A stretch of DNA of 64,000 nucleotides from Lineus longissimus. Lineage: Eukaryota > Nemertea > Pilidiophora > Heteronemertea > Lineidae. The stretch covers positions 620,001 through 684,000 of the forward strand of contig NC_088317.1 of assembly GCF_910592395.1 (NCBI RefSeq), written 5' to 3'. Made by a program: the position numbers and the translations under genes. This document shows, in pieces, positions 1-64,000 of this stretch (positions are counted from its first letter, which is position 1; the number at the start of each line of letters is the position of its first letter). The notes under the pieces were generated by a model, which was given only the letters and a program-made list of their open reading frames with translations, did not search any database and was not told where the DNA came from.

Positions 1-640
1 TTTTATTCGTATCAAAGATAACACGTCCGTGGTCATTACTGGTGTTAGGTTGTCATGCATCCCGCAGAGCCACCTGAAGTTTGCTGGTTCGTTCACACAA
101 GTCATCAGATATGATTTACAGCAACGCATCACAAGCGCTTCATCGTCAAAAGGGAAGTTTGTAAAAATTGGGAAAGAGGGAGAGATTTTACTCTTCAATT
201 TGAAATCAAATAAGGGCCGTGAAAATGAAATGTTGACGATCATCAGCGCCAGGTCCTATGCTGTAAAAATGGTATCAGCATGACATGGAAACCTTGGCTT
301 TGCCTTGATCAGGATATCAGGAGTCCATTGTCTCCCCCAAATGTTCCACCTCCCAAATCTCTACCGTGCTTCGAGGTCAAGACCGAGTCCATCGGATTCT
401 GAAGTGGATGAAAATTATCATTAGAAATCAAACGATGATCAATAGGCGTAGTGGTCTAAAGCTGAGGGTCGACTTGGTTTCGGGTTGAGAGCGACTTCGA
501 AAGCTGATGGGTGAGAGTTCGTACAAGCAATTCGCGCCATCGTTCAATGGTCATTTATAAAGCCTTCCAAGACGATGCCTTCTAATTTGGGTGGAAGGCA
601 AACGGACACTTCGAATCAATTTGTTTTTTCATGTACTTAC
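1..640. other. No gene recognised at left edge
   Basis: An 84-codon open frame (29-283, +) has no recognisable motif, no convincing splice context and no flanking exon, so I do not call it a gene. Further exons of the minus-strand Kazal gene could lie here or off the left edge, but I found no second Kazal cysteine pattern. Confidence 0.4.
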
Positions 641-781
641 TTTCAACGGGACATGGTATCTCTGGTAGGGGCTGGGCAAGTCCTCGCAGACACTCAGCCA
701 CTTGCTTCTCACAATCATTCCCAAAGATATGCCCCACAACACAAATAGGTTCCCACACGTACGGACACGCCCGCTCGCAAT
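641..781 (-). CDS. Kazal-type serine protease inhibitor domain exon (partial gene)
   Basis: This single exon encodes one Kazal-like domain. It begins Cys-Glu-Arg-Ala-Cys-Pro-Tyr, continues with Glu-Pro-Ile-Cys-Val-Val-Gly, then Asn-Asp-Cys-Glu-Lys-Gln-Val-Ala-Glu-Cys, and ends with a final Ile-Pro-Cys-Pro. These six cysteines follow the family order (C, CP, P-x-C, N-x-C, A-x-C, C). The usual G-x-T-Y-x-N is G-H-I-F-G-N here. A tcag acceptor lies at 782-785 and a GTAAGT donor at 635-640. The exon is 141 bp and phase 1 at both ends, the classic shape of a shufflable extracellular module. Kazal domains inhibit serine proteases outside the cell. A possible upstream exon at about 1027-1079 reads as a short hydrophobic stretch. 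The rest of the gene was not found. Confidence 0.6.
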
Positions 782-1723
782 CTGACGGGAGAATGAACAC
801 ATTACGCCGACCCGTATTTAGTGGGTGGGTTGCGTGGGGGAGGGGGTGGGGGGGGGGCTTTGGCAAAGGTTATTACATAATATTAGAAAATGAGTGTCGA
901 AATATAAATATTTAATTAAAGTTTTTGACCAGAACTACTTCTTCTTCAATGGCCTGATCATGGAGGTTCGAGTGCAGAAGAAACAAGCAGTGTCACTGTA
1001 AATCATGATGATGAATCTTACCTTTAACTCTCCCGCTTCTGCCAGAATCCACAATCATGAGAAGTAAGATGCTCACTGAAAAGGGAGATCAGGACCACAT
1101 AGATCAGTCTGTCACTTCAGCAAACCCATTGTACACGTGTACACGCACACAATTGAATTCTTTATTCATAAACAATTGATTAAGTCCACGCAGGTCGTTG
1201 AAAACCATATCGATCCCGCTGGAGATGCAATGGGGTATCAAGCGGGTTTAACCCAAAATGGAAGCTACTTCTGTAGACGAAAGGGAGGCGGGCATCATTG
1301 ACACTTTCGTCTCCGTAGGCCGCTCCAGCATTGCCCTAAGCTTTCAAGAAAGAAGGGAAAACGCGATCTTACCAATAAAAGTTCCGCAACATGATATAAT
1401 TTTCGACATCTTTGAGCCGTCAGATGTTCCGATGCTGTCCTCAGTTGTAATGCGACCAGGATGCCGTTTTTGAGGCCGTGTTACGTCCTGGCAAGAGTGC
1501 ACACTCCTGGCCTGACCATGAACCAATGATGATCTGCCTCTATCATCACCAAGGCCAATGCACTGGCTGAATTGATTAACGGCCACTGATGGTTTGAATA
1601 GACAAAGAAAACATGAAGTATCAAGTTCGCATTACGCGTTGGGAAATTTGGCGGAAAAAGCATGACGTCGCCTTGCTCCTATTTATACCTCTCAGTTGAT
1701 TGAGGCCTAGCCCACTACACAGT
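782..1723. other. Mostly unassigned DNA
   Basis: Apart from the possible exon at 1027-1079 I see no gene. A short G-rich run (gggg tracts near 837-860) and several small chance open frames occupy the stretch. Confidence 0.4.
1027..1079 (-). CDS. Possible hydrophobic (signal-peptide-like) exon upstream of the Kazal exon
   Basis: Between a ttttcag acceptor and a GTAAGA donor on the minus strand lies a short phase-1/phase-1 stretch. It reads Val-Ser-Ile-Leu-Leu-Leu-Met-Ile-Val-Asp-Ser-Gly and then basic residues. This looks like the hydrophobic core of a signal peptide and would join in frame to the Kazal exon at 641-781. No initiator exon with a matching phase was found further upstream, so this is a weak call. 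Confidence 0.3.
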
Positions 1724-1862
1724 CTATTGTCTTGAGGCAAAGCCTGCTCGCACCAAGGCCTTGGTGCGAGCGTTGCCTAAATTCCCGGGAATTGTGCGAG
1801 CGTTGCCTAAATTCCCGGGAATTTAGGCCTTGGTGCGAGCGGGCTTTGCCTCAAGACAATAG
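1724..1862. mobile_element. Short foldback (inverted-repeat) element
   Basis: The ends are inverted copies: ctattgtcttgaggcaaagc on the left and its complement on the right. Inner arms are gctcgcaccaaggcc and ggccttggtgcgagc. Between them a 31-bp unit (tgcgagcgttgcctaaattcc onward) is directly repeated. The whole 139 bp can fold on itself. It has the architecture of a small foldback/MITE-like repeat. No coding capacity and no clear target-site duplication were seen. Confidence 0.6.
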
Positions 1863-2587
1863 TCCTACTGTGTTATCACAGGGGTTATCAGGGCTAAAAT
1901 TGCTAACATCGACCCCAACAAAACAACGTTCACGGTGGTCGATGGGCCTAACCAGGGAAGGATGTGTGCATTGCGAATCATCCATTCGGATATAAGGTGG
2001 ACATAAGCCAGCAAACACTTTCTTCTCGCCTAAAATATAAACAATCTGAATGATGTTTCTGGAACGCACATAAAAAGTCGGTCAACAAAAGATGAATCAC
2101 ACGATTTTATTCACAACTCGCAATGCGCAATTAGCGGAAGGACATCTACTTGATTCGGAATATCACCGCAGCAGCGTCAATATGATTGTGTGCGAGGCAT
2201 ACATGGTAGGCCTATATGCGGGGATGAAGTATAATTGACACACTTATCAAGTTCACTGTCGGCCTTATATACCGTACATGTAATTTGTAATGTTTTTCAT
2301 CAGTTACCGTTAGTCAGTAGGCCTAGCTGGTACTTTCTACATGCTCATAGCTTTTTCTAAGTAAGTAAGCCAATTGGACTGAAACTGCATCATTCTTGTT
2401 AAATACACCTAATTCACAATTCTAGAAAACTTATAATATTTCAAACGGAAATTACCATTCAACCAGACCACGCATTCATCTCAAACGATTGCAGGTGCGC
2501 GACCCGAATCCATGCGTTTAGCAAATCGACTGGCAAAAATCAATAAAGCCTAATTATACGTTTCGAACACAAGATGTCTCTCTAGTT
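1863..2587. other. No gene seen
   Basis: AT-rich DNA with no supportable exon, tRNA or repeat that I can identify. Confidence 0.4.
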
Positions 2588-3076
2588 TACGGTGGCCCAT
2601 AGAGGACATGCGTTTATTTTCAATATAATAGAAAAAAATTTTTTTACAATGCGTTTTTTTTCTCTCGAATTATAACCGCCGTCGGATTTATTTCTCACCG
2701 CCGAAAAAATAATTTCCACCGCCGGGTAAAAAATAATAATTCCCACTACCGCGGTGGAAATTAATATCCACCGCGGTGGAAATAATATCCACCGCGGTGG
2801 AAATAATATCCACCGCGGGAGCTAATTCGTTACTAATATTGGCACCGGGTGGATATTATTTCCACCGCGGTGGATATTAATTTCCACCGCGGTCGATATT
2901 AATTTCCACCGCGGTGGTGGGAATTATTATTTTTTACCCGGCGGTGGAAATTATTTTTTCGGCGGTGAGATATAAATCCGACGGCGGTTGTAATTCGAGA
3001 GAAAAAAAACGCATTGTAAAAAGAAAATTTTTCTATTATATTGAAAATAAACGCATGTCCTCTATGGGCCACCGTA
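2588..3076. mobile_element. 489-bp palindromic foldback element with CCACCGCGGTGG blocks
   Basis: Long terminal inverted repeats start tacggtggcccatag on the left and end ctatgggccaccgta on the right. Each arm runs inward about 200 bp through matching segments, including a cgcattgtaaaa stretch, an ctctcgaatt stretch and a ccgtcggattta stretch. The centre holds several copies of the self-complementary 12-mer CCACCGCGGTGG spaced by aaatwatatc-like sequence. The element is flanked by ctagtt at 2582-2587 and 3077-3082, a candidate 6-bp target-site duplication. No transposase is encoded, so it looks non-autonomous. Open frames inside it are by-products of the palindrome. Confidence 0.8.
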
Positions 3077-3082
3077 CTAGTT

Positions 3083-5244
3083 TGATACTGGTAATTGATT
3101 CAGAAACGCGTAAACGTCACCAGACTTAGATGCAATGTCGGACTGGCCGGATCTGGATACAGCTTGTGGTAAAGTCGGATTTGGCATTCGTTGAGGAAGC
3201 CGTGGCCAGTATGGCGAGGAGAGAGATACACGAATTCCTCACTGCGGCGAGTTAGAAGTAGCAGACGAACATGTGGGCTGTGGGCTTAGTTGTATATACA
3301 TGTATATATATTACTAAGGGGATATCATTTGAGGGAAATCTGATACCATCGTTGCTGGATAGGGCCCACCTGGATTTCTTTACGAATGCCGTTGATATTG
3401 CTTGGTCACATGAGCGATCAAGTACCGTATTGAGCAGCAACTATAGGCATGATACTTCATGGGTTTGCTCAAAGGTCACATCAAATATAAAATTACCATA
3501 TTATCATTGATTACTAGGCTATATTATGACATATTACTCGCCCAGTGCAACAATAATTGATTATGTCGGCCTGCCTCATTGGCTGGCCCGTTACCAGCTT
3601 CACCTTATTATCTAGCTAATGCCATAGACCAATTATTTTTCCGCACTTTTTCCACATTTACACATTTCCTTGGTAACGCTGGTTGAGATCGATAGGGTAT
3701 AATCATGGTGAGTTGGTCAAACAACAGCTGGTGTGGAAATTTCATTAACGCCCAGAGCACCACATTTCTCGAGGGCATTCCGATTCGAGGAAGAATTTCC
3801 GGGAAATGTCATCCATATTTTCGAGGTCATCTCGCTATCCCAGGAAAATGGCAAAACTCTGCATTAAAACCACAACTAACGTACACTTGCATACGTCTCT
3901 TTGCTTATCCAACTAAAATTGCACTGAATGATAATTTTTTGGGAAACTGTTGAGTCATTCATACCCGAGAATATAGGGGGGAAAGTGAGAAGAAAACGTC
4001 CTGAGGGGTTAAATCGAAAACAAAGAACATGACATTACTTTTTTCGATCAGTTGTTTAATTAACATGCAAATAGTCATTCGATCAGATTACTTCCTGTGT
4101 TCACTGTACACGCAATGTTCCATTGTCCTAATAAGACATCAGCTGATTATCCGTCTCGGCGTCTATCACGAAATGCATTGTTTCAATACCTACTACCCCA
4201 CTCCATCCTGAACTTCAGGCCGCCGACACCACCGAGCTCAGTAGCGTGTGCGAGGGGAGGATACGCACTCTGGTTTTTCGAGGATAACCCTTCCCACGTG
4301 TCCGTACTTTATCTTCCAAATCGTGACGATTCTTTGCACTGACCATGCCAAGTAGCAATTGGGAGGTTTATATTTTGACCGAGAACGATAGTGGGTTTGT
4401 ACTCAGTGGTATAACGGAATTACTAGCATTTTGTATATGTTTCCTATATCACTGCTGATATATTAGGTAACGTGTACGATGCCATTGTTCCATTGTTGAT
4501 TCGTGGATTGCGGCTTGATTGTCTCGAATGGTACGCTTACAAGGCCACTCAGTACATGTGTATAATAGTAATACTGATATACGTGACTGTGTCGCCAAGT
4601 TTCGGGGGTTTGTTAAAGCCGCAAGTCATCCGATGAGTTGACGACTCATATTCGTACTCGCTTCACCTGAACTTCACCAGTGCTTCGTCCTTTCCGTCTT
4701 TAACTCTTCTCTTGAGTTGGTGAAATTTTCACCAAATTTGGGCGCTTTAGAAATGTCATATTTGATTGATTGATTGATTCATCATTTCAGGATCATTTCG
4801 GACTAATTCAACGCATTTGACCTGAAAACATGGTCGCAAGGTCACTGGACGCAAAGACGACCCACGTGGTTTGGATTGCTTGTAAGACCACTGCGGGACT
4901 TTCTCTAACATGTCTGAGACTGTCGCCTCATCTTCTGTGATAAGAGGATGACAGACAAGGGTCGTCTGCGGTGCTGTATTATAAATAGACTCACATCAGT
5001 TACGTGTTTAGGTAAAACTGGCTCGTTCTCTACTGACACTTAGATAGGGTACCCCACCATCCATCTTTACAGATCTTCGGTATTCCTTGCAACGTATGAA
5101 ACGAACTGTCGTGGAAATTCTGATCTCCACATTCCTACAGCCCGGTGGATAAATTAATAAGGTCTCCCGTTACCATGGTTACTGCCAAAATCTATTAAAC
5201 TCTCACAGTAACAATATCTGAATCTTCCCGAGCACGTTAAGACA
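3083..5244. other. Intergenic, 5' flank of the transporter gene
   Basis: No exon could be supported. Small open frames at 3271-3510, 3705-3953 and 4029-4342 have no motif or splice partner. A short attg/gatt repeat lies near 4763-4780. Confidence 0.4.
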
Positions 5245-7655
5245 ATGTCCGCCAAAATGCTGGGGAACCTCTTCCAGTATAGATACGTCTTACTGGTCAC
5301 GTGCTTCACTCATATGGCGATCTTAGCAGCAAATCTATACTCTGTCGGCATATACTACGTCAGTTGGATTGACGAGTTCAAGGTCGGAAGTGGAATGACG
5401 TCATGGATTGGAGCCGTCCTCATTGGATCATTGACAGTTGTTGGTAAGTTGAATTTATATACCGACTTAGAGTCCAGCACGAGCCACTATCGACTTGCAA
5501 GCCTAAAAGAAATCGGGTTGCCTTGGCATCGGCAAAGGCATCAGGTTCATGTATATACATGTGCATGAATTTGACAATCGAAGGTTTATAAAGAAAGTCA
5601 TGTCATGTCTAGGACTAACGTGAAGGACTGATTGCGGCCGCGGAATGTTATTTGTCTACCGCTTCCCTGCATCATGCAGTTTCTTGGCATTTTGTTCCAG
5701 CGCCCTTATCAGGCTACATGACCGGGAGACTGGGGTACCGGAAGACGTGTCTCATTGGTGCCGTCCTATCTTCCTCGGGAGTCCTTGGATCGGCATTCTC
5801 AACCAATGTCTATACACTATTTGCTCTCTACGGACTCGTATTTGGTATGTGCCCTGCAGACGACCCGATAGAAGGGCTTTTGATATTGATCTTAACTGTT
5901 ATTGATAGACCCCCCCCCCCCCCGCATCACACACATATATGTATATATATATATATCGTAATACTCTAACCCTTAAGAAATAATGGACAAAAAAACTTGT
6001 ACTTACAAAATTAGGTTTACCAGAGGTCTATTGTTACTAGTTCTGGATACTGCCAGACCAAAACAAATCATGCAGACACAGCAGCTAACTGAACATATCC
6101 TTCCCTGTTCCAGGTTTCGGTATGGGCATCACCTTGGTTCCATCAAGCACCGCCGTGGCCTTCTACTTCAAGAAACGTGCCAGAGTCTTATCAGTAGGGC
6201 TCGTCACCTGCGGGAGTGGATTTGGGGCTTTCCTCATGCCCTATGTCATCAATGCATGTCTGGCAGAGTACGGGTGGCGAGGAACTTTACTCATCAACAC
6301 TGGCATTAACCTCCACCTGTTCGTTACTGGAGCTTTGATTAGGACGCCACCAGAAATGATACGCGAGGAACTGGCCATGTGCAGGACATCGTTTCGGAGG
6401 ATGGGCTTTGTTTTGCTGCTCATCCACCACAGCCTCGTTGGGGCCGGGATCTCCATAGTCTACATCCACATCAGCGCCATGACAGAGTATCTGACCGGAG
6501 TCTCCCGAGAATTCAGCAACTTGATCCTCTCCGCCATAGGCCTGGCCAACCTCTTCGGCCGGGTCTTTACCTCCGCTATCGCCAACTGTCGCTGCCGGGG
6601 GACGGACCCTCTCATCATGTCCTACTGCTTCTCAGCCTTGATGGGAGTGACCGCCTTACTTCTGCCCCTCCTCTCCTCCTACGCTATGGTCGTAACCTGG
6701 GCCATATCCTTTGGCTTCTTTTTGGCGCCAAATACGTCACTCGCGCAAATCGTTGTGTTGAACTTTGTAGACATTAGCGAAGTGAATGCTGGGTTAGCCT
6801 ACGTCCTGTTATCACAGACGTTTGGGTATGTGAGCGGACCACCCATAGCAGGTATGTGCAGGACCATCAGGCCAAGCAATTCAAATAACCACTCCCGTAT
6901 GCGAATGACGTATCAATTTTAAGTATGGCGGCTTCACCAATTCCGCTAGTTAGTCTTGGTCACGTGGATGCGCATCACTTTTGAAGCCCTAATTGGTCGT
7001 AATTGTCCGAACCGTCACGAAAACATCCGAGGACAACTGAGGTCGAATAGAATGAGTGGATCAGTGCTATTTTCGACGGAAGGTCCAGCAGTAGGCGGGG
7101 TCACAAATGACAGGAAAGGACCCCTTCCGAATGATTTTCCTTCTGATCTCGATGTTTGTTTTTTCCAGGGGCTCTTTATGATGCGACAGGTGACTACGGC
7201 TGGTCATTCTATCTGGGCGGAGCCTGCATCCTGGCTGGAGTGTTCATCTTTACCTGGCCTCTTATTGTCCACTGCCGGCAAGGGAAGGATATAATTGTTG
7301 AAGAGGACATGAAAGAGTCGCAATATCTCGGGTCCCATCTTGGGCTTGGTAGCGCGATGCTGGTTGGAAGCCATGTTAACATACCTGGAGACGACCACGC
7401 TTCGTAAGTTCAAAGTTGAGTTACATTTGGCGATGACTGCAATGTTAGGGAAGATGTCGCAAGGCAGGCGTATCCGCTTTTGATAGAGAAAATAGCTATT
7501 CTTAACCAGGGTTGGATAATGACGTTAATGATGATTGTATACTGATGATGATACTATGATTTGTGCGTTAGTTTTTCAGCTATATGATTCTTTCGTGTTT
7601 TTGCAGTGAGCCAATGGTGAATGGCGTCAAGACAATCAGGCCAGGAGAAATCTAG
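5245..7655 (+). CDS. SLC16/monocarboxylate-transporter-like MFS protein
   Basis: Five exons join in frame: 5245-5443, 5701-5844, 6114-6851, 7169-7403 and 7607-7655. The first four internal boundaries are phase 1 and the last is phase 2; all are GT-AG. The product is 454 residues with about 12 membrane segments, normal for SLC16. The family motif after TM4 is clear (F-Y-F-K-K-R-A-R-V-L-S-V-G-L) followed by a small-residue GSGFG stretch. The cytosolic loop between halves is short. The PDGGWGW-like motif typical of TM1 is missing, so substrate cannot be assigned. SLC16 members move monocarboxylates, aromatic amino acids or related solutes across the plasma membrane. The start was chosen because it opens the first membrane exon. 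A poly(A) signal follows at 7813. Confidence 0.88.
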
Positions 7656-7812
7656 GGGACAATTGGCACATTTACATCCAAAATAATTATACGATAGTAG
7701 TCCGACCCGACTCAGATCAGAAGGAAATCTGTGTTAGTTTCGTGTCATGGTGGTGGAGGTACTGGTGCATTTTCCTTCAAAGGTTATGGGTTTTTTACAT
7801 GATTGTTATTTT

Positions 7813-7818
7813 AATAAA
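7813..7818 (+). terminator. Poly(A) signal AATAAA of the transporter gene
   Basis: A canonical AATAAA lies 158 bp after the stop codon of the SLC16-like gene. Confidence 0.6.
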
Positions 7819-8094
7819 CGGATGCATATTTTAGATTTTTCTGTGTAACTTTACTTTCTCAGGAATGCTTGTCTTTTGGTCCTTCACGGATACTTCAGAT
7901 ACAGAAAATGGAATGCCTCATCATACCACCGTCACGCCGTACAGATTAATCCAAATTGTAATCTATTGATAAGCTGACAGGTCCATGTAAAAGGTCAGAT
8001 AACCGTCGCCAAGCAAGAGGTCAGTCGTCAGTCTCTCATTGGAATACGAGGACTGTTGACCTCCGAGAGCATGCCCACTCAATGCTGAGACATC

Positions 8095-9058
8095 ACTCAC
8101 ATATAAGTACAGTCTCCTCCAAGTTGGGAATCCTTCCTGAACACACCCCGTCTCCAGTATCAGGACAGTCTCTCCCAAGGAATACGAGACTCTATTGCTC
8201 CCTCCACTATTGTGAGCACCACCAGCCCATGAAACCCAGGGACAACACTCATATCACAACTGTTTCCTCCAAGTTTAGAATCCTTTCCTCTGTCCCCAAA
8301 CACGAGGACAATCTCATTCAAGGACTTCTATTTCCATCATAGAGAGCACCACGAACCAACTCCTGAGAACGTGCTCACATAAGGACAGAGGACAGTCTCC
8401 TCCGAGTTGAGAATCCTTCCTGAAGACATCCCGTCTCCAACATGAGGACAATCTCTCCCAAAAACACACGAGAGAGCACCATCACCAATCCTATCGCGAG
8501 ACATCACTCACACGAGGACAGTCTCCTCCAAGTTGGGAATTCTTCCTGAAGACATCCTGTCTCCAACATGAGGACAATCTCTCCCAAAAACACACGAGAG
8601 AGCACCATCACCAATCCTATCGCGAGACATCACTCACACGAGGACAGTCTCCTCCAAGTTGGGAATTCTTCCTGAAGACATCCTGTCTCCAACATGAGGA
8701 CAATCTCTCCCAAAAACACACGAGAGAGCACCATCACCAATCCTATCGCGAGACATCACTCACACGAGGACAGTCTCCTCCAAGTTGGGAATCCTTCCTG
8801 AAGACATCCCGTCTCCAACATGAGGACAATCTCTCCCAAAAACACACGAGAGAGCACCATCACCAATCCTATCGCGAGACATCACTCACACGAGGACAGT
8901 CTCCTCCAAGTTGGGAATCCTTCCTGAAGACATCCCGTCTCCAACATGAGGACAATCTCCCCCTAAAACACGAGAGAGCACCATCACCAATCCAATCCTG
9001 AGACATCACTCACACGAGGACAGTCTCATCCAAGTTCGGAATTCTTCCTGAACACAGC
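8095..9058. repeat. 126-bp tandem minisatellite
   Basis: A unit containing cacgaggacagtctcctcca, a cttcctgaagacatcc segment and a cgagagagcaccatcacc segment repeats head to tail. Units start at about 8511, 8637, 8763, 8889 and 9013, giving periods of 126, 126, 126 and 124 bp. These copies are nearly identical. To the left (8095-8510) the units are progressively diverged, as is usual at the edge of an array. No coding function is apparent. Confidence 0.85.
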
Positions 9059-9082
9059 CAGAGATTTGTTTTCAATGTTACT

Positions 9083-9088
9083 TTTATT
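9083..9088 (-). terminator. Poly(A) signal of the RagA gene
   Basis: On the minus strand AATAAA lies about 480 bp after the RagA stop codon at 9568. It is the nearest canonical signal downstream. Confidence 0.45.
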
Positions 9089-9567
9089 TACATGTCAGTT
9101 ATATACACTTTACATCACTTTTTACAATCACCAACCATTTTGGATACGTTACAATTTGTACCGAACACCAGGATTTGGACTCTATTTGGTTTCAGCAGAC
9201 TTCATTACACCAGCAGAACCTACAGAGACAATGCCTCTGCAAGTTCAGTCTGTCGGTTTAATGGGTCAAAACAGAGGGCTCTCTGCTGATTCTAATCCTG
9301 TCCAAATTTAGAAAATACTCAATCAGCTTAAAAGACAGTATCGATTTTTAATTTTTACTCTTGAATTATGACAGTGAATTAGCTCATCACATAAGACTTA
9401 ACCATCTTAAATAACTAACACTAACAGAGGTCCACCCATATGTTTACCTGCTTCGTCCTCAAGTCATCCATTCACAAATTGAGCCATAAAGGTTCCCCAA
9501 AACATCCAATTACTTTCAATCCCTGGTCAATGTTAAGCCCACTCAGAGTCAGATTACACAGACGTCG

Positions 9568-12530
<2,963 letters not shown>

Positions 12531-13734
12531 TTCTGAATGATTAGTGATTATGTGTAGAATTCAGAGACACAATATGTTTTCTCTCAAAACAGCAAATTCG
12601 AGTTAAATCGGGTTAAACTTCATAAAACGACCAACAGCAAGTGTATGACATGTCCGAAATCACATGATTTTCATGTTCTCCACACAGTTGCCCGTCGTGA
12701 AATATCGTTTCAACCCTGTCATGAGGCGAGTTTCCGCGTATGAATAATGTTGATATTTTACTACCCATTGTCCGGCGCTCAAGCATATAGTTCTAAAGTG
12801 ATTTCCAATAGGATTCAAATAAGACAAATCCTCCAATCAAAGCTACTAAGTTAACTTAAAATAATAAGTTAAGCCCATTTGTCTTTATTCCGTAAAGAAG
12901 AATTAAACCAATTTGCGGGCAATGATTTCCTCGATTTTAGTCGGAGGTAGTCGGACTTTTCCGGTCAAGCTGCGTATTTTGCCCAAAATGGCGAACACTG
13001 TGTGCAGAGACATATACAGTGTCTCACAAATCCAATAGATGGCGCAGTATGGAATATTTCGGAAAATAGTGTAATTCACCACAGATATCAGGTAATTTAT
13101 CGTTTGCATCTTTAATTAGGCCTATGGAAAACTGACTGTTGCTTTTGTGTGGCAATCAATCTTACCTCTATGCAGCATTGCCGTTAGGAAATATCGGCAA
13201 TCGGGAAATATTTCGATAACCAGCGGGAAGAGGATACACTCCGGATGCAGTGGACCGCGGCCTCGTTGCACCAGCGGGAGGAGGATATGCCTACACCCCG
13301 GATGCAGTGGACCGGCCTTCGTTCTCAATGCAGATTTGAACACCGGCTGGGATGGTCCAGCGCCTAAAAGGGAATAAGAGCGAACCAGTTCACCCCGTGT
13401 GACATTTTTTTACATTCAGTTTTCTCGGTAGATCAAAACCCTACCTTCTGGCGACATAAGCATTCAATTTATAGATGAATACATGATACACAAACTATAA
13501 TTGGCACAAAAATCCTTATCTTTTCATAAATGAGTGGTCTCGTACTTGTTCGACAGAGCTCCCCGGTTATCACCTACTGTTGGCCTGATGTAATTTAACG
13601 TGATATCAAATTTGGAAAAAAACGGCTTTGGCCTACATGTATTGGCTGTCATTGTTAAGACTGGCACAGTGTTGGCCTGAGAAATTAGGCCTAAAATCTT
13701 GTATCCCGTTTTTGACTTCTTTTAGAACAATATC
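12531..13734. other. Intergenic region between divergent genes
   Basis: RagA and the acetyltransferase are transcribed away from each other from this stretch, so both promoters should be here, though I see no diagnostic box. At 13226-13310 an imperfect direct repeat of about 50 bp (ccagcggga.gaggata ... ggatgcagtggaccg) occurs twice. Confidence 0.4.
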
Positions 13735-15463
13735 ATGGCTGTGATACTGCGCCCAGCAACGGACAAAGACCTTTCCTCGTTTAATAAATGGATGGCTAAA
13801 CTGGGATGGGCGTATTCAACAGACTTGAAATACCAACAGGTAAGACCATGTCGATCTATTGGTGTTGTGCGTCGGTATCCTCCGTCCGCAGCTGCGACCA
13901 GTCAGTCGTGAAAGGAGGCGACTTCAGGACTGGCACAAGACGATAAATCGGCATGGGTATGACGTATACCGGAGTCTTTCGAAGAAGTATTCCTGAGGCA
14001 TATCACCCATCCTGAGGAAATCAGGGGTTAATGTTCGCTTCTTCGGCCCTGCACACAAATCCCTGATTTCCTCAGGATGCGTATATCACCCCATTCATCA
14101 CAATGAGCACATAGTGTCATTTAGGTTTACCTCGTTCTCCTCACTGAGTCAGTTTTTTAAAATAGCATGTCTGGTCAGGTAGACAGTGCTGGTCATAGCA
14201 GATCCGCATATATAGGCAGATATAGGCCTATACTGCATCCAAAAAAACTGCTGAGTATACACACATGTACATGTATTCTGACATTTCATATTCAGGCCTG
14301 TGCATCATCATTTGATGTGACCGTCGCCGAAGTGGACGGCGAGGCGGCCGGTAAGTGACCTTTTTGTTTTTGTAGATGCCATTCCGTTGCAATTGCATCG
14401 AGCACCATTTGCAGAAAGCTGAGTTTTTGGTCGAATCCATACAGATGAAATTGACTTGACCAGTCCAATCGTGCAAACTCTGCTTTACCCTGTCTGCAAA
14501 TAGGGCAATGGGCCCAATATCAAAATGGAACAAGAGCGCTCGTATTACACAGGCGAGTGAGCATGAAGGGTGCTTGCTTGTTGTTCAACAATTTCTCGAT
14601 ACAGCCAGACACAAACCACCCTTCCGCTAAGCAGGGCTATCCTTTTCATTATCGACGTCACCTATATAAAAAAATTGGTGATAATTCATGCTTTTTAAGA
14701 AAATACTAAGTACCCATCTGCCTACACCTTTCTTTCAGGCATCGCTGTTTGGGCCAAGGTTACAGATAACCTCTTCCAGTTGACTGACCTTGTTGTGGAC
14801 GAGCAAGTCCGCGGTAAGGGGGTCGGCAAACGACTCGTGGAAAATCCCCCTGAATTTACGAAAGGCAAGAATCGTTGGTTGAACGCTGTTGAAAGTGCTC
14901 TCGACTTTTACCCCAAGTTCGGGTACACCATCCAGGCCGAGGGAGAATACAGTCACATACGAGGTCATCCAAAGGTCACGAGCGAGGCAACAAAGGTCAA
15001 GGCCAATGATGCTACGAATGATGTCACGATTACTGATGTCGGCCAAACGAGTTTCACTGAATTCCTCCGGTATGAAAGGTCTGTCATCAACAACCTCCAT
15101 AAAGAGATGGAATCCCTGATGAAGAGTGTGGCAGATTCGGGCACCGTGATTCTCGCAAAGCACGCTGGGAAAACCGTGGGCGTGGCTTTGCAGCGTTTCG
15201 ACGAGAGCACAAAAATCTGCCGACTTGTCCTATTCGCAGATAGTTCAGATGTCGCAATCAAAATCATTTCATTCATTACTCTGAATCATCTTAAAGACCA
15301 CGAGCTGCTTTTGACTGTACCAATGTTGACCAGCAATACTCGAGCTCTGGCCGAATATTTTGACTTGGAAATTGTGCGGTTTGGGAGAGCGATGTTCAAC
15401 CTTCGGGATGCGTTCAAGACAGATGTTGACATAGAGAAGGTCTACTCCTACATACCGATCTAG
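13735..15463 (+). CDS. GNAT-family N-acetyltransferase
   Basis: Three exons (13735-13839, 14296-14350, 14739-15463) join to a 294-residue protein. The donors are GTAAGA and GTAAGT and both acceptors end in cag. The N-terminal half is a GNAT fold. An Ala-Gly-Ile-Ala-Val-Trp-Ala-Lys strand and Leu-Val-Val-Asp strand lead into V-R-G-K-G-V-G-K-R-L, the RxxGxG loop that binds acetyl-CoA. After a short linker (about residues 140-160) the C-terminal half has a second GNAT-like pattern ending in an Arg-Phe-Gly-Arg-Ala-Met-Phe segment. This resembles two-domain YitH-type acetyltransferases, an assignment made from memory of the family layout. Substrate is unknown. The Met was chosen as the first in the exon, before the ILRPATDKDL strand. 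Confidence 0.78.
14008..14079. repeat. Inverted repeat in acetyltransferase intron 1
   Basis: The 19-bp arm catcctgaggaaatcaggg (14008-14026) is repeated as its exact complement at 14061-14079, leaving a 34-base loop. Short atatcaccc repeats lie just outside both arms. It may be a small foldback repeat. Confidence 0.6.
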
Positions 15464-15526
15464 TCATGAACAATATCGTCTGGGCTAGTCGAGACGCCAG
15501 CGGTCAACAATCTACTCTGCAGTCTA

Positions 15527-15612
15527 GTTTACAATCTACCTTGGTCTAGTTGGCATCTACCGTGGTCTAGTTGGCAACTTGCCAACTAGACCACGGTAGA
15601 TTGTAAACAATC
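15527..15612. repeat. Near-perfect hairpin after the acetyltransferase gene
   Basis: A 23-bp arm (15555-15577, containing ctaccgtggtctagttggca) is followed after one base by its exact complement (15579-15601). The left arm is preceded by a second direct copy of ctacc-tggtctagttggca, and gtttacaatc at 15527 pairs with gattgtaaac beyond the right arm. It lies 60-150 bp after the stop codon and could be a foldback element or a 3'-end structure. Confidence 0.65.
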
Positions 15613-15987
15613 CACTAAGTCTCTTCCGGAAGTCTGCTTAACAATGGCATATATACTACTGGACAATTACTGGAGCAAAAGAGACAATACTACTGGTGTT
15701 AACAGTATTGTCTTTAACGCCAAATTCCAGATTTATGTTTCAATGAGTAACTAACCTTAAACACTACTGCTATCTGAGTAAAAGCTCATTCGATACGCTC
15801 GACAATCCATTTGGTTTGAGGATAACAAATGAAGACAAGAACACAAGGTCTATCGTCACCAGAAAAGTCTATAATTTTGAGAATGAAAGTATTTATTTGT
15901 TCCACTGCTTCCTTCGAAAGTACCAACAAAGAATCGAGAAATATCACGACGTTCCTGGTCTACGCTTCTTTAGTAACCAACTCACGA
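15613..15987. other. 3' flanks of two convergent genes
   Basis: The acetyltransferase (+) and the large modular gene (-) converge here. Apart from the minus-strand poly(A) signal at 15892 nothing is recognised. Confidence 0.4.
15892..15897 (-). terminator. Candidate poly(A) signal of the large modular gene
   Basis: AATAAA on the minus strand, 91 bp after the proposed stop codon at 15988-15990, which supports the proposed terminal exon. Confidence 0.45.
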
Positions 15988-16004
15988 TCACCCAGTGGAC
16001 GAAT
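15988..16004 (-). CDS. Terminal coding exon of the large modular gene
   Basis: A strong ttgtttcag acceptor precedes 17 bases that complete a Tyr codon and then read Ser-Ser-Thr-Gly-stop. Joined to the last D exon this gives GISWSYSSTG-stop. That matches the D-to-C junctions of other cassettes (GLSWSYSGS, GISWSYSSS), so it looks like a C exon cut short by a stop. Confidence 0.5.
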
Positions 16005-19000
16005 CTGAAACAACAAAAATTATGCGTTTTTTAGATAAATACATGTACGACGAGAACATAAAGGAATATCTATTGCCACTGGGCAGGTATGCCGCACATT
16101 GGATGCTCACTCGATACGGAGGCAGCACTCCTATATTGTTATTGATCCATAAAGGTTCAAAGATGGCCAGCATTTCATCCAACATCTTTGTAGCTGTACT
16201 GCTTCACTGTTCACGAATTGTCTTTGTATTGCCTTTAAATGATGTTCGAGGTTAGATATTGAAGTGTGGGGTTAGTACTGCCTGACTGTTCTTATTCAAA
16301 ACTGGAGTTTGGTCCAGATCGCGGAATACACACATGGAAAGGGAGAAACCACGTTGACTACTTACAGCTTGTTCTGGAATAACCTAAAACGAGCACATAA
16401 AGTTGGTGTGTTGACAGTTTGCAAGGAACATGAAAAATATAGAGTAACAGTGATTCGAAAAAGTGTCGACACAATACAATGTCAATTACGTGTTTTTGAT
16501 CTCTGTCCTGAATTTAACTTGACACGTCCAACCCTACCCCTGCATCAGCGAACAATGGAGCAGGACTACTCAACGGGGGACTATGTCTACGTTCCCATCG
16601 TTGATAGAGGTGGCTGTTACTTACTGCTGCTTGTTCGCATGGGCGTGGTGTAAGACCGAGTGGATGCTGAAACACCAAGGATCGTGATAAGGTGCGAAGG
16701 TTGACCATTCATGCTCCGGCCATCATTGTCAAGAAGAGATGGCTAAGGCATGTTTTCCACATCTTTGGTGTTTCCATACAGAAGGCAGCCAGAGCTAGCG
16801 ACCACGACTTTTTAATAGGGGAACACATAGAAATGTGTCACTCTTGTTTTCCAACGCACTCTAAAACAATGAGAGGAAAAAGAAATACTCGGAATCATCA
16901 CACCTGTACTGGTACATGGATTGTCAAAGTGGTAAACACAATCAGAAGTAAACTCTACAATAAAGACTAGTAAATGCTTTTACTTCAGTTTTGTACAGAA
17001 AGGCCTAGTGAAAATGTACATGGAGATTTAGATAAAAGCATTTGCTAGTCTTTATTCATATCACCCATTAACTCGATTGCATCGATAGCTATCTGTCCTT
17101 CTTCATGAGCGTGCAATCTGACTGTGATAATTCAAGATGTATTGCACCAGCCAAGTGGTTCTTTTAACCCGGTGTATTACTTACACGACCAACTGATTCC
17201 TATTGAAGAGAAGAGGTGTTTAAATTAGGATGCAAATGTTAACATAGTGCATGTCCTCTTAAAAGTGGTAGTTGTAACTTTTTGTGTGCGGTCACTTTGG
17301 TATAATTTGAAGGTATGAAGTCATGGGCAGCGCTTGACGACAAGCGACACACATACTGGAACACTACTCATCGAGATAGTGTCAACTAAATGCTCTACAT
17401 TGTATGCTAATAGTTACTTAGAAATAGTTCTGATAGTTACCATACTTGGCCGCGTTCGTCTTCACTAAACAAAGAAGAAACAATAACGATACTTTCATTT
17501 ATCGTTTAGGGATCTAAAAAATATGAGCATAGTAAAACAAGGTTCTCAGTTTGTGGCTGTCGATGAAGTGAGAGCCCTGTGACCGATTTAAAAGAACGGA
17601 TCGGGGCCTGTTGTATCTAGATGTGTGGTAGAGCTGTATCTTATCTTGACGGTTCCTGCCACCAGCTGTCACCTTAAACTGTGATTATGTACAGACCATC
17701 AGCACTCCATACTTCGAACTCCTACCCGTATGATAATATAGGGCCAACTGCATTTATTCAATGAAATACTGATACTTACACCAAGCCGTGAACAGTTTAA
17801 AGTCGGACACTAGAACAAAAAGTGAAAAATAAAAAACATACATTCTAGCTAGAAAGAACAAGGGGTAGTATTTTCTTATTATTGATTGTCGAAAGATGAT
17901 TGGAAACAAAGAAAGCTGACCCCGGACAAAAACACGATCAGTAGGCATGGTAGGAACAAGGCTGTCGTGACAACACGATTTGTACATGTATCAGAATGCA
18001 AGAATTGAGCAGCGATAAGTATGAGGTAGTACAATGTCCACAGAAGATTGGAACAGAATACCTACATATTTCAACCTGAATGGTGTTGGTCTTTTACAAA
18101 AGTCAAACTCACCTTTGCAGTTGGTTCCTTTAGCCGTTGTTCCTGAAGGACATTTACCATACGCTCCAAACATTGTCAGAGGGAAGGTTTGCCCGGAGGC
18201 GGATTGCACTGAGGAAATGGAATATGATGCTTTAATCAGTCGAGGAAACGAGTACGTTTTCTTTGAAAAGTTAACAATAATGATGATAAATTCTAGACTG
18301 CAGCTGTGGTAGTGAGGAGTCATCCAATAGCCGCAATCAGACAATGATAGTCAAGGTTTATAAAGAATATGAAAACCAACTCCCTACACAACATTTGTGG
18401 TTAATTGCAAGGCAATGATATTCCACAGTTACAGTCTAAATATGATTTAAAGGATCGATCTAGAGTTTTCGTTTGATACTCAGTTACTTACTGGTTTGCA
18501 TCGGCTGGGTGGAGGTAGTGGCTGAATGTCAACGAGAACAAGTGACCCATATCATTATATTTAGACTCCGACTACATACAATGTACAAAATATTCAGATT
18601 TTCATTGTTATCATTGGTATCATAAAGAGAGAACAAGAAAACCAAAAAGAAAGAGACGATCGTGCGTGATTCCTACTCGGTGTTTATAAAACTACATGAA
18701 CATTATCAGCAATACGTATTTGTCCATAGAATTAATAATTCTGCATTTCCAAGAGAAAAAAGTCATCTGTTTGTTCAACTTACCAGTCCAGCTGATTCCT
18801 AGAAGAAGAAAAATGCTTTAAAAACCGAACTGGCCATGGGATACTTCGAAACAATCAACATGCCTGTATTTGTAAACTCGATCAGTGCGTGAAAAATTCC
18901 TGATCATATTGGTGATATCTCTTGGATGGCAGTTCGAGGCTTGTTTGAGGCTATATCCTTGAATGAGATTGTCATTCTTATATTACATTTGGTCAAATCG

Positions 19001-22000
19001 ATAAATTATTCATGTCTACCACCTTGGAAATTAATACACTTTGTCGAAACTATACAATCATTAAGATGAAGTTTTATTAAGAACAAGAATACTAAATACG
19101 TTAGAAAAGATGTTGTTACCATATTTGGCTGCATTCGTCTTCACTACAAAACCAGAAACATCAATTACATTAGATTTGACCTAGACCTAGGTCTATGTGA
19201 CCAGACATTATTATTATGATGAGACTCGTAGACAGAGGATGTGACTACAGAAGTGGGCGAGCCATACACGAGATGGGCATCATTAACAAGACACTTCATG
19301 AGTGGGAATCGGGAGTCCTCAGCCAAAGGATGTTGTGGAGAGGCTTTTTGGGGAGACGAAAGCCGGTGGTAGCAGCGAACACTGCCACTGCTTGCCTATA
19401 CATGTATATGGGGAAATGGTTTTGAGACTCGACTCATTGGGTGATATGAATAAAGAGAAGTTAATGCTTTTATCTAAAACTCCAAGTACATTTACACTTG
19501 GCCTTTCTGTACAAAATTGAAGTAAAAGCATTTGCTAGCCTTTAGCCTGTCTATTCGAGAAAGTGTAGTTCCCTTTACTGCCACTGCCATAGATCCATTT
19601 GCTAGCTCACTGTCTGCAATCCTTTGACAAGTCCCTTTGATGTCATTACTAGGAGATCTGTTTGTAGATTTGATACTTACACCAAGTTATGAATAGACTG
19701 GCGCTGGTCACTGGAATAGATAATTTGGAACACTTAACAAACTGATCAAAAACGACGTCTCGGACAAGAAGTAGTGATGCGATGGACAGTTGTACAGTTA
19801 TATTTGCAATGCAACTAGCATTTCATCCAATTCTACTTTGAATCATATCATGTCATTCAAGACCATTGGGAGAGAAAGCACACGTTCTGACTGTCATCCT
19901 CACCTTTGCAGTTGGTTCCACTGGCCGCTGTTCCTGAAGGACATTTACCATACGCTCCAAACATTGTCAGAGGGAAGGTTTGCCCAGATGAGAATTGCAC
20001 TGGAAAATAAGTAGGCATGTTATGATATCTTTATTAGACGTCTCAGGGCAGCATTTCACGTCACTACTCTAATAAGAGTCCAAAACGTAATTAAGTTGGG
20101 ACTGGGTTTTGATGTAATTTTTTCTTCGTTACTTACTGGTAGAAGTGCTGGTACTGGTCGAAGAGGCTGAAATAGCAAGATGCTTGTCTATTCAAGAGAA
20201 CGATATGAGAAGTTTATAACATATCAAATGGAAAAGGGAACCATCCAATCCAATCAATCGCCATCAATGTCATCAGCATATGATGGTGTCTAGTTATGGT
20301 ATTCAGCGAAGGAGTTATCATGTTGTTCGTCTAGTGCATCTTTGCATATTCGTACTGTTCATGGAAGAAGCTGTCTAATCTTCTATATGAATATAGTTTA
20401 CAAGAGACCATGAAAAGGCATTCGTACTTTGTCCTGATCCGTGGTTGTCCCCGGATATGTGTCCTTCTTCAAACCCTGAAGATCCACCACCCGATTCGTG
20501 GCTGTCTCCAGATGTGTGTCCTACTTCATACCCTCCCGATCCGTGGCTGTCCCCAGACGTATGACCTACTTCATATCCGTCTGATCCGTGGCTGTCCCCT
20601 GCTGTGTGTCCTTCCTCATACCCTCCCGATCCGTGGCTGTCCCCAGACGTATGACCTACTTCATATCCTTCTGAGCCGTGGCTGTCCCCTGCTGTGTGTC
20701 CTTCCTCAAACCCTCCCGATCCGTGGCTGTCCCCAGATGTGTGTCCTTCCTCATACCCTCCCGATCCGTGGCTGTCCCCAGATGTGTGGCCCTCCTCATA
20801 GTCTGATCCATGCTCGTCGCCAGATGTGTGGCCCTCCTCATAGTCTGATCCATGCTCGTCGCCAGATGTGTGGCCCTCCTCATAGTCTGATCCATGCTCG
20901 TCGCCCCACGTGTGACCTTCCTCATAGTCATAGTCGCCAGACGTGTGACCCTCCTCTTTCCCTTCTACAGTTTAACGAAGAGAAAAGCACACTTTATGAA
21001 AAATCAAAGTAACCGAGAGAGGGAGAACATATACTGTCGATGTTGTCCATTCCCATGCCTGATGCTGAAAACATTCCTTATAAACTGACTGCTGATATTA
21101 TCACATACTGATGATGTCATTTTTTCTTTCTCAACTGTGCTTGTCAGTATTTACTTTATGGAAAATATTTTGATCATGAGAATTTGATAACTAGAGTCCT
21201 GGGCAAATGATTGTCATCTGACTACGCCATACCTCTGACTGTATAAGACTTACCAGTTGGGAAGCTAAGATTGGTGACTGAAAGACGAAATATGCAGTTA
21301 GTCACCTTTGTTTTCTTATTTATATTAATCCAACTTCTCAGGCAAGGCATTACTACGGTGAGAAACGCTGGCGTTTAATATAAATATTAAAGATGTTTGT
21401 AAGGCGTCAACCAGCTGGTTCATCTTCGATCATCTTCCTGTCCACTTACACTCGTCCTACGTATACACGTGATGCCTCACTAATATTTTAGATACATGTA
21501 TTGTAGATATTTGAGGCATTTGCATGGAGGGGCATAAACTATGCCAGATGGCAACTGGATCCCTATAAAAGCTTTGTGTCCTCTCTTTGCGACAGTGCAC
21601 ATACAAGAACAATTGTCCCATGGTCTAACCCATGAGCTGATTGCCAATGAATTGATCAGTTTACGTAATGGCATTACTCTCTTGTTCATTTGGGCCATGG
21701 ACGGACTGAATGCCCTATTGACATGACATAGCGAAAACTGCTTTAAGTTTGCATGGCCATACTTACTTTTTATGAAGTATTTGGCAGCATTTGCTTTCAC
21801 TGTTAAGAAAACAACAACAAAATATCTTAAATCAGCGTTGCCCTCATTCAAACCGAATTTACAAATTTGTGGTTGATTCTGATTTGTTCTTTCTTTACTA
21901 ATCTGTGCTAGACAATGTTAACCTAAATTCATATAAATCAGTTTTACGGAGATACAGTTTTAATTATTTAACAAGTTCAATTAATGATGACTTATATATT

Positions 22001-25000
22001 TATACAAAGATCAACGTTATACTCTTAAAAGCACATCAAAATATTACTTTTTGGTAATTTCATACTTACGCCATGTGACGAACATCATGAACTTGTTGAC
22101 TATAAACAAAGCAATGGGTTATTTTATATCAGTTGCTGGTTAGTTCTTTGTTCGCTGATGTTTGGTTATTCTTTTGAAGATTGACAGAGATTCGAAAAAG
22201 CAGGTGTCCATTTATCATCATCATTTCGGAATCGTGTTCCTTTCGGAACTTTCCCAGAATTGTTGAGACATTTGTGATTCCAGATAGAATTAACAAGGAA
22301 AGGTCTAGCAATGTCGGTAACTTACTGACACAGTTGTTTCCCTTTTTCTCAGTGCCCTTCGGGCAAACACCCTTGAAGAAGTAGATGGAATAACTACCAT
22401 CTGAAATATGAGAAAGGTCATGCTTGGTCAAGCCAGTGCAGCCACGAACCATACACAGAAGTCCATTGTGCAGCCATATCATCGAAACATTCGGATAGAG
22501 TTCGCGTTATACTCTGACTGAAGACAAACGGACAAAATGATGTTATAAATGCCAAGAGCAATCTTGTCTGAAGTACCATACATGTCAATCTATTGAGATC
22601 TTCATGAATCCTGATCTCTCCTACCTGGCTTGAATTGAGTTGTATCCAACGTGACTGAAGCGAAAATAACGTATGGTCATATTATTTGATGCATTGAATC
22701 ATTACATGCAAATGTAAAAAAAACCAGTGTGACTACAGCATGTGTCCACTCAAAAGAGAAATCATGTAATCTTGTCAAAACTGAAATACCTCCTCGACCA
22801 CAATTGTTTCAGGGATTTCCCTAAGTTTGATCAGAATGCATCTTTAGCCAATTTTTAAACAATTGAACAGCAATTATTTAAGTGTCTAATACTTACCCCA
22901 AGGAATGTTTAGTTTTGAGACTTAATAGAAAGAGAGGTAGAATTAGATGAAAGAAGAGAGAATGGAAAGGATGCTTCCAACAGTCACAGTTGGAAAAGGA
23001 ATTGGAAGTAATATGCAACAAATGCAGCCCACAAAAGAACTGACCTGCTATTGAATGGGACAATACACAGCATATTTCCACAAGTAAACCAAACTCTTTT
23101 TAAGAAGTATCTAAATCGACTTAACACAACGGTAGTCTAGATCGACGTTTACAGAGGTTTACTTACTGTCGATGTTATAAGTCGCAGCATTTACTCTAAC
23201 TGTTTAAAGAAGAATATGATATTGCTACGTCATACTTTTAGAAGACCTAAACCTATTCTCTGCCGTGTGAACGACAGTGCCATGAGTGAACAGAGTTCTT
23301 TAAAAACGTCCAGATGGATGAGCAAGTTATAAGATAATAGTTCTCAGTTCTAACAGGCATTGTATTAGGTGGTATTGTAAGGGATGTCACGAAAGAAGAC
23401 TCATCAGATAAATGAAAAGAAACAAATTTCTCTTTCATAATGAATGACAGTAAACATCTTGATTGGCTACTTACACCAACTTATGAATAGGTTGAACTGC
23501 TTGACTGAAAAACAAAACAAATACACCCAGTTGAATAATTAAGTCTTGAAAGAACAGGTTGGAGGCTCTTTGAATTGATTGCAGAGGACGTTAGGATGTT
23601 CACACCAGAATATCCGTCTGAGGATGCCTTTCTAGCCCTGCAGGTGCAAGGCTTGTCACATCATCCACGGCATCAGATGGGGAAACTTAGTGAATTTGAC
23701 ATGGAAACACCTACAGGACTGTCCCCTGTACCAGGATTTACGAAATAGATTCTGGCCAAAGGACACGAAGGTCGAAGAAAAGCTGTGGGGAACACAGCCG
23801 GACCTTCGGGCGACAAGCCGCTTCATCTCCGCCACAGGACTGAGGTTATAGTACTTAGGCAGGTTGAACGCTGAAGAAGAAGAAGAAGAAGACATGGAAA
23901 CAGAGCAGAGATGTTGGAGAATTACTTACTGAGACAGGTGTTTCCTTCCTTGATGGTTCCCACTGGACATACACCATTGAACAACGTGACCGAAAATGTA
24001 CCCCCTGAAACATAGAATTTCTCTATGTAGGTTCTCTAATAGCGTCAAGAGTGTACTGAAATCTCCCAGCCAATCTACTACAGGACAGGACAGAAAAAGT
24101 GTCCCATCCTCTGTCCTCCCTGTCAATCCATAACTGCCCCACAATATCATATTGATGATTTTCCCCTTCAAATTTCTTGGCAGAAGTGCTTACAGATTCC
24201 TCACCGTAAATAAGCTGGCACAATGTTACAAAACATGGATTCCCACAAAAAAATACATACAATTTAAGTATTTTTATATGTTATTATAATTTGGTTCTCC
24301 ATCTTTAAGATATTACTGAAACACAAGAAATTCATCGATATTATGAGCAGTTTCTAAATTCCTTATTTAGCCAATTCTATTTTTAGCTGTATGGATTGTA
24401 AAGTAATCTTCAGATAACAGACACTTAGCTACCGGTTGACATACCTTGTTTCAATTCGTTTTGAGTGATGATGACGGATGGGAACGTTACTTGCGTTACT
24501 AAATGTGTATAAGAAGGTAACATTATGATATATGTGATCAACAACAGTTAGTCCCAGGTGATAATCTTGAACTAAAAATACAGGAAGATTTTGGACAACT
24601 GGAGGATTTGACAGGCTAATGGCTTTTATCAATAAGTTTCCCAAATGTCTTAATAAGGTCAGCTGGCCTCGTGGCCTAATGGACAAGGCGTCTGACTTCG
24701 AATCAGAAGATTGCAGGTTCGAGTCCTGCCGGGGTCGATATTTTTGTATAAATACTTACTGTCAATGTTTAATTTCACAGCATTCTTTTGCACTGTAAAC
24801 AAAACATGACATAAAAACACTAATGACTTCTAATAAAGTTTTTGATTTATGAAATGAACTGTGGGGAGGTACTGGGTTGGTAATTACACTCTGAAGATAG
24901 CAAGATGTGATCATAGCGAAACTGAATGCAGATAGAAATTCGGGTTTGTGGGTCTCAATCACGTTTTTAAAGAACTTTAGATAATATTACTCAGAGAACA

Positions 25001-28000
25001 TTTATTTCTCAATTCAAATACAACTGATTTTTGTGGCTTTGTTTGTTTTTACTTACACCAAATGATGAACAGGTTGAACTGTTTTACTGGAAGGGAATTG
25101 ACGATGATAGTCAGTATCTGATGAGTTCAAATTAATATCTTACGAACAATTCTACTAAAACTAACAATCTATATTAGTTACTACCATCAATGTAAAAAAC
25201 AGGGTGGAATTAGATAAAAAGTTTCCATGCTGCCGTTTGGAAAGTAGAATTTTATCTAACCCATGGTTTCACCAAAGCCAGCTGTTGGCTCTCTCATCTG
25301 ACATGTGGTAGGCCTCCACCATATACATGATAAAGATAACACCATCTACTTACTGACACAGTTGTTTCCGACCAGCTCAGTTCCTTGTGGACACTTCCCA
25401 TTGAATATTGAGATGGATATTGAGCCTCCTATTAGGGAAATAAAGAAAACACAACAGTTAAGTAAACTTGTTGAAGGGGTTCATAATTCTACATACTAGA
25501 AGAGTGTCTTCGAATCTAGGAACTGGAAGAAGAGGGAGCGTGCTCTGCATTTCTTAACAGAATTCCTGGACAGGTGTGATCCAAAATTTCATAAGTGGTC
25601 AGTTTTAAAAAGTTTACATCAGGATCAGCGCTTGATAAACGTACATAAATGATTAATAACAAGAAATTTTTCAAAAAACACGAAAAAGTAGTTTCGCAGG
25701 GGTTCGAACCCGTGACCATCCAATCCATAGCGCAACCGTCTAACCGCTGAGGCCATCAAGGCTTTAATGATAGAGCGGGATTTTTGTTGTTGAGGTCGTC
25801 GCCATGTTGAAAAAGCGCAATGATTGTGACGAGGTCTCGCTGGCGGAAGGGTAATTGGGTACAAATAGTTCCAAGCTAATCGTATAACTCAATATTGCGA
25901 CAGATTTTTCTTGATATATCGTATTTATATAGCTCGGTGATATAAAAGATAATGTTGGTAGTTGATTTTAATGTTTGAATGGCTTTCTCAAATATGTTTT
26001 TAGAAGCGAGGTCAACAGGGTCAAAAGAAATAGTCTTTGGCGCCAATGATGTGAGCAATGGCGAAATTGAATTAAGATTCGAGTCGATTCTATTGGAGTC
26101 GAAGTGTGCATGCACAAGGCAATCGTATTTATATAGCTCCGTGCACGTGATTTGAAGGGACAATTTGGGTGTGTGATTTAGGTGACCAGAAAGATGATAT
26201 GTTATTTGAATCTGTCCGCCTGCTCATCACTGTAGTTACAAACTAAATGCTCATCACTAATAATGAATTTAGCGCTGACTTGTCAAACCATTCTCTGGAG
26301 TGCTCGAACACCTGGAATCAGCTTGAAAAGTTCGGGTGAAGGGGGTTTCTTCGTGATAATATTCATAATGGTATAAGATGATGGTATAAGAGTGCCGGCG
26401 AATCTAGGAACTGGAAGAAGAGGGAGCGTGCTTTGCATTTCTTATCAAAATTCCTTGACAGGTGTGTTCCAAAATTTCATAAGTGGTCAATTTAAAAAAG
26501 TTTACATCAATTAGGAGCCGTGCGTCTGGTGCACCCACTTGGATCCGCGCCTGATAAACGTACATAAATGATTAATAACAAGAAATTTTTCAAAAAAACA
26601 CGAAAAAATAGTTTCGCCGGGATTCGAACCCGTGACCATCCAATCCATAGTGCAACCGTCTAACCGCCGAGGCCATCAAGGCTTCAATGATAGAATGGGA
26701 TTTTCGTTGTTCATGTCGTCGCCATGTTGAAAAAGCGCAATGATTGTGACGAGGTCTCGCTGGCGGAAGGGTAATTGGGTGCAAATAGTTCCAAGCTAAT
26801 CGTATAATTCAATATTGCGACAGATTTGTCTTGATATATCGTATTTATATAGCTCGGTGATATAAAAGATAATGTTGGTAGTTGATTTTAATGTTTGAAT
26901 GGCTTTCTCAAAAATGTTTTTAGAAGCGAGGTCAACAGGGTCAAAAGAAATAGTCTTTGGCGCCAATGATGTGAGCAATGGCGAATTTGAATTAAGATTC
27001 GAGTCGATTCTTTTGGAGTCGGAAGTGTGCATGCACAAGGCAATCGTATTTATATAGCTCCGTGCACGTGATTTGAAGGGACAATTTGGGTGTGGGATTT
27101 AGGTGACCAGAAAGATGATATGTAATTTGAAGCTGTCCGCCTGCTCATCACTGTGGTTACAAACTAAATGCTCATCACTAATAATGAATTTATTTATTAC
27201 TCATGCTACTACTGCTGTTGTTCTTGTTCTTGTGAAACGAACAAAGAGCAAATGAGTGTGTGATCGAAACATCAGCATAAAGAAAGAAAGGGTCAAGTTG
27301 TGAAAAAGCAAGTTAAGGAACTCACTCGAACAGGCTGCATCTTCCACCAAGTGAGCAACAAACCTGTTTTGAAACAACTGGACCCTGTTCGCAAAACTAT
27401 GGGATCCTAATGTTATGTTTTAACACTCTCCAGCATGTGGCCTCGTGGCCTAATGGATAAGGTCTCTGACACCAGTCCAGTAGATTGCGGGTTCGAGACT
27501 TGTCAGGGTCAATATATTTTTATTTCCGTGATAATATTCATTACTTACCTGGCTTGATTTCTGATTGGGTTATGACGCCTGAGAGAAGAGAGAAATATTA
27601 CACGTTAGCTATATAAATTCATTTTATTATCTCACAGTGCTATCCTTTTACCATTGCTGTTATGAATTACAGTAAATTGAATTGATATACTGCGGAAGAC
27701 TTGTTTCATTTGGTCATACACAAGTGAACAAACTGGCCTGTTCAAACACATGAAATAAACATTGAGATGAAGATAGTTGGCACTCGCATCATCAAAGTAA
27801 GGATAGAATGATGTAATACAACAAAAAACACTTACCTTTACAACCAGTGGCTTTATCATATTCAAAGCCTTTGTTACATTTGCAATCATACCCACCAGCC
27901 TTTGGTGCACACGTGGCATCTCCCTTGCAGGGTTTCGTGGTCTTACAGAGGTCAATCACTGAAGAAAGATGAAATAAACTTAGTTCCTCCAGAAAAACAA

Positions 28001-31000
28001 GCCAGATAGATCACGAAGTAAATTAGGAAACTAAACTCACTTTTGCATCCGGTGCCTTTAACATATTCATAGTCCTTCTTGCATGAGCAGGTGAAGCCTC
28101 CAGCTTTAGGAGTACATGTGGCGCCACCCTTGCAGGGTTTCGTCGTCTTACAGAGGTCAATCACTGAAGAAAGATGAAATAAACTTAGTTCCTGCAGAAA
28201 AAACAAGCCAGATCACGAAGTAAATAAGGAAACTGAACTCACTTTTGCATCCGGTGCCTTTAACATATTCATAGTCCTTCTTGCATGAGCAGGTGAAGCC
28301 TCCAGCTTTAGGAGTACATGTGGCGCCACCCTGGCAGGGTTTCGTGGTCTTACAGAGGTCAATCACTGAAGAAAGATGAAATAAACTTAGTTCCTCCAGA
28401 AAAAAACAAGCCAGATAGATCACGAAGTAAATTAGGAAACTGAACTCACTTTTGCATCCGGTGCCTTTAACATATTCATAGTCCTTCTTGCATGAGCAGG
28501 TGAAGCCTCCAGCTTTAGGAGTACATGTGGCGCCACCCTTGCATGGTTTCGTCGTCTTACAGAGGTCAATCACTGAAGAAAGATGAAATAAACTTAGTTC
28601 CTCCAGAAAAAACAAGCCAGATAGATGACGAAGTTAATTAGGAAACTGAACTCACTTTTGCATCCGGTGCCTTTAACATATTCATAGTCCTTCTTGCATG
28701 AGCAGGTGAAGCCTCCAGCTTTAGGAGTACATGTGGCGCCACCCTTGCAGGGTTTCTTCGTCTTACAGAGGTCAATCACTGAAGAAAGATGAAATAAACT
28801 TAGTTCCTGCAGAAAAAACAAGCCAGATAGATCACGAAGTGAATAAGGAAACTGAACTCACTTTTGCATCCGGTGCCTTTAACATATTCATAGTCCTTCT
28901 TGCATGAGCAGGTGAAGCCTCCAGCTTTAGGAGTACATGTGGCGCCACCCTTGCAGGGTTTCGTGGTCTTACAGAGGTCAATCACTGAAGAAAGATGAAA
29001 TAAACTTAGTTCCTCCAGAAAAAACAAGCCAGATAGATCACGAAGTGAATAAGGAAACTGAACTCACTTTTGCATCCGGTGCCTTTAACATATTCATAGT
29101 CCTTCTTGCATGAGCAGGTGAAGCCTCCAGCTTTAGGAGTACACGTGGCATCTCCCTTGCAGGGTTTCTTCGTCTTACAGAGGTCAATCACTGAAGAAAG
29201 ATGAAATAAACTTAGTTCCTCCAGAAAAAACAAGCCAGATAGATCACAAAGTGAATAAGGAAACTGAACTCACTTTTGCATCCGGTGCCTTTAACATATT
29301 CGTAGTCCTTCTTGCATGAGCAGGTGAAGCCTCCAGCTTTAGGAGTACATGTGGCGCCACCCTTGCAGGGTTTCGTGGTCTTACAGAGGTCAATCACTGA
29401 AGAAAGATGAAATATACTTAGTTCCTCCAGAAAAAACAAGCCAGATAGATCACGAAGTGAATAAGGAAACTGAACTCACTTTTGCATCCGGTGCCTTTAA
29501 CATATTCATAGTCCTTCTTGCATGAGCAGGTGAAGCCTCCAGCTTTAGGAGTACATGTGGCGCCACCCTTGCAGGGTTTCGTGGTCTTACAGAGGTCAAT
29601 CACTGAAGAAAGATGAAATAAACTTAGTTCCTCCAGAAAAAACAAGCCAGATAGATCACGAAGTGAATAAGGAAACTGAACTCACTTTTGCATCCGGTGC
29701 CTTTAACATATTCATAGTCCTTCTTGCATGAGCAGGTGAAGCCTCCAGCTTTAGGAGTACATGTGGCACCCCCCTTGCAGGGTTTCGTGGTCTTACAGAG
29801 GTCAATCACTGAAAACACTTAAAGTTATCAGTCAAGTCAAGCACACATCGTACACACGCATAAACAAAAAATGCAGTTCAAGAAGGCTCACAACGGTTTT
29901 AACGAAATCAACTCACTTTTACAGCCAGTGCCCTTGTATTCATAATCCTTCTTGCATGTGCAGGTGAATGCTCCGGGTTTAGGAACACATGTGGCATCTC
30001 CTTTGCAGGGTTTCGTCGTCTTGCACAGGTCGATCACTGAAAAAATGTAAGATGAACTGCAAACGTAGCTTTTGATAACTTTAGGGAAATTAAGACACAT
30101 TCTATGGGAACATTCAGAAGTGTCAGATAAACCGTCAATTCTGCATGGCTGAAAAATTAAGTAGTGACAAACGAAATTCAACATAACCAAAGAGAAAGTG
30201 ATGAATGAACTCCACTCACTTTTGCATCCGGTTGCTTTTATGTATTCATAATCCTTCTTACACTGACACGTGTAACCTCCAACCTTAGGAAGACATACAG
30301 CATCTCCCTTACATGGCTTGGTGGTTTTGCAGAGGTCAATCACTGAAAAGAAAGATAAATTACAGAACTTATGACTCCAAGAAAAAACCTGTTATCAAAA
30401 GACAGAGGGAATTTCAACTTTCCAATTGAATGCAGGGTCTACTCACTTTTGCACCCGGTGCCTTTAATGTATTCGTAGTCCTTCTTACATTTGCACTCGT
30501 AGCTCCCAACTTTAGGTGTGCAGGTGGCATCTCCAGAACAGGGTTTTGTCTGACACAGATCGATCACTGAAAGGAAAAACAGTGTCGAACATATGCCAAG
30601 AAGACAACTCTTGCAGACAAGTGGAAGGAAGGGATGTTTTTATCTCTTGCACTTTGAAGAAAGTGTAGAATAGTTGACTAGTCGTTAAAGACAATTGACA
30701 TGCCAAGTGGACAAAGAGTAACAAAAGTAAAACAACAATGAACTCACTTTTACATCCAGTGCCTGCATCATACTCGTAGTTCTTTTTACAAGTGCAGTCA
30801 TAACCACCCTTCTTAGCAGCACAGGTGGCCCCTCCCTTACACGGCTTTTTGGTCGTACAGTGGTTGATCACTGGCGATGATGAATTGGGAGTCAGCCTCA
30901 AACAGGACAGGTCATGATAATGCAAAGACTATTATCTACTAAGGATATTGAAAAACTAAACTTGGTGTCAACTTTAGCTTGGCGTCATCTCTTTGAGTTA

Positions 31001-34000
31001 AGGCCTTTAGACATAACACTCAATCTAACCCCAAGTCCGTAGCCTAAGGTAATGCTTTTGAGCAACCAGGCTCTGTAGACTAATCATAAAGTGTGATTGA
31101 ATCTCGATAGTCACGAATCATTGAGATTTGCTATCTGAATGAATAGAGTCTACTCACTTTGGCATCCGGAATCAATCTTATATTCAAAGTCTTTCTTACA
31201 GTTGCAATCATAACCTCCTTGTTTAGGTTTACACGTGGCATCACCCTTACATGGTTTCTTGGTCACACACAGGTCAATCACTGAAACGAAGAACCCTTTT
31301 TTTAACAAAGTAGAACCCTTTTTTTAACAAAGTATACTAGCTTGGCTTTCTAACATCTTATACTTTATGTGTAATTAATTTATCAGTACAAGTCTTTAAA
31401 CAATGTTAAAAGTCTTATTAATTTCTTTGCACATATTTACAGGTAACTGCTCATTATATGTTATTTGTACAACTTTTCCAGCTACTGAAACGTTTTTATG
31501 GACAACAGCTGAAACTTCATTTGATAACCTAAGAATGCTGCTATGCGTTTTTATTTCCGATATTATAGCTGCCTTTAACCTCTCAAATGTTTGCCAAAAA
31601 AGATTATATCTGCTTAAAGGAAGTTAGTTAAACTGGTACAGCAGAGAAACGTGTTTACCTTTGCATCCTGAGCTCTTATCATATTCGTAGTTCGTTTCAC
31701 ACTTGCACTCGTAACTCCCAGTCTTAGGAACACATTTGGCAGTACCTTTACATGGAGTCTTGGTGTCCGTACAAAGGTCCACAGCTAGTTTTAGAAGAAA
31801 TGAAATAACATGTACGTATCTGAACTACTGAATAACATGTGTCAAATTAAACTAACATCAACAGCTAATTCCTGTCATCTATGCATTAGTTAACGACTAA
31901 CGGGTGTAGCTTTATTTTGTTGTCGTTTGCAGAAAGTTAGACCTAACATTCCTTTCTAAGGGCATAACATCTTGATGGTCGAGACATACAACTAACTTAC
32001 CATTTAACATGCTTAACGTGATTCCTGATAAGAATAAAGTAAGAATTTGATATAACTAAATAATGTATTGACTTTATTGTACAAACATGTAAAACAGACA
32101 TTGGGAAGACATTGTCAATTAACTAATATGTGAACGCTGACTCTTGAGCAAAAATTATATTGAAGTATCTGACAATTCCTGCATTGGTGTACTTTTACTG
32201 TCAGAACATAATTTATGAGCCTTCATACACATTTAGCAACATGAGAGACATATAAATGTTGTCAATGACACTGATGTGAAAGCAAGAACTAACAGGTAAT
32301 CATATACAAGTTAGACTTACCAATTTTTGGCCCAGTGTTTTGAACTTGTGAATGAAAATAACACGAATATGAAAATATAGCAAAATAGTGATTGATATTC
32401 TATGAAATAACGTACTATCAGGGGCTGAAAAGCATCTGAAGCTATAAAATTGGAAGTGGTCACTATTTTCTTTGCCATATGATGCACATTGAAACTGATT
32501 AATTTTGTAATGTTATTTTTCCATTTTAACATGGAACAAGATAAGTTTTACTCTGAACCTTTTGATAATCACCAATGCTGGGACAGTAGTCGCCCTTGCA
32601 ACATTTCCCGCTGATTCATGAGAAAACATTGGTACAACATTGATTGACTAGAGTCATGTTTTCGAACTCTTTGAAAGCACTTTAAGGCTAAATGTCTGCT
32701 GAATGATTCTTGTATTCGACTTACCCCAGGTCAAAAACAAATTGACGCTGGTGACTGAAATACAATATACATAGCATTTCATGTGTCAGTCATGAAGAGG
32801 GGAGAAGGGGAGGGTTGGAATCTTGATGTAATACAAAAAGTTTCGTTCACGCAGCAGCTTTAAATTGACAAGACATTTGCCGCATCAGTTTGAGCATTGG
32901 CAGCAGTGATTATATTGACCGTTTATGTTAAAACTATTGAAGATATAAGATAATGGACGTTACCTTTACACATGGAGCCGTCAATCACTGATCCCTTTGG
33001 ACAGACACCCTTGAATAGGATCAGTGGGAATGTCATTCCAAGCTTGAAGCTAACTGTTACGCTGGAAGAATCTACAATGGATAAGCATGTCATGACTATC
33101 ACATCGTCACAAGAAATGAGCATTTACCTACAATACGATTCCATACAATTTTATGGGCACACTTGGCAACAGTCTCATGCGCGCTGAGTATTTACGATGA
33201 AGAAACCAATAATTATACATTTGGCCAGGACCACCGTTTTAATGGTATACTACCGGGAGAAGACATCATCATCTGATTATCTGGATTTCGCACGAAGTTA
33301 CGCTAAACTGCAACTGTTATACTTACAAGACCATGAAATGCCTATAGGAATATAATAGAAAAAACGTTACCAGCAAATTCTGATGTGATATCACCACCTC
33401 CAGTAAAGCTTACGATTGAGAAGAGAGAATGAATTAAAATCATTTCGTGGCAATGTCTGTATAAGTGAAATTAAACGAATCATGATAATCAGTTCTTAAA
33501 GTTATCATTGTATATCATTATGAAAGACATATAGTGCTTCTCCACAGTAAAATTAGGCATTTCATAAATATAATCTTTGTCTTACCAAATTTCATAGCGT
33601 TGATCTTGACTGTAAAGGTGAGAAGAAAATATGACAAATGGTTATGAATGAGCAAAGTATGACGAAATGGTATCTAAACCCCTCGGTTATTCGGGTCACA
33701 TTCAAGGTCACACGAATCTAGGTCACACGAATCTAGGTCACATACTGCTTAGAGCATATAGTGATATTTCAGAATTCAATTTGACAGTTACTGTTTTGTT
33801 GGATTTCAACCAAAGGTAGATAGAAATTGTCATTTGGTTGATACGTTTTTCTAAAACCGATGAGATCTGATCGGAACGTAATTTACTTACCCCAATTTAG
33901 AAAAAGTTGCACGTTTGTTACTGAAGAATTGAATTGAAAAGGTCAAAGCTTATTGATGAAATCATTATAACTACAGCTCTACTTTCAAATGTGTCATACC

Positions 34001-37000
34001 TCATGGGAGATGAATCCGAAATTGCATAACCTTTGGTATGATATCTTATTTTCGCCCAGCCCCGTAGTCGCGTGATAGATAAAGGTCATTAGAAACAGAA
34101 ATATGCGAACTTCCCTGCAGAATGCCCTTGTCCGTACGACAGTAACGATGGTTATTGGTGATACTAAGTGAAGGCCTACATGTGTTCTCGGACAACGCCC
34201 TTATCATGGTCACAGCTGGAGAAAATGAAATTTGATAATGAGTTCTACTCACCAGTGCACATCTTCCCCGATGTCTTCGTCCCTGAAGGGCATGTTCCCT
34301 TGAACATACTGATGCTATAACTGTTACCCATTTTCACCTCGACAATAGTCTGGGCTGAAAGATAATTTTAAATACGTTATAGGATTATGAAGTACAGTAT
34401 TTACCTGAACCAATATACAAATGACTGCACTCTTAGAAATAAAGTTTTTTAGATTTTGAAAAACACTTTGGCCAACACAGATACACAATCCGTAGAGGTT
34501 TTTAGTTATGAGGAATAAATGGTACCTACTTGGGGGTGGGTATGTGAAGCCCGTCATTGTAATTCCTATTGAAAAGAAGCAGGATAATGATGAGATTATA
34601 ACATAAATGAGACTCAGATGAAACTCTTTCAAGCAATTCATAATCACTAATCAGTTTTTTAATCCAGGTTTTTCCCATTCTCATTCTCTCCGTTTCTATT
34701 GATACCTTAGTAGGCTATAAGGCATCAAATGATGATTTCATGTTTATGTTGATTGCAAGAAGAGTAACTGTGCTCACCACGACATTTTAAACGGATTAAA
34801 GTGTGGAACGAGACTTACCGAAGGTAGTACCATACAACTTCACTGCAAAATATAGATTGGAAACATTTCAAATATTTTGACCTGGGCGTATATCTTTGAA
34901 GCGATGAAGTCAAAACTATGAAGTTTTCAATAGCGGAGTATTTGTTGTTAGGAGCGGCGTTTCGGTCTTTAAATCATCGGGAAAGTATTACCGCACACCA
35001 ACCACGACCCCCATAGATCTCGTTTCTTCCCGCCATTGTGTCATTTTAAAACGAACAAATATGGCAAACTGGGACGGATTTCGGGTGAGGCTGGGAAAAA
35101 TTCGTTGTCGAGACGACGGAGGCCACAAGATTTCCATTGTGGATGTAAGACAGTGCAAGACTCACCCCACTGGTTGAACAGCTGTATATTCGTGACTGAA
35201 ATCAGAAAGATGACATCCTGTTTGACTCAATAACGCTTATACATTGTAATTCGCTGAATACTGGGACAGAAAGTGATGGTGAGGTTTACATCTCTTTACG
35301 TGGAGTTCATCGTAATCTTTAGTTCTAAAATTGTTGTCGTACCAACTTTTGAGGATCAAACGAATTGGTCCTTCCCAACAAAAGAAAAGATAGTTCAGAG
35401 TTGGGACAAAGAAGGCAAACATCAGGCATTCTGGCCCTTACAAGAAGCCTTATCAACGGATCATTCGCTCACTCGCTATCTTCCACACTCACTCACTCAC
35501 TCACTCCCCACTCCTGCCACTTGACATTCACGTTAACAGTGCTACAGGGTAACAACTTGTCCATCAAAATCAAATTCATACCTACTCGAACACATCGATC
35601 CCTTCGTAACCGTCCCTGATGGACAAGCGCCCCTGAACAGTGTCAGGGGGAAGGTTTCACCCATATAGAAGGTTATCGAGCCTGAATCTGTAGAAAAGAG
35701 AGGGTAGATGTTGACTGTTAGAAAATCCGATATCGACCATTATCAATATCGTTATTGAACGTAAGAAATGACCCGCCTGTCTTTCCTGCAGATTAGAACA
35801 ACATAATGACTTGAGTCTGCTTAAAGTTACCTCGCTACTTCACGCTACAAAATGATTGTTTTTCGTCAATATGAAGAACGAGTACGTATTGGCCAAATCC
35901 TTTTTTTGCTTAAGCGATAAAAGCGAAAGGTAATGATTGACCGGGTCTTCTTCTCTCTGCTCACCGACAGGCCATCAAACCGTTCTGTTTACATATGAAA
36001 GTTCTGGATGTTCTTTCAGCTCAGTTTTTATGTCACAATAAGTTCTGTTGGCGACATACAAGTATTTGACATAGTACAAGGCTACATGCAGAGTACTTAC
36101 AGCTCCAAGAAAGTCCTGCAAATGTAGAAAATCCGAGAGCATGTACATAGTGGACAAGTGTGTAATAGAACTCACGGCAGGAAGAAAATTTCCTCGAGCT
36201 TGCTCTGTTTGATAATATACATGTTAGATCAGGATGATGATCCCGTGTTAATACATTGGTTTGACGGATAATGTTGTTTTTATTGCACTTGACAATGGCA
36301 TTGCGGCCTTACACAATATACATCTGATATATTGAAGACGTGGAGGACATCTTACCGTATTGTTTAGCATTGGCAAATACTGAAAATATGCCACAATAAT
36401 AATAAAAATTAGGATAGAAAATAGTACCGCAATAGCTGTCATTTTGGCCAATTGGAAGCTCTGAATCCTGTTTCAGCGAGACTGGTTTAAATTTTGGCCA
36501 ATTGAAAGCTCTGGATCCTGCTTCATTGAGACTGGTTTAAATGTGAACCAATTAAAAGGGGCCATTCTGTTTATGGCTTAGGAAAGTGTCACTGAAAGAA
36601 AGAAACATCTGGCAAAAACCGTTTCAAAATATTTAAGCCTTCTGTGGTAAACCAATTGAATGTATTCTATGTTTGATACTTACACCACTGGATAAAAAGC
36701 TTCGTGCTGGTCACTGATGAAATGAAAGAATAGGAAAGGAACATTAAACGGACAGAGGCCATCGAGGTCGCCTCGTGCCATATTGGCCATATTGCCTGTA
36801 CCGTAAATTGACCTACTTACGCTTTGAAAGGTAGGTCAAATTGACCTAAATATGACAAAAGCGACACCAACATTAAATTTCTCAATCATTGTGAATGACC
36901 AACAGGTGTCAACATTCCAGATTTAAATCTCCTACGAGCAGTGATCAAGAAACGAAGCCACACAAAACAGCACCATGAACGTCTGGCCAACACTCGGCAC

Positions 37001-38813
37001 TAATGAACGTGTGCGAGGGATGAGCACACAACTGACTGGTATTCGACGATGACAAAACTGTGGCTTGAAAATCTTTATGTTCGAAAATAATGTCCGGTTT
37101 TGCTCACCGTTACACTCAGGTTCGCTGTACTCCCCGTCATCTTGCAGGTAGGTTGTACCAGATGGACATTTTCCTTTGAACTGCGACAGAAGGTAGTGCT
37201 CGCCCAATTTCACAATAATTACAACTGAAAGAGATACATTATTTGACTTAAAAATATGCTAGTTTGTTCCTTTGCAGACATGCAATAATCTACAAACATC
37301 AACTTATGCGCTGGCGGTGAATCTGATTACCAATGCATCATGTGAGTCCAATATGATAAATGATTTGAGAGGGGGATCGAGGCTTTGATGCGCCCTTGGA
37401 CAGTGGTGTAACTGTCGGATGAGTAAGGAGAGTGGGATGTGTATGGAGAGGGAGGAGGCTTCATGGCCGGATCTAGGTCAGTGCCTTGACAGACTTGGGT
37501 TCAGACATGCCCGAACTGTGAATAGACCTACCACTGTGACTAGTGTCCTCGCTTCCCCCATGGCCAAACTCGTATTCGGATCCATGGCTTGTATCATCGC
37601 TGCCTCCGTGGCCGAACTCGTATTCAGACTCGTGGCTTGTATCATCGCTGCCTCCGTGGCCGAACTCATATTCGGACCCATGGCTTGTATCCCCGCTGCC
37701 TCCGTGGCCGGATTCAGAACCGTAACCATGGCTGGTGTCACTGCTACTGCCATGGCCGGACTCGTAACTTGATCCATAACTGGACTCGTGGCTGGTGTCG
37801 CCACTGCCTCCGTGGCCCGACTCGTAACTGCTGCTGCTACCCCATGAATCACCAGAATATCCGTCATCATAATCTAAAAATGTGAACAAGCAGTCGTGAG
37901 AAGAGTAGCATCCCTATATATAGCCCATTAAAATTGTCTTCGATCCGCAACGCCGTAGTGGGGCGGGCCAGTAGTGCCACTTGTAGTGGGGCAGAGCTGG
38001 TCTATAGCATCCCCTGGTGGATAATTGTAATCAAAACCATTTAGACAATCTTACGCTCTTAGAAACCCTATCATACTCTCTGAAACCCTCTTACAACCAA
38101 GGGAGGGAGAGGTAATTTGTTCCCATATTTGTGCATAGAATCTTGATTATTGAATTCTGCCGGGAATCGCGGGAGCCAACCTGCAGTGTTCATCATGACG
38201 AGACCTTCAAGTACATATTTGCGTGTTCTTGTCAACAAATGCGTCATCTTCTGGCATTACACTCTGTGAAGAGAGATGAACATTGATAAGTCTGGTTGCT
38301 TTTGAACAATTGAAAGCAAACTGACCGTAGATTTATATACAGTCCCGTACTTACCGCCGTCTCCATTATGTGCTGTAACATCAAAAAGAAGAATTGAGCT
38401 TGCCATGTTTTCGTGTTAGATCTTAGTTATGGTTTCTGGCCTGCTAATGAGTCTCACTTCACACCAACAAGGACAGTATCAACAAGGTAGATTTCTTGAA
38501 GTTTCGATAAAAGTGAGATTTCACTGATAATGTATTGTCAATGCTGAGTTGCGGTCGCGTAAGTCGTTATTTGACTATCACAGGCCGCCGAGTAAACAGG
38601 TAATGAGGGTACGAATGAGGGTACGAAATGAGGGTACGAATGAGGGTACGAAACCTAGAAACGTTTCAAATGCGTTTTGTTTTAAATCTGGAAAATTGTA
38701 TTCTAAAGTTGGTACATAGAAGCATTGTACTCACCCTCTACTTTAAGGTGGGCCACCGCCAAGGCCAAAACAAAAAGGAGGACAGGCAGCCCGCTGGGTG
38801 ATGATGCCACCAT
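15988..38813 (-). CDS. Large secreted modular protein: SGH-rich repeats, 16 EGF-like domains, nine novel cassettes
   Basis: I reconstruct one gene of about 61 exons and about 1,550 residues. Order from the 5' end: signal peptide; 6-residue exon; SGH-rich exon 1; cassettes 1-4; 16 EGF-like exons; cassettes 5-7; SGH-rich exon 2; cassettes 8-9; terminal exon. Each cassette is four small exons: C (25-39 aa, G-x-C-P-x-G-T-x3-G-x2-C), A (10 aa, V-T-x-x-x-L-F-x-x-W), B (8-11 aa, V/L-K-x-N-A-x-K-Y-G) and D (5-15 aa, often G-I-S-W-S). Every placed boundary is phase 1 with a recognisable GT donor and AG acceptor, and the frame stays open throughout. The signal peptide, EGF domains and absence of a membrane segment point to secretion. 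His/Asp/Glu/Ser-rich blocks suggest metal or mineral binding (inference). I do not recognise the cassette as a known domain. Whether all exons belong to one transcript is untested. Confidence 0.7.
16005..17184. other. Long last intron of the modular gene
   Basis: It holds a 114-codon plus-strand open frame (16309-16653) with no recognised motif or splice support, which I treat as chance, and MITE copy 1 at 16959-17067. Confidence 0.4.
16959..17067. mobile_element. MITE family copy 1 (left end truncated)
   Basis: The right end (aaagcatttgctagtcttta then ttcatatcaccca) is complementary to the left end (taaagactagtaaatgctttta). The same element occurs at 19438-19544 and 50978-51093. It lacks the outer tgggtgatatga on the left, so it is truncated or diverged. 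It is non-coding and lies in the last intron of the modular gene. Confidence 0.75.
17185..18208 (-). CDS. Cassette 9 of the modular gene (exons C9, A9, B9, D9)
   Basis: Exons 18113-18208 (C9), 17780-17809 (A9), 17441-17464 (B9) and 17185-17199 (D9). C9 reads G-Q-T-F-P-L-T-M-F-G-A-Y-G and then K-C-P-S-G-T-T-A-K-G-T-N-C-K, almost identical to C8. A9 is VSDFKLFTAW, B9 LKTNAAKYG, D9 GISWS. All are phase 1. The near-identity of C8 and C9 shows a recent cassette duplication. Confidence 0.7.
18492..18521 (-). CDS. Ser/Thr-Gln linker exon of the modular gene
   Basis: A 30-bp phase-1 exon encoding ATTSTQPMQT between cassettes 8 and 9. It resembles the TSSTSTSTST linker exon at 20137-20166. It probably encodes a flexible, possibly O-glycosylated spacer (inference). 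Confidence 0.55.
18784..19999 (-). CDS. Cassette 8 of the modular gene (exons C8, A8, B8, D8)
   Basis: Exons 19904-19999 (C8), 19681-19710 (A8), 19120-19143 (B8) and 18784-18798 (D8). C8 carries K-C-P-S-G-T-A-A-S-G-T-N-C-K, A8 is VTSASLFITW, B8 LKTNAAKYG, D8 GISWTG. Boundaries are gtgagg, gtaagt, gtaac and gtaag donors, all phase 1. MITE copy 2 sits in the A8-B8 intron. Confidence 0.7.
19438..19544. mobile_element. MITE family copy 2
   Basis: Starts tgggtgatatgaataaag, contains atgcttttatctaaaactcc and tacatttacacttggccttt in the middle and ends aaagcatttgctagccttta. It is homologous to copies 1 and 3. The right outer end is missing or diverged. Confidence 0.75.
20137..20166 (-). CDS. Ser/Thr linker exon of the modular gene
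   Basis: A 30-bp phase-1 exon encoding TSSTSTSTST, between SGH-rich exon 2 and cassette 8. Acceptor atttcag, donor gtaagt. Confidence 0.6.
20428..20964 (-). CDS. SGH-rich exon 2: acidic His/Gly/Ser repeat array of the modular gene
   Basis: A 537-bp exon (179 residues) composed of about 12 copies of a 15-residue repeat, approximately Y-E-E-G-H-T-S-G-D-S-H-G-S-G-G. The copies nearest the 5' end (first three, acidic) use D-E-H-G-S-D; later ones use D-S-H-G-S. His, Asp/Glu, Ser and Gly dominate and there are no cysteines. A ttctacag acceptor and a gtacga donor keep phase 1. The composition recalls metal-binding or adhesive repeats (inference). The plus strand is also open for 200 codons here, which is a shadow caused by the repeat. 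Confidence 0.75.
21254..22400 (-). CDS. Cassette 7 of the modular gene (exons C7, A7, B7, D7)
   Basis: Exons 22326-22400 (C7), 22070-22099 (A7), 21767-21799 (B7) and 21254-21277 (D7). C7 contains F-F-K-G-V-C-P-K-G-T-E-K-K-G-N-N-C, A7 is INKFMMFVTW, B7 LKANAAKYFIK, D7 ITNLSFPT. All are phase 1 with gtaag-type donors. SGH-rich exon 2 follows directly. Confidence 0.68.
22625..24004 (-). CDS. Cassette 6 plus linker of the modular gene (C6, A6, B6, D6, E6)
   Basis: Exons 23930-24004 (C6: LFNGVCPVGTIKEGNTC), 23475-23504 (A6: IKQFNLFISW), 23167-23199 (B6: FRVNAATYNID), 22897-22920 (D6: ISKLNIPW) and 22625-22654 (linker: VTLDTTQFKP). The linker resembles the exon at 27549-27578 (GVITQSEIKP). All are phase 1. 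The C6-A6 intron holds an unexplained minus-strand open frame at 23656-23895 that may be an old repeat. Confidence 0.66.
24445..25428 (-). CDS. Cassette 5 of the modular gene (C5, A5, B5, fused D/linker)
   Basis: Exons 25354-25428 (C5: IFNGKCPQGTELVGNNC), 25057-25086 (A5: IKQFNLFIIW), 24760-24792 (B5: LQKNAVKLNID) and 24445-24489 (ITFPSVIITQNELKQ). The last exon looks like a D exon joined to a linker, because its end matches VITQSEIKP at 27549. Its cgcaag acceptor is weak. A tRNA gene lies antisense in the intron before it. Confidence 0.64.
24665..24737 (+). tRNA. tRNA-Arg-TCG: tRNA-Arg (anticodon TCG)
   Basis: A 73-nt gene with a fully paired acceptor stem (GGCCTCG with CGGGGTC, two G-U pairs), A box TGGCCTAATGG, anticodon loop CTTCGAA on a CTGA/TCAG stem and B box GGTTCGAGTCC. 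It matches the standard animal tRNA-Arg(UCG) layout and has no intron. It sits antisense inside an intron of the modular gene. Confidence 0.92.
25500..26272. repeat. Duplicated ~780-bp segment, copy 1 (contains tRNA-like SINE head)
   Basis: This block is repeated at about 26398-27190 with high identity across its length. On the minus strand at about 25694-25765 it has a tRNA-like head (A-box-like TGGCCTCAGCGGTTAGACGG, B box GGTTCGAACCC). Another shared part begins aatctaggaactggaagaag. The tRNA-like part suggests a tRNA-derived SINE within a larger duplicated unit. It lies in the intron between the EGF array and cassette 5. Confidence 0.75.
26398..27190. repeat. Duplicated ~780-bp segment, copy 2
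   Basis: Direct repeat of 25500-26272 with scattered substitutions, plus about 40 extra bases (ttaggagccgtgcgtctggt and following) near 26511. The tRNA-like head on the minus strand is at about 26616-26685. The two copies are about 125 bp apart. Confidence 0.75.
27435..27508 (+). pseudogene. tRNA-Arg-like pseudogene
   Basis: Starts GGCCTCGTGGCCTAATGGAT and keeps the B box GGTTCGAGACT, close to the intact tRNA-Arg at 24665. The anticodon arm is damaged (CTGACACCAGTCCAG), so no proper loop forms. It is probably a decayed tRNA copy. Confidence 0.6.
27549..27578 (-). CDS. Linker exon after the EGF array
   Basis: A 30-bp phase-1 exon, GVITQSEIKP, between the last EGF exon and cassette 5. It has a ctctcag acceptor and a gtaagt donor and resembles linkers near cassettes 5 and 6. 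Confidence 0.6.
27836..31784 (-). CDS. Sixteen EGF-like domain exons of the modular gene
   Basis: Each exon (about 120-126 bp, phase 1 at both ends) encodes one EGF-like domain with cysteine spacing C-x5-C-x5-C-x8-C-x-C-x11-C. The typical start is IDLCKTTKPCKGGATC and the end YEYVKGTGCK. The first exon is 31659-31784, followed by divergent domains ending near 31280, 30870, 30570, 30341 and 30038. Nine nearly identical exons then repeat every 206 bp (29812 down to about 28041), and a diverged last exon occupies 27836-27958. No Asp-x-Asp/Glu plus Asn calcium-binding signature is evident. EGF-like repeats are typical of secreted and matrix proteins. Confidence 0.88.
28041..29812 (-). repeat. 206-bp tandem array of EGF exon plus intron
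   Basis: Nine head-to-tail copies of a 206-bp unit, each an EGF exon of about 126 bp and an intron of about 80 bp (with gaagaaagatgaaataaact and aaacaagccagatagatcac). Copies differ at only a few positions, in intron and exon alike. That indicates very recent duplication or gene conversion. Confidence 0.92.
32001..33071 (-). CDS. Cassette 4 of the modular gene (C4, A4, B4, D4)
   Basis: Exons 32964-33071 (C4: FKGVCPKGSVIDGSMC), 32724-32753 (A4: VTSVNLFLTW), 32321-32344 (B4, diverged: VQNTGPKI) and 32001-32024 (D4: GITLSMLN). Phase 1 throughout. D4 joins directly to the first EGF exon. A second, unexplained open stretch with splice-like ends at 33371-33412 was left out. Confidence 0.66.
33327..34354 (-). 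CDS. Cassette 3 of the modular gene (C3, A3, B3, D3)
   Basis: Exons 34253-34354 (C3: SISMFKGTCPSGTKTSGKMC), 33891-33920 (A3: VTNVQLFLNW), 33586-33609 (B3: VKINAMKF) and 33327-33341 (D3: GISWS). All are phase 1. D3 plus the first two bases of C4 rebuild a Tyr codon, as at the D1-C2 junction. Confidence 0.7.
34530..35687 (-). CDS. Cassette 2 of the modular gene (C2, A2, B2, D2)
   Basis: Exons 35586-35687 (C2: LFRGACPSGTVTKGSMC), 35166-35195 (A2: ITNIQLFNQW), 34819-34842 (B2: VKLYGTTF) and 34530-34565 (D2: GITMTGFTYPPP). Donors are gtaggt, gtgagt, gtaagt and gtaggt. All are phase 1. Confidence 0.68.
36101..37224 (-). CDS. Cassette 1 of the modular gene (C1, A1, B1, D1)
   Basis: Exons 37108-37224 (C1), 36684-36713 (A1: VTSTKLFIQW), 36356-36379 (B1: LFANAKQY) and 36101-36115 (D1: GLSWS). 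C1 reads QFKGKCPSGTTYLQDDG and ends in a Glu-Cys-Asn, an expanded version of the C motif. All are phase 1. Confidence 0.66.
37532..37873 (-). CDS. SGH-rich exon 1 of the modular gene
   Basis: A 342-bp exon encoding about 114 residues dominated by Ser, Gly, His, Asp and Tyr. The unit is about 15 residues long, near E-Y-E-F-G-H-G-G-S-D-D-T-S-H. The acceptor is attttag and the proposed donor gtaggt (phase 1). Without splicing, the frame runs another 20 codons to a stop, so a shorter isoform ending here is possible. The repeat is related in style, but not identical, to SGH-rich exon 2. Confidence 0.72.
38355..38372 (-). CDS. 18-bp micro-exon of the modular gene
   Basis: Between a gttacag acceptor and a GTAAGT donor, phase 1: Ala-His-Asn-Gly-Asp-Gly. 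Frame and splice sites fit, but an exon this small needs transcript proof. Confidence 0.5.
38605..38650. repeat. Short tandem repeat (tgagggtacgaa units)
   Basis: Four copies of aatgagggtacga, in the intron after the signal-peptide exon. Confidence 0.75.
38735..38813 (-). CDS. Signal-peptide exon of the modular gene
   Basis: Begins Met-Val-Ala-Ser-Ser-Pro-Ser-Gly and continues with the hydrophobic core LPVLLFVLALAVAHL, then Lys-Val-Glu, ending phase 1 at a GTGAGT donor. This is a good secretory signal peptide with cleavage likely near Ala-His or soon after. It sets the start and the extracellular fate of the protein. Confidence 0.75.
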
Positions 38814-39160
38814 TTGGCTTTTGTAATTATACTCTGAAGAAGCAAGACAGGGAGAGAGATCGCTAGTTAAAGGGACGCTTGGACATAAAATTGAATGTTC
38901 ATACAAAAAAGCTTGTAGCAGGACCGTGACTTCTTCAAACAGGATAATTTAGTAAGAAATTTGTTTGCAAGTGGTAGCGCATGGTGGTGAGCATGCAGGG
39001 GTACTATCCACCTGGCCAGGCTTATCCCACGCACACGTTGTCCATTTAAGGTGCCTCGCGATCGGCTCATAGTTATAGCTGTGTTATGGCCCGATTTCGA
39101 CACGGGAATCTAAAGTGTTAAAGTCTGTAAAGAAGCAAAGGACACAAACACATAACGCAC
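38814..39160. other. 5' flank of the modular gene
   Basis: Upstream of the proposed start codon. No TATA-like or other promoter motif that I would defend. Confidence 0.35.
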
Positions 39161-39162
39161 CA

Positions 39163-39935
39163 TCCATATGAGGACCATCCATATGAGGACCATCCATATG
39201 AGGACCATCCATATGAGGACCATCCATATGAGGACCATCCATATGAGGACCATCCATATGAGGACCATCCATATGAGGACCATCCATATGAGGACCATCC
39301 ATATGAGGACCATCCATATGAGGACCATCCATATGAGGACCATCCATATGAGGACCATCCATATGAGGACCATCCATATGAGGACCATCCATATGAGGAC
39401 CATCCATATGAGGACCATCCATATGAGGACCATCCATATGAGGACCATCCATATGAGGACCATCCATATGAGGACCATCCATATGAGGACCATCCGTATG
39501 AGGACCATCCGTATGAGGACCATCCGTATGAGGACCATCCGTATGAGGACCATCCGTATGAGGACCATCCGTATGAGGACCATCCATATGAGGACCATCC
39601 ATATGAGGACCATCCATATGAGGACCATCCATATGAGGACCATCCATATGAGGACCATCCATATGAGGACCATCCATATGAGGACCATCCATATGAGGAC
39701 CATCCATATGAGGACCATCCTTATGAGGACCATCCATATGAGGACCATCCATATGAGGACCATCCATATGAGGACCATCCATATGAGGACCATCCATATG
39801 AGGACCATCCATATGAGGACCATCTATATGAGGACCATCCATATGAGGACCATCCATATGAGGACCATCCATATGAGGACCATCCATATGAGGACCATCC
39901 ATATGAGGACCATCCATATGAGGACCATCCATATG
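39163..39935. repeat. 15-bp satellite, about 51 copies
   Basis: Uninterrupted copies of atatgaggaccatcc. Six consecutive copies near 39496-39570 have gtatgagg, one at 39721 has ttatgagg and one near 39824 has ctatatgagg. Because the unit is a multiple of three and lacks stops in several frames, both strands show long open frames. I regard these as artefacts, not genes. Confidence 0.95.
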
Positions 39936-40908
39936 GGAGAGTTTCGCACAGGCTGGCACATGCCCAGTTCCGAGTTAGTAATCATGCACATCACCCTCGA
40001 ACGATTAATCACGACCAATCGGTAACATATGCCACGAATTTCGTATTAAAGTATCAGCAACTGGTGCGTAACTATTTCACCGACTTTTCTTTCATCAACT
40101 AAAAGGTTGGTTGAAAATTTCACAAAGGAAATTTGTATTCTCCTGAACTGATATATAAAAAAATATGTTTCTACCAAAATCCATGAATTTTCTCTCCTGG
40201 TACATGTACATCATACATTATTTCTGTGTGTTGTATCTTACCTTATCTGATTGTATGTCCCAAGTTGAATAAGTAAATCGAAATAGATAAATGTGCCCCG
40301 TCGACGGAGCTTGTGGATGATATACTGTTGTTCATATGTGAGGAGCTTTCACCTGTCTCTAATGGGTCTTGACTTTATTCGGGCTCGGCGGCCTAGGCAT
40401 GTTTGTACTTTCGCCCAGAAGTCATTTTTATCGGCTAAATTCCCTCTGCATTCTCCACCGAATCTGACTAAGTATTGTTACAGGTCACATCACGAAAATG
40501 TATGTTACAGACCCTATCGCAGATTTAATTGTGTCCTGAGTCCGCTCCTGGCGCCCCTGCCGTTGGCCATTCATACTACATAATACGCACATGAAACGTC
40601 CACACAGGAGTAATGCAGCGAGAATTTGTACTGCATATAAGGGTCCTACCCAGTAAGTTAGTTCGGAGCAAAGAGACGCTGTGGCCGGCAACGGTCGGCA
40701 GTACCATGTTTGGGGTTCATGGAATAATTCGTCCCCCGTTCCCCTCCTACCAAGGGGGATAATTTCCACCTCACGATGAGGCAATTTTTAATTTTAAGTA
40801 ATCGCGTAGTTCCACCTTTTTAGCTCAGATGGCGCCAGCTAGTGGGGAGGGGGTCCTGTCAAAATCATTGGCCTACTTGAGGCTAATGAGGAAACTCACG
40901 AAACTCTA
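39936..40908. other. No gene seen
   Basis: Only short chance open frames (for example 40293-40583 +) without motifs or splice partners. Confidence 0.4.
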
Positions 40909-40994
40909 CAGGGTGGCCCAGAAAGGTTTTCCCTACACAATAGATTTATATTGTGTATCCATTGTGTGAGCGAAAATAATTCTGGGCCACACTG
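40909..40994. mobile_element. Mariner-like MITE with TA target duplication
   Basis: 86 bp with inverted ends cagggtggcccagaa and ttctgggccacactg (one mismatch), flanked on both sides by TA. End sequence and TA duplication are typical of Tc1/mariner-derived miniature elements. Confidence 0.7.
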
Positions 40995-42090
40995 TAGTAC
41001 ATGAACTTGTCACCCAGACCTGAAGAGACAGCAGATACTGCAAGAACCATACCATTGCATGCTGCCACAACCAGACCTGATAATACAGTATATGCTGTCA
41101 CAACCAGACCTGATATACAGGAATTGCAGGCACAACCAGACCTGATAAGATTGCCGATACTGTCACAACCAGACCTGGCGAGATAACAAATGCTGTTACA
41201 CCCAGAGCCAAGGGCAGCACGAGCAGATCCACACCTGATAAGCTATCTCAAAGCAGACCAATGAACGAGACAGCCAAGATCACGTTCGTTCATGTTTTGT
41301 AACATGAACCTATAATGTGACCAGGCCAATAGGAAGGATAGAGGCATAAGTTTGATTGCCCTCAGGTGGAGTTCACACCAGATCAGGACATAGGCACAAC
41401 CATGGCAAACAAAGACCAAAACCCTCACTGCAGACAATACTGAAAATAGGCCTTGCTGCTTCTGGCTGCTCATCCAATCAACTGTCTCATCTCTCTTGCT
41501 GTATCTGTGACAGTTACATCCAGATCAGATTTGGCCAGGCTGCTCAACTAGCGTTGCAGATACGGTGAGAGGAGACATTCACAACCAGACCAGATTTGGT
41601 CTGGCTGCTCAACTGTGTGTCACAGATATGGGGAGAGTGATGAGACAGTCACTATCACACCATGCTTGGCCTGACTGGGGTGTTGTCTCCTGCAAGGTGC
41701 GGCCAGGTCTGAGTGAGTCTGGATGTGACTATCTGGTTGATATGATGAGGCTACCAGGTCTGGATGGCATAGATGGTGGCAGTCTCGAATCATGTCGGTG
41801 CCCCAGTGGCAATGGTCCAGTTGTGACTGTCTCATCTTTCATTGTGTCTGAGACACAGTTGACCAAATCTTGTCTGGTGGTGACTGTCTCATCACTTTCC
41901 CTGTATCTTGGACACTGTTGCACAGTGACTGCCTCATCTTTCATTGTGTCTGAGACACAGTTGACCAAATCTTGTCTGGTGGTGACTGTCTCATCACTTT
42001 CCCTGTATCTTGGACACTGTTGCACAGTGACTGCCTCATCTTTCATTGTGTCTGAGACACAGTTGACCAAATCTTGTCTGGTGGTGACAT
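40995..42090. repeat. Low-copy tandem repeats
   Basis: At 41000-41190, caaccagacctga recurs about every 30-45 bp. At about 41824-42090 a 102-bp unit (gtctcatctttcattgtgtc, cacagttgaccaaatcttgt and ctgtatcttggacactgttg) repeats 2.6 times. A 213-codon plus-strand frame (41565-42206) crosses this but has no recognised domain. Confidence 0.7.
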
Positions 42091-42166
42091 CAACTCACAG
42101 GGCAGAACACAATTTGAGCAAGACAATTATAACACAAGATCTCTTTATGGTGGTAATGAGTTATTC

Positions 42167-42172
42167 TTTATT
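42167..42172 (-). terminator. Candidate poly(A) signal for the 43-kb gene
   Basis: AATAAA on the minus strand about 1.05 kb after the stop at 43226. It could also serve the RanBP2 transcript if the two are one gene. Confidence 0.35.
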
Positions 42173-43225
42173 TACAATTACAAATTTGTTACAACATATT
42201 GTTTGACAACAGCAGAATAAAATATTCCGCTTTCTCATTGTTACTTGTCCTGATCGGTTTAGTCATGAATCATGATTGATAGGTGGCCAGCTTGACTCAA
42301 TATACCAACATCCAGGGCTATTGAAAACAATACCAAGCTTGAAGCACAACATTTAAAAGATTCTACCCGCCACATCGACTTCTAGCACACCAAGTTGCCA
42401 GCATATGATTACTGAGTACATCAGAGATCACTTTCCATACCTACATCTACAAATAACAGTGGAACCTCCCCAAATAAACACCCGTTACAGTATACAGCGA
42501 TTTTGGCCGCAAGTGATCGTTTCAATTCAATCTGACCTAAAAGATCTGAACACCTTTCATTAAGGACAGCATCAGTCAGTCACAAGGGTGTCCTCGGTAG
42601 AGAGGCTCCACTGTTTATGTACTTCTTCAAGTTCTTCTCACAAACAGTATTTACCATTGCAAAATTCAGTATTTACAAACATAAAGTAAGCAAAATGAGA
42701 TAACTTACACTCGTGTTCACAAAATGTCTTCATGAGAAATCAGAAATCTCTTTCCCCATCTGGTGCTGCTGAGCTATGCTAAGCTTTTCCAGAGGATCTA
42801 TGTAGTGTTACCTTTCTCAAAGTAGTTACCAGGGGTTGGTGGCTCAATCAAGGTTAGCAGTACATGTAATACTGCTGTATCTCGCAACTTCTTAACCTCA
42901 TTCAAATACATGTCCGAGTTCCGTTGCCCTCACAAGAACAATACAATATCACATGGGTAAAAAACACTGCACTTCTACTGAACAATCACTACATTTTGGC
43001 TCATCCTTCAATTTGTACTTTAGCGAAGGCTGGTTGGCAAGCCTGTCACAGCCCAATGAAGACCACGCCATGTCCACGTACCAATACCAATGAATGTTAA
43101 TTGTAAAGTCAATGCAAAAGGGAACGATTGAAATGATGGCTTCCATAAAACCACTTTGAACAGGTTGATGAGCATCTCCGATAAAAATAGTTGTTAAAAA
43201 AGCTGTCATCAGTTGAGTTTCGTAT
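42173..43225. other. Probable 3' UTR of the 43-kb gene
   Basis: No other exon recognised between the stop codon at 43226 and the poly(A) signal at 42167. Confidence 0.35.
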
Positions 43226-44557
43226 CTAATCCTGGGCCTCATACATGTACCTCTGGTCTTGGTCTGTTGAGCTGGTCACGTCTGAAAATAAGCAACTTGG
43301 ATTTAGAATAAGAACACTGCACAGCCTGACATTTTCAACTATACTTTGCTAGTCTTTTGTGGTACAATTTTGTGCTGCACTTCTTGGGCTGCAAGTCGCA
43401 GTGCCATGCTGACGACTAATCTCAAGCCCTGCAATATACCTGCGACACACAGTTGCATTCAAATACAAGACACGTGCTATTCTTGACATCACTGACTACC
43501 GTTCCGGATAAAGCCCATAGTTTTGGGGCAACACCAGTGAAGAACATCCCTCATGGGTTCTATTTCTCACCTGTATTCTGTGTCTGCTGAACACCAGATG
43601 ACCCTAAAACGACAGGAAACATCAGAAAAGATAGAATTTTGTCATTCATGTAAACAAAATTGCTGAAAAAATAAAGAGCGCCGATGTCCTGCAATGCCGA
43701 GGCTTCGCTAACTGTACAAGGAAGAGTATCCCGAGTGCTGCTCAACTGGTTGACAAGAGCCGTGTGGTGTACGACGGTTTATGGTGCAGCGAACTGAAGT
43801 CTCAGCATGGGCAACCACAATATGAAAGCATCTTTAAGTTATTCTGTACCTTGTTGTATTGTTGTTATAAGATCTTGAACAGCCGCTGACAGTTCTGGTG
43901 AGCAAGACTTTATCTCGCCTAATGCTACATTCGGTGCACCACCTGAAACTTGTGTACAAGATGCCGATTGGTCAGTGTGTATAGAGGTCGACGATTGGTC
44001 AGTTTGAATCGAGGTTGCTGATTGGTCAGTTTGAATCGAGGTTGCCGATTGGCCAGTTTGAATGGCACGTAACTTGAAGTTGACACGATGAAGCGCACAC
44101 TTGCATTCAATCTCCCAGAATTCTTTGTCTAATATGCGTCGAAATGGGGATGGGGGTGTATTATCAACATCACTATCAGATGACCCTGTTGGCATGCTGA
44201 AAGCTTGACTCTCAATCACATGATGAGAAAGCAGACCACTCAAACCTGCCGATACACCACCTTGATGTTCATGCGATTCACATAAGTGAGATTCACCCCC
44301 AGGTTTAGCCAAGACCTTCCCCACACACTTCTTGCTCAACATCTCGGGATGGAAAATCCCCACCACTTCCAACAATTTTTGTGGATCTCTCGCGAGCATG
44401 TCTAAATAGCCGGCAGTGTCGGAGGTGAGGAAGTGAGTTGGTAGAAGCGCAGGCAAGTTAGTAGGAGAATCAAAGCCGTAACCAGACGTGGACTGGGCCG
44501 AGTTCATCACAACCGAGACAAATAGCATGATTTTTAGGACGGGCATGAACATCCGAG
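43226..44557 (-). CDS. Unrecognised protein with signal-peptide-like start, or C-terminal part of the RanBP2 gene
   Basis: Three exons (43850-44557, 43571-43603, 43226-43281) join in phase 1 and end in a stop. From the Met at 44550-44552 the product is 263 residues. It starts MFMPVLKIMLFVSVVMNSAQS, which looks like a signal peptide. A stretch with three Asp-Pro or Pro-rich turns, a C-K-C pair and four tandem copies of S-I-Q-T-D-Q-S-A-T follow (about residues 185-215). I do not recognise a family. A cttgcag acceptor two codons before the Met is also phase 1, so the exon could instead continue the RanBP2 homologue from 46319. The signal-like start argues for a separate secreted protein; the matching phase argues the other way. 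Confidence 0.5.
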
Positions 44558-46318
44558 CTGCAAGGGAAGGAAAAGAGATCAAAACCGAATCAAGGTGGAA
44601 ATCTGAGTCAACGATTTGATTCAGATATCTAAAATTCAAGACTATTTTATGAAAGTTGGATCACTGGAGTTAAAATTGAAAAAAATACAAACATAGGAGA
44701 GAAATGACAAGACTTGAAAGTACCAAATCTGGCAGCTATATGGGTGGATCTCAACACACTCAAGTCGAAATGTAGGGCATATTTGAAATAGATCTTAGAT
44801 TCACCAAAAGAAGTAGCGCTCAGGGAATATTTATATTTGCCGTCACGGTTCTGTGCATGAGAGTTGAGACAACAGTAAATACTGACATCAAACTTTATAT
44901 GAAAACGACAGATTAATCACAGGTGGGAAATGTTACTTCAGACATGCAAGTTAAAACTAACAGAGAACACCTCCTATGTGAACTGTGCTGAAGAGAGCAG
45001 ATGCTACCGAAGACATTGTTAGAAAACTTGTTGCCAATGCTGCTTCACACTCCGCAACCCGGGATTACGATATTCGTCACAAGGAGGGGATGGAGTACTT
45101 GGTAGGAGGACAATGAATGACACACCAATGTGAACTGACCAACACAGAAAGCAACAAACACAAAACATGGCAGGGAAAACAAACACTGCACTGTTTTGAC
45201 CTCAAGTGTTGAGGGGAAGCATGATACATGACATGCAGGGACTGGCTAACACGTGACCATGGGTGAAAGATGATGCAGTCCCATCAGTGCGTGTCAAGCA
45301 TAGGTATGCACACAGCATCAAGAGTGATCAACAGTCAAAGGTGTTCATGATGAACAGATACAAGACATGTTTGACTCCTGGAAGTTTATTCATGAAAGTG
45401 CTAAAGCATGCCGTTTCAACAACAATAAAGTTAAGTAGCGTGCAACAAAATGTACAAGCCCTGTACATCACCTAGAGTTAGTCCATGCCGGCAAAAAGGT
45501 AAAACAGTCCATACACAACTCTTACTAGTGACACTGTCCCACTGCACTGTGAACTCAGATCACGGCTACCCTCCCAAGGAACTGGTCACACACCATTACA
45601 CACTACCAGCAAGATTTTACAAGGATATTCTTTATGATTCTTGCTAAAACACATCTATTCAACAACCGTAGGAGTGTAATGAGTGACATGGCCAGTTACA
45701 TCACGGTGTCAATAACCCTGATTATGGTATGTTCATGAATGGGATAATTATGTCCCTCCTTCATTGAATGAAGTTTGAATAATTGATATTTGAATACTAT
45801 AAAAGGAATAACCTATCAAAACCTGTCTTTGCTGGTCAACACACGACCCTTCATGTGTAACATGACACACTGCATGTTGAGGTGGTGGAAGTTTTGGGGC
45901 AGATTTCAAAGGTCAATAGAAATAGTATCTATTGTATGTTGTATGGTGGTAACACTCTGAGCTAGTTTGGTTGATTGGATGATGCTGTTAGTCATGCCAA
46001 CCAAGGGTTTGTTTATGTAAGGAACAACAAACCAAGAAGCAAGTATCTTAGTCCTGCAACAAGATGGTACGTATATTGTAAACAGATGTACAGTCATTGC
46101 TAAGATGTCAGCCACTCACTCCTTACATGGTAGCAGTTAGTAGAGTGGAGAGATTGTTCAAGTGAACTGTGGCATCAGTCAACAACACTAACATTACATG
46201 TAGTGAAGTTGATAACATCCCTCCCTTCATGACCAAGGCCAAGGGGCTCCTTAGACACTGTTTCAATAACCAATGGATGGTCAGCCCCAGGTAGACCAAG
46301 TGTTCATTTGATATTTAC
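44558..46318. other. Intergenic space or long intron
   Basis: No supportable exon. Its status depends on whether 43226-44557 belongs to the RanBP2 gene. Confidence 0.4.
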
Positions 46319-47355
46319 CTGCCAACGGAGCTCGTCCACCCGCCTGCGGTTGCGGAGCATCATCCTCTACATCCCGACCTTGACCTACGACCTCTGGGAC
46401 ATCGAGTTCTGTTGGAATGGTCAGAACGTCAAGTTCAGATATATTTGCAGCTTGAGCAAACTCAACGCCCTGAAAACACAACATCAAGTATCAAGTATCT
46501 GCCGTCAACAATCAAGTATCTGCCGTCATTTCAGGGCTTACCCGAGACAAAGCAGCGACCAGACTGAACTGGAACCATTCTTCACACAATAATCTGAACC
46601 AAAGGCCTAAACCATCTCTGAGGAGGCACACAACTACCCATCAAACAAGAGCATGACAAATCACTGACTATTCAAAACCACATTCATTATTCATACCTGT
46701 TTAAAAATCTGTTGGAACTCTTTGACAGCTGGTACATTACTGAACTGTGCTTTGAATTGACGTCTGATCGGTTCGCCCGCACTGAAGTCTGTGGCCGCCC
46801 ACTCACAGGTCTTCTTCTTCTCATTGGGCGTCAGCTGTGTTTCTATGGCAATATGATGGCTGCAGATTGTTTCACCATCAGGGTTATCCATTTGTATCCT
46901 GGCGCCATAAACCTCTTCATCGTAAACAACCAGCAGATCGCCGATACAAAGTTTCTAAAAAGAGGATGAATTCATTCACTAATAAGTGGAGGCAGCTATT
47001 GGTCACATTCAGTAGTGGAGATCACAGCCCTCTAACAGTCAATTGAACGAATTCAAAACCTAAGATTCTCAGTACCCGGGTGCCAATACCAAATTCTTCA
47101 AAAACAGACATCGCAGCATTTCATGAACATGTCCAATGCGACCAGCTTGTATATTTGAAAGTGAAAAGTAACGTCCAACAGACCGCATCCTCACCTTCCA
47201 TTCGTTGAGTTCTTTAGAAAACAGCGTCGCTTTCTTTTCAAACATGACGTCTTCTTCCTCGACCTCATCTTCATCTTCGTAATCCTCGTATCTGTCTCCG
47301 CCATCTTGATCATCAGCCTCTGCAACCTCCTGTACGCACGTCGGCACTTGAGCAT
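46319..47355 (-). CDS. RANBP2: Degenerate fifth Ran-binding-like domain and acidic tail of the RanBP2 homologue
   Basis: Exon 47195-47355 has a very acidic stretch and then F-E-K-K-A-T-L-F-S and N-E-W-K, the beginning of a Ran-binding domain. Exon 46697-46954 follows (phase 0) with a W-A-A-T-D-F-S segment and F-K-A-Q-F-S, the domain's second half. The K-E-R-G-x-G and M-R-R-E-Q-V-L-K motifs of the other four domains are absent, so Ran binding is doubtful. Exon 46319-46469 adds an acidic, Pro-rich tail. If the gtaaat donor is not used, a stop follows 12 codons later at 46281. Confidence 0.75.
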
Positions 47356-50300
47356 CTGCAAGAGAAAACTGAAGATCATTTCAAGGCATCACAGTTGGAG
47401 CTTGAGGAAGATGGTCATGCTCCAGAGGGGGCCAAAGGACTGACTGAACTATTACTGCAGGATGGGATGTCAGTCCTATATAGAGACTAGCAACCTTTAG
47501 AAGTGCCTTCAATTCATAAAGGAGTGGGCTTCAACTTCTAGCATGCATCAGAACAACAATAACAGCCCCATGATAGAGATTTCTCATACGTCTGTGCTTG
47601 GCCACAGGGACTGGGCCTTGTCATCTTAAACATCTACATGGCTTTTTAAGCGAGTCTTGCAAAACTTTGTAAGTCTTACTCCAACAATTTTCCTCCGATT
47701 TCTATTTTATCATACTCTTGATGAGATAAATCAACAACGATTGAATAAAACGCGTTGGACAGACATGACTGATGAAGTGTCCAAGCATAGTCCTGAAGGC
47801 AGAAGGATTAAGCCACACCATGAAGCATTGAAAATAACACAGCGTGCTGCATCATGTTGTCAAACATGAACACGAGTCATGGTCATCACAATCAGAACTG
47901 CAACCACAATACAACAGCATTCACAAGCTAAGTGTTGCATATAATTGCTGGTGTCCAGAAATAACCAGTCACGCGTTGACCGTTGTTTAGTCACGCGTTG
48001 ACCATCGTTTAGTCACACCGATTCACACTTCTGCATTCAATAGAGGACCCCTTTACCTACCATCACCTTGGAACCCCCATTGGAACTGCCTCCCTTCAAA
48101 ACACCTCAATGCTTACATTCAAACACATGGCAAAGACCAACTGCTCGGCATATCTTTGATTCAAGTCTTCAGTGGCTACAACATGGCTTTCTGACTGCTT
48201 CGTGTTGATCATGATGCTAGGGCACTGTACTGTCTCATCTGATTTTCATGACCAAGATGCAACCCAATCAGAGTCAACCAAATACAGTATATTTTGAATA
48301 CTCATCCCAGCCAAACAAGGACTTTTACTGAATACCCTTTCAATGAAAAATGTGTTTGAAGTGAATTTTTCAAAGGTTTCATTGGATGCAGATTCTGATA
48401 GAGTAAGAGGAAGTGAAAGTAGGCAGCCCTGTCCGGCCCGTCCAACCAGAGAAAGCAAAGAGATAAGAGCCCCCTGCATGCTTGGTGATACTTGAGGTGC
48501 CCTATGATCCTCCTAGTACCCCGTCTTATCCTCACAGGGGTCCATTCTCGCAAATTCCCATCACAAAATCGTTGAGGACGTTCTCTACAAAACATCAAGA
48601 GCAAGCAACCCCTGCACTGGTTGTCGAGACCATTCACAAATGGTTGAAATATGAGCATGTAGACACTAGGAAACAGTCCATTTGAGAACTTGTTTGAAGA
48701 GGATAACCTACCAGTGACAATAACTGCTACGACTTTGACTCAAGTCGGCAACACTGGTTATTCCCTTTGAACAAGGAACTGCATGGTTTCTACAAGTTGG
48801 TATTTCTACCAGGACCACTTTGCTTGACTGTGTCTATAACCAGCTGCAGGGCGGTTGATTCTTTAGCTTGATATCTAGTAGAGGACCCATCCTCGACAAT
48901 TTTAACATCAGAAATTTGAGGAAATGGCTCCCTGCAAGGTTAACATGGAATCACTCCAAGGATAATACAGTGCTCCTGAGGCATCACTAATCATGCACTC
49001 AGCAGGGTGAGAAAGGATACAGCAGAGAAGAGCCAACAAAAAGTGCGTACACAATAGGAAAAAAATGGCCTGCTAATGATTATAAGCGAGAGGAAGAGTC
49101 AAAAGGCCCTACCGTCGAGTGCCAGGCGCTTAGCACCATCGGTTAGTAACTCGGCAAGTAAAGATTGCCGGTCGCCTAGAATTAGAGAAGTGAAAATAAG
49201 AATGGAGGGATGTGTGTGGTCAGTTAAAGATGTGGTCTTGTGATTCCCCCCCGGGTAGAGTCAACAGACGGATTCTTTATATTCAATATGCCGGCTATGG
49301 ATGACAAAGACTGGCTCCAGTGCGGCAGATTGAGAGGTGTAAGGAAACAAAGGAGACCTCCATCACTTAGAATTTCTTAGATAAAGTATTTTGGCAAGTT
49401 TATGATGTCCAAGAACTGAAATATCATTCAATTCGAAAACTGATGAACGAGTGTAGTCTACAGTAGCTAAAATGGGTCACATTGACACTGGCAGCAGAAG
49501 GTGTGTGTAAAAGCTGTGCTGATAAGCTCGACTGAGGGGAAGAGAGAATGGCATAGGATTCCGTAGGGTAGAGGTTGGTTCTCGGGGTTCCCCTATAGCA
49601 ATCATGTCTGTTTTCATTCATTTAGTTATTTTACATTGTCTAAAACATTGTCCATTGACTGAAACATCCTTACACATGTATGTAATAGCTGGACCTACAT
49701 GTGCAAGAGACGTCCAGCCACACCAGAAGTGTTAGTAAAGAGTTAGCTGAGAGGCTAACCAAAACCTGGCCCCAAACTGGTACCATTGGGGTAGATATCA
49801 ACAGACATCTAGAAATCTCCCTCCCTTTTAGATCATGTTGATTGAGAAGATTCTTACCAGCGTCGTCCTCAATTTCACTGGAATCAGCTCCGGCAGATAC
49901 AGCAGCCTCTTCTGAAAGGTGGACAGGATACAAGGTTTGAGTGGACCGAGATTGAGGTGAAACACATCAATACAATAAGTCACAGAGATCTATTTATCAC
50001 CTATCCAATGGTAACATTGATAAGACTGACTTACCTTCTGCCTTTGACTTCTCAGCATCTCGCAGGTGCTGCTGGCACTCGAGGAAAGCTTGCTGGAACT
50101 GCTTCGCCAACATAATCGTCTTAAACCTGACCGCCAGCTGGTCATGTGATGCCTCATTTGTTGAGTAATCTATAGCAAACCAACACCAGGCCGTCTCGGA
50201 CGTGGTCATCCTGGTCAGTTCCATGGTGGTGGTCATCAGGTGGTTGCAGGCTAACTTCAACACCTGCTCACGCCGCATCAGTAATCGGTATTGGACTGGA

Positions 50301-53300
50301 CAATACAAACAGATTTAACATGAGCATTGCAATGAGGTGAATTGTATGTAAACATCACAGTAATTTGAAGTTGGTTTAACGAATACCTTCCTAACATCAG
50401 TAAAGGTAACTAGGCCCTCTCTGCTCTCCAAGGCTCTTTTTGACGGAACAGGCAGTGGGGCATCACACTTTTAGAGCCTACAAAGATTTCAGGAAGAGAA
50501 GCCAGATGACATGACCGTAACAAGCTCTCGTTGCTCACCTTGTGTTTTATGTTTGAGGATCTTCATCTCGCCGACACCCCTCTCCTTCCACTGCTTTGTG
50601 CCCGGGTCATAGCGGAAGACCTTGGCACGCTGTGAGTACACTGGTTCCTCATCCTCAGTCCCAGTCTTCACCTCAACCAACTCAGGCAGTGGCATGATCG
50701 CATCATAGTGGACATCATCTCCCTGGACAACTTCACCATCATCACCGGTGTCATCGGCTGATTTACTCACCTTTGAGAAGAGCGTCTTACCCGCACCAGT
50801 CCAACTGAAGGACTTACTTTTGTCTGAAATAAAAACACCTCTTTTTCAGAAGAGTCAGAATAGTTGCAAGCAGTGAGAAGTGATTTCTAACTTTGAAACC
50901 ACACTTTCATCAAGCCAGTCTTGCCTAGGTTCTATCGGTGTACTCAAGATCACCACCAAGTCTCCACCATGCCACAATGGGTGATATGAATAAAGATTAG
51001 CAAATGCTATTATCTAAATCTCCATGTACATTTACACTAGGCCTGTACAAAACCGGAGTAAAAGCATTTGCTAGTCTTAATTCATATCACCCAATGGTTC
51101 CTGAACTCACCCTGATTCCCAAAGGCAAACCCTGATGCTGGTAGAGAGCCTGCCACGTCAGCGAAGGACATGCCAAGACCCGACATGCCGATCCCAGAGG
51201 AACTCAGCACTGGTTTCTCACTACTTGTCAAGATGCCTGCCTTGGAGTCTGCTGTGTCTATGGTCGAGTCAGGCTCTTGGGATGACGTGTCTGCACTCTT
51301 CGTAGCTGCACTGCCCGCTGAATCTGAAATCACAACTTCTATTAACAAAGACATTTTTCAACAGTTACATCTACCTTAATTTGGGCGACTTGTACTCATC
51401 TCACTGGACTGTGACAGCACACACAGGGACTTCACTCTGCAAGCACAACCAAACAATTTTCTACCCAGAAACTCATTGCAGTTGACCTTGCCTTTGCTCT
51501 TGGTTTTTATTTTCTTTTGATTGAAACAGCAATGGAGAGGAGGAGAAATACCCCCCCCCCCCCCAGCCTCAGAATTGCTATTACATCACATGAAGCTGAA
51601 GCACCATTGTACAACATATTTTATAAAACACGGACGTGGACAGACCTTTCATAGGGCTGCAACTCTCACAGCCAGGACATCCACTGCACGGAGGCTTTTG
51701 TTCATAAAGATAGAAATTGTCAGGAAGTTGGTATTTCTTGGCACGTTCCTGGTCGTGTTTGGATGCCTTGAGTTCAGAGATCACCTGCACGTCATCTACA
51801 TGATCTACAGAGAAACAAGGCGTCATAAAGAGACAGCCAGGAGGCATTCATGGTCAACTGCTGCCAGATTCATAGTTAGCTGCTGATGGTTGAAAACACC
51901 ACCAAGCTCTTTCCCCAGGAGTATCTTAAAGCCGAGTTCCACAATATGCTACTTTAAACAAACATCACGACTACTACGACAATGAAGATAACAGAATGCG
52001 CACAACAAGTCATTCCCAGAAGCTCACCATCGTACTGCAGCTGATCCCAGTTCTCCACACATCCGCGACAGCCCGGGCAATCGGGTTTCTTCTCGTACAA
52101 ATAGAAACATCGCGGCAGTTGATATTTCTCGGCCATCGCGATCTGTTCCGGCGTTGGCAGCTCTTCATATATTATTTCTACATCGCTGTCGGAGCCAGCA
52201 TCTATTGAATTAATGAAAACATCATGTTGGGTAGAGTAGACTGGTCAGTATAGGATAATGAAACGCTGCCAGCAAGTCCTGGTCGACTGGCAAAGATGAC
52301 AAGTAACAAGATGACAACCACAAGCTTCTTTAACGATGATTAGTACCCCCGAGAACCAATCAGTTCACCCAATTAAACAAAGGACAACGATTATTGGACT
52401 ACCCAAGATAGCCAGATGATTCCCTTCAAGATCAAGCCCAAACCAACCCCCACATATAAGTATTCTGTCCAACTCACCACCGGCTGCTTCAGTCACTTCC
52501 TTCGACTTGTTCAGTGGACTCGCTCCAGTGGCAGATGAGTTGAATCGATCCCCGAATGAGAAGTTAGATTTTGACGTCTGCTCAGGTGACTTAAAGCTGA
52601 ACCCTGCAGGCATTTTAGAATCCTTAATTGAATCGTTGTCGATTTTGAATGAAAAGTCACTAGCTGTGCTTGAGTTAGCTACCGACGTATCTGCTTTAGA
52701 AGCATCAGTTTCATGAGCACCAGATTTCTGCGGTGATTTAAAACCTTTCATTTTCTCTACCGAGTCATTGAATACTTTTGCAAAATCACCGGCAATTTCC
52801 GCCGTTTTGAATCGGACGCACAACTTTTCAGCCTTCGGTTCACCTTCGGCGCAGTCCATTGCATACCACAGATAGGCCTTACCATTTGCCTTCTCCATCG
52901 GTGTGAGTTTGATCTCACCCGTGATATTATGATTACAACACAATTTCAAAACCTGCTCTCTCCGCATGATGACACGTATCCTGCCATTTTCTTTGTGTTG
53001 GAGGATGGAGATATTACCAACACCCCGCTCCTTCCATTCCTTCTGCCAGCGATACAGTTTCGCTCGGTGGGTAAACAGTGTCGTTTCATCCTCCTCACCT
53101 GTTTTCACCTCGATCTTTTCTGGGAGGGGAATAATCGGCTCAAAGTGTATATGCGAGTCATCCTCCTCACTATGATAATGATCGTCTGGAGATTTTGGCG
53201 ACCTTATATTTGACATACTGGTACTCCCCGCAGACGGCGTCACACCAGTAAAAGCAAATGTTTTTGATGAGCCGAATTTGAACTCGGGAGTTTTTGGTTC

Positions 53301-56300
53301 AGGAGGGGTAGGTGGTGTTGATGAAGATTCTGGGGTGCTACCAAATTTGAAACTCGAGGCGGCAGATCCAAAGTTAAACCCGGAGGTCAGAGAAGAAGCA
53401 GATTTTGGCGTGCTTGTTTGACCAAACTTGAATCCTCCAGCTGAAGGCTCCGTCTTTTTCTCCTCTACTTCAGGGTTGGATCCGAATGCAAATCCTCCAG
53501 GGGAACTTGACTGTGAGGGCATTGAGAAGCCAGTGGCACCAGATGCACCAAGCCAGGCAGGGGTTGACGAATCAGGGGCTACAGCTGTGCCAGGTTTTGG
53601 GCTGGTACACGCAGCACACTTGGTTGAACCAGCTTTGTTTTTGATCATGCACATATCACACTCCCACTCGCCATCCTTCATCCTCAACTTGTCCAAAGGA
53701 TCCTCACTAACTGCACCAGCTGCACCAGGCTCCGTTGATGTCACTTCCACTGCCGGTTTTGAACCGAATTTGAAACCAGTAGCTTGGGTTGACTGTTCTG
53801 GGGCAGTTTTTGAACCGAATGTAAAACCTATCGACTGAGTGGACGTCACAGGTTCCATTGCAGAGACAGGTTTCGATCCAAACCCGAATCCACTTGCCTG
53901 AGTCGCTGCGGGCTCCGTGGCTGGAGTAGACTTTGAAGCAAACACGAATCCTCCTTTTCCTCCACTTACTGTGAATCCACCCCCGGTATTAGGATTGAAT
54001 AAGCCAATCTGTGGTGAAGCATTTGTTCCCTGTGCTCCAGAGTTTGACTGCTCACATCCAGGTTTTGGGGTCTCACATGCGAGACACTTGGTCTTGTGTG
54101 GACCATTTGAAAGATAGCAAGCATCACACGTCCAGCTCCCAGGGGCAATCTTAAACTTGGCAGCCAACTCTTCACTCGTGAATGGTTTGACTGCAGTGGC
54201 ATTATCCTCTGCTGGTTTTACAGAACTTGACTCAGGCCTCGAACCAAATGCAAACCCAGATGATGGTTTGCCACCGGGACTACTACCGAATGTAAACCCA
54301 GTGGCACCACCAATTAGGAAGACAGGCTTTGCTTCTGCTACCTGTGTGCCAGGTTTTGGCGTCAAGCATGCCACACACTGGGTCGTATCAGGTCCGTTGG
54401 GTAACATGCAGGAATCACAGCTCCAACTTCCCTCGGCGGGTCGCAGCAAAGCATAGAGGTCAGAAGGAGGTTTAGCCGTGGCTTTCATACTCAGATCTTC
54501 AGGAACCTCTTCATCTTCATCACCCGCACCAAGGGCTTCATCCTGACATTCTTCAAAAATCTCTTTGAACTGAGCAGCCACAGTTTCCGTCTTGAACTTC
54601 ACGGCCAACTTTTCAACTTTATGGTCTTCCTCACTGAAGTCATTAGCTGTCCAGCACCAGGCGTTCTTTGAACCTTTCATCTCGACGAGACTCATATCGG
54701 TTGTGATGATATGATTCGCACAAAGTTTCAACACCTGTTCTCTCCGCATCAGAATACGACTCCGTCCAGTTGAACTGTTTTTCATTATCTTCATCTCCCC
54801 AATGCCGCGTTCCTTCCACTGTCTTGTATCAGGGTCGTAACGATAGAGTTTGGCACGCTCCCCGAACAGTTTCTTCTCCTCTTCCTCACCAGTTTGGACT
54901 TCAACCAGCTGTGGTAGCTGGATGATCGGCTGGTAGTCCACTGTTGGTACGTATCCCTCGGGGTGACTCTCCTCAGTAGACTTGTCATGAGGTTTCTCTG
55001 GACTCGCTGCATTTTCAGCTGGCTTCACAAAGGATGGGGTAGATGTGGCCTTCTTTGAAAGATCTGCAGATGCTGGCTTATTACTTGGTAAAGCTGTCGC
55101 CACTGGGGTAGATGTGGCCTGCTTGGAGAGATCTGCAAATGACAACAGTTCTTTTTTTCCACCAAGTATCGGTGAGGCAGAGGCCTTCTCCTTTTCTTTC
55201 TCACCAGATCCCAATACTAAACTGGTGAACGGAGACGACTTGGAACCAAAGCTGAATCCAGCGAATGGCTTTGGTGCATCCGTTATAGCAGGTGTTGTTT
55301 CGGCTTTGGGTTTCCCCGCATGAGCATGGGCGATAGGAGGTTCTTCATCAGCCGGCTTGAGCTTTGGTGGCGCGGTGAATGAAAAGCCGCCAAGGTGGAT
55401 TTTGCCGTCAGTCGTCGAGACCTGAGGTTGCTTAGCTTCTTCTTGATGTTTTGTCGCCATTTCACTCAGAAGACTGGAAGCAGGGGAGGCAGAACCAACA
55501 GCCTTCGGGGCAGGGGACGCCTCTTTCTGGCCAAACATCGCAACCGGGGTGCTTGAACCAAATTTAAATCCACCACCATTTTCACCAAACTTGAATCCTG
55601 ATTGACTCATAGATGTCTTTTCTGTATTAGCTCCTAGGTCATCCTTCGCCACTCCGAATGCGGCAGAACCGAATTTGAAACTCGATGTCGCAGTTGATGT
55701 TACAGCTGCCGGGGATTTCTCTGCAGTTTTAGCCGCAGTTGAGACAACTGGTAGTTTTGTAACTTGTGTCCCCGGCTCCTTTGGATTGCCCTCAGCAAGT
55801 TGAACTGCCTCCAAGAACTTCTCCTTGAAATCGGTCGCCATTTCTTCCGTTTTAAACTTCAAAGCGAACTGTTCATTTTTGACCTGCTCCTCGGCGAAGT
55901 CCTGTGCGAACCACATGTAAGCATTCTTGGCTGCTTTCATTGAGGATATGGTCATGCCTCCGTGGAAGAAATGATTAGCACAAATCTTTAGCACTTGTTC
56001 TCTTCTCATCAACAACCGGACTTTCCCGTTCGTTTTGTGCTTGAGGATTTTAACAGGACCTGTGCCACGCTCCTTCCACTGTCCTTCTGAGAAGCGGTAC
56101 ATGCGTGCACGGTCATTCTGGTAGAGTATCGTCTCATCCTCTTCACCTGTTGTCTTCACCACCTCCTCAGGTAACGCCATGATAGGTTCGTAGTGTGGCT
56201 CAGAGTAACTTGGATCTTTATCACCTTCTGTCGGGTAGCTCAGATTCTTCTCCTGTACCACTGGTACACCCGCATCTCCACTTGGTTTGGCAAACATCGG

Positions 56301-59300
56301 GGGTCCAGTTTTCGCAGCAATCATGGATACAAGATTAGAATTGGCCCCTTGGCTCGTCGGTGCTGGTCCTGCAGCAAGCAAAGGCACTGGGTACTCAAAG
56401 TTTGATCCTACCTGGCTTTGTGAGGACACAGGGAAACCAGGCCGTGGGCCGAGGGGTGTTCCAAGGACAGCATTAGGGGGAGGTCCAGATACGGGTGGCC
56501 TGGTCATGAATTGGCCAGCATTAGACGTTCCCATGGTAATGGAGGGACCAGACACTGCCACAGGTGATGGGAAGTGTTGGATCGGCGGCGGACCAGATAG
56601 ACCTGCTGACCCGCTAAACCCAGGTGAAGCTCCAACAGGACCATGTGAGAAGAATCCTGGACCAGGCATCGGTCCCTGTGGCGTGTACGTCACAGTTGAT
56701 TTTCCCTCCAAGCTTGTGACTGGAAACTGACTCGATTGATTCTCACTAGCATAATCATCTTCTCCATCATAACAATCATCTCCGTAGTCCTCCTCCTCAT
56801 CAATCACATGACCATGACCATGAGTTTGAAGTGGCACGGTAGGAATATGCTGACCCTGTGGTGGTGGAGCAGTGAAATTTGGAGGCAGGCGTCCGGTCGG
56901 ATCAAACGGGGGGAACCCATGAGGCATAAAGCCACCACCCGGAGCATATGCCAAGATGTCAGGTGTGTAGTAAGTGAGTGGGACAGTGGGTGGAGGCATG
57001 GGTGCAGGCGGAGGCACTGGACCACGGTTACTATTACGTGCAAGTTCATCCAATTTTGCCTTCATCTGTTGCATGGTAACTCTATTTTCCTTGAGTTCGG
57101 ATGCGAGTACCCTGTTTGTCTCAAGAAGACTCTTGTTACACTCCATGACATCCTTCATGACTTTTTCCTGCGTTGACTGCATGGAACGGATCTGAGCGTC
57201 CAACCGTTCAGGACTTGGTTGAATATGGCGAGACTGAAATACCAGACGGTTCAGGATTACAAGGCGAGACTGAAATACCAGACGGTTCAGGATTACGGGG
57301 CGAGACTGAAATACCAGACGGTTCAGGATTACTCGTCATGATGTGGTAGGTAAAAAAAGGCTGATGGAAGTACCAATCAGACTGCATTATCAATCTACTC
57401 TCACTGGTTTAGGCAATTCAGTGTTGCCAAGGGACCCGGTTCTGTGAGTGGTCGCCATACTTGGAAATCAGAAGGGACCGTAACTTTCTAATTCAATGTT
57501 TCTACTGCTGGGTCTCTGGTATTCAGTGGACTGACTGGTGTTACTGGATACACAAAGATACAAGATATTTCCACTGCACTGAGGAGTGGTCATTGACAGA
57601 AGTCAGGACTTACTTCAGGACTTCCAAAAGTCGAGTTTTCCATTTTGATGAGACGGAGTGGAGGTCTTGGCGTGCTGTGGATAAAACTGGCACCATTCTG
57701 AAGCCGGGAATCTGTGCCGTTCATCATGCTGTTGTTCAATTGAGAGGTACTCAGGTCTGGTTCATCTAAAATACAAATCAATGAAGAGATGATGAAACAC
57801 CAAGACTATGAGAAAACAAAATGAACCTGATCAACAAACTAAATAAGTTGGCAACAAGTGTGTGTCCCAGGGTTACAAGTTGAGAAGCAGTAGTCCAGGC
57901 AGCCAAGGAATCCATGACCTTTCCACTTTAGAGCATAGACAACAGGTTCAACTTACCGTATTCTTCCAGCACAAGAATCCTATTCTCAACCTCATCTATC
58001 TCATTAGGCAACAACTGGTGGAATTTCTGAAAGACGCAATGATTATGGTCAGATCAGATGACTATCATGAACTATAACTCGATACAGGATCTATATGAAG
58101 TCATGTTGATTTCAAGGACTTACATGGTGTTTATCTCCCCTGATTCTGTCCATGGTCAGGTAGAATGACTCCTTAGCCTTGGTGAGTAGGGCAGAACACT
58201 TGGTGCGTACATCAGAAGTCAACTCGCCACCTGACCTGCCATCAAACTGAATATCGGCGAGCTGGATGTACACCTTAGAAAAGAAAAACTCATTTGATTC
58301 ATGTTTGGTTTCAGCTAGGACGTTAGATTCAACATCGACACAGCATTTCACCAGTTTAAATTCCTGCCATCAGATTACTAAAACTTGTTTCACAACTGTG
58401 CTGCCCCAGAACAGAAGCCCACCCACAAGATCACTCAACCCCCCTGACACCCCAGCTGTCTCGAATCTGGCCGCACAGCACCATAGCTCACAATACCACG
58501 CATGCCAGCCTCGACCCTGATCTATGCCCCGCCTTACAGCGAATGGACAAACTCGGTCTCATCCACCAAGATTTAGAGCAATGAAAGTTTCTCGTGGGCA
58601 GCAACAGTTCAAGTTGTGCAGGTCTTCATCACCTGGCAGGTTGACAGTTAAACAAAATGCTCTAAAGAAAGTGAATTCTTGAAATGGCCTTCATGGAAAG
58701 TGTTCTAATCACTTTGGTTGAAGACTTTTATCATTAACGTATTGATAATCTGCACATCGCCTCGACAACAGGAATAACCCAGTCCAACCTCCACTCACAT
58801 GAGCTTGATGATAGGAAGCATACGGCATATTCAACTCCTCAAACACTCCAATCGCCTCCTCATGCCGTCCAGAAGTCATCGCATCACACGCCAGGAAGAA
58901 TTTGCCATTTCGGACGTAATCTTTGATGAGATTTGGATCGACTGTTGTTTCAGTGCCAGGGAACAGCCGCTCCTTAGGATGACGCAGCCTCAGATTTCTA
59001 AAATGGAAAGACCACATTGATATGTCATTATCAGGACTCATTACTGAAACAAGGTGGTCTCTCCATTACCAATTGTCCAGACTATAACCAAGTGGTAGGC
59101 GTTAAAGGTGTTAGGAGAAGCCAGAACCATCACTGGCCCACTGCCTTCTTCCTGTCTACTTACTTGTTGAGTCTTTCAAGCATCTCAACTCCTTTACACC
59201 AGAATAAACGCGCCCGAGAATGAAGCCTTTCCATTTCCAATGCAGCGCAATCATTTGTGATCGCTTGGATTTTGAGTTCTGTCGCCATTTCTTCGAATGT

Positions 59301-62300
59301 GCGTGCCAAATGGACGACAAGTGAGACATCGAGTCCATGGTTACCGAGCATGCGTATCACTTCCAGGCCTCGCTGGAGCGACAGACGCATTTTGACAAGG
59401 TTCTCTCTGAAAAATAACATTTCTTACGTCAATACTGAACAGCGTCTTGAAGGAATGTATGAGGCAATAATTGAGATTTCTAGGTATTCCACCACCAGGA
59501 ACCAGTTATGACAACATCAGCTTATTTCAGTTTAGCTTGAGGACTTCCAGTCACAGCATATTAGACCCCTACAATCTGTCCTGGCAAGACACTCCCTTGA
59601 GAGAATACAGTAGAGAAAGCAACTATTCAGTTCAGAGTAATCAAGGTCAAAATGAGGTGAGGTCACTTAGCTGCATACCCAATCCACACCACGAGGAATA
59701 TTAATGTTAGCCCTTCCATTGACTTAGTCACTTACTTTGCTGTGTTGGAGTACAATCTGTAAGCTGTCCGCCACCACTCGGCTTGTGCCTTGGAGCAGAG
59801 GGGCTCACACAGCGCCAGTGGTAACATGTGGGGCTGGTGATCAACCAACGGAACCCTCTCGAGTCGCTCAAGCTGCTTCATTGCTGCGGTCCAGATGGTC
59901 GCATAAAGGAAAGCTTCAGTATCCAAGACACAGAGGGACTCCGCAGAGCTTGTCTCGAGGGTAGGGCAGTCGTACTGGAGGGATTCAAAGATGGTGAAGT
60001 GGTAGTTCGGCTGGGTGACTTCTTTTCCTGAGTAATACTGTAGAGCTATCCAGACTAGAGTTGACAGACACTCTGGGTGAATACGGTGGGCAACTACAAA
60101 ACAACAACAACATCATTTTCACCATTTAAAATAGAATGAAGTGGTAGCTAACATGAGGGTAGAGCTCGCCACAATATATGTCAACAAATAACATTGTTGA
60201 AGTAACTAGATGCACCTCATTTCAAAGTACTTGCCTTTATCATACTGTTGAAGTAACCGTATGCTCGGGAAGCGTACATTCACCTCGGTGAACAACGGTG
60301 AGAGCATAAGGAAAGATGTCCTCTTAGCAAGCTTCATGTGCCGAAGAGCAAACAAGGCGTCATATATCCCCTCACGACCTTGTTGGGTACACATCTCCTG
60401 TTTGACAGCGTTCATCCATTTCATCAGGTTGTCTCCTCGGCAGAGGGTCAATAACATGTGACCTGGAACAAAAGTAGATCTCGTCATTTTAGATGTACTC
60501 CACAGGCTTTAGGTAAGATCAGCTCACAATTGCTCAGACAGCAAACTCTGTGAACATGTTTTGAACAAATGGACCAACACTGGTGTTGAGACACCAGATG
60601 AGAACTATCTTGGGACTTACCCACTTGACTTAGCCTGAAGGCACCAGTATTACACCACTGTCTGTAGAGTTTCTGATCATCACCAGAGGCACTCACGAAC
60701 CAGGCAGACCTTGGGTCTGGAGCCTCAAGACCGTAGCTCACTACAAAACAGGCAGCTGCTTGGCCTGTGGCAGTTCCCCAGTCAAAGTGGTCCTTCTGTG
60801 GCTTCTTTAGCAACAGGGTCCCAAAATGGTAGAAAAGCTGAGCTCTCATTTCATTGAGGAACGGTTCCCATTCCTTGGAGTTTGATGTTATGGTCATGGC
60901 GAGCTGGAGGTGCTGGTCAAACTTGTGGAGGGCCTCGGTGCTGTCCCCGACGCCCTTCAGCTTCATTGTCAAGGTCACCACATTGTTGAGGGCATGGAGC
61001 ATGTTACGGTGAAAGGTGCTGTTGATGTTACGCCCAATTTCCTCTTGATATACCTGAAGAAATTAGTCAGAAAATTATGATTGAAACAGTTCAAAAGGAG
61101 GGTGAAATTCTTGTCGAAAGGGTGCAGCAACTACTGCCAAGAGCAGCACACTTCATAAGGGCATACCTGATGGAAATCTCAAAATAGGTTTCCCAGTGAG
61201 CTACCTCCCATTCTTACCTCTAGTACTTGTATGAGGAACTGGTACCACTCCAAGCTTGTCGAATATGCTGATGTCTTCTCAACGGCCATGGCATGTTCAT
61301 ACGCTTCATCAACATGTTCCTGGTCTATGAACAACTTGAGCAATTTGATACGCAAGTTCACGTCATGGGGCCGCTTCAACTAGAATTAAAAAACACATGA
61401 TGTTTTCCAAAACTTGCCAGGTGAATTTCTTGCCTGCACAGGAAAATGTACTGCTTTTCAAAATTTAACTTTTAATTTAGCTCCACAGATCCTTTCCATG
61501 GCAATGATGTACTGATCTTTAAACAGCAATGACCAACTCATTGACTGGATCTTAGTGCATGCATTGTTTTACTGTCATTAGACTCACCAGTTCAGACGAG
61601 ATGAGATCCTCCAGATCTTTCGTATTGCCTATCATGTCCGTCCCACTGCTGATTACCCGCTCCTGGAGAAAAGAATACAATGATTCCAATTTGGGGAACA
61701 AAGATGTGTCAGGAGTCAAAGACAAATCAAGAAGTTGAGAGAAATCATCTGATAAAGGATGTACCAGGAAACCACATTATACAAGAACAGGCTATTCACA
61801 CAGTGTTTCATGACAAGGAGACAGATATCAGTAATTACCTGTTCACCTGCATATTCCACAAGACCACTGAGAAAAACCCGTGCTGGGGAATTCAAAGGGC
61901 TCATACGACAATACCAAGGCATTGTGAAGCATAAAGAGAAACAACAGACAAAGACCTGCCCTAGCAGTCAGAGAAGCACTATCAGAACATCCAAATGATT
62001 CCATCAATAGAATAGAAGAGTAATCAGCTGGCATTGTGAAACATTCTCAGGCAGTTTCGAGGAATCATTTCCTGGTTGACATTGGTTGAATGAAACTAGG
62101 TTAAACCATACGATCACTGAATAGGCCAAGGGGAACAATCGATCAATCTGAAGAAAAGTAGGTCATTCTAAAATTTGATACCGTGACTCGCATGACTGGC
62201 AGTTGTGGCCTAGGCCAGCACACTTACCCGTAATTTGAACACAACTTCATGATTTGGTGACACCTTCTCGGCCTGTTCAGCCCAGTACTGCAAAGTAACA

Positions 62301-63466
62301 TCAGAGATGAAATAAGTGTCAACATGGCAGAATATACAACCTCTGTTTTTGTTACATATACATTCCTCATGGGAGGCATGGTTTTGATTGGTGTCATGGC
62401 ACAACCTCATCTTCATCACCAACCTGGAGCACACTGGCACAACTGTTGAGCATCACCCTTCTGTCCGGGAGGTCCCAGGTTCGATACCCGGCCGGTGCCA
62501 CTTTGCAACTCTCAACTGGCCTGAAACGTCAGGATGGGCTCCCTTGGTTCTCCAGAAAAGTGGGAAGTAAAGCGCTTTGAGATGGTAGATAGTGAAATGA
62601 GACAAAATTCACAAACCCGATCACAACATATTTCCATTTATGGTTTGTAAAACCTACCCTGGCTCTGTCTGGGTCAACATCTGTCTTTGAGTACAGCTCA
62701 CACACTGAAAGTAAACACACAACATGTCACAATACATTTCCACCCCAGATCTTTTTCTGAAACAACAGCATCTTAAGTAGTTCTCAGCTTCATTATTTAA
62801 CAACCAACATAAAATCAACATTCAACCCAATAAGCTTTTTCATGGCGCTGAAAGGAGGGTGTCCTCTTTATCAATTGGCAGTGACATGGGCTACTAATAT
62901 GACAGTGTCATATTTCTTATGTCCTTTTAGTTATGGTCCTGCTCTCCTCACTTAAGCATACAACAACTTCTTTCAATTTGGGTAAGTATGCAATATCATA
63001 GTAAACAGGAGCACACCTTTTATTACCACATCTTTCTGCTTTCCATCCAGTTCTAGTGATCTCCGATACGCAATGAGCGCTGGTCCTGTGGCACCTGTAG
63101 CTTCTTGTACTTGTCCCATCAACTTATGAGCCTCGGGTAGTGTGTCTTTGACTGTGAGGAAACCGTACAGATATCTGGAAATAAACAACATACAAGACAT
63201 GTTATTGAGTAGCCTAAAACGTGAACAACATGGTAGATTTATAGTATACTGGCCGCACAATAAAATGAAAAACTGAACAAGAATAACAATGTCCTGGTCC
63301 GAGTTATTGGCGCCATGCAGTGCCAGATTTTTACTCCCAAGTTCTCAGTTCAATTTGACTCACAGCAGCAACCAGGACATTTTAAATTAAGATATTACCT
63401 TTTCGCCAGTTCGTATTCCTTGATTTCAAAGTACATTTTGGCGACACTAAAGCCACGTTGAAGTCG
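46319..63466 (-). CDS. RANBP2: RanBP2/Nup358 homologue (5' end outside window)
   Basis: Nup358 forms the cytoplasmic filaments of the nuclear pore, binding Ran-GTP and SUMO-RanGAP. I place 25 exons: 63399-63466, 63017-63174, 62658-62704, 62228-62287, 61588-61662, 61218-61379, 60621-61053, 60235-60462, 59736-60093, 59164-59406, 58799-58997, 58124-58273, 57957-58026, 57614-57765, 52478-57233, 52028-52201, 51646-51804, 51111-51323, 50539-50823, 50035-50295, 49858-49911, 49113-49175, 47195-47355, 46697-46954, 46319-46469. Phases agree at every junction, giving about 2,980 residues. Domain order: TPR-like helices, Pro-rich region, RanBD1, FG repeats, RanBD2, three zinc fingers, RanBD3, two IR-like repeats, RanBD4, degenerate RanBD5. 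No cyclophilin domain is seen. The initiator exon is missing. The last exon may read on to a stop at 46281 or splice to 44557. Confidence 0.92.
47356..49112. other. Long intron of the RanBP2 gene
   Basis: No supported exon. Two copies of gtcacgcgttgacc lie at about 47970-48008. A weak candidate micro-exon near 48709-48723 was not accepted. Confidence 0.4.
50035..50823 (-). CDS. RANBP2: Ran-binding domain 4 of the RanBP2 homologue
   Basis: Two exons split the domain. 50539-50823 carries an F-S-W-T-G-A-G-K-T-L-F-S segment (as before the last RanBD of vertebrate RanBP2), LPELVEVKTG, RAKVFRYD and WKERGVGEMKILKHKT. 50035-50295 carries LLMRREQVLKLACNH and the closing F-K helices. All key Ran-contact motifs are present. 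Confidence 0.92.
50978..51093. mobile_element. MITE family copy 3 (complete)
   Basis: Both ends are intact: tgggtgatatgaataaagat on the left and its near complement ending ttcatatcaccca on the right. It shares the core ctccatgtacatttacacta with copies 1 and 2. It ends 17 bp from the exon at 51111 and so lies just inside the splice donor. No clear target duplication. Confidence 0.8.
51646..52201 (-). CDS. RANBP2: Two IR-like (SUMO-ligase region) repeats of the RanBP2 homologue
   Basis: Exons 52028-52201 and 51646-51804 each encode one repeat: an acidic SIM-like strand (S-D-V-E-I-I-Y-E; D-D-V-Q-V-I-S-E), a helix, then A-x-K-Y-Q-L-P-x-x-F-Y-L-Y-E and a Cys cluster (K-P-D-C-P-G-C-R-G-C; K-P-P-C-S-G-C-P-G-C). 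In vertebrate RanBP2 similar repeats bind Ubc9 and SUMO-RanGAP1. The donor of the second exon is uncertain: 51646 (gtctgt) keeps the whole Cys cluster, while 51670 (gtgaga) is a better site and also keeps frame. Confidence 0.8.
52478..57233 (-). CDS. RANBP2: Giant central exon of the RanBP2 homologue
   Basis: A 4,756-bp exon encoding about 1,585 residues. Counting from the Leu codon at 57203: a coiled-coil-like N-terminus (1-55), Pro/Gly-rich segment (60-310), RanBD1 (337-470), FG repeats (505-690), RanBD2 (757-888), zinc fingers at 924-952, 1022-1049 and 1178-1205 (each W-x-C-x2-C-x10-C-x2-C), more FG repeats (1100-1320) and RanBD3 (1353-1490). Each RanBD has K-E-R-G and M-R-R-E-Q-V-L-K. A single exon holding the middle of the protein is also how vertebrate RANBP2 is built. 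Confidence 0.95.
57228..57335. repeat. 36-bp tandem repeat triplicating a 3' splice site
   Basis: Three copies of a 36-bp unit (cgagactgaaataccagacg then gttcaggattac). On the minus strand each copy carries tttcag followed by TCTCGCC. Acceptors therefore fall before 57233, 57269 and 57305, all in the same frame and without stops. Confidence 0.85.
57614..63466 (-). CDS. RANBP2: TPR-like N-terminal exons of the RanBP2 homologue
   Basis: Fourteen exons give about 800 residues of helical repeats. They match vertebrate Nup358 in order: FSVAKMYFEIKEYELAKRY, then AYRRSLELDGKQKDVV, C-E-L-Y, R-A-R-Y-W-A-E-Q-A, V-N-L-R-I-K-L-L, S-L-E-W, S-Q-V-G-H-M-L-L, I-Y-D-A-L-F-A, A-E-W-W. This part anchors the protein to the pore. 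Exon 60235-60462 uses a GC donor; exon 63017-63174 uses a weak gtgtgc donor. Both are supported by phase and homology. Confidence 0.88.
62395..62600 (+). repeat. tRNA-derived SINE fragment in a RanBP2 intron
   Basis: Contains a B-box-like GGTTCGATACCC, a tRNA-like 3' arm and then a body ending gtaaagcgctttgagatggt, a tail style common in tRNA-derived SINEs. The A box is poor, so it is probably an old copy. It lies between the exons at 62287 and 62658. Confidence 0.55.
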
Positions 63467-64000
63467 CTGAAATGAGAAAGAAGAAAAATGACATATTTTT
63501 GACGACGTCACGCACATCATGCCTGTGCCCTGGCCTGGTCCGCTTGGCTACGCCACAGACAGTGGAGCAAATCTTATTCTTATCTTCAATTTTCTTTTTA
63601 TCTATCTTAATCTTGGCTCCGCAATCCGGCCTGTCAATCGTCATCCATACTAAACAGCGTCCAATTATGTATAGCACTATTATGTCCAATTATGTGTAGC
63701 ACTGTACATTGTGAACACACATGTATGCGGGACATGTATCATACATACATGTCATATGCACGTTTTTGCGCAATTTTTCATTTCAAGAAATAGGTCCAAA
63801 AATTACCCCATTTTCATCTTTTATCCGGCCTAATATATTGGACACGTGTTTATCGACTTGTTGTTTTGTCTTATACATCTTTTCTTCAGGTCAATACATT
63901 TAGAACTATTGATTTCATACAAAATTTGACGTGTGCAAATTGGGGAAAACCGGCAAAATCTGCAACTTTATCCGCCATGAAATCTATTGACTGTATTGCG
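63467..64000. other. 5' intron of the RanBP2 gene
   Basis: The exon at 63466 starts in phase 0 after a tttcag acceptor, so at least one more 5' exon is needed. I found no convincing initiator exon here; it is probably beyond the right edge. Confidence 0.45.

What the first reader, a model, noticed from the sequence alone, without database searches (positions are those of the whole stretch)
15988..38813. Candidate new gene: a 61-exon secreted mosaic with a repeated cassette I do not recognise
Nine copies of a C-A-B-D cassette, 16 EGF domains and two His/Gly/Ser-rich arrays follow a signal peptide. The C exon motif G-x-C-P-x-G-T-x3-G-x2-C and the A/B exon motifs L-F-x-x-W and K-x-N-A-x-K-Y-G recur with enough divergence to look like an established domain family. 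No membrane segment is visible. This is the best candidate in the window for an undescribed extracellular system, perhaps an adhesive, cuticle, mucus or mineral matrix protein.
Basis: partly seen in the sequence, partly recalled or inferred. Interest (0 to 1): 0.9.

Follow-up and report, generated by a model that had tools for sequence, protein, structure and literature searches.

The report
Ribbon-worm secreted mosaic protein gene
This looks like a real ribbon-worm gene of about 63 exons for a secreted protein built from nine copies of a small domain that I could not match to a known family, sixteen EGF domains and two acidic histidine-rich stretches; it may be part of the worm's mucus or glue, but that is not yet shown.

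Summary
On the minus strand, 38813 to 15988, I read a 63-exon model (reader: 61): 1,569 aa, 62 of 62 introns GT-AG and phase 1, a signal peptide, nine C-A-B-D cassettes, 16 six-cysteine EGF exons and two acidic His/Gly/Ser arrays. Contig sizes identify the genome as the bootlace worm Lineus longissimus, chromosome 10. The cassette is best read as one ~55-residue two-cysteine domain: a relative has C+A in one open stretch and, less surely, another has A+B+D. It recurs at four other places in the genome, with PAN, F5/8C and LamG exons nearby. It has no significant Pfam, PDB or protein-collection match, though that collection probably holds few animal genes. Charge is blockwise: arrays -24 and -43, Lys-rich EGF block +66. 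Best reading: a coacervating structural component of mucus or adhesive secretion, comparable in principle to EGF-bearing mussel plaque proteins. Function, expression and a single transcript are inferred, not shown.

The parts
38735..38813 (-). first exon: start codon and signal peptide (MVASSPSGLPVLLFVLALAVAHLKVE)
   Evidence: the stronger of 2 ATG-to-phase-1-donor hydrophobic candidates in the gene
38355..38372 (-). 18-nt linker exon L0
   Evidence: splice score 16.2
37532..37873 (-). acidic His/Gly/Ser array 1 (48-nt repeats, 114 aa with the split codon, net charge -24)
36101..37224 (-). cassette 1 (exons C 37224-37108, A 36713-36684, B 36379-36356, D 36115-36101)
34530..35687 (-). cassette 2 (C 35687-35586, A 35195-35166, B 34842-34819, D 34565-34530)
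33327..34354 (-). cassette 3 (C 34354-34253, A 33920-33891, B 33609-33586, D 33341-33327)
32001..33071 (-). cassette 4 (C 33071-32964, A 32754-32725, optional 9-nt exon 32424-32416, B 32344-32321, D 32024-32001); C and the 9-nt exon have weak splice scores
   Evidence: scores 6.0 for C, 12.8 for B, 9.5 for the 9-nt exon
27836..31784 (-). 16 EGF exons of 120-126 nt, one domain each; the 3' copies form a 206-nt tandem array (27922-29813, 96% matches)
   Evidence: selection
27549..27578 (-). linker exon L5 (VITQSEIKP)
24445..25428 (-). cassette 5 (C 25428-25354, A 25086-25057, B 24792-24760, D 24498-24445)
22897..24004 (-). cassette 6 (C 24004-23930, A 23504-23475, B 23199-23167, D 22920-22897)
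22625..22654 (-). linker exon L7 (TLDTTQFKP)
21254..22400 (-). cassette 7 (C 22400-22326, A 22099-22070, B 21799-21767, D 21277-21254)
20428..20964 (-). acidic His/Gly/Ser array 2 (42/45-nt repeats, 179 aa with the split codon, net charge -43)
20137..20166 (-). linker exon L8 (SSTSTSTST)
18784..19999 (-). cassette 8 (C 19999-19904, A 19710-19681, B 19143-19120, D 18798-18784)
18492..18521 (-). linker exon L9 (TTSTQPMQT)
17185..18208 (-). cassette 9 (C 18208-18113, A 17809-17780, B 17464-17441, D 17199-17185)
16625..16666 (-). linker exon L10 (STRSYTTPMRTSS)
15988..16004 (-). terminal exon, 17 nt with stop codon; weakest part of the model because it is so short
   Evidence: acceptor GTTGTTTCAG
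15892..15897 (-). AATAAA 90 nt past the stop, possible polyadenylation signal (24 AATAAA/ATTAAA hexamers were found on this strand over the gene interval, so weak)

Best explanation
[quoted passage not shown] Shown from sequence: a signal peptide, nine copies of a ~55-residue unit with one cysteine pair, sixteen EGF domains that lack the calcium-binding residues and carry 7-9 Lys and 2-3 Tyr each, two acidic low-complexity arrays holding 35 histidines, and relatives of the unit at four other places in the genome. Inferred: the EGF block is a disulfide-braced scaffold that displays Lys and Tyr; it pairs electrostatically with the acidic His arrays, within and between molecules, so that the secretion condenses into a coacervate or gel, with His and Asp/Glu giving a metal- or pH-dependent set; the cassette, which elsewhere in the genome lies near PAN, F5/8C and LamG modules, is a protein- or glycan-binding adhesion module. 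The likely site is epidermal mucus or the sticky proboscis secretion.
For: Gene anatomy. Block charges -24, +66, -43 and 19.4% Lys, 5.5% Tyr in the EGF block. Calcium motif before C1 in 0 of 16 EGFs and Asp/Asn at C3+2 in 0 of 16 (consensus recalled). Other family places show Thr-rich, Glu/Ser-rich or Gly-rich exons among the cassettes and have PAN, F5/8C and LamG exons. Mussel Pvfp-5beta: EGF modules expose Lys and Tyr, and it coacervates without DOPA according to its authors (PMC9314366, abstract and passages). Limpet adhesive-mucus proteins commonly carry EGF, and one pairs a galactose-binding domain with five EGFs (PMC7333891, passages). Nemertean proboscis secretions may contain glue-like substances (PMC6410017, passage).
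Against: No expression, tissue, proteomic or biochemical data. The fold of the cassette is unknown and was not predicted; disorder of the arrays was not computed. EGF mosaics and proteins with PAN, F5/8C or LamG also occur in internal matrix, recognition and egg-coat roles (recalled). I could not compare the Lys richness with other EGF arrays of this genome (EGF search unanswered). A mucus proteome paper on another pilidiophoran ribbon worm has 0 occurrences of 'EGF', 'PAN domain', 'structural protein' and 'mucin' in its main text (PMC11768458); its supplements were not readable.
Confidence: 0.45

Rival explanations
1. Internal extracellular-matrix protein: a fibrillin- or tenascin-like linker of connective tissue or basement membrane, with the cassette as an assembly module.
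For: Long tandem EGF array, no membrane segment; LamG, PAN and F5/8C exons near relatives.
Against: EGFs lack the calcium-binding residues (0 of 16) that stiffen fibrillin-type arrays (recalled); no RGD; Lys-rich EGFs with acidic low-complexity blocks seem unusual for such proteins (recalled, not tested).
Confidence: 0.2
2. Humoral recognition protein: a lectin-like opsonin whose cassettes and partner domains bind microbial or prey glycans.
For: F5_F8_type_C_2 (NedA-like) and Laminin_G_3 exons beside the cassette at other places; the cassette's Cys-hairpin weakly resembles that of REG3-type C-type lectins (E 0.56-0.81).
Against: The window gene has no recognised lectin domain among its 8 Pfam rows; the hairpin match is not significant and covers 14 residues.
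Confidence: 0.15
3. Egg-coat or gamete-recognition protein.
For: A nemertean egg-surface protein with EGF-like domains is known (NeZPL6, PMC11673550, abstract and passages).
Against: No ZP family among the 8 Pfam rows of the model.
Confidence: 0.08
4. Two or more neighbouring genes wrongly joined, or a pseudogene.
For: No cDNA; a 2.1-kb intron with a ~920-nt tandem repeat separates linker L5 from cassette 5; polyadenylation-like hexamers are frequent (24).
Against: One strand, one phase throughout and no frame break in 63 exons; only one other, weaker start-plus-donor candidate in the gene; a similar order, linker then short-N-terminus cassette then the other cassette types, recurs at C13 3.05 Mb; dN/dS < 1 in 34 of 34 measurable pairs.
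Confidence: 0.12

Closest known systems
Mussel plaque proteins with EGF modules (Pvfp-5beta; Mgfp-2)
   Same: secreted, tandem EGF scaffold; for Pvfp-5beta, exposed Lys and Tyr and coacervation without DOPA are reported, with conflicting work noted by the authors (PMC9314366, abstract and passages)
   Different: no sequence relationship was tested; the cassette and acidic His arrays are not mentioned in the passages seen; DOPA here unknown
Limpet pedal-mucus proteins (P-vulgata_1, 2, 13)
   Same: EGF mosaics in adhesive mucus, one with a galactose-binding domain (PMC7333891, passages)
   Different: P-vulgata_1 and 2 carry vWFD and Kazal domains, none among the 8 Pfam rows here; the cassette is not mentioned in the passages seen
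Micro-exon genes (MEGs) of schistosomes (recalled)
   Same: secreted protein, many exons of 36 nt or less (33 of 63), symmetric apart from the terminal one
   Different: micro-exons make only 17.9% of the coding sequence (845 of 4710 nt); recognised EGF domains present
Insect stress-response/ENF peptides and REG3 C-type lectin N-terminal hairpin
   Same: CP-x-G...G-x2-C type hairpin (profile hits E 0.54 and 0.095 for the peptide; E 0.56-0.81 for REG3-type lectins)
   Different: matches cover only 14-15 residues and are not significant; the LF-x2-W...A part and what follows have no counterpart shown

Membership tests
EGF-like domain (Pfam PF00008) | six conserved cysteines and profile score over the curated cut-off | tested here: met
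   138.2 bits against 21.5, 16 stretches; 16 of 16 with six Cys
Calcium-binding EGF (Pfam PF07645) | profile score over cut-off | tested here: met
   173.6 bits against 27
Calcium-binding EGF (Pfam PF07645) | calcium ligands: D/N-x-D/N/E-E/Q before Cys1 and D/N two after Cys3 (consensus recalled) | tested here: not met
   0 of 16 and 0 of 16; so EGF-like, not filed as calcium-binding
Any Pfam or PDB family, for the cassette | significant profile or sequence match | tested here: not met
   best Pfam E 0.018 (But2) and 0.047 (CC), 1 of 9 members each; in the whole protein VanY E 0.012, 15.8 bits against 25, at residues 192-210 in cassettes 1-2; best PDB E 0.095; none over a cut-off
Mussel-type EGF adhesive | secreted EGF array carrying Lys and Tyr | tested here: met
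   says that it could work alike, membership not claimed
Mussel-type EGF adhesive | presence in a plaque or glue, DOPA, coacervation | not testable with these tools
   needs proteomics and assays
Micro-exon gene (MEG) | most of the coding sequence in symmetric micro-exons (recalled) | tested here: not met
   845 of 4710 nt
ZP-module egg-coat proteins | ZP domain | tested here: not met
   no ZP family among 8 Pfam rows at E up to 10

The most novel reading that the evidence does not exclude
The cassette is an undescribed extracellular domain, split over micro-exons, that founded a family of nemertean secretory structural proteins; the window gene is a charge-block glue or gel protein, possibly of the proboscis secretion or of pseudocnidae, whose structural compounds were stated in 2021 to be uncharacterised (PMC7897414, passage).
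Probability: 0.25. Interest if true: 0.75.

Novelty: new variant of a known kind. Interest (0 to 1): 0.55.

Why it matters
It adds a domain that the Pfam copy searched does not hold, with 29 copies carrying the C exon (9 here, 20 at four other places of the same genome) plus fused variants, and its anatomy is clear enough to define a profile and test it in other spiralians. If the material reading is right, it gives a molecular handle on the proteins that make ribbon-worm mucus and proboscis glue, and a second EGF-scaffold adhesive design beside that of mussels. It also shows a ~55-residue unit cut by introns into exons as short as 15 nt, with relatives that fuse the pieces, which is useful for studying how small domains gain or lose introns.

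Tried and rejected
Organism: I first suspected amphioxus; a GFP family search of the genome was silent but so were all 14 controls, so it says nothing. Contig sizes then settled it. Known domain for the cassette: Pfam on single cassettes and on each of nine members, PDB by sequence and by two profiles, and three protein-collection searches gave no significant match. The protein-collection result is weak evidence of absence: this worm's own protein was not returned either, so animal genes with introns are probably poorly held, and candidate lengths were limited. Two-gene reading: looked for internal signal exons and poly(A) hexamers. Window elsewhere: tblastn with the single exons gave 20 weak hits outside the exons, best E 0.018 (17 residues), and the C motif none, so no second copy is seen. 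A profile built from the nine window cassettes scored 11 of 13 cassettes or variants from other places at E 5.1e-7 or better and a twelfth (b13_unit) at 1.9e-4, all above the best of 3,900 shuffles; the thirteenth, the LamG-linked variant, did not separate (E 0.5, a shuffle scored better) and is tied in only through its likeness to b13_unit (E 7.9e-8). These 13 had been picked by likeness in the first place, so the scores are partly circular. A tree of 22 cassettes is mostly unresolved, 4 of 19 inner branches well supported.

Literature (searches, listed of found: 0 of 0, 8 of 9, 15 of 33,740, 15 of 38, 12 of 33, 4 of 4, 8 of 158): no listed title or abstract start describes this gene or domain. 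This is no proof that it is not in print. I read part 1 of 2 of PMC8593623 and found passages of PMC11768458, PMC11673550, PMC9132205, PMC7897414, PMC6410017, PMC7333891 and PMC9314366. Supplements could not be read.

Full report
What was checked. The finding describes a 61-exon secreted mosaic at 15,988-38,813. The gene lies on the minus strand. I scored splice sites with matrices trained on the clearest exons, listed phase-1-to-phase-1 open exons, and completed the chain by hand. The final model has 63 exons, a 4,710-nt coding sequence with stop and 1,569 residues. All 62 introns are GT-AG and phase 1, all 61 internal exons are multiples of three, and introns run from 71 to 2,120 nt with a median near 262. 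Because the matrices were trained on this gene and only phase-1 exons were listed, the scores and the single phase are partly built in; that an unbroken chain exists, and that the same exons recur elsewhere, is not.

Anatomy. Order: signal peptide; short linker; His/Gly/Ser array 1; cassettes 1-4; 16 EGF exons; linker; cassettes 5-7; array 2; linker; cassettes 8-9; short Ser/Thr tail. Each cassette has two cysteines. Across nine cassettes F, G, C, P, G, C, F and W are invariant. 33 of 63 exons are 36 nt or shorter, but they make only 845 of 4,710 nt.

More than chance. The C-exon motif occurs nine times, all inside the gene and on its strand, never in the window outside it, and once in total in 200 dinucleotide shuffles of the window. 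Of 78 pairs among the 13 EGF exons of equal length, 34 gave dS above 0.15; all 34 have dN/dS below 1, median 0.12. The other 44 had smaller dS or no estimate; many dS values exceed 1 and are saturated, and pairs share exons, so this shows constraint but not its size. Cassettes 8 and 9 give dN 0.075 and dS 0.146, less telling. The 3' EGF units are a 206-nt tandem array (27922-29813, 9.2 copies, 96% matches), probably young, and on their own would prove little.

Whose genome. The window is contig C10:620001-684000 of a 391,118,348-base genome in 30 contigs. C9, C10 and C13 are 20,542,500, 19,402,038 and 16,850,461 bases. The published Lineus longissimus assembly spans 391 Mb in 32 scaffolds and lists chromosomes 9, 10 and 13 as 20.55, 19.41 and 16.85 Mb (PMC8593623, part 1 of 2 of the text). 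I take the species as settled by these sizes; no sequence record was compared.

The cassette as one domain and a family. Searching the genome with cassettes 1-4 gave 26 matches: 8 in the window gene, 17 at four other places (C13 near 3.05 and 4.75 Mb, C10 near 14.23 Mb, C9 near 5.1 Mb; E from 1.1e-4 to 3.0) and one on C4 at E 2.98 with two stops that I treat as chance. A query from a relative found all five places again, the window included; queries from cassettes 5-7 and 8-9 found two and three of the four other places and no new one. Together searches show 20 C exons at the four places (9, 3, 3 and 5; two of them with uncertain 5' ends, one only partial). In the listing, which used splice scores and no motif filter for the exons shown, an A exon ending in F-x2-W follows in 19 of 20 cases and a B exon in 17 of 20, one of them truncated; with looser thresholds and motif filters A is 20 of 20 and B 16 of 20. 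The places had been found by likeness to C, not by this order. Whether D follows was not counted. Some longer C9 matches contain a stop; shorter matches over two of the same exons have none, so there the stops lie in flanking sequence. Relatives also show pieces fused. A unit at C13:4.764-4.782 Mb has C+A in one open stretch (E 1.9e-4 against the window profile, above 3,900 shuffles); nine such matches lie 2.17-2.19 kb apart. A 229-residue exon at C13:3,063,620 appears to begin with A+B+D and runs into a Laminin_G_3 domain; this form does not separate from shuffled letters by profile (E 0.5) and is tied in by its likeness to the former (E 7.9e-8). I therefore read C, A, B and D as one domain of about 55 residues; for C+A this is well supported, for B and D less so.

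Company kept at other places. The C13:4.76 Mb cluster has F5_F8_type_C_2 (51.5 bits, cut-off 27.8) and PAN_1 exons (24.4, cut-off 21.4); the C13:3.06 Mb place has Laminin_G_3 (57.8, cut-off 27.6) and a PAN-like exon just under the cut-off (20.1 against 21.4). Gene boundaries there were not worked out, so these are neighbours, not proven parts of the same proteins; the LamG case is in one exon with the presumed A+B+D.

Not a listed domain. No Pfam family matches the cassette over its cut-off. In the PDB the profiles reach only an insect stress-response peptide (E 0.54 and 0.095) and REG3-type lectins (E 0.56-0.81), each over the Cys-hairpin only. Three searches of 5.8 billion proteins found nothing at E 10 (549, 7,661 and 15 candidates). 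Since the worm's own protein was not returned either, this does not show that the domain is confined to nemerteans.

How it may work. The blocks carry opposite charge: array 1 -24 over 114 residues, array 2 -43 over 179, EGF block +66 over 655 with 19.4% Lys and 5.5% Tyr; the arrays hold 35 histidines. The cassette blocks are mildly basic, +9, +10 and +11. The EGFs lack the calcium-binding residues in 16 of 16 cases (consensus recalled), although Pfam's calcium-binding EGF model scores best. For the mussel plaque protein Pvfp-5beta the authors argue that rigid EGF modules keep Lys and Tyr exposed and that it coacervates without DOPA, while noting work that disagrees (PMC9314366, passages). By analogy the EGF block would be the cationic scaffold, the arrays the anionic, metal- and pH-sensitive partner, and the cassettes adhesion modules. 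Nemertean proboscis secretions may contain glue-like substances (PMC6410017), enriched adhesion terms in the proboscis were taken to support sticking to prey or ground (PMC9132205), and the structural compounds of pseudocnidae were stated as uncharacterised (PMC7897414). These passages set the scene; none seen mentions this gene. A mucus proteome paper on another ribbon worm has no occurrence of EGF, PAN domain or mucin in its main text (PMC11768458). The site of action is therefore a guess weighted by composition.

Verdict. A well-formed gene model and a domain family not in the libraries searched; a new variant of the known kind 'secreted EGF mosaic'.

Noticed in passing
39159-39935: 15-nt minisatellite, 51.8 copies at 99% matches, starting about 350 nt upstream of the start codon.
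   Followed up: no
24664-24738 (+): Predicted tRNA-Arg(TCG) inside an intron, opposite strand to the gene; a 79% similar stretch lies at 27438-27523, possibly a tRNA-derived repeat (recalled kind, not tested).
   Followed up: no
25497-27192: Two copies of a ~920-nt unit, 91-98% alike in its pieces, in the intron between L5 and cassette 5.
   Followed up: partly
16961-17076 and 19429-19544: 116-nt inverted repeat pair, 88% complementary, 2.35 kb apart; may be a dispersed element in two orientations.
   Followed up: no
52365-57335 (-): RANBP2-like open frame of 1,656 aa with three RanBP1 domains and three RanBP zinc fingers; open frames further upstream gave no Pfam match.
   Followed up: partly
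14699-15463 (+): GNAT acetyltransferase open frame just downstream of the gene, convergent.
   Followed up: partly
6089-6922 (+) and 10903-11268 (-): Major-facilitator transporter frame and Gtr1/RagA GTPase frame.
   Followed up: partly
8388-9056: 126-nt tandem repeat, 5.3 copies, 96% matches, open in one frame for most of its length.
   Followed up: no
G000 C13:4764750-4782347: Nine matches to a cassette-like stretch spaced 2.17-2.19 kb apart; three of the units, those inside the region listed, were seen to carry F5/8C exons.
   Followed up: partly
G000 C9:5111800-5112849: Open frames that read like a reverse transcriptase of a retroelement inside a family locus (identification recalled, not tested).
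   Followed up: no
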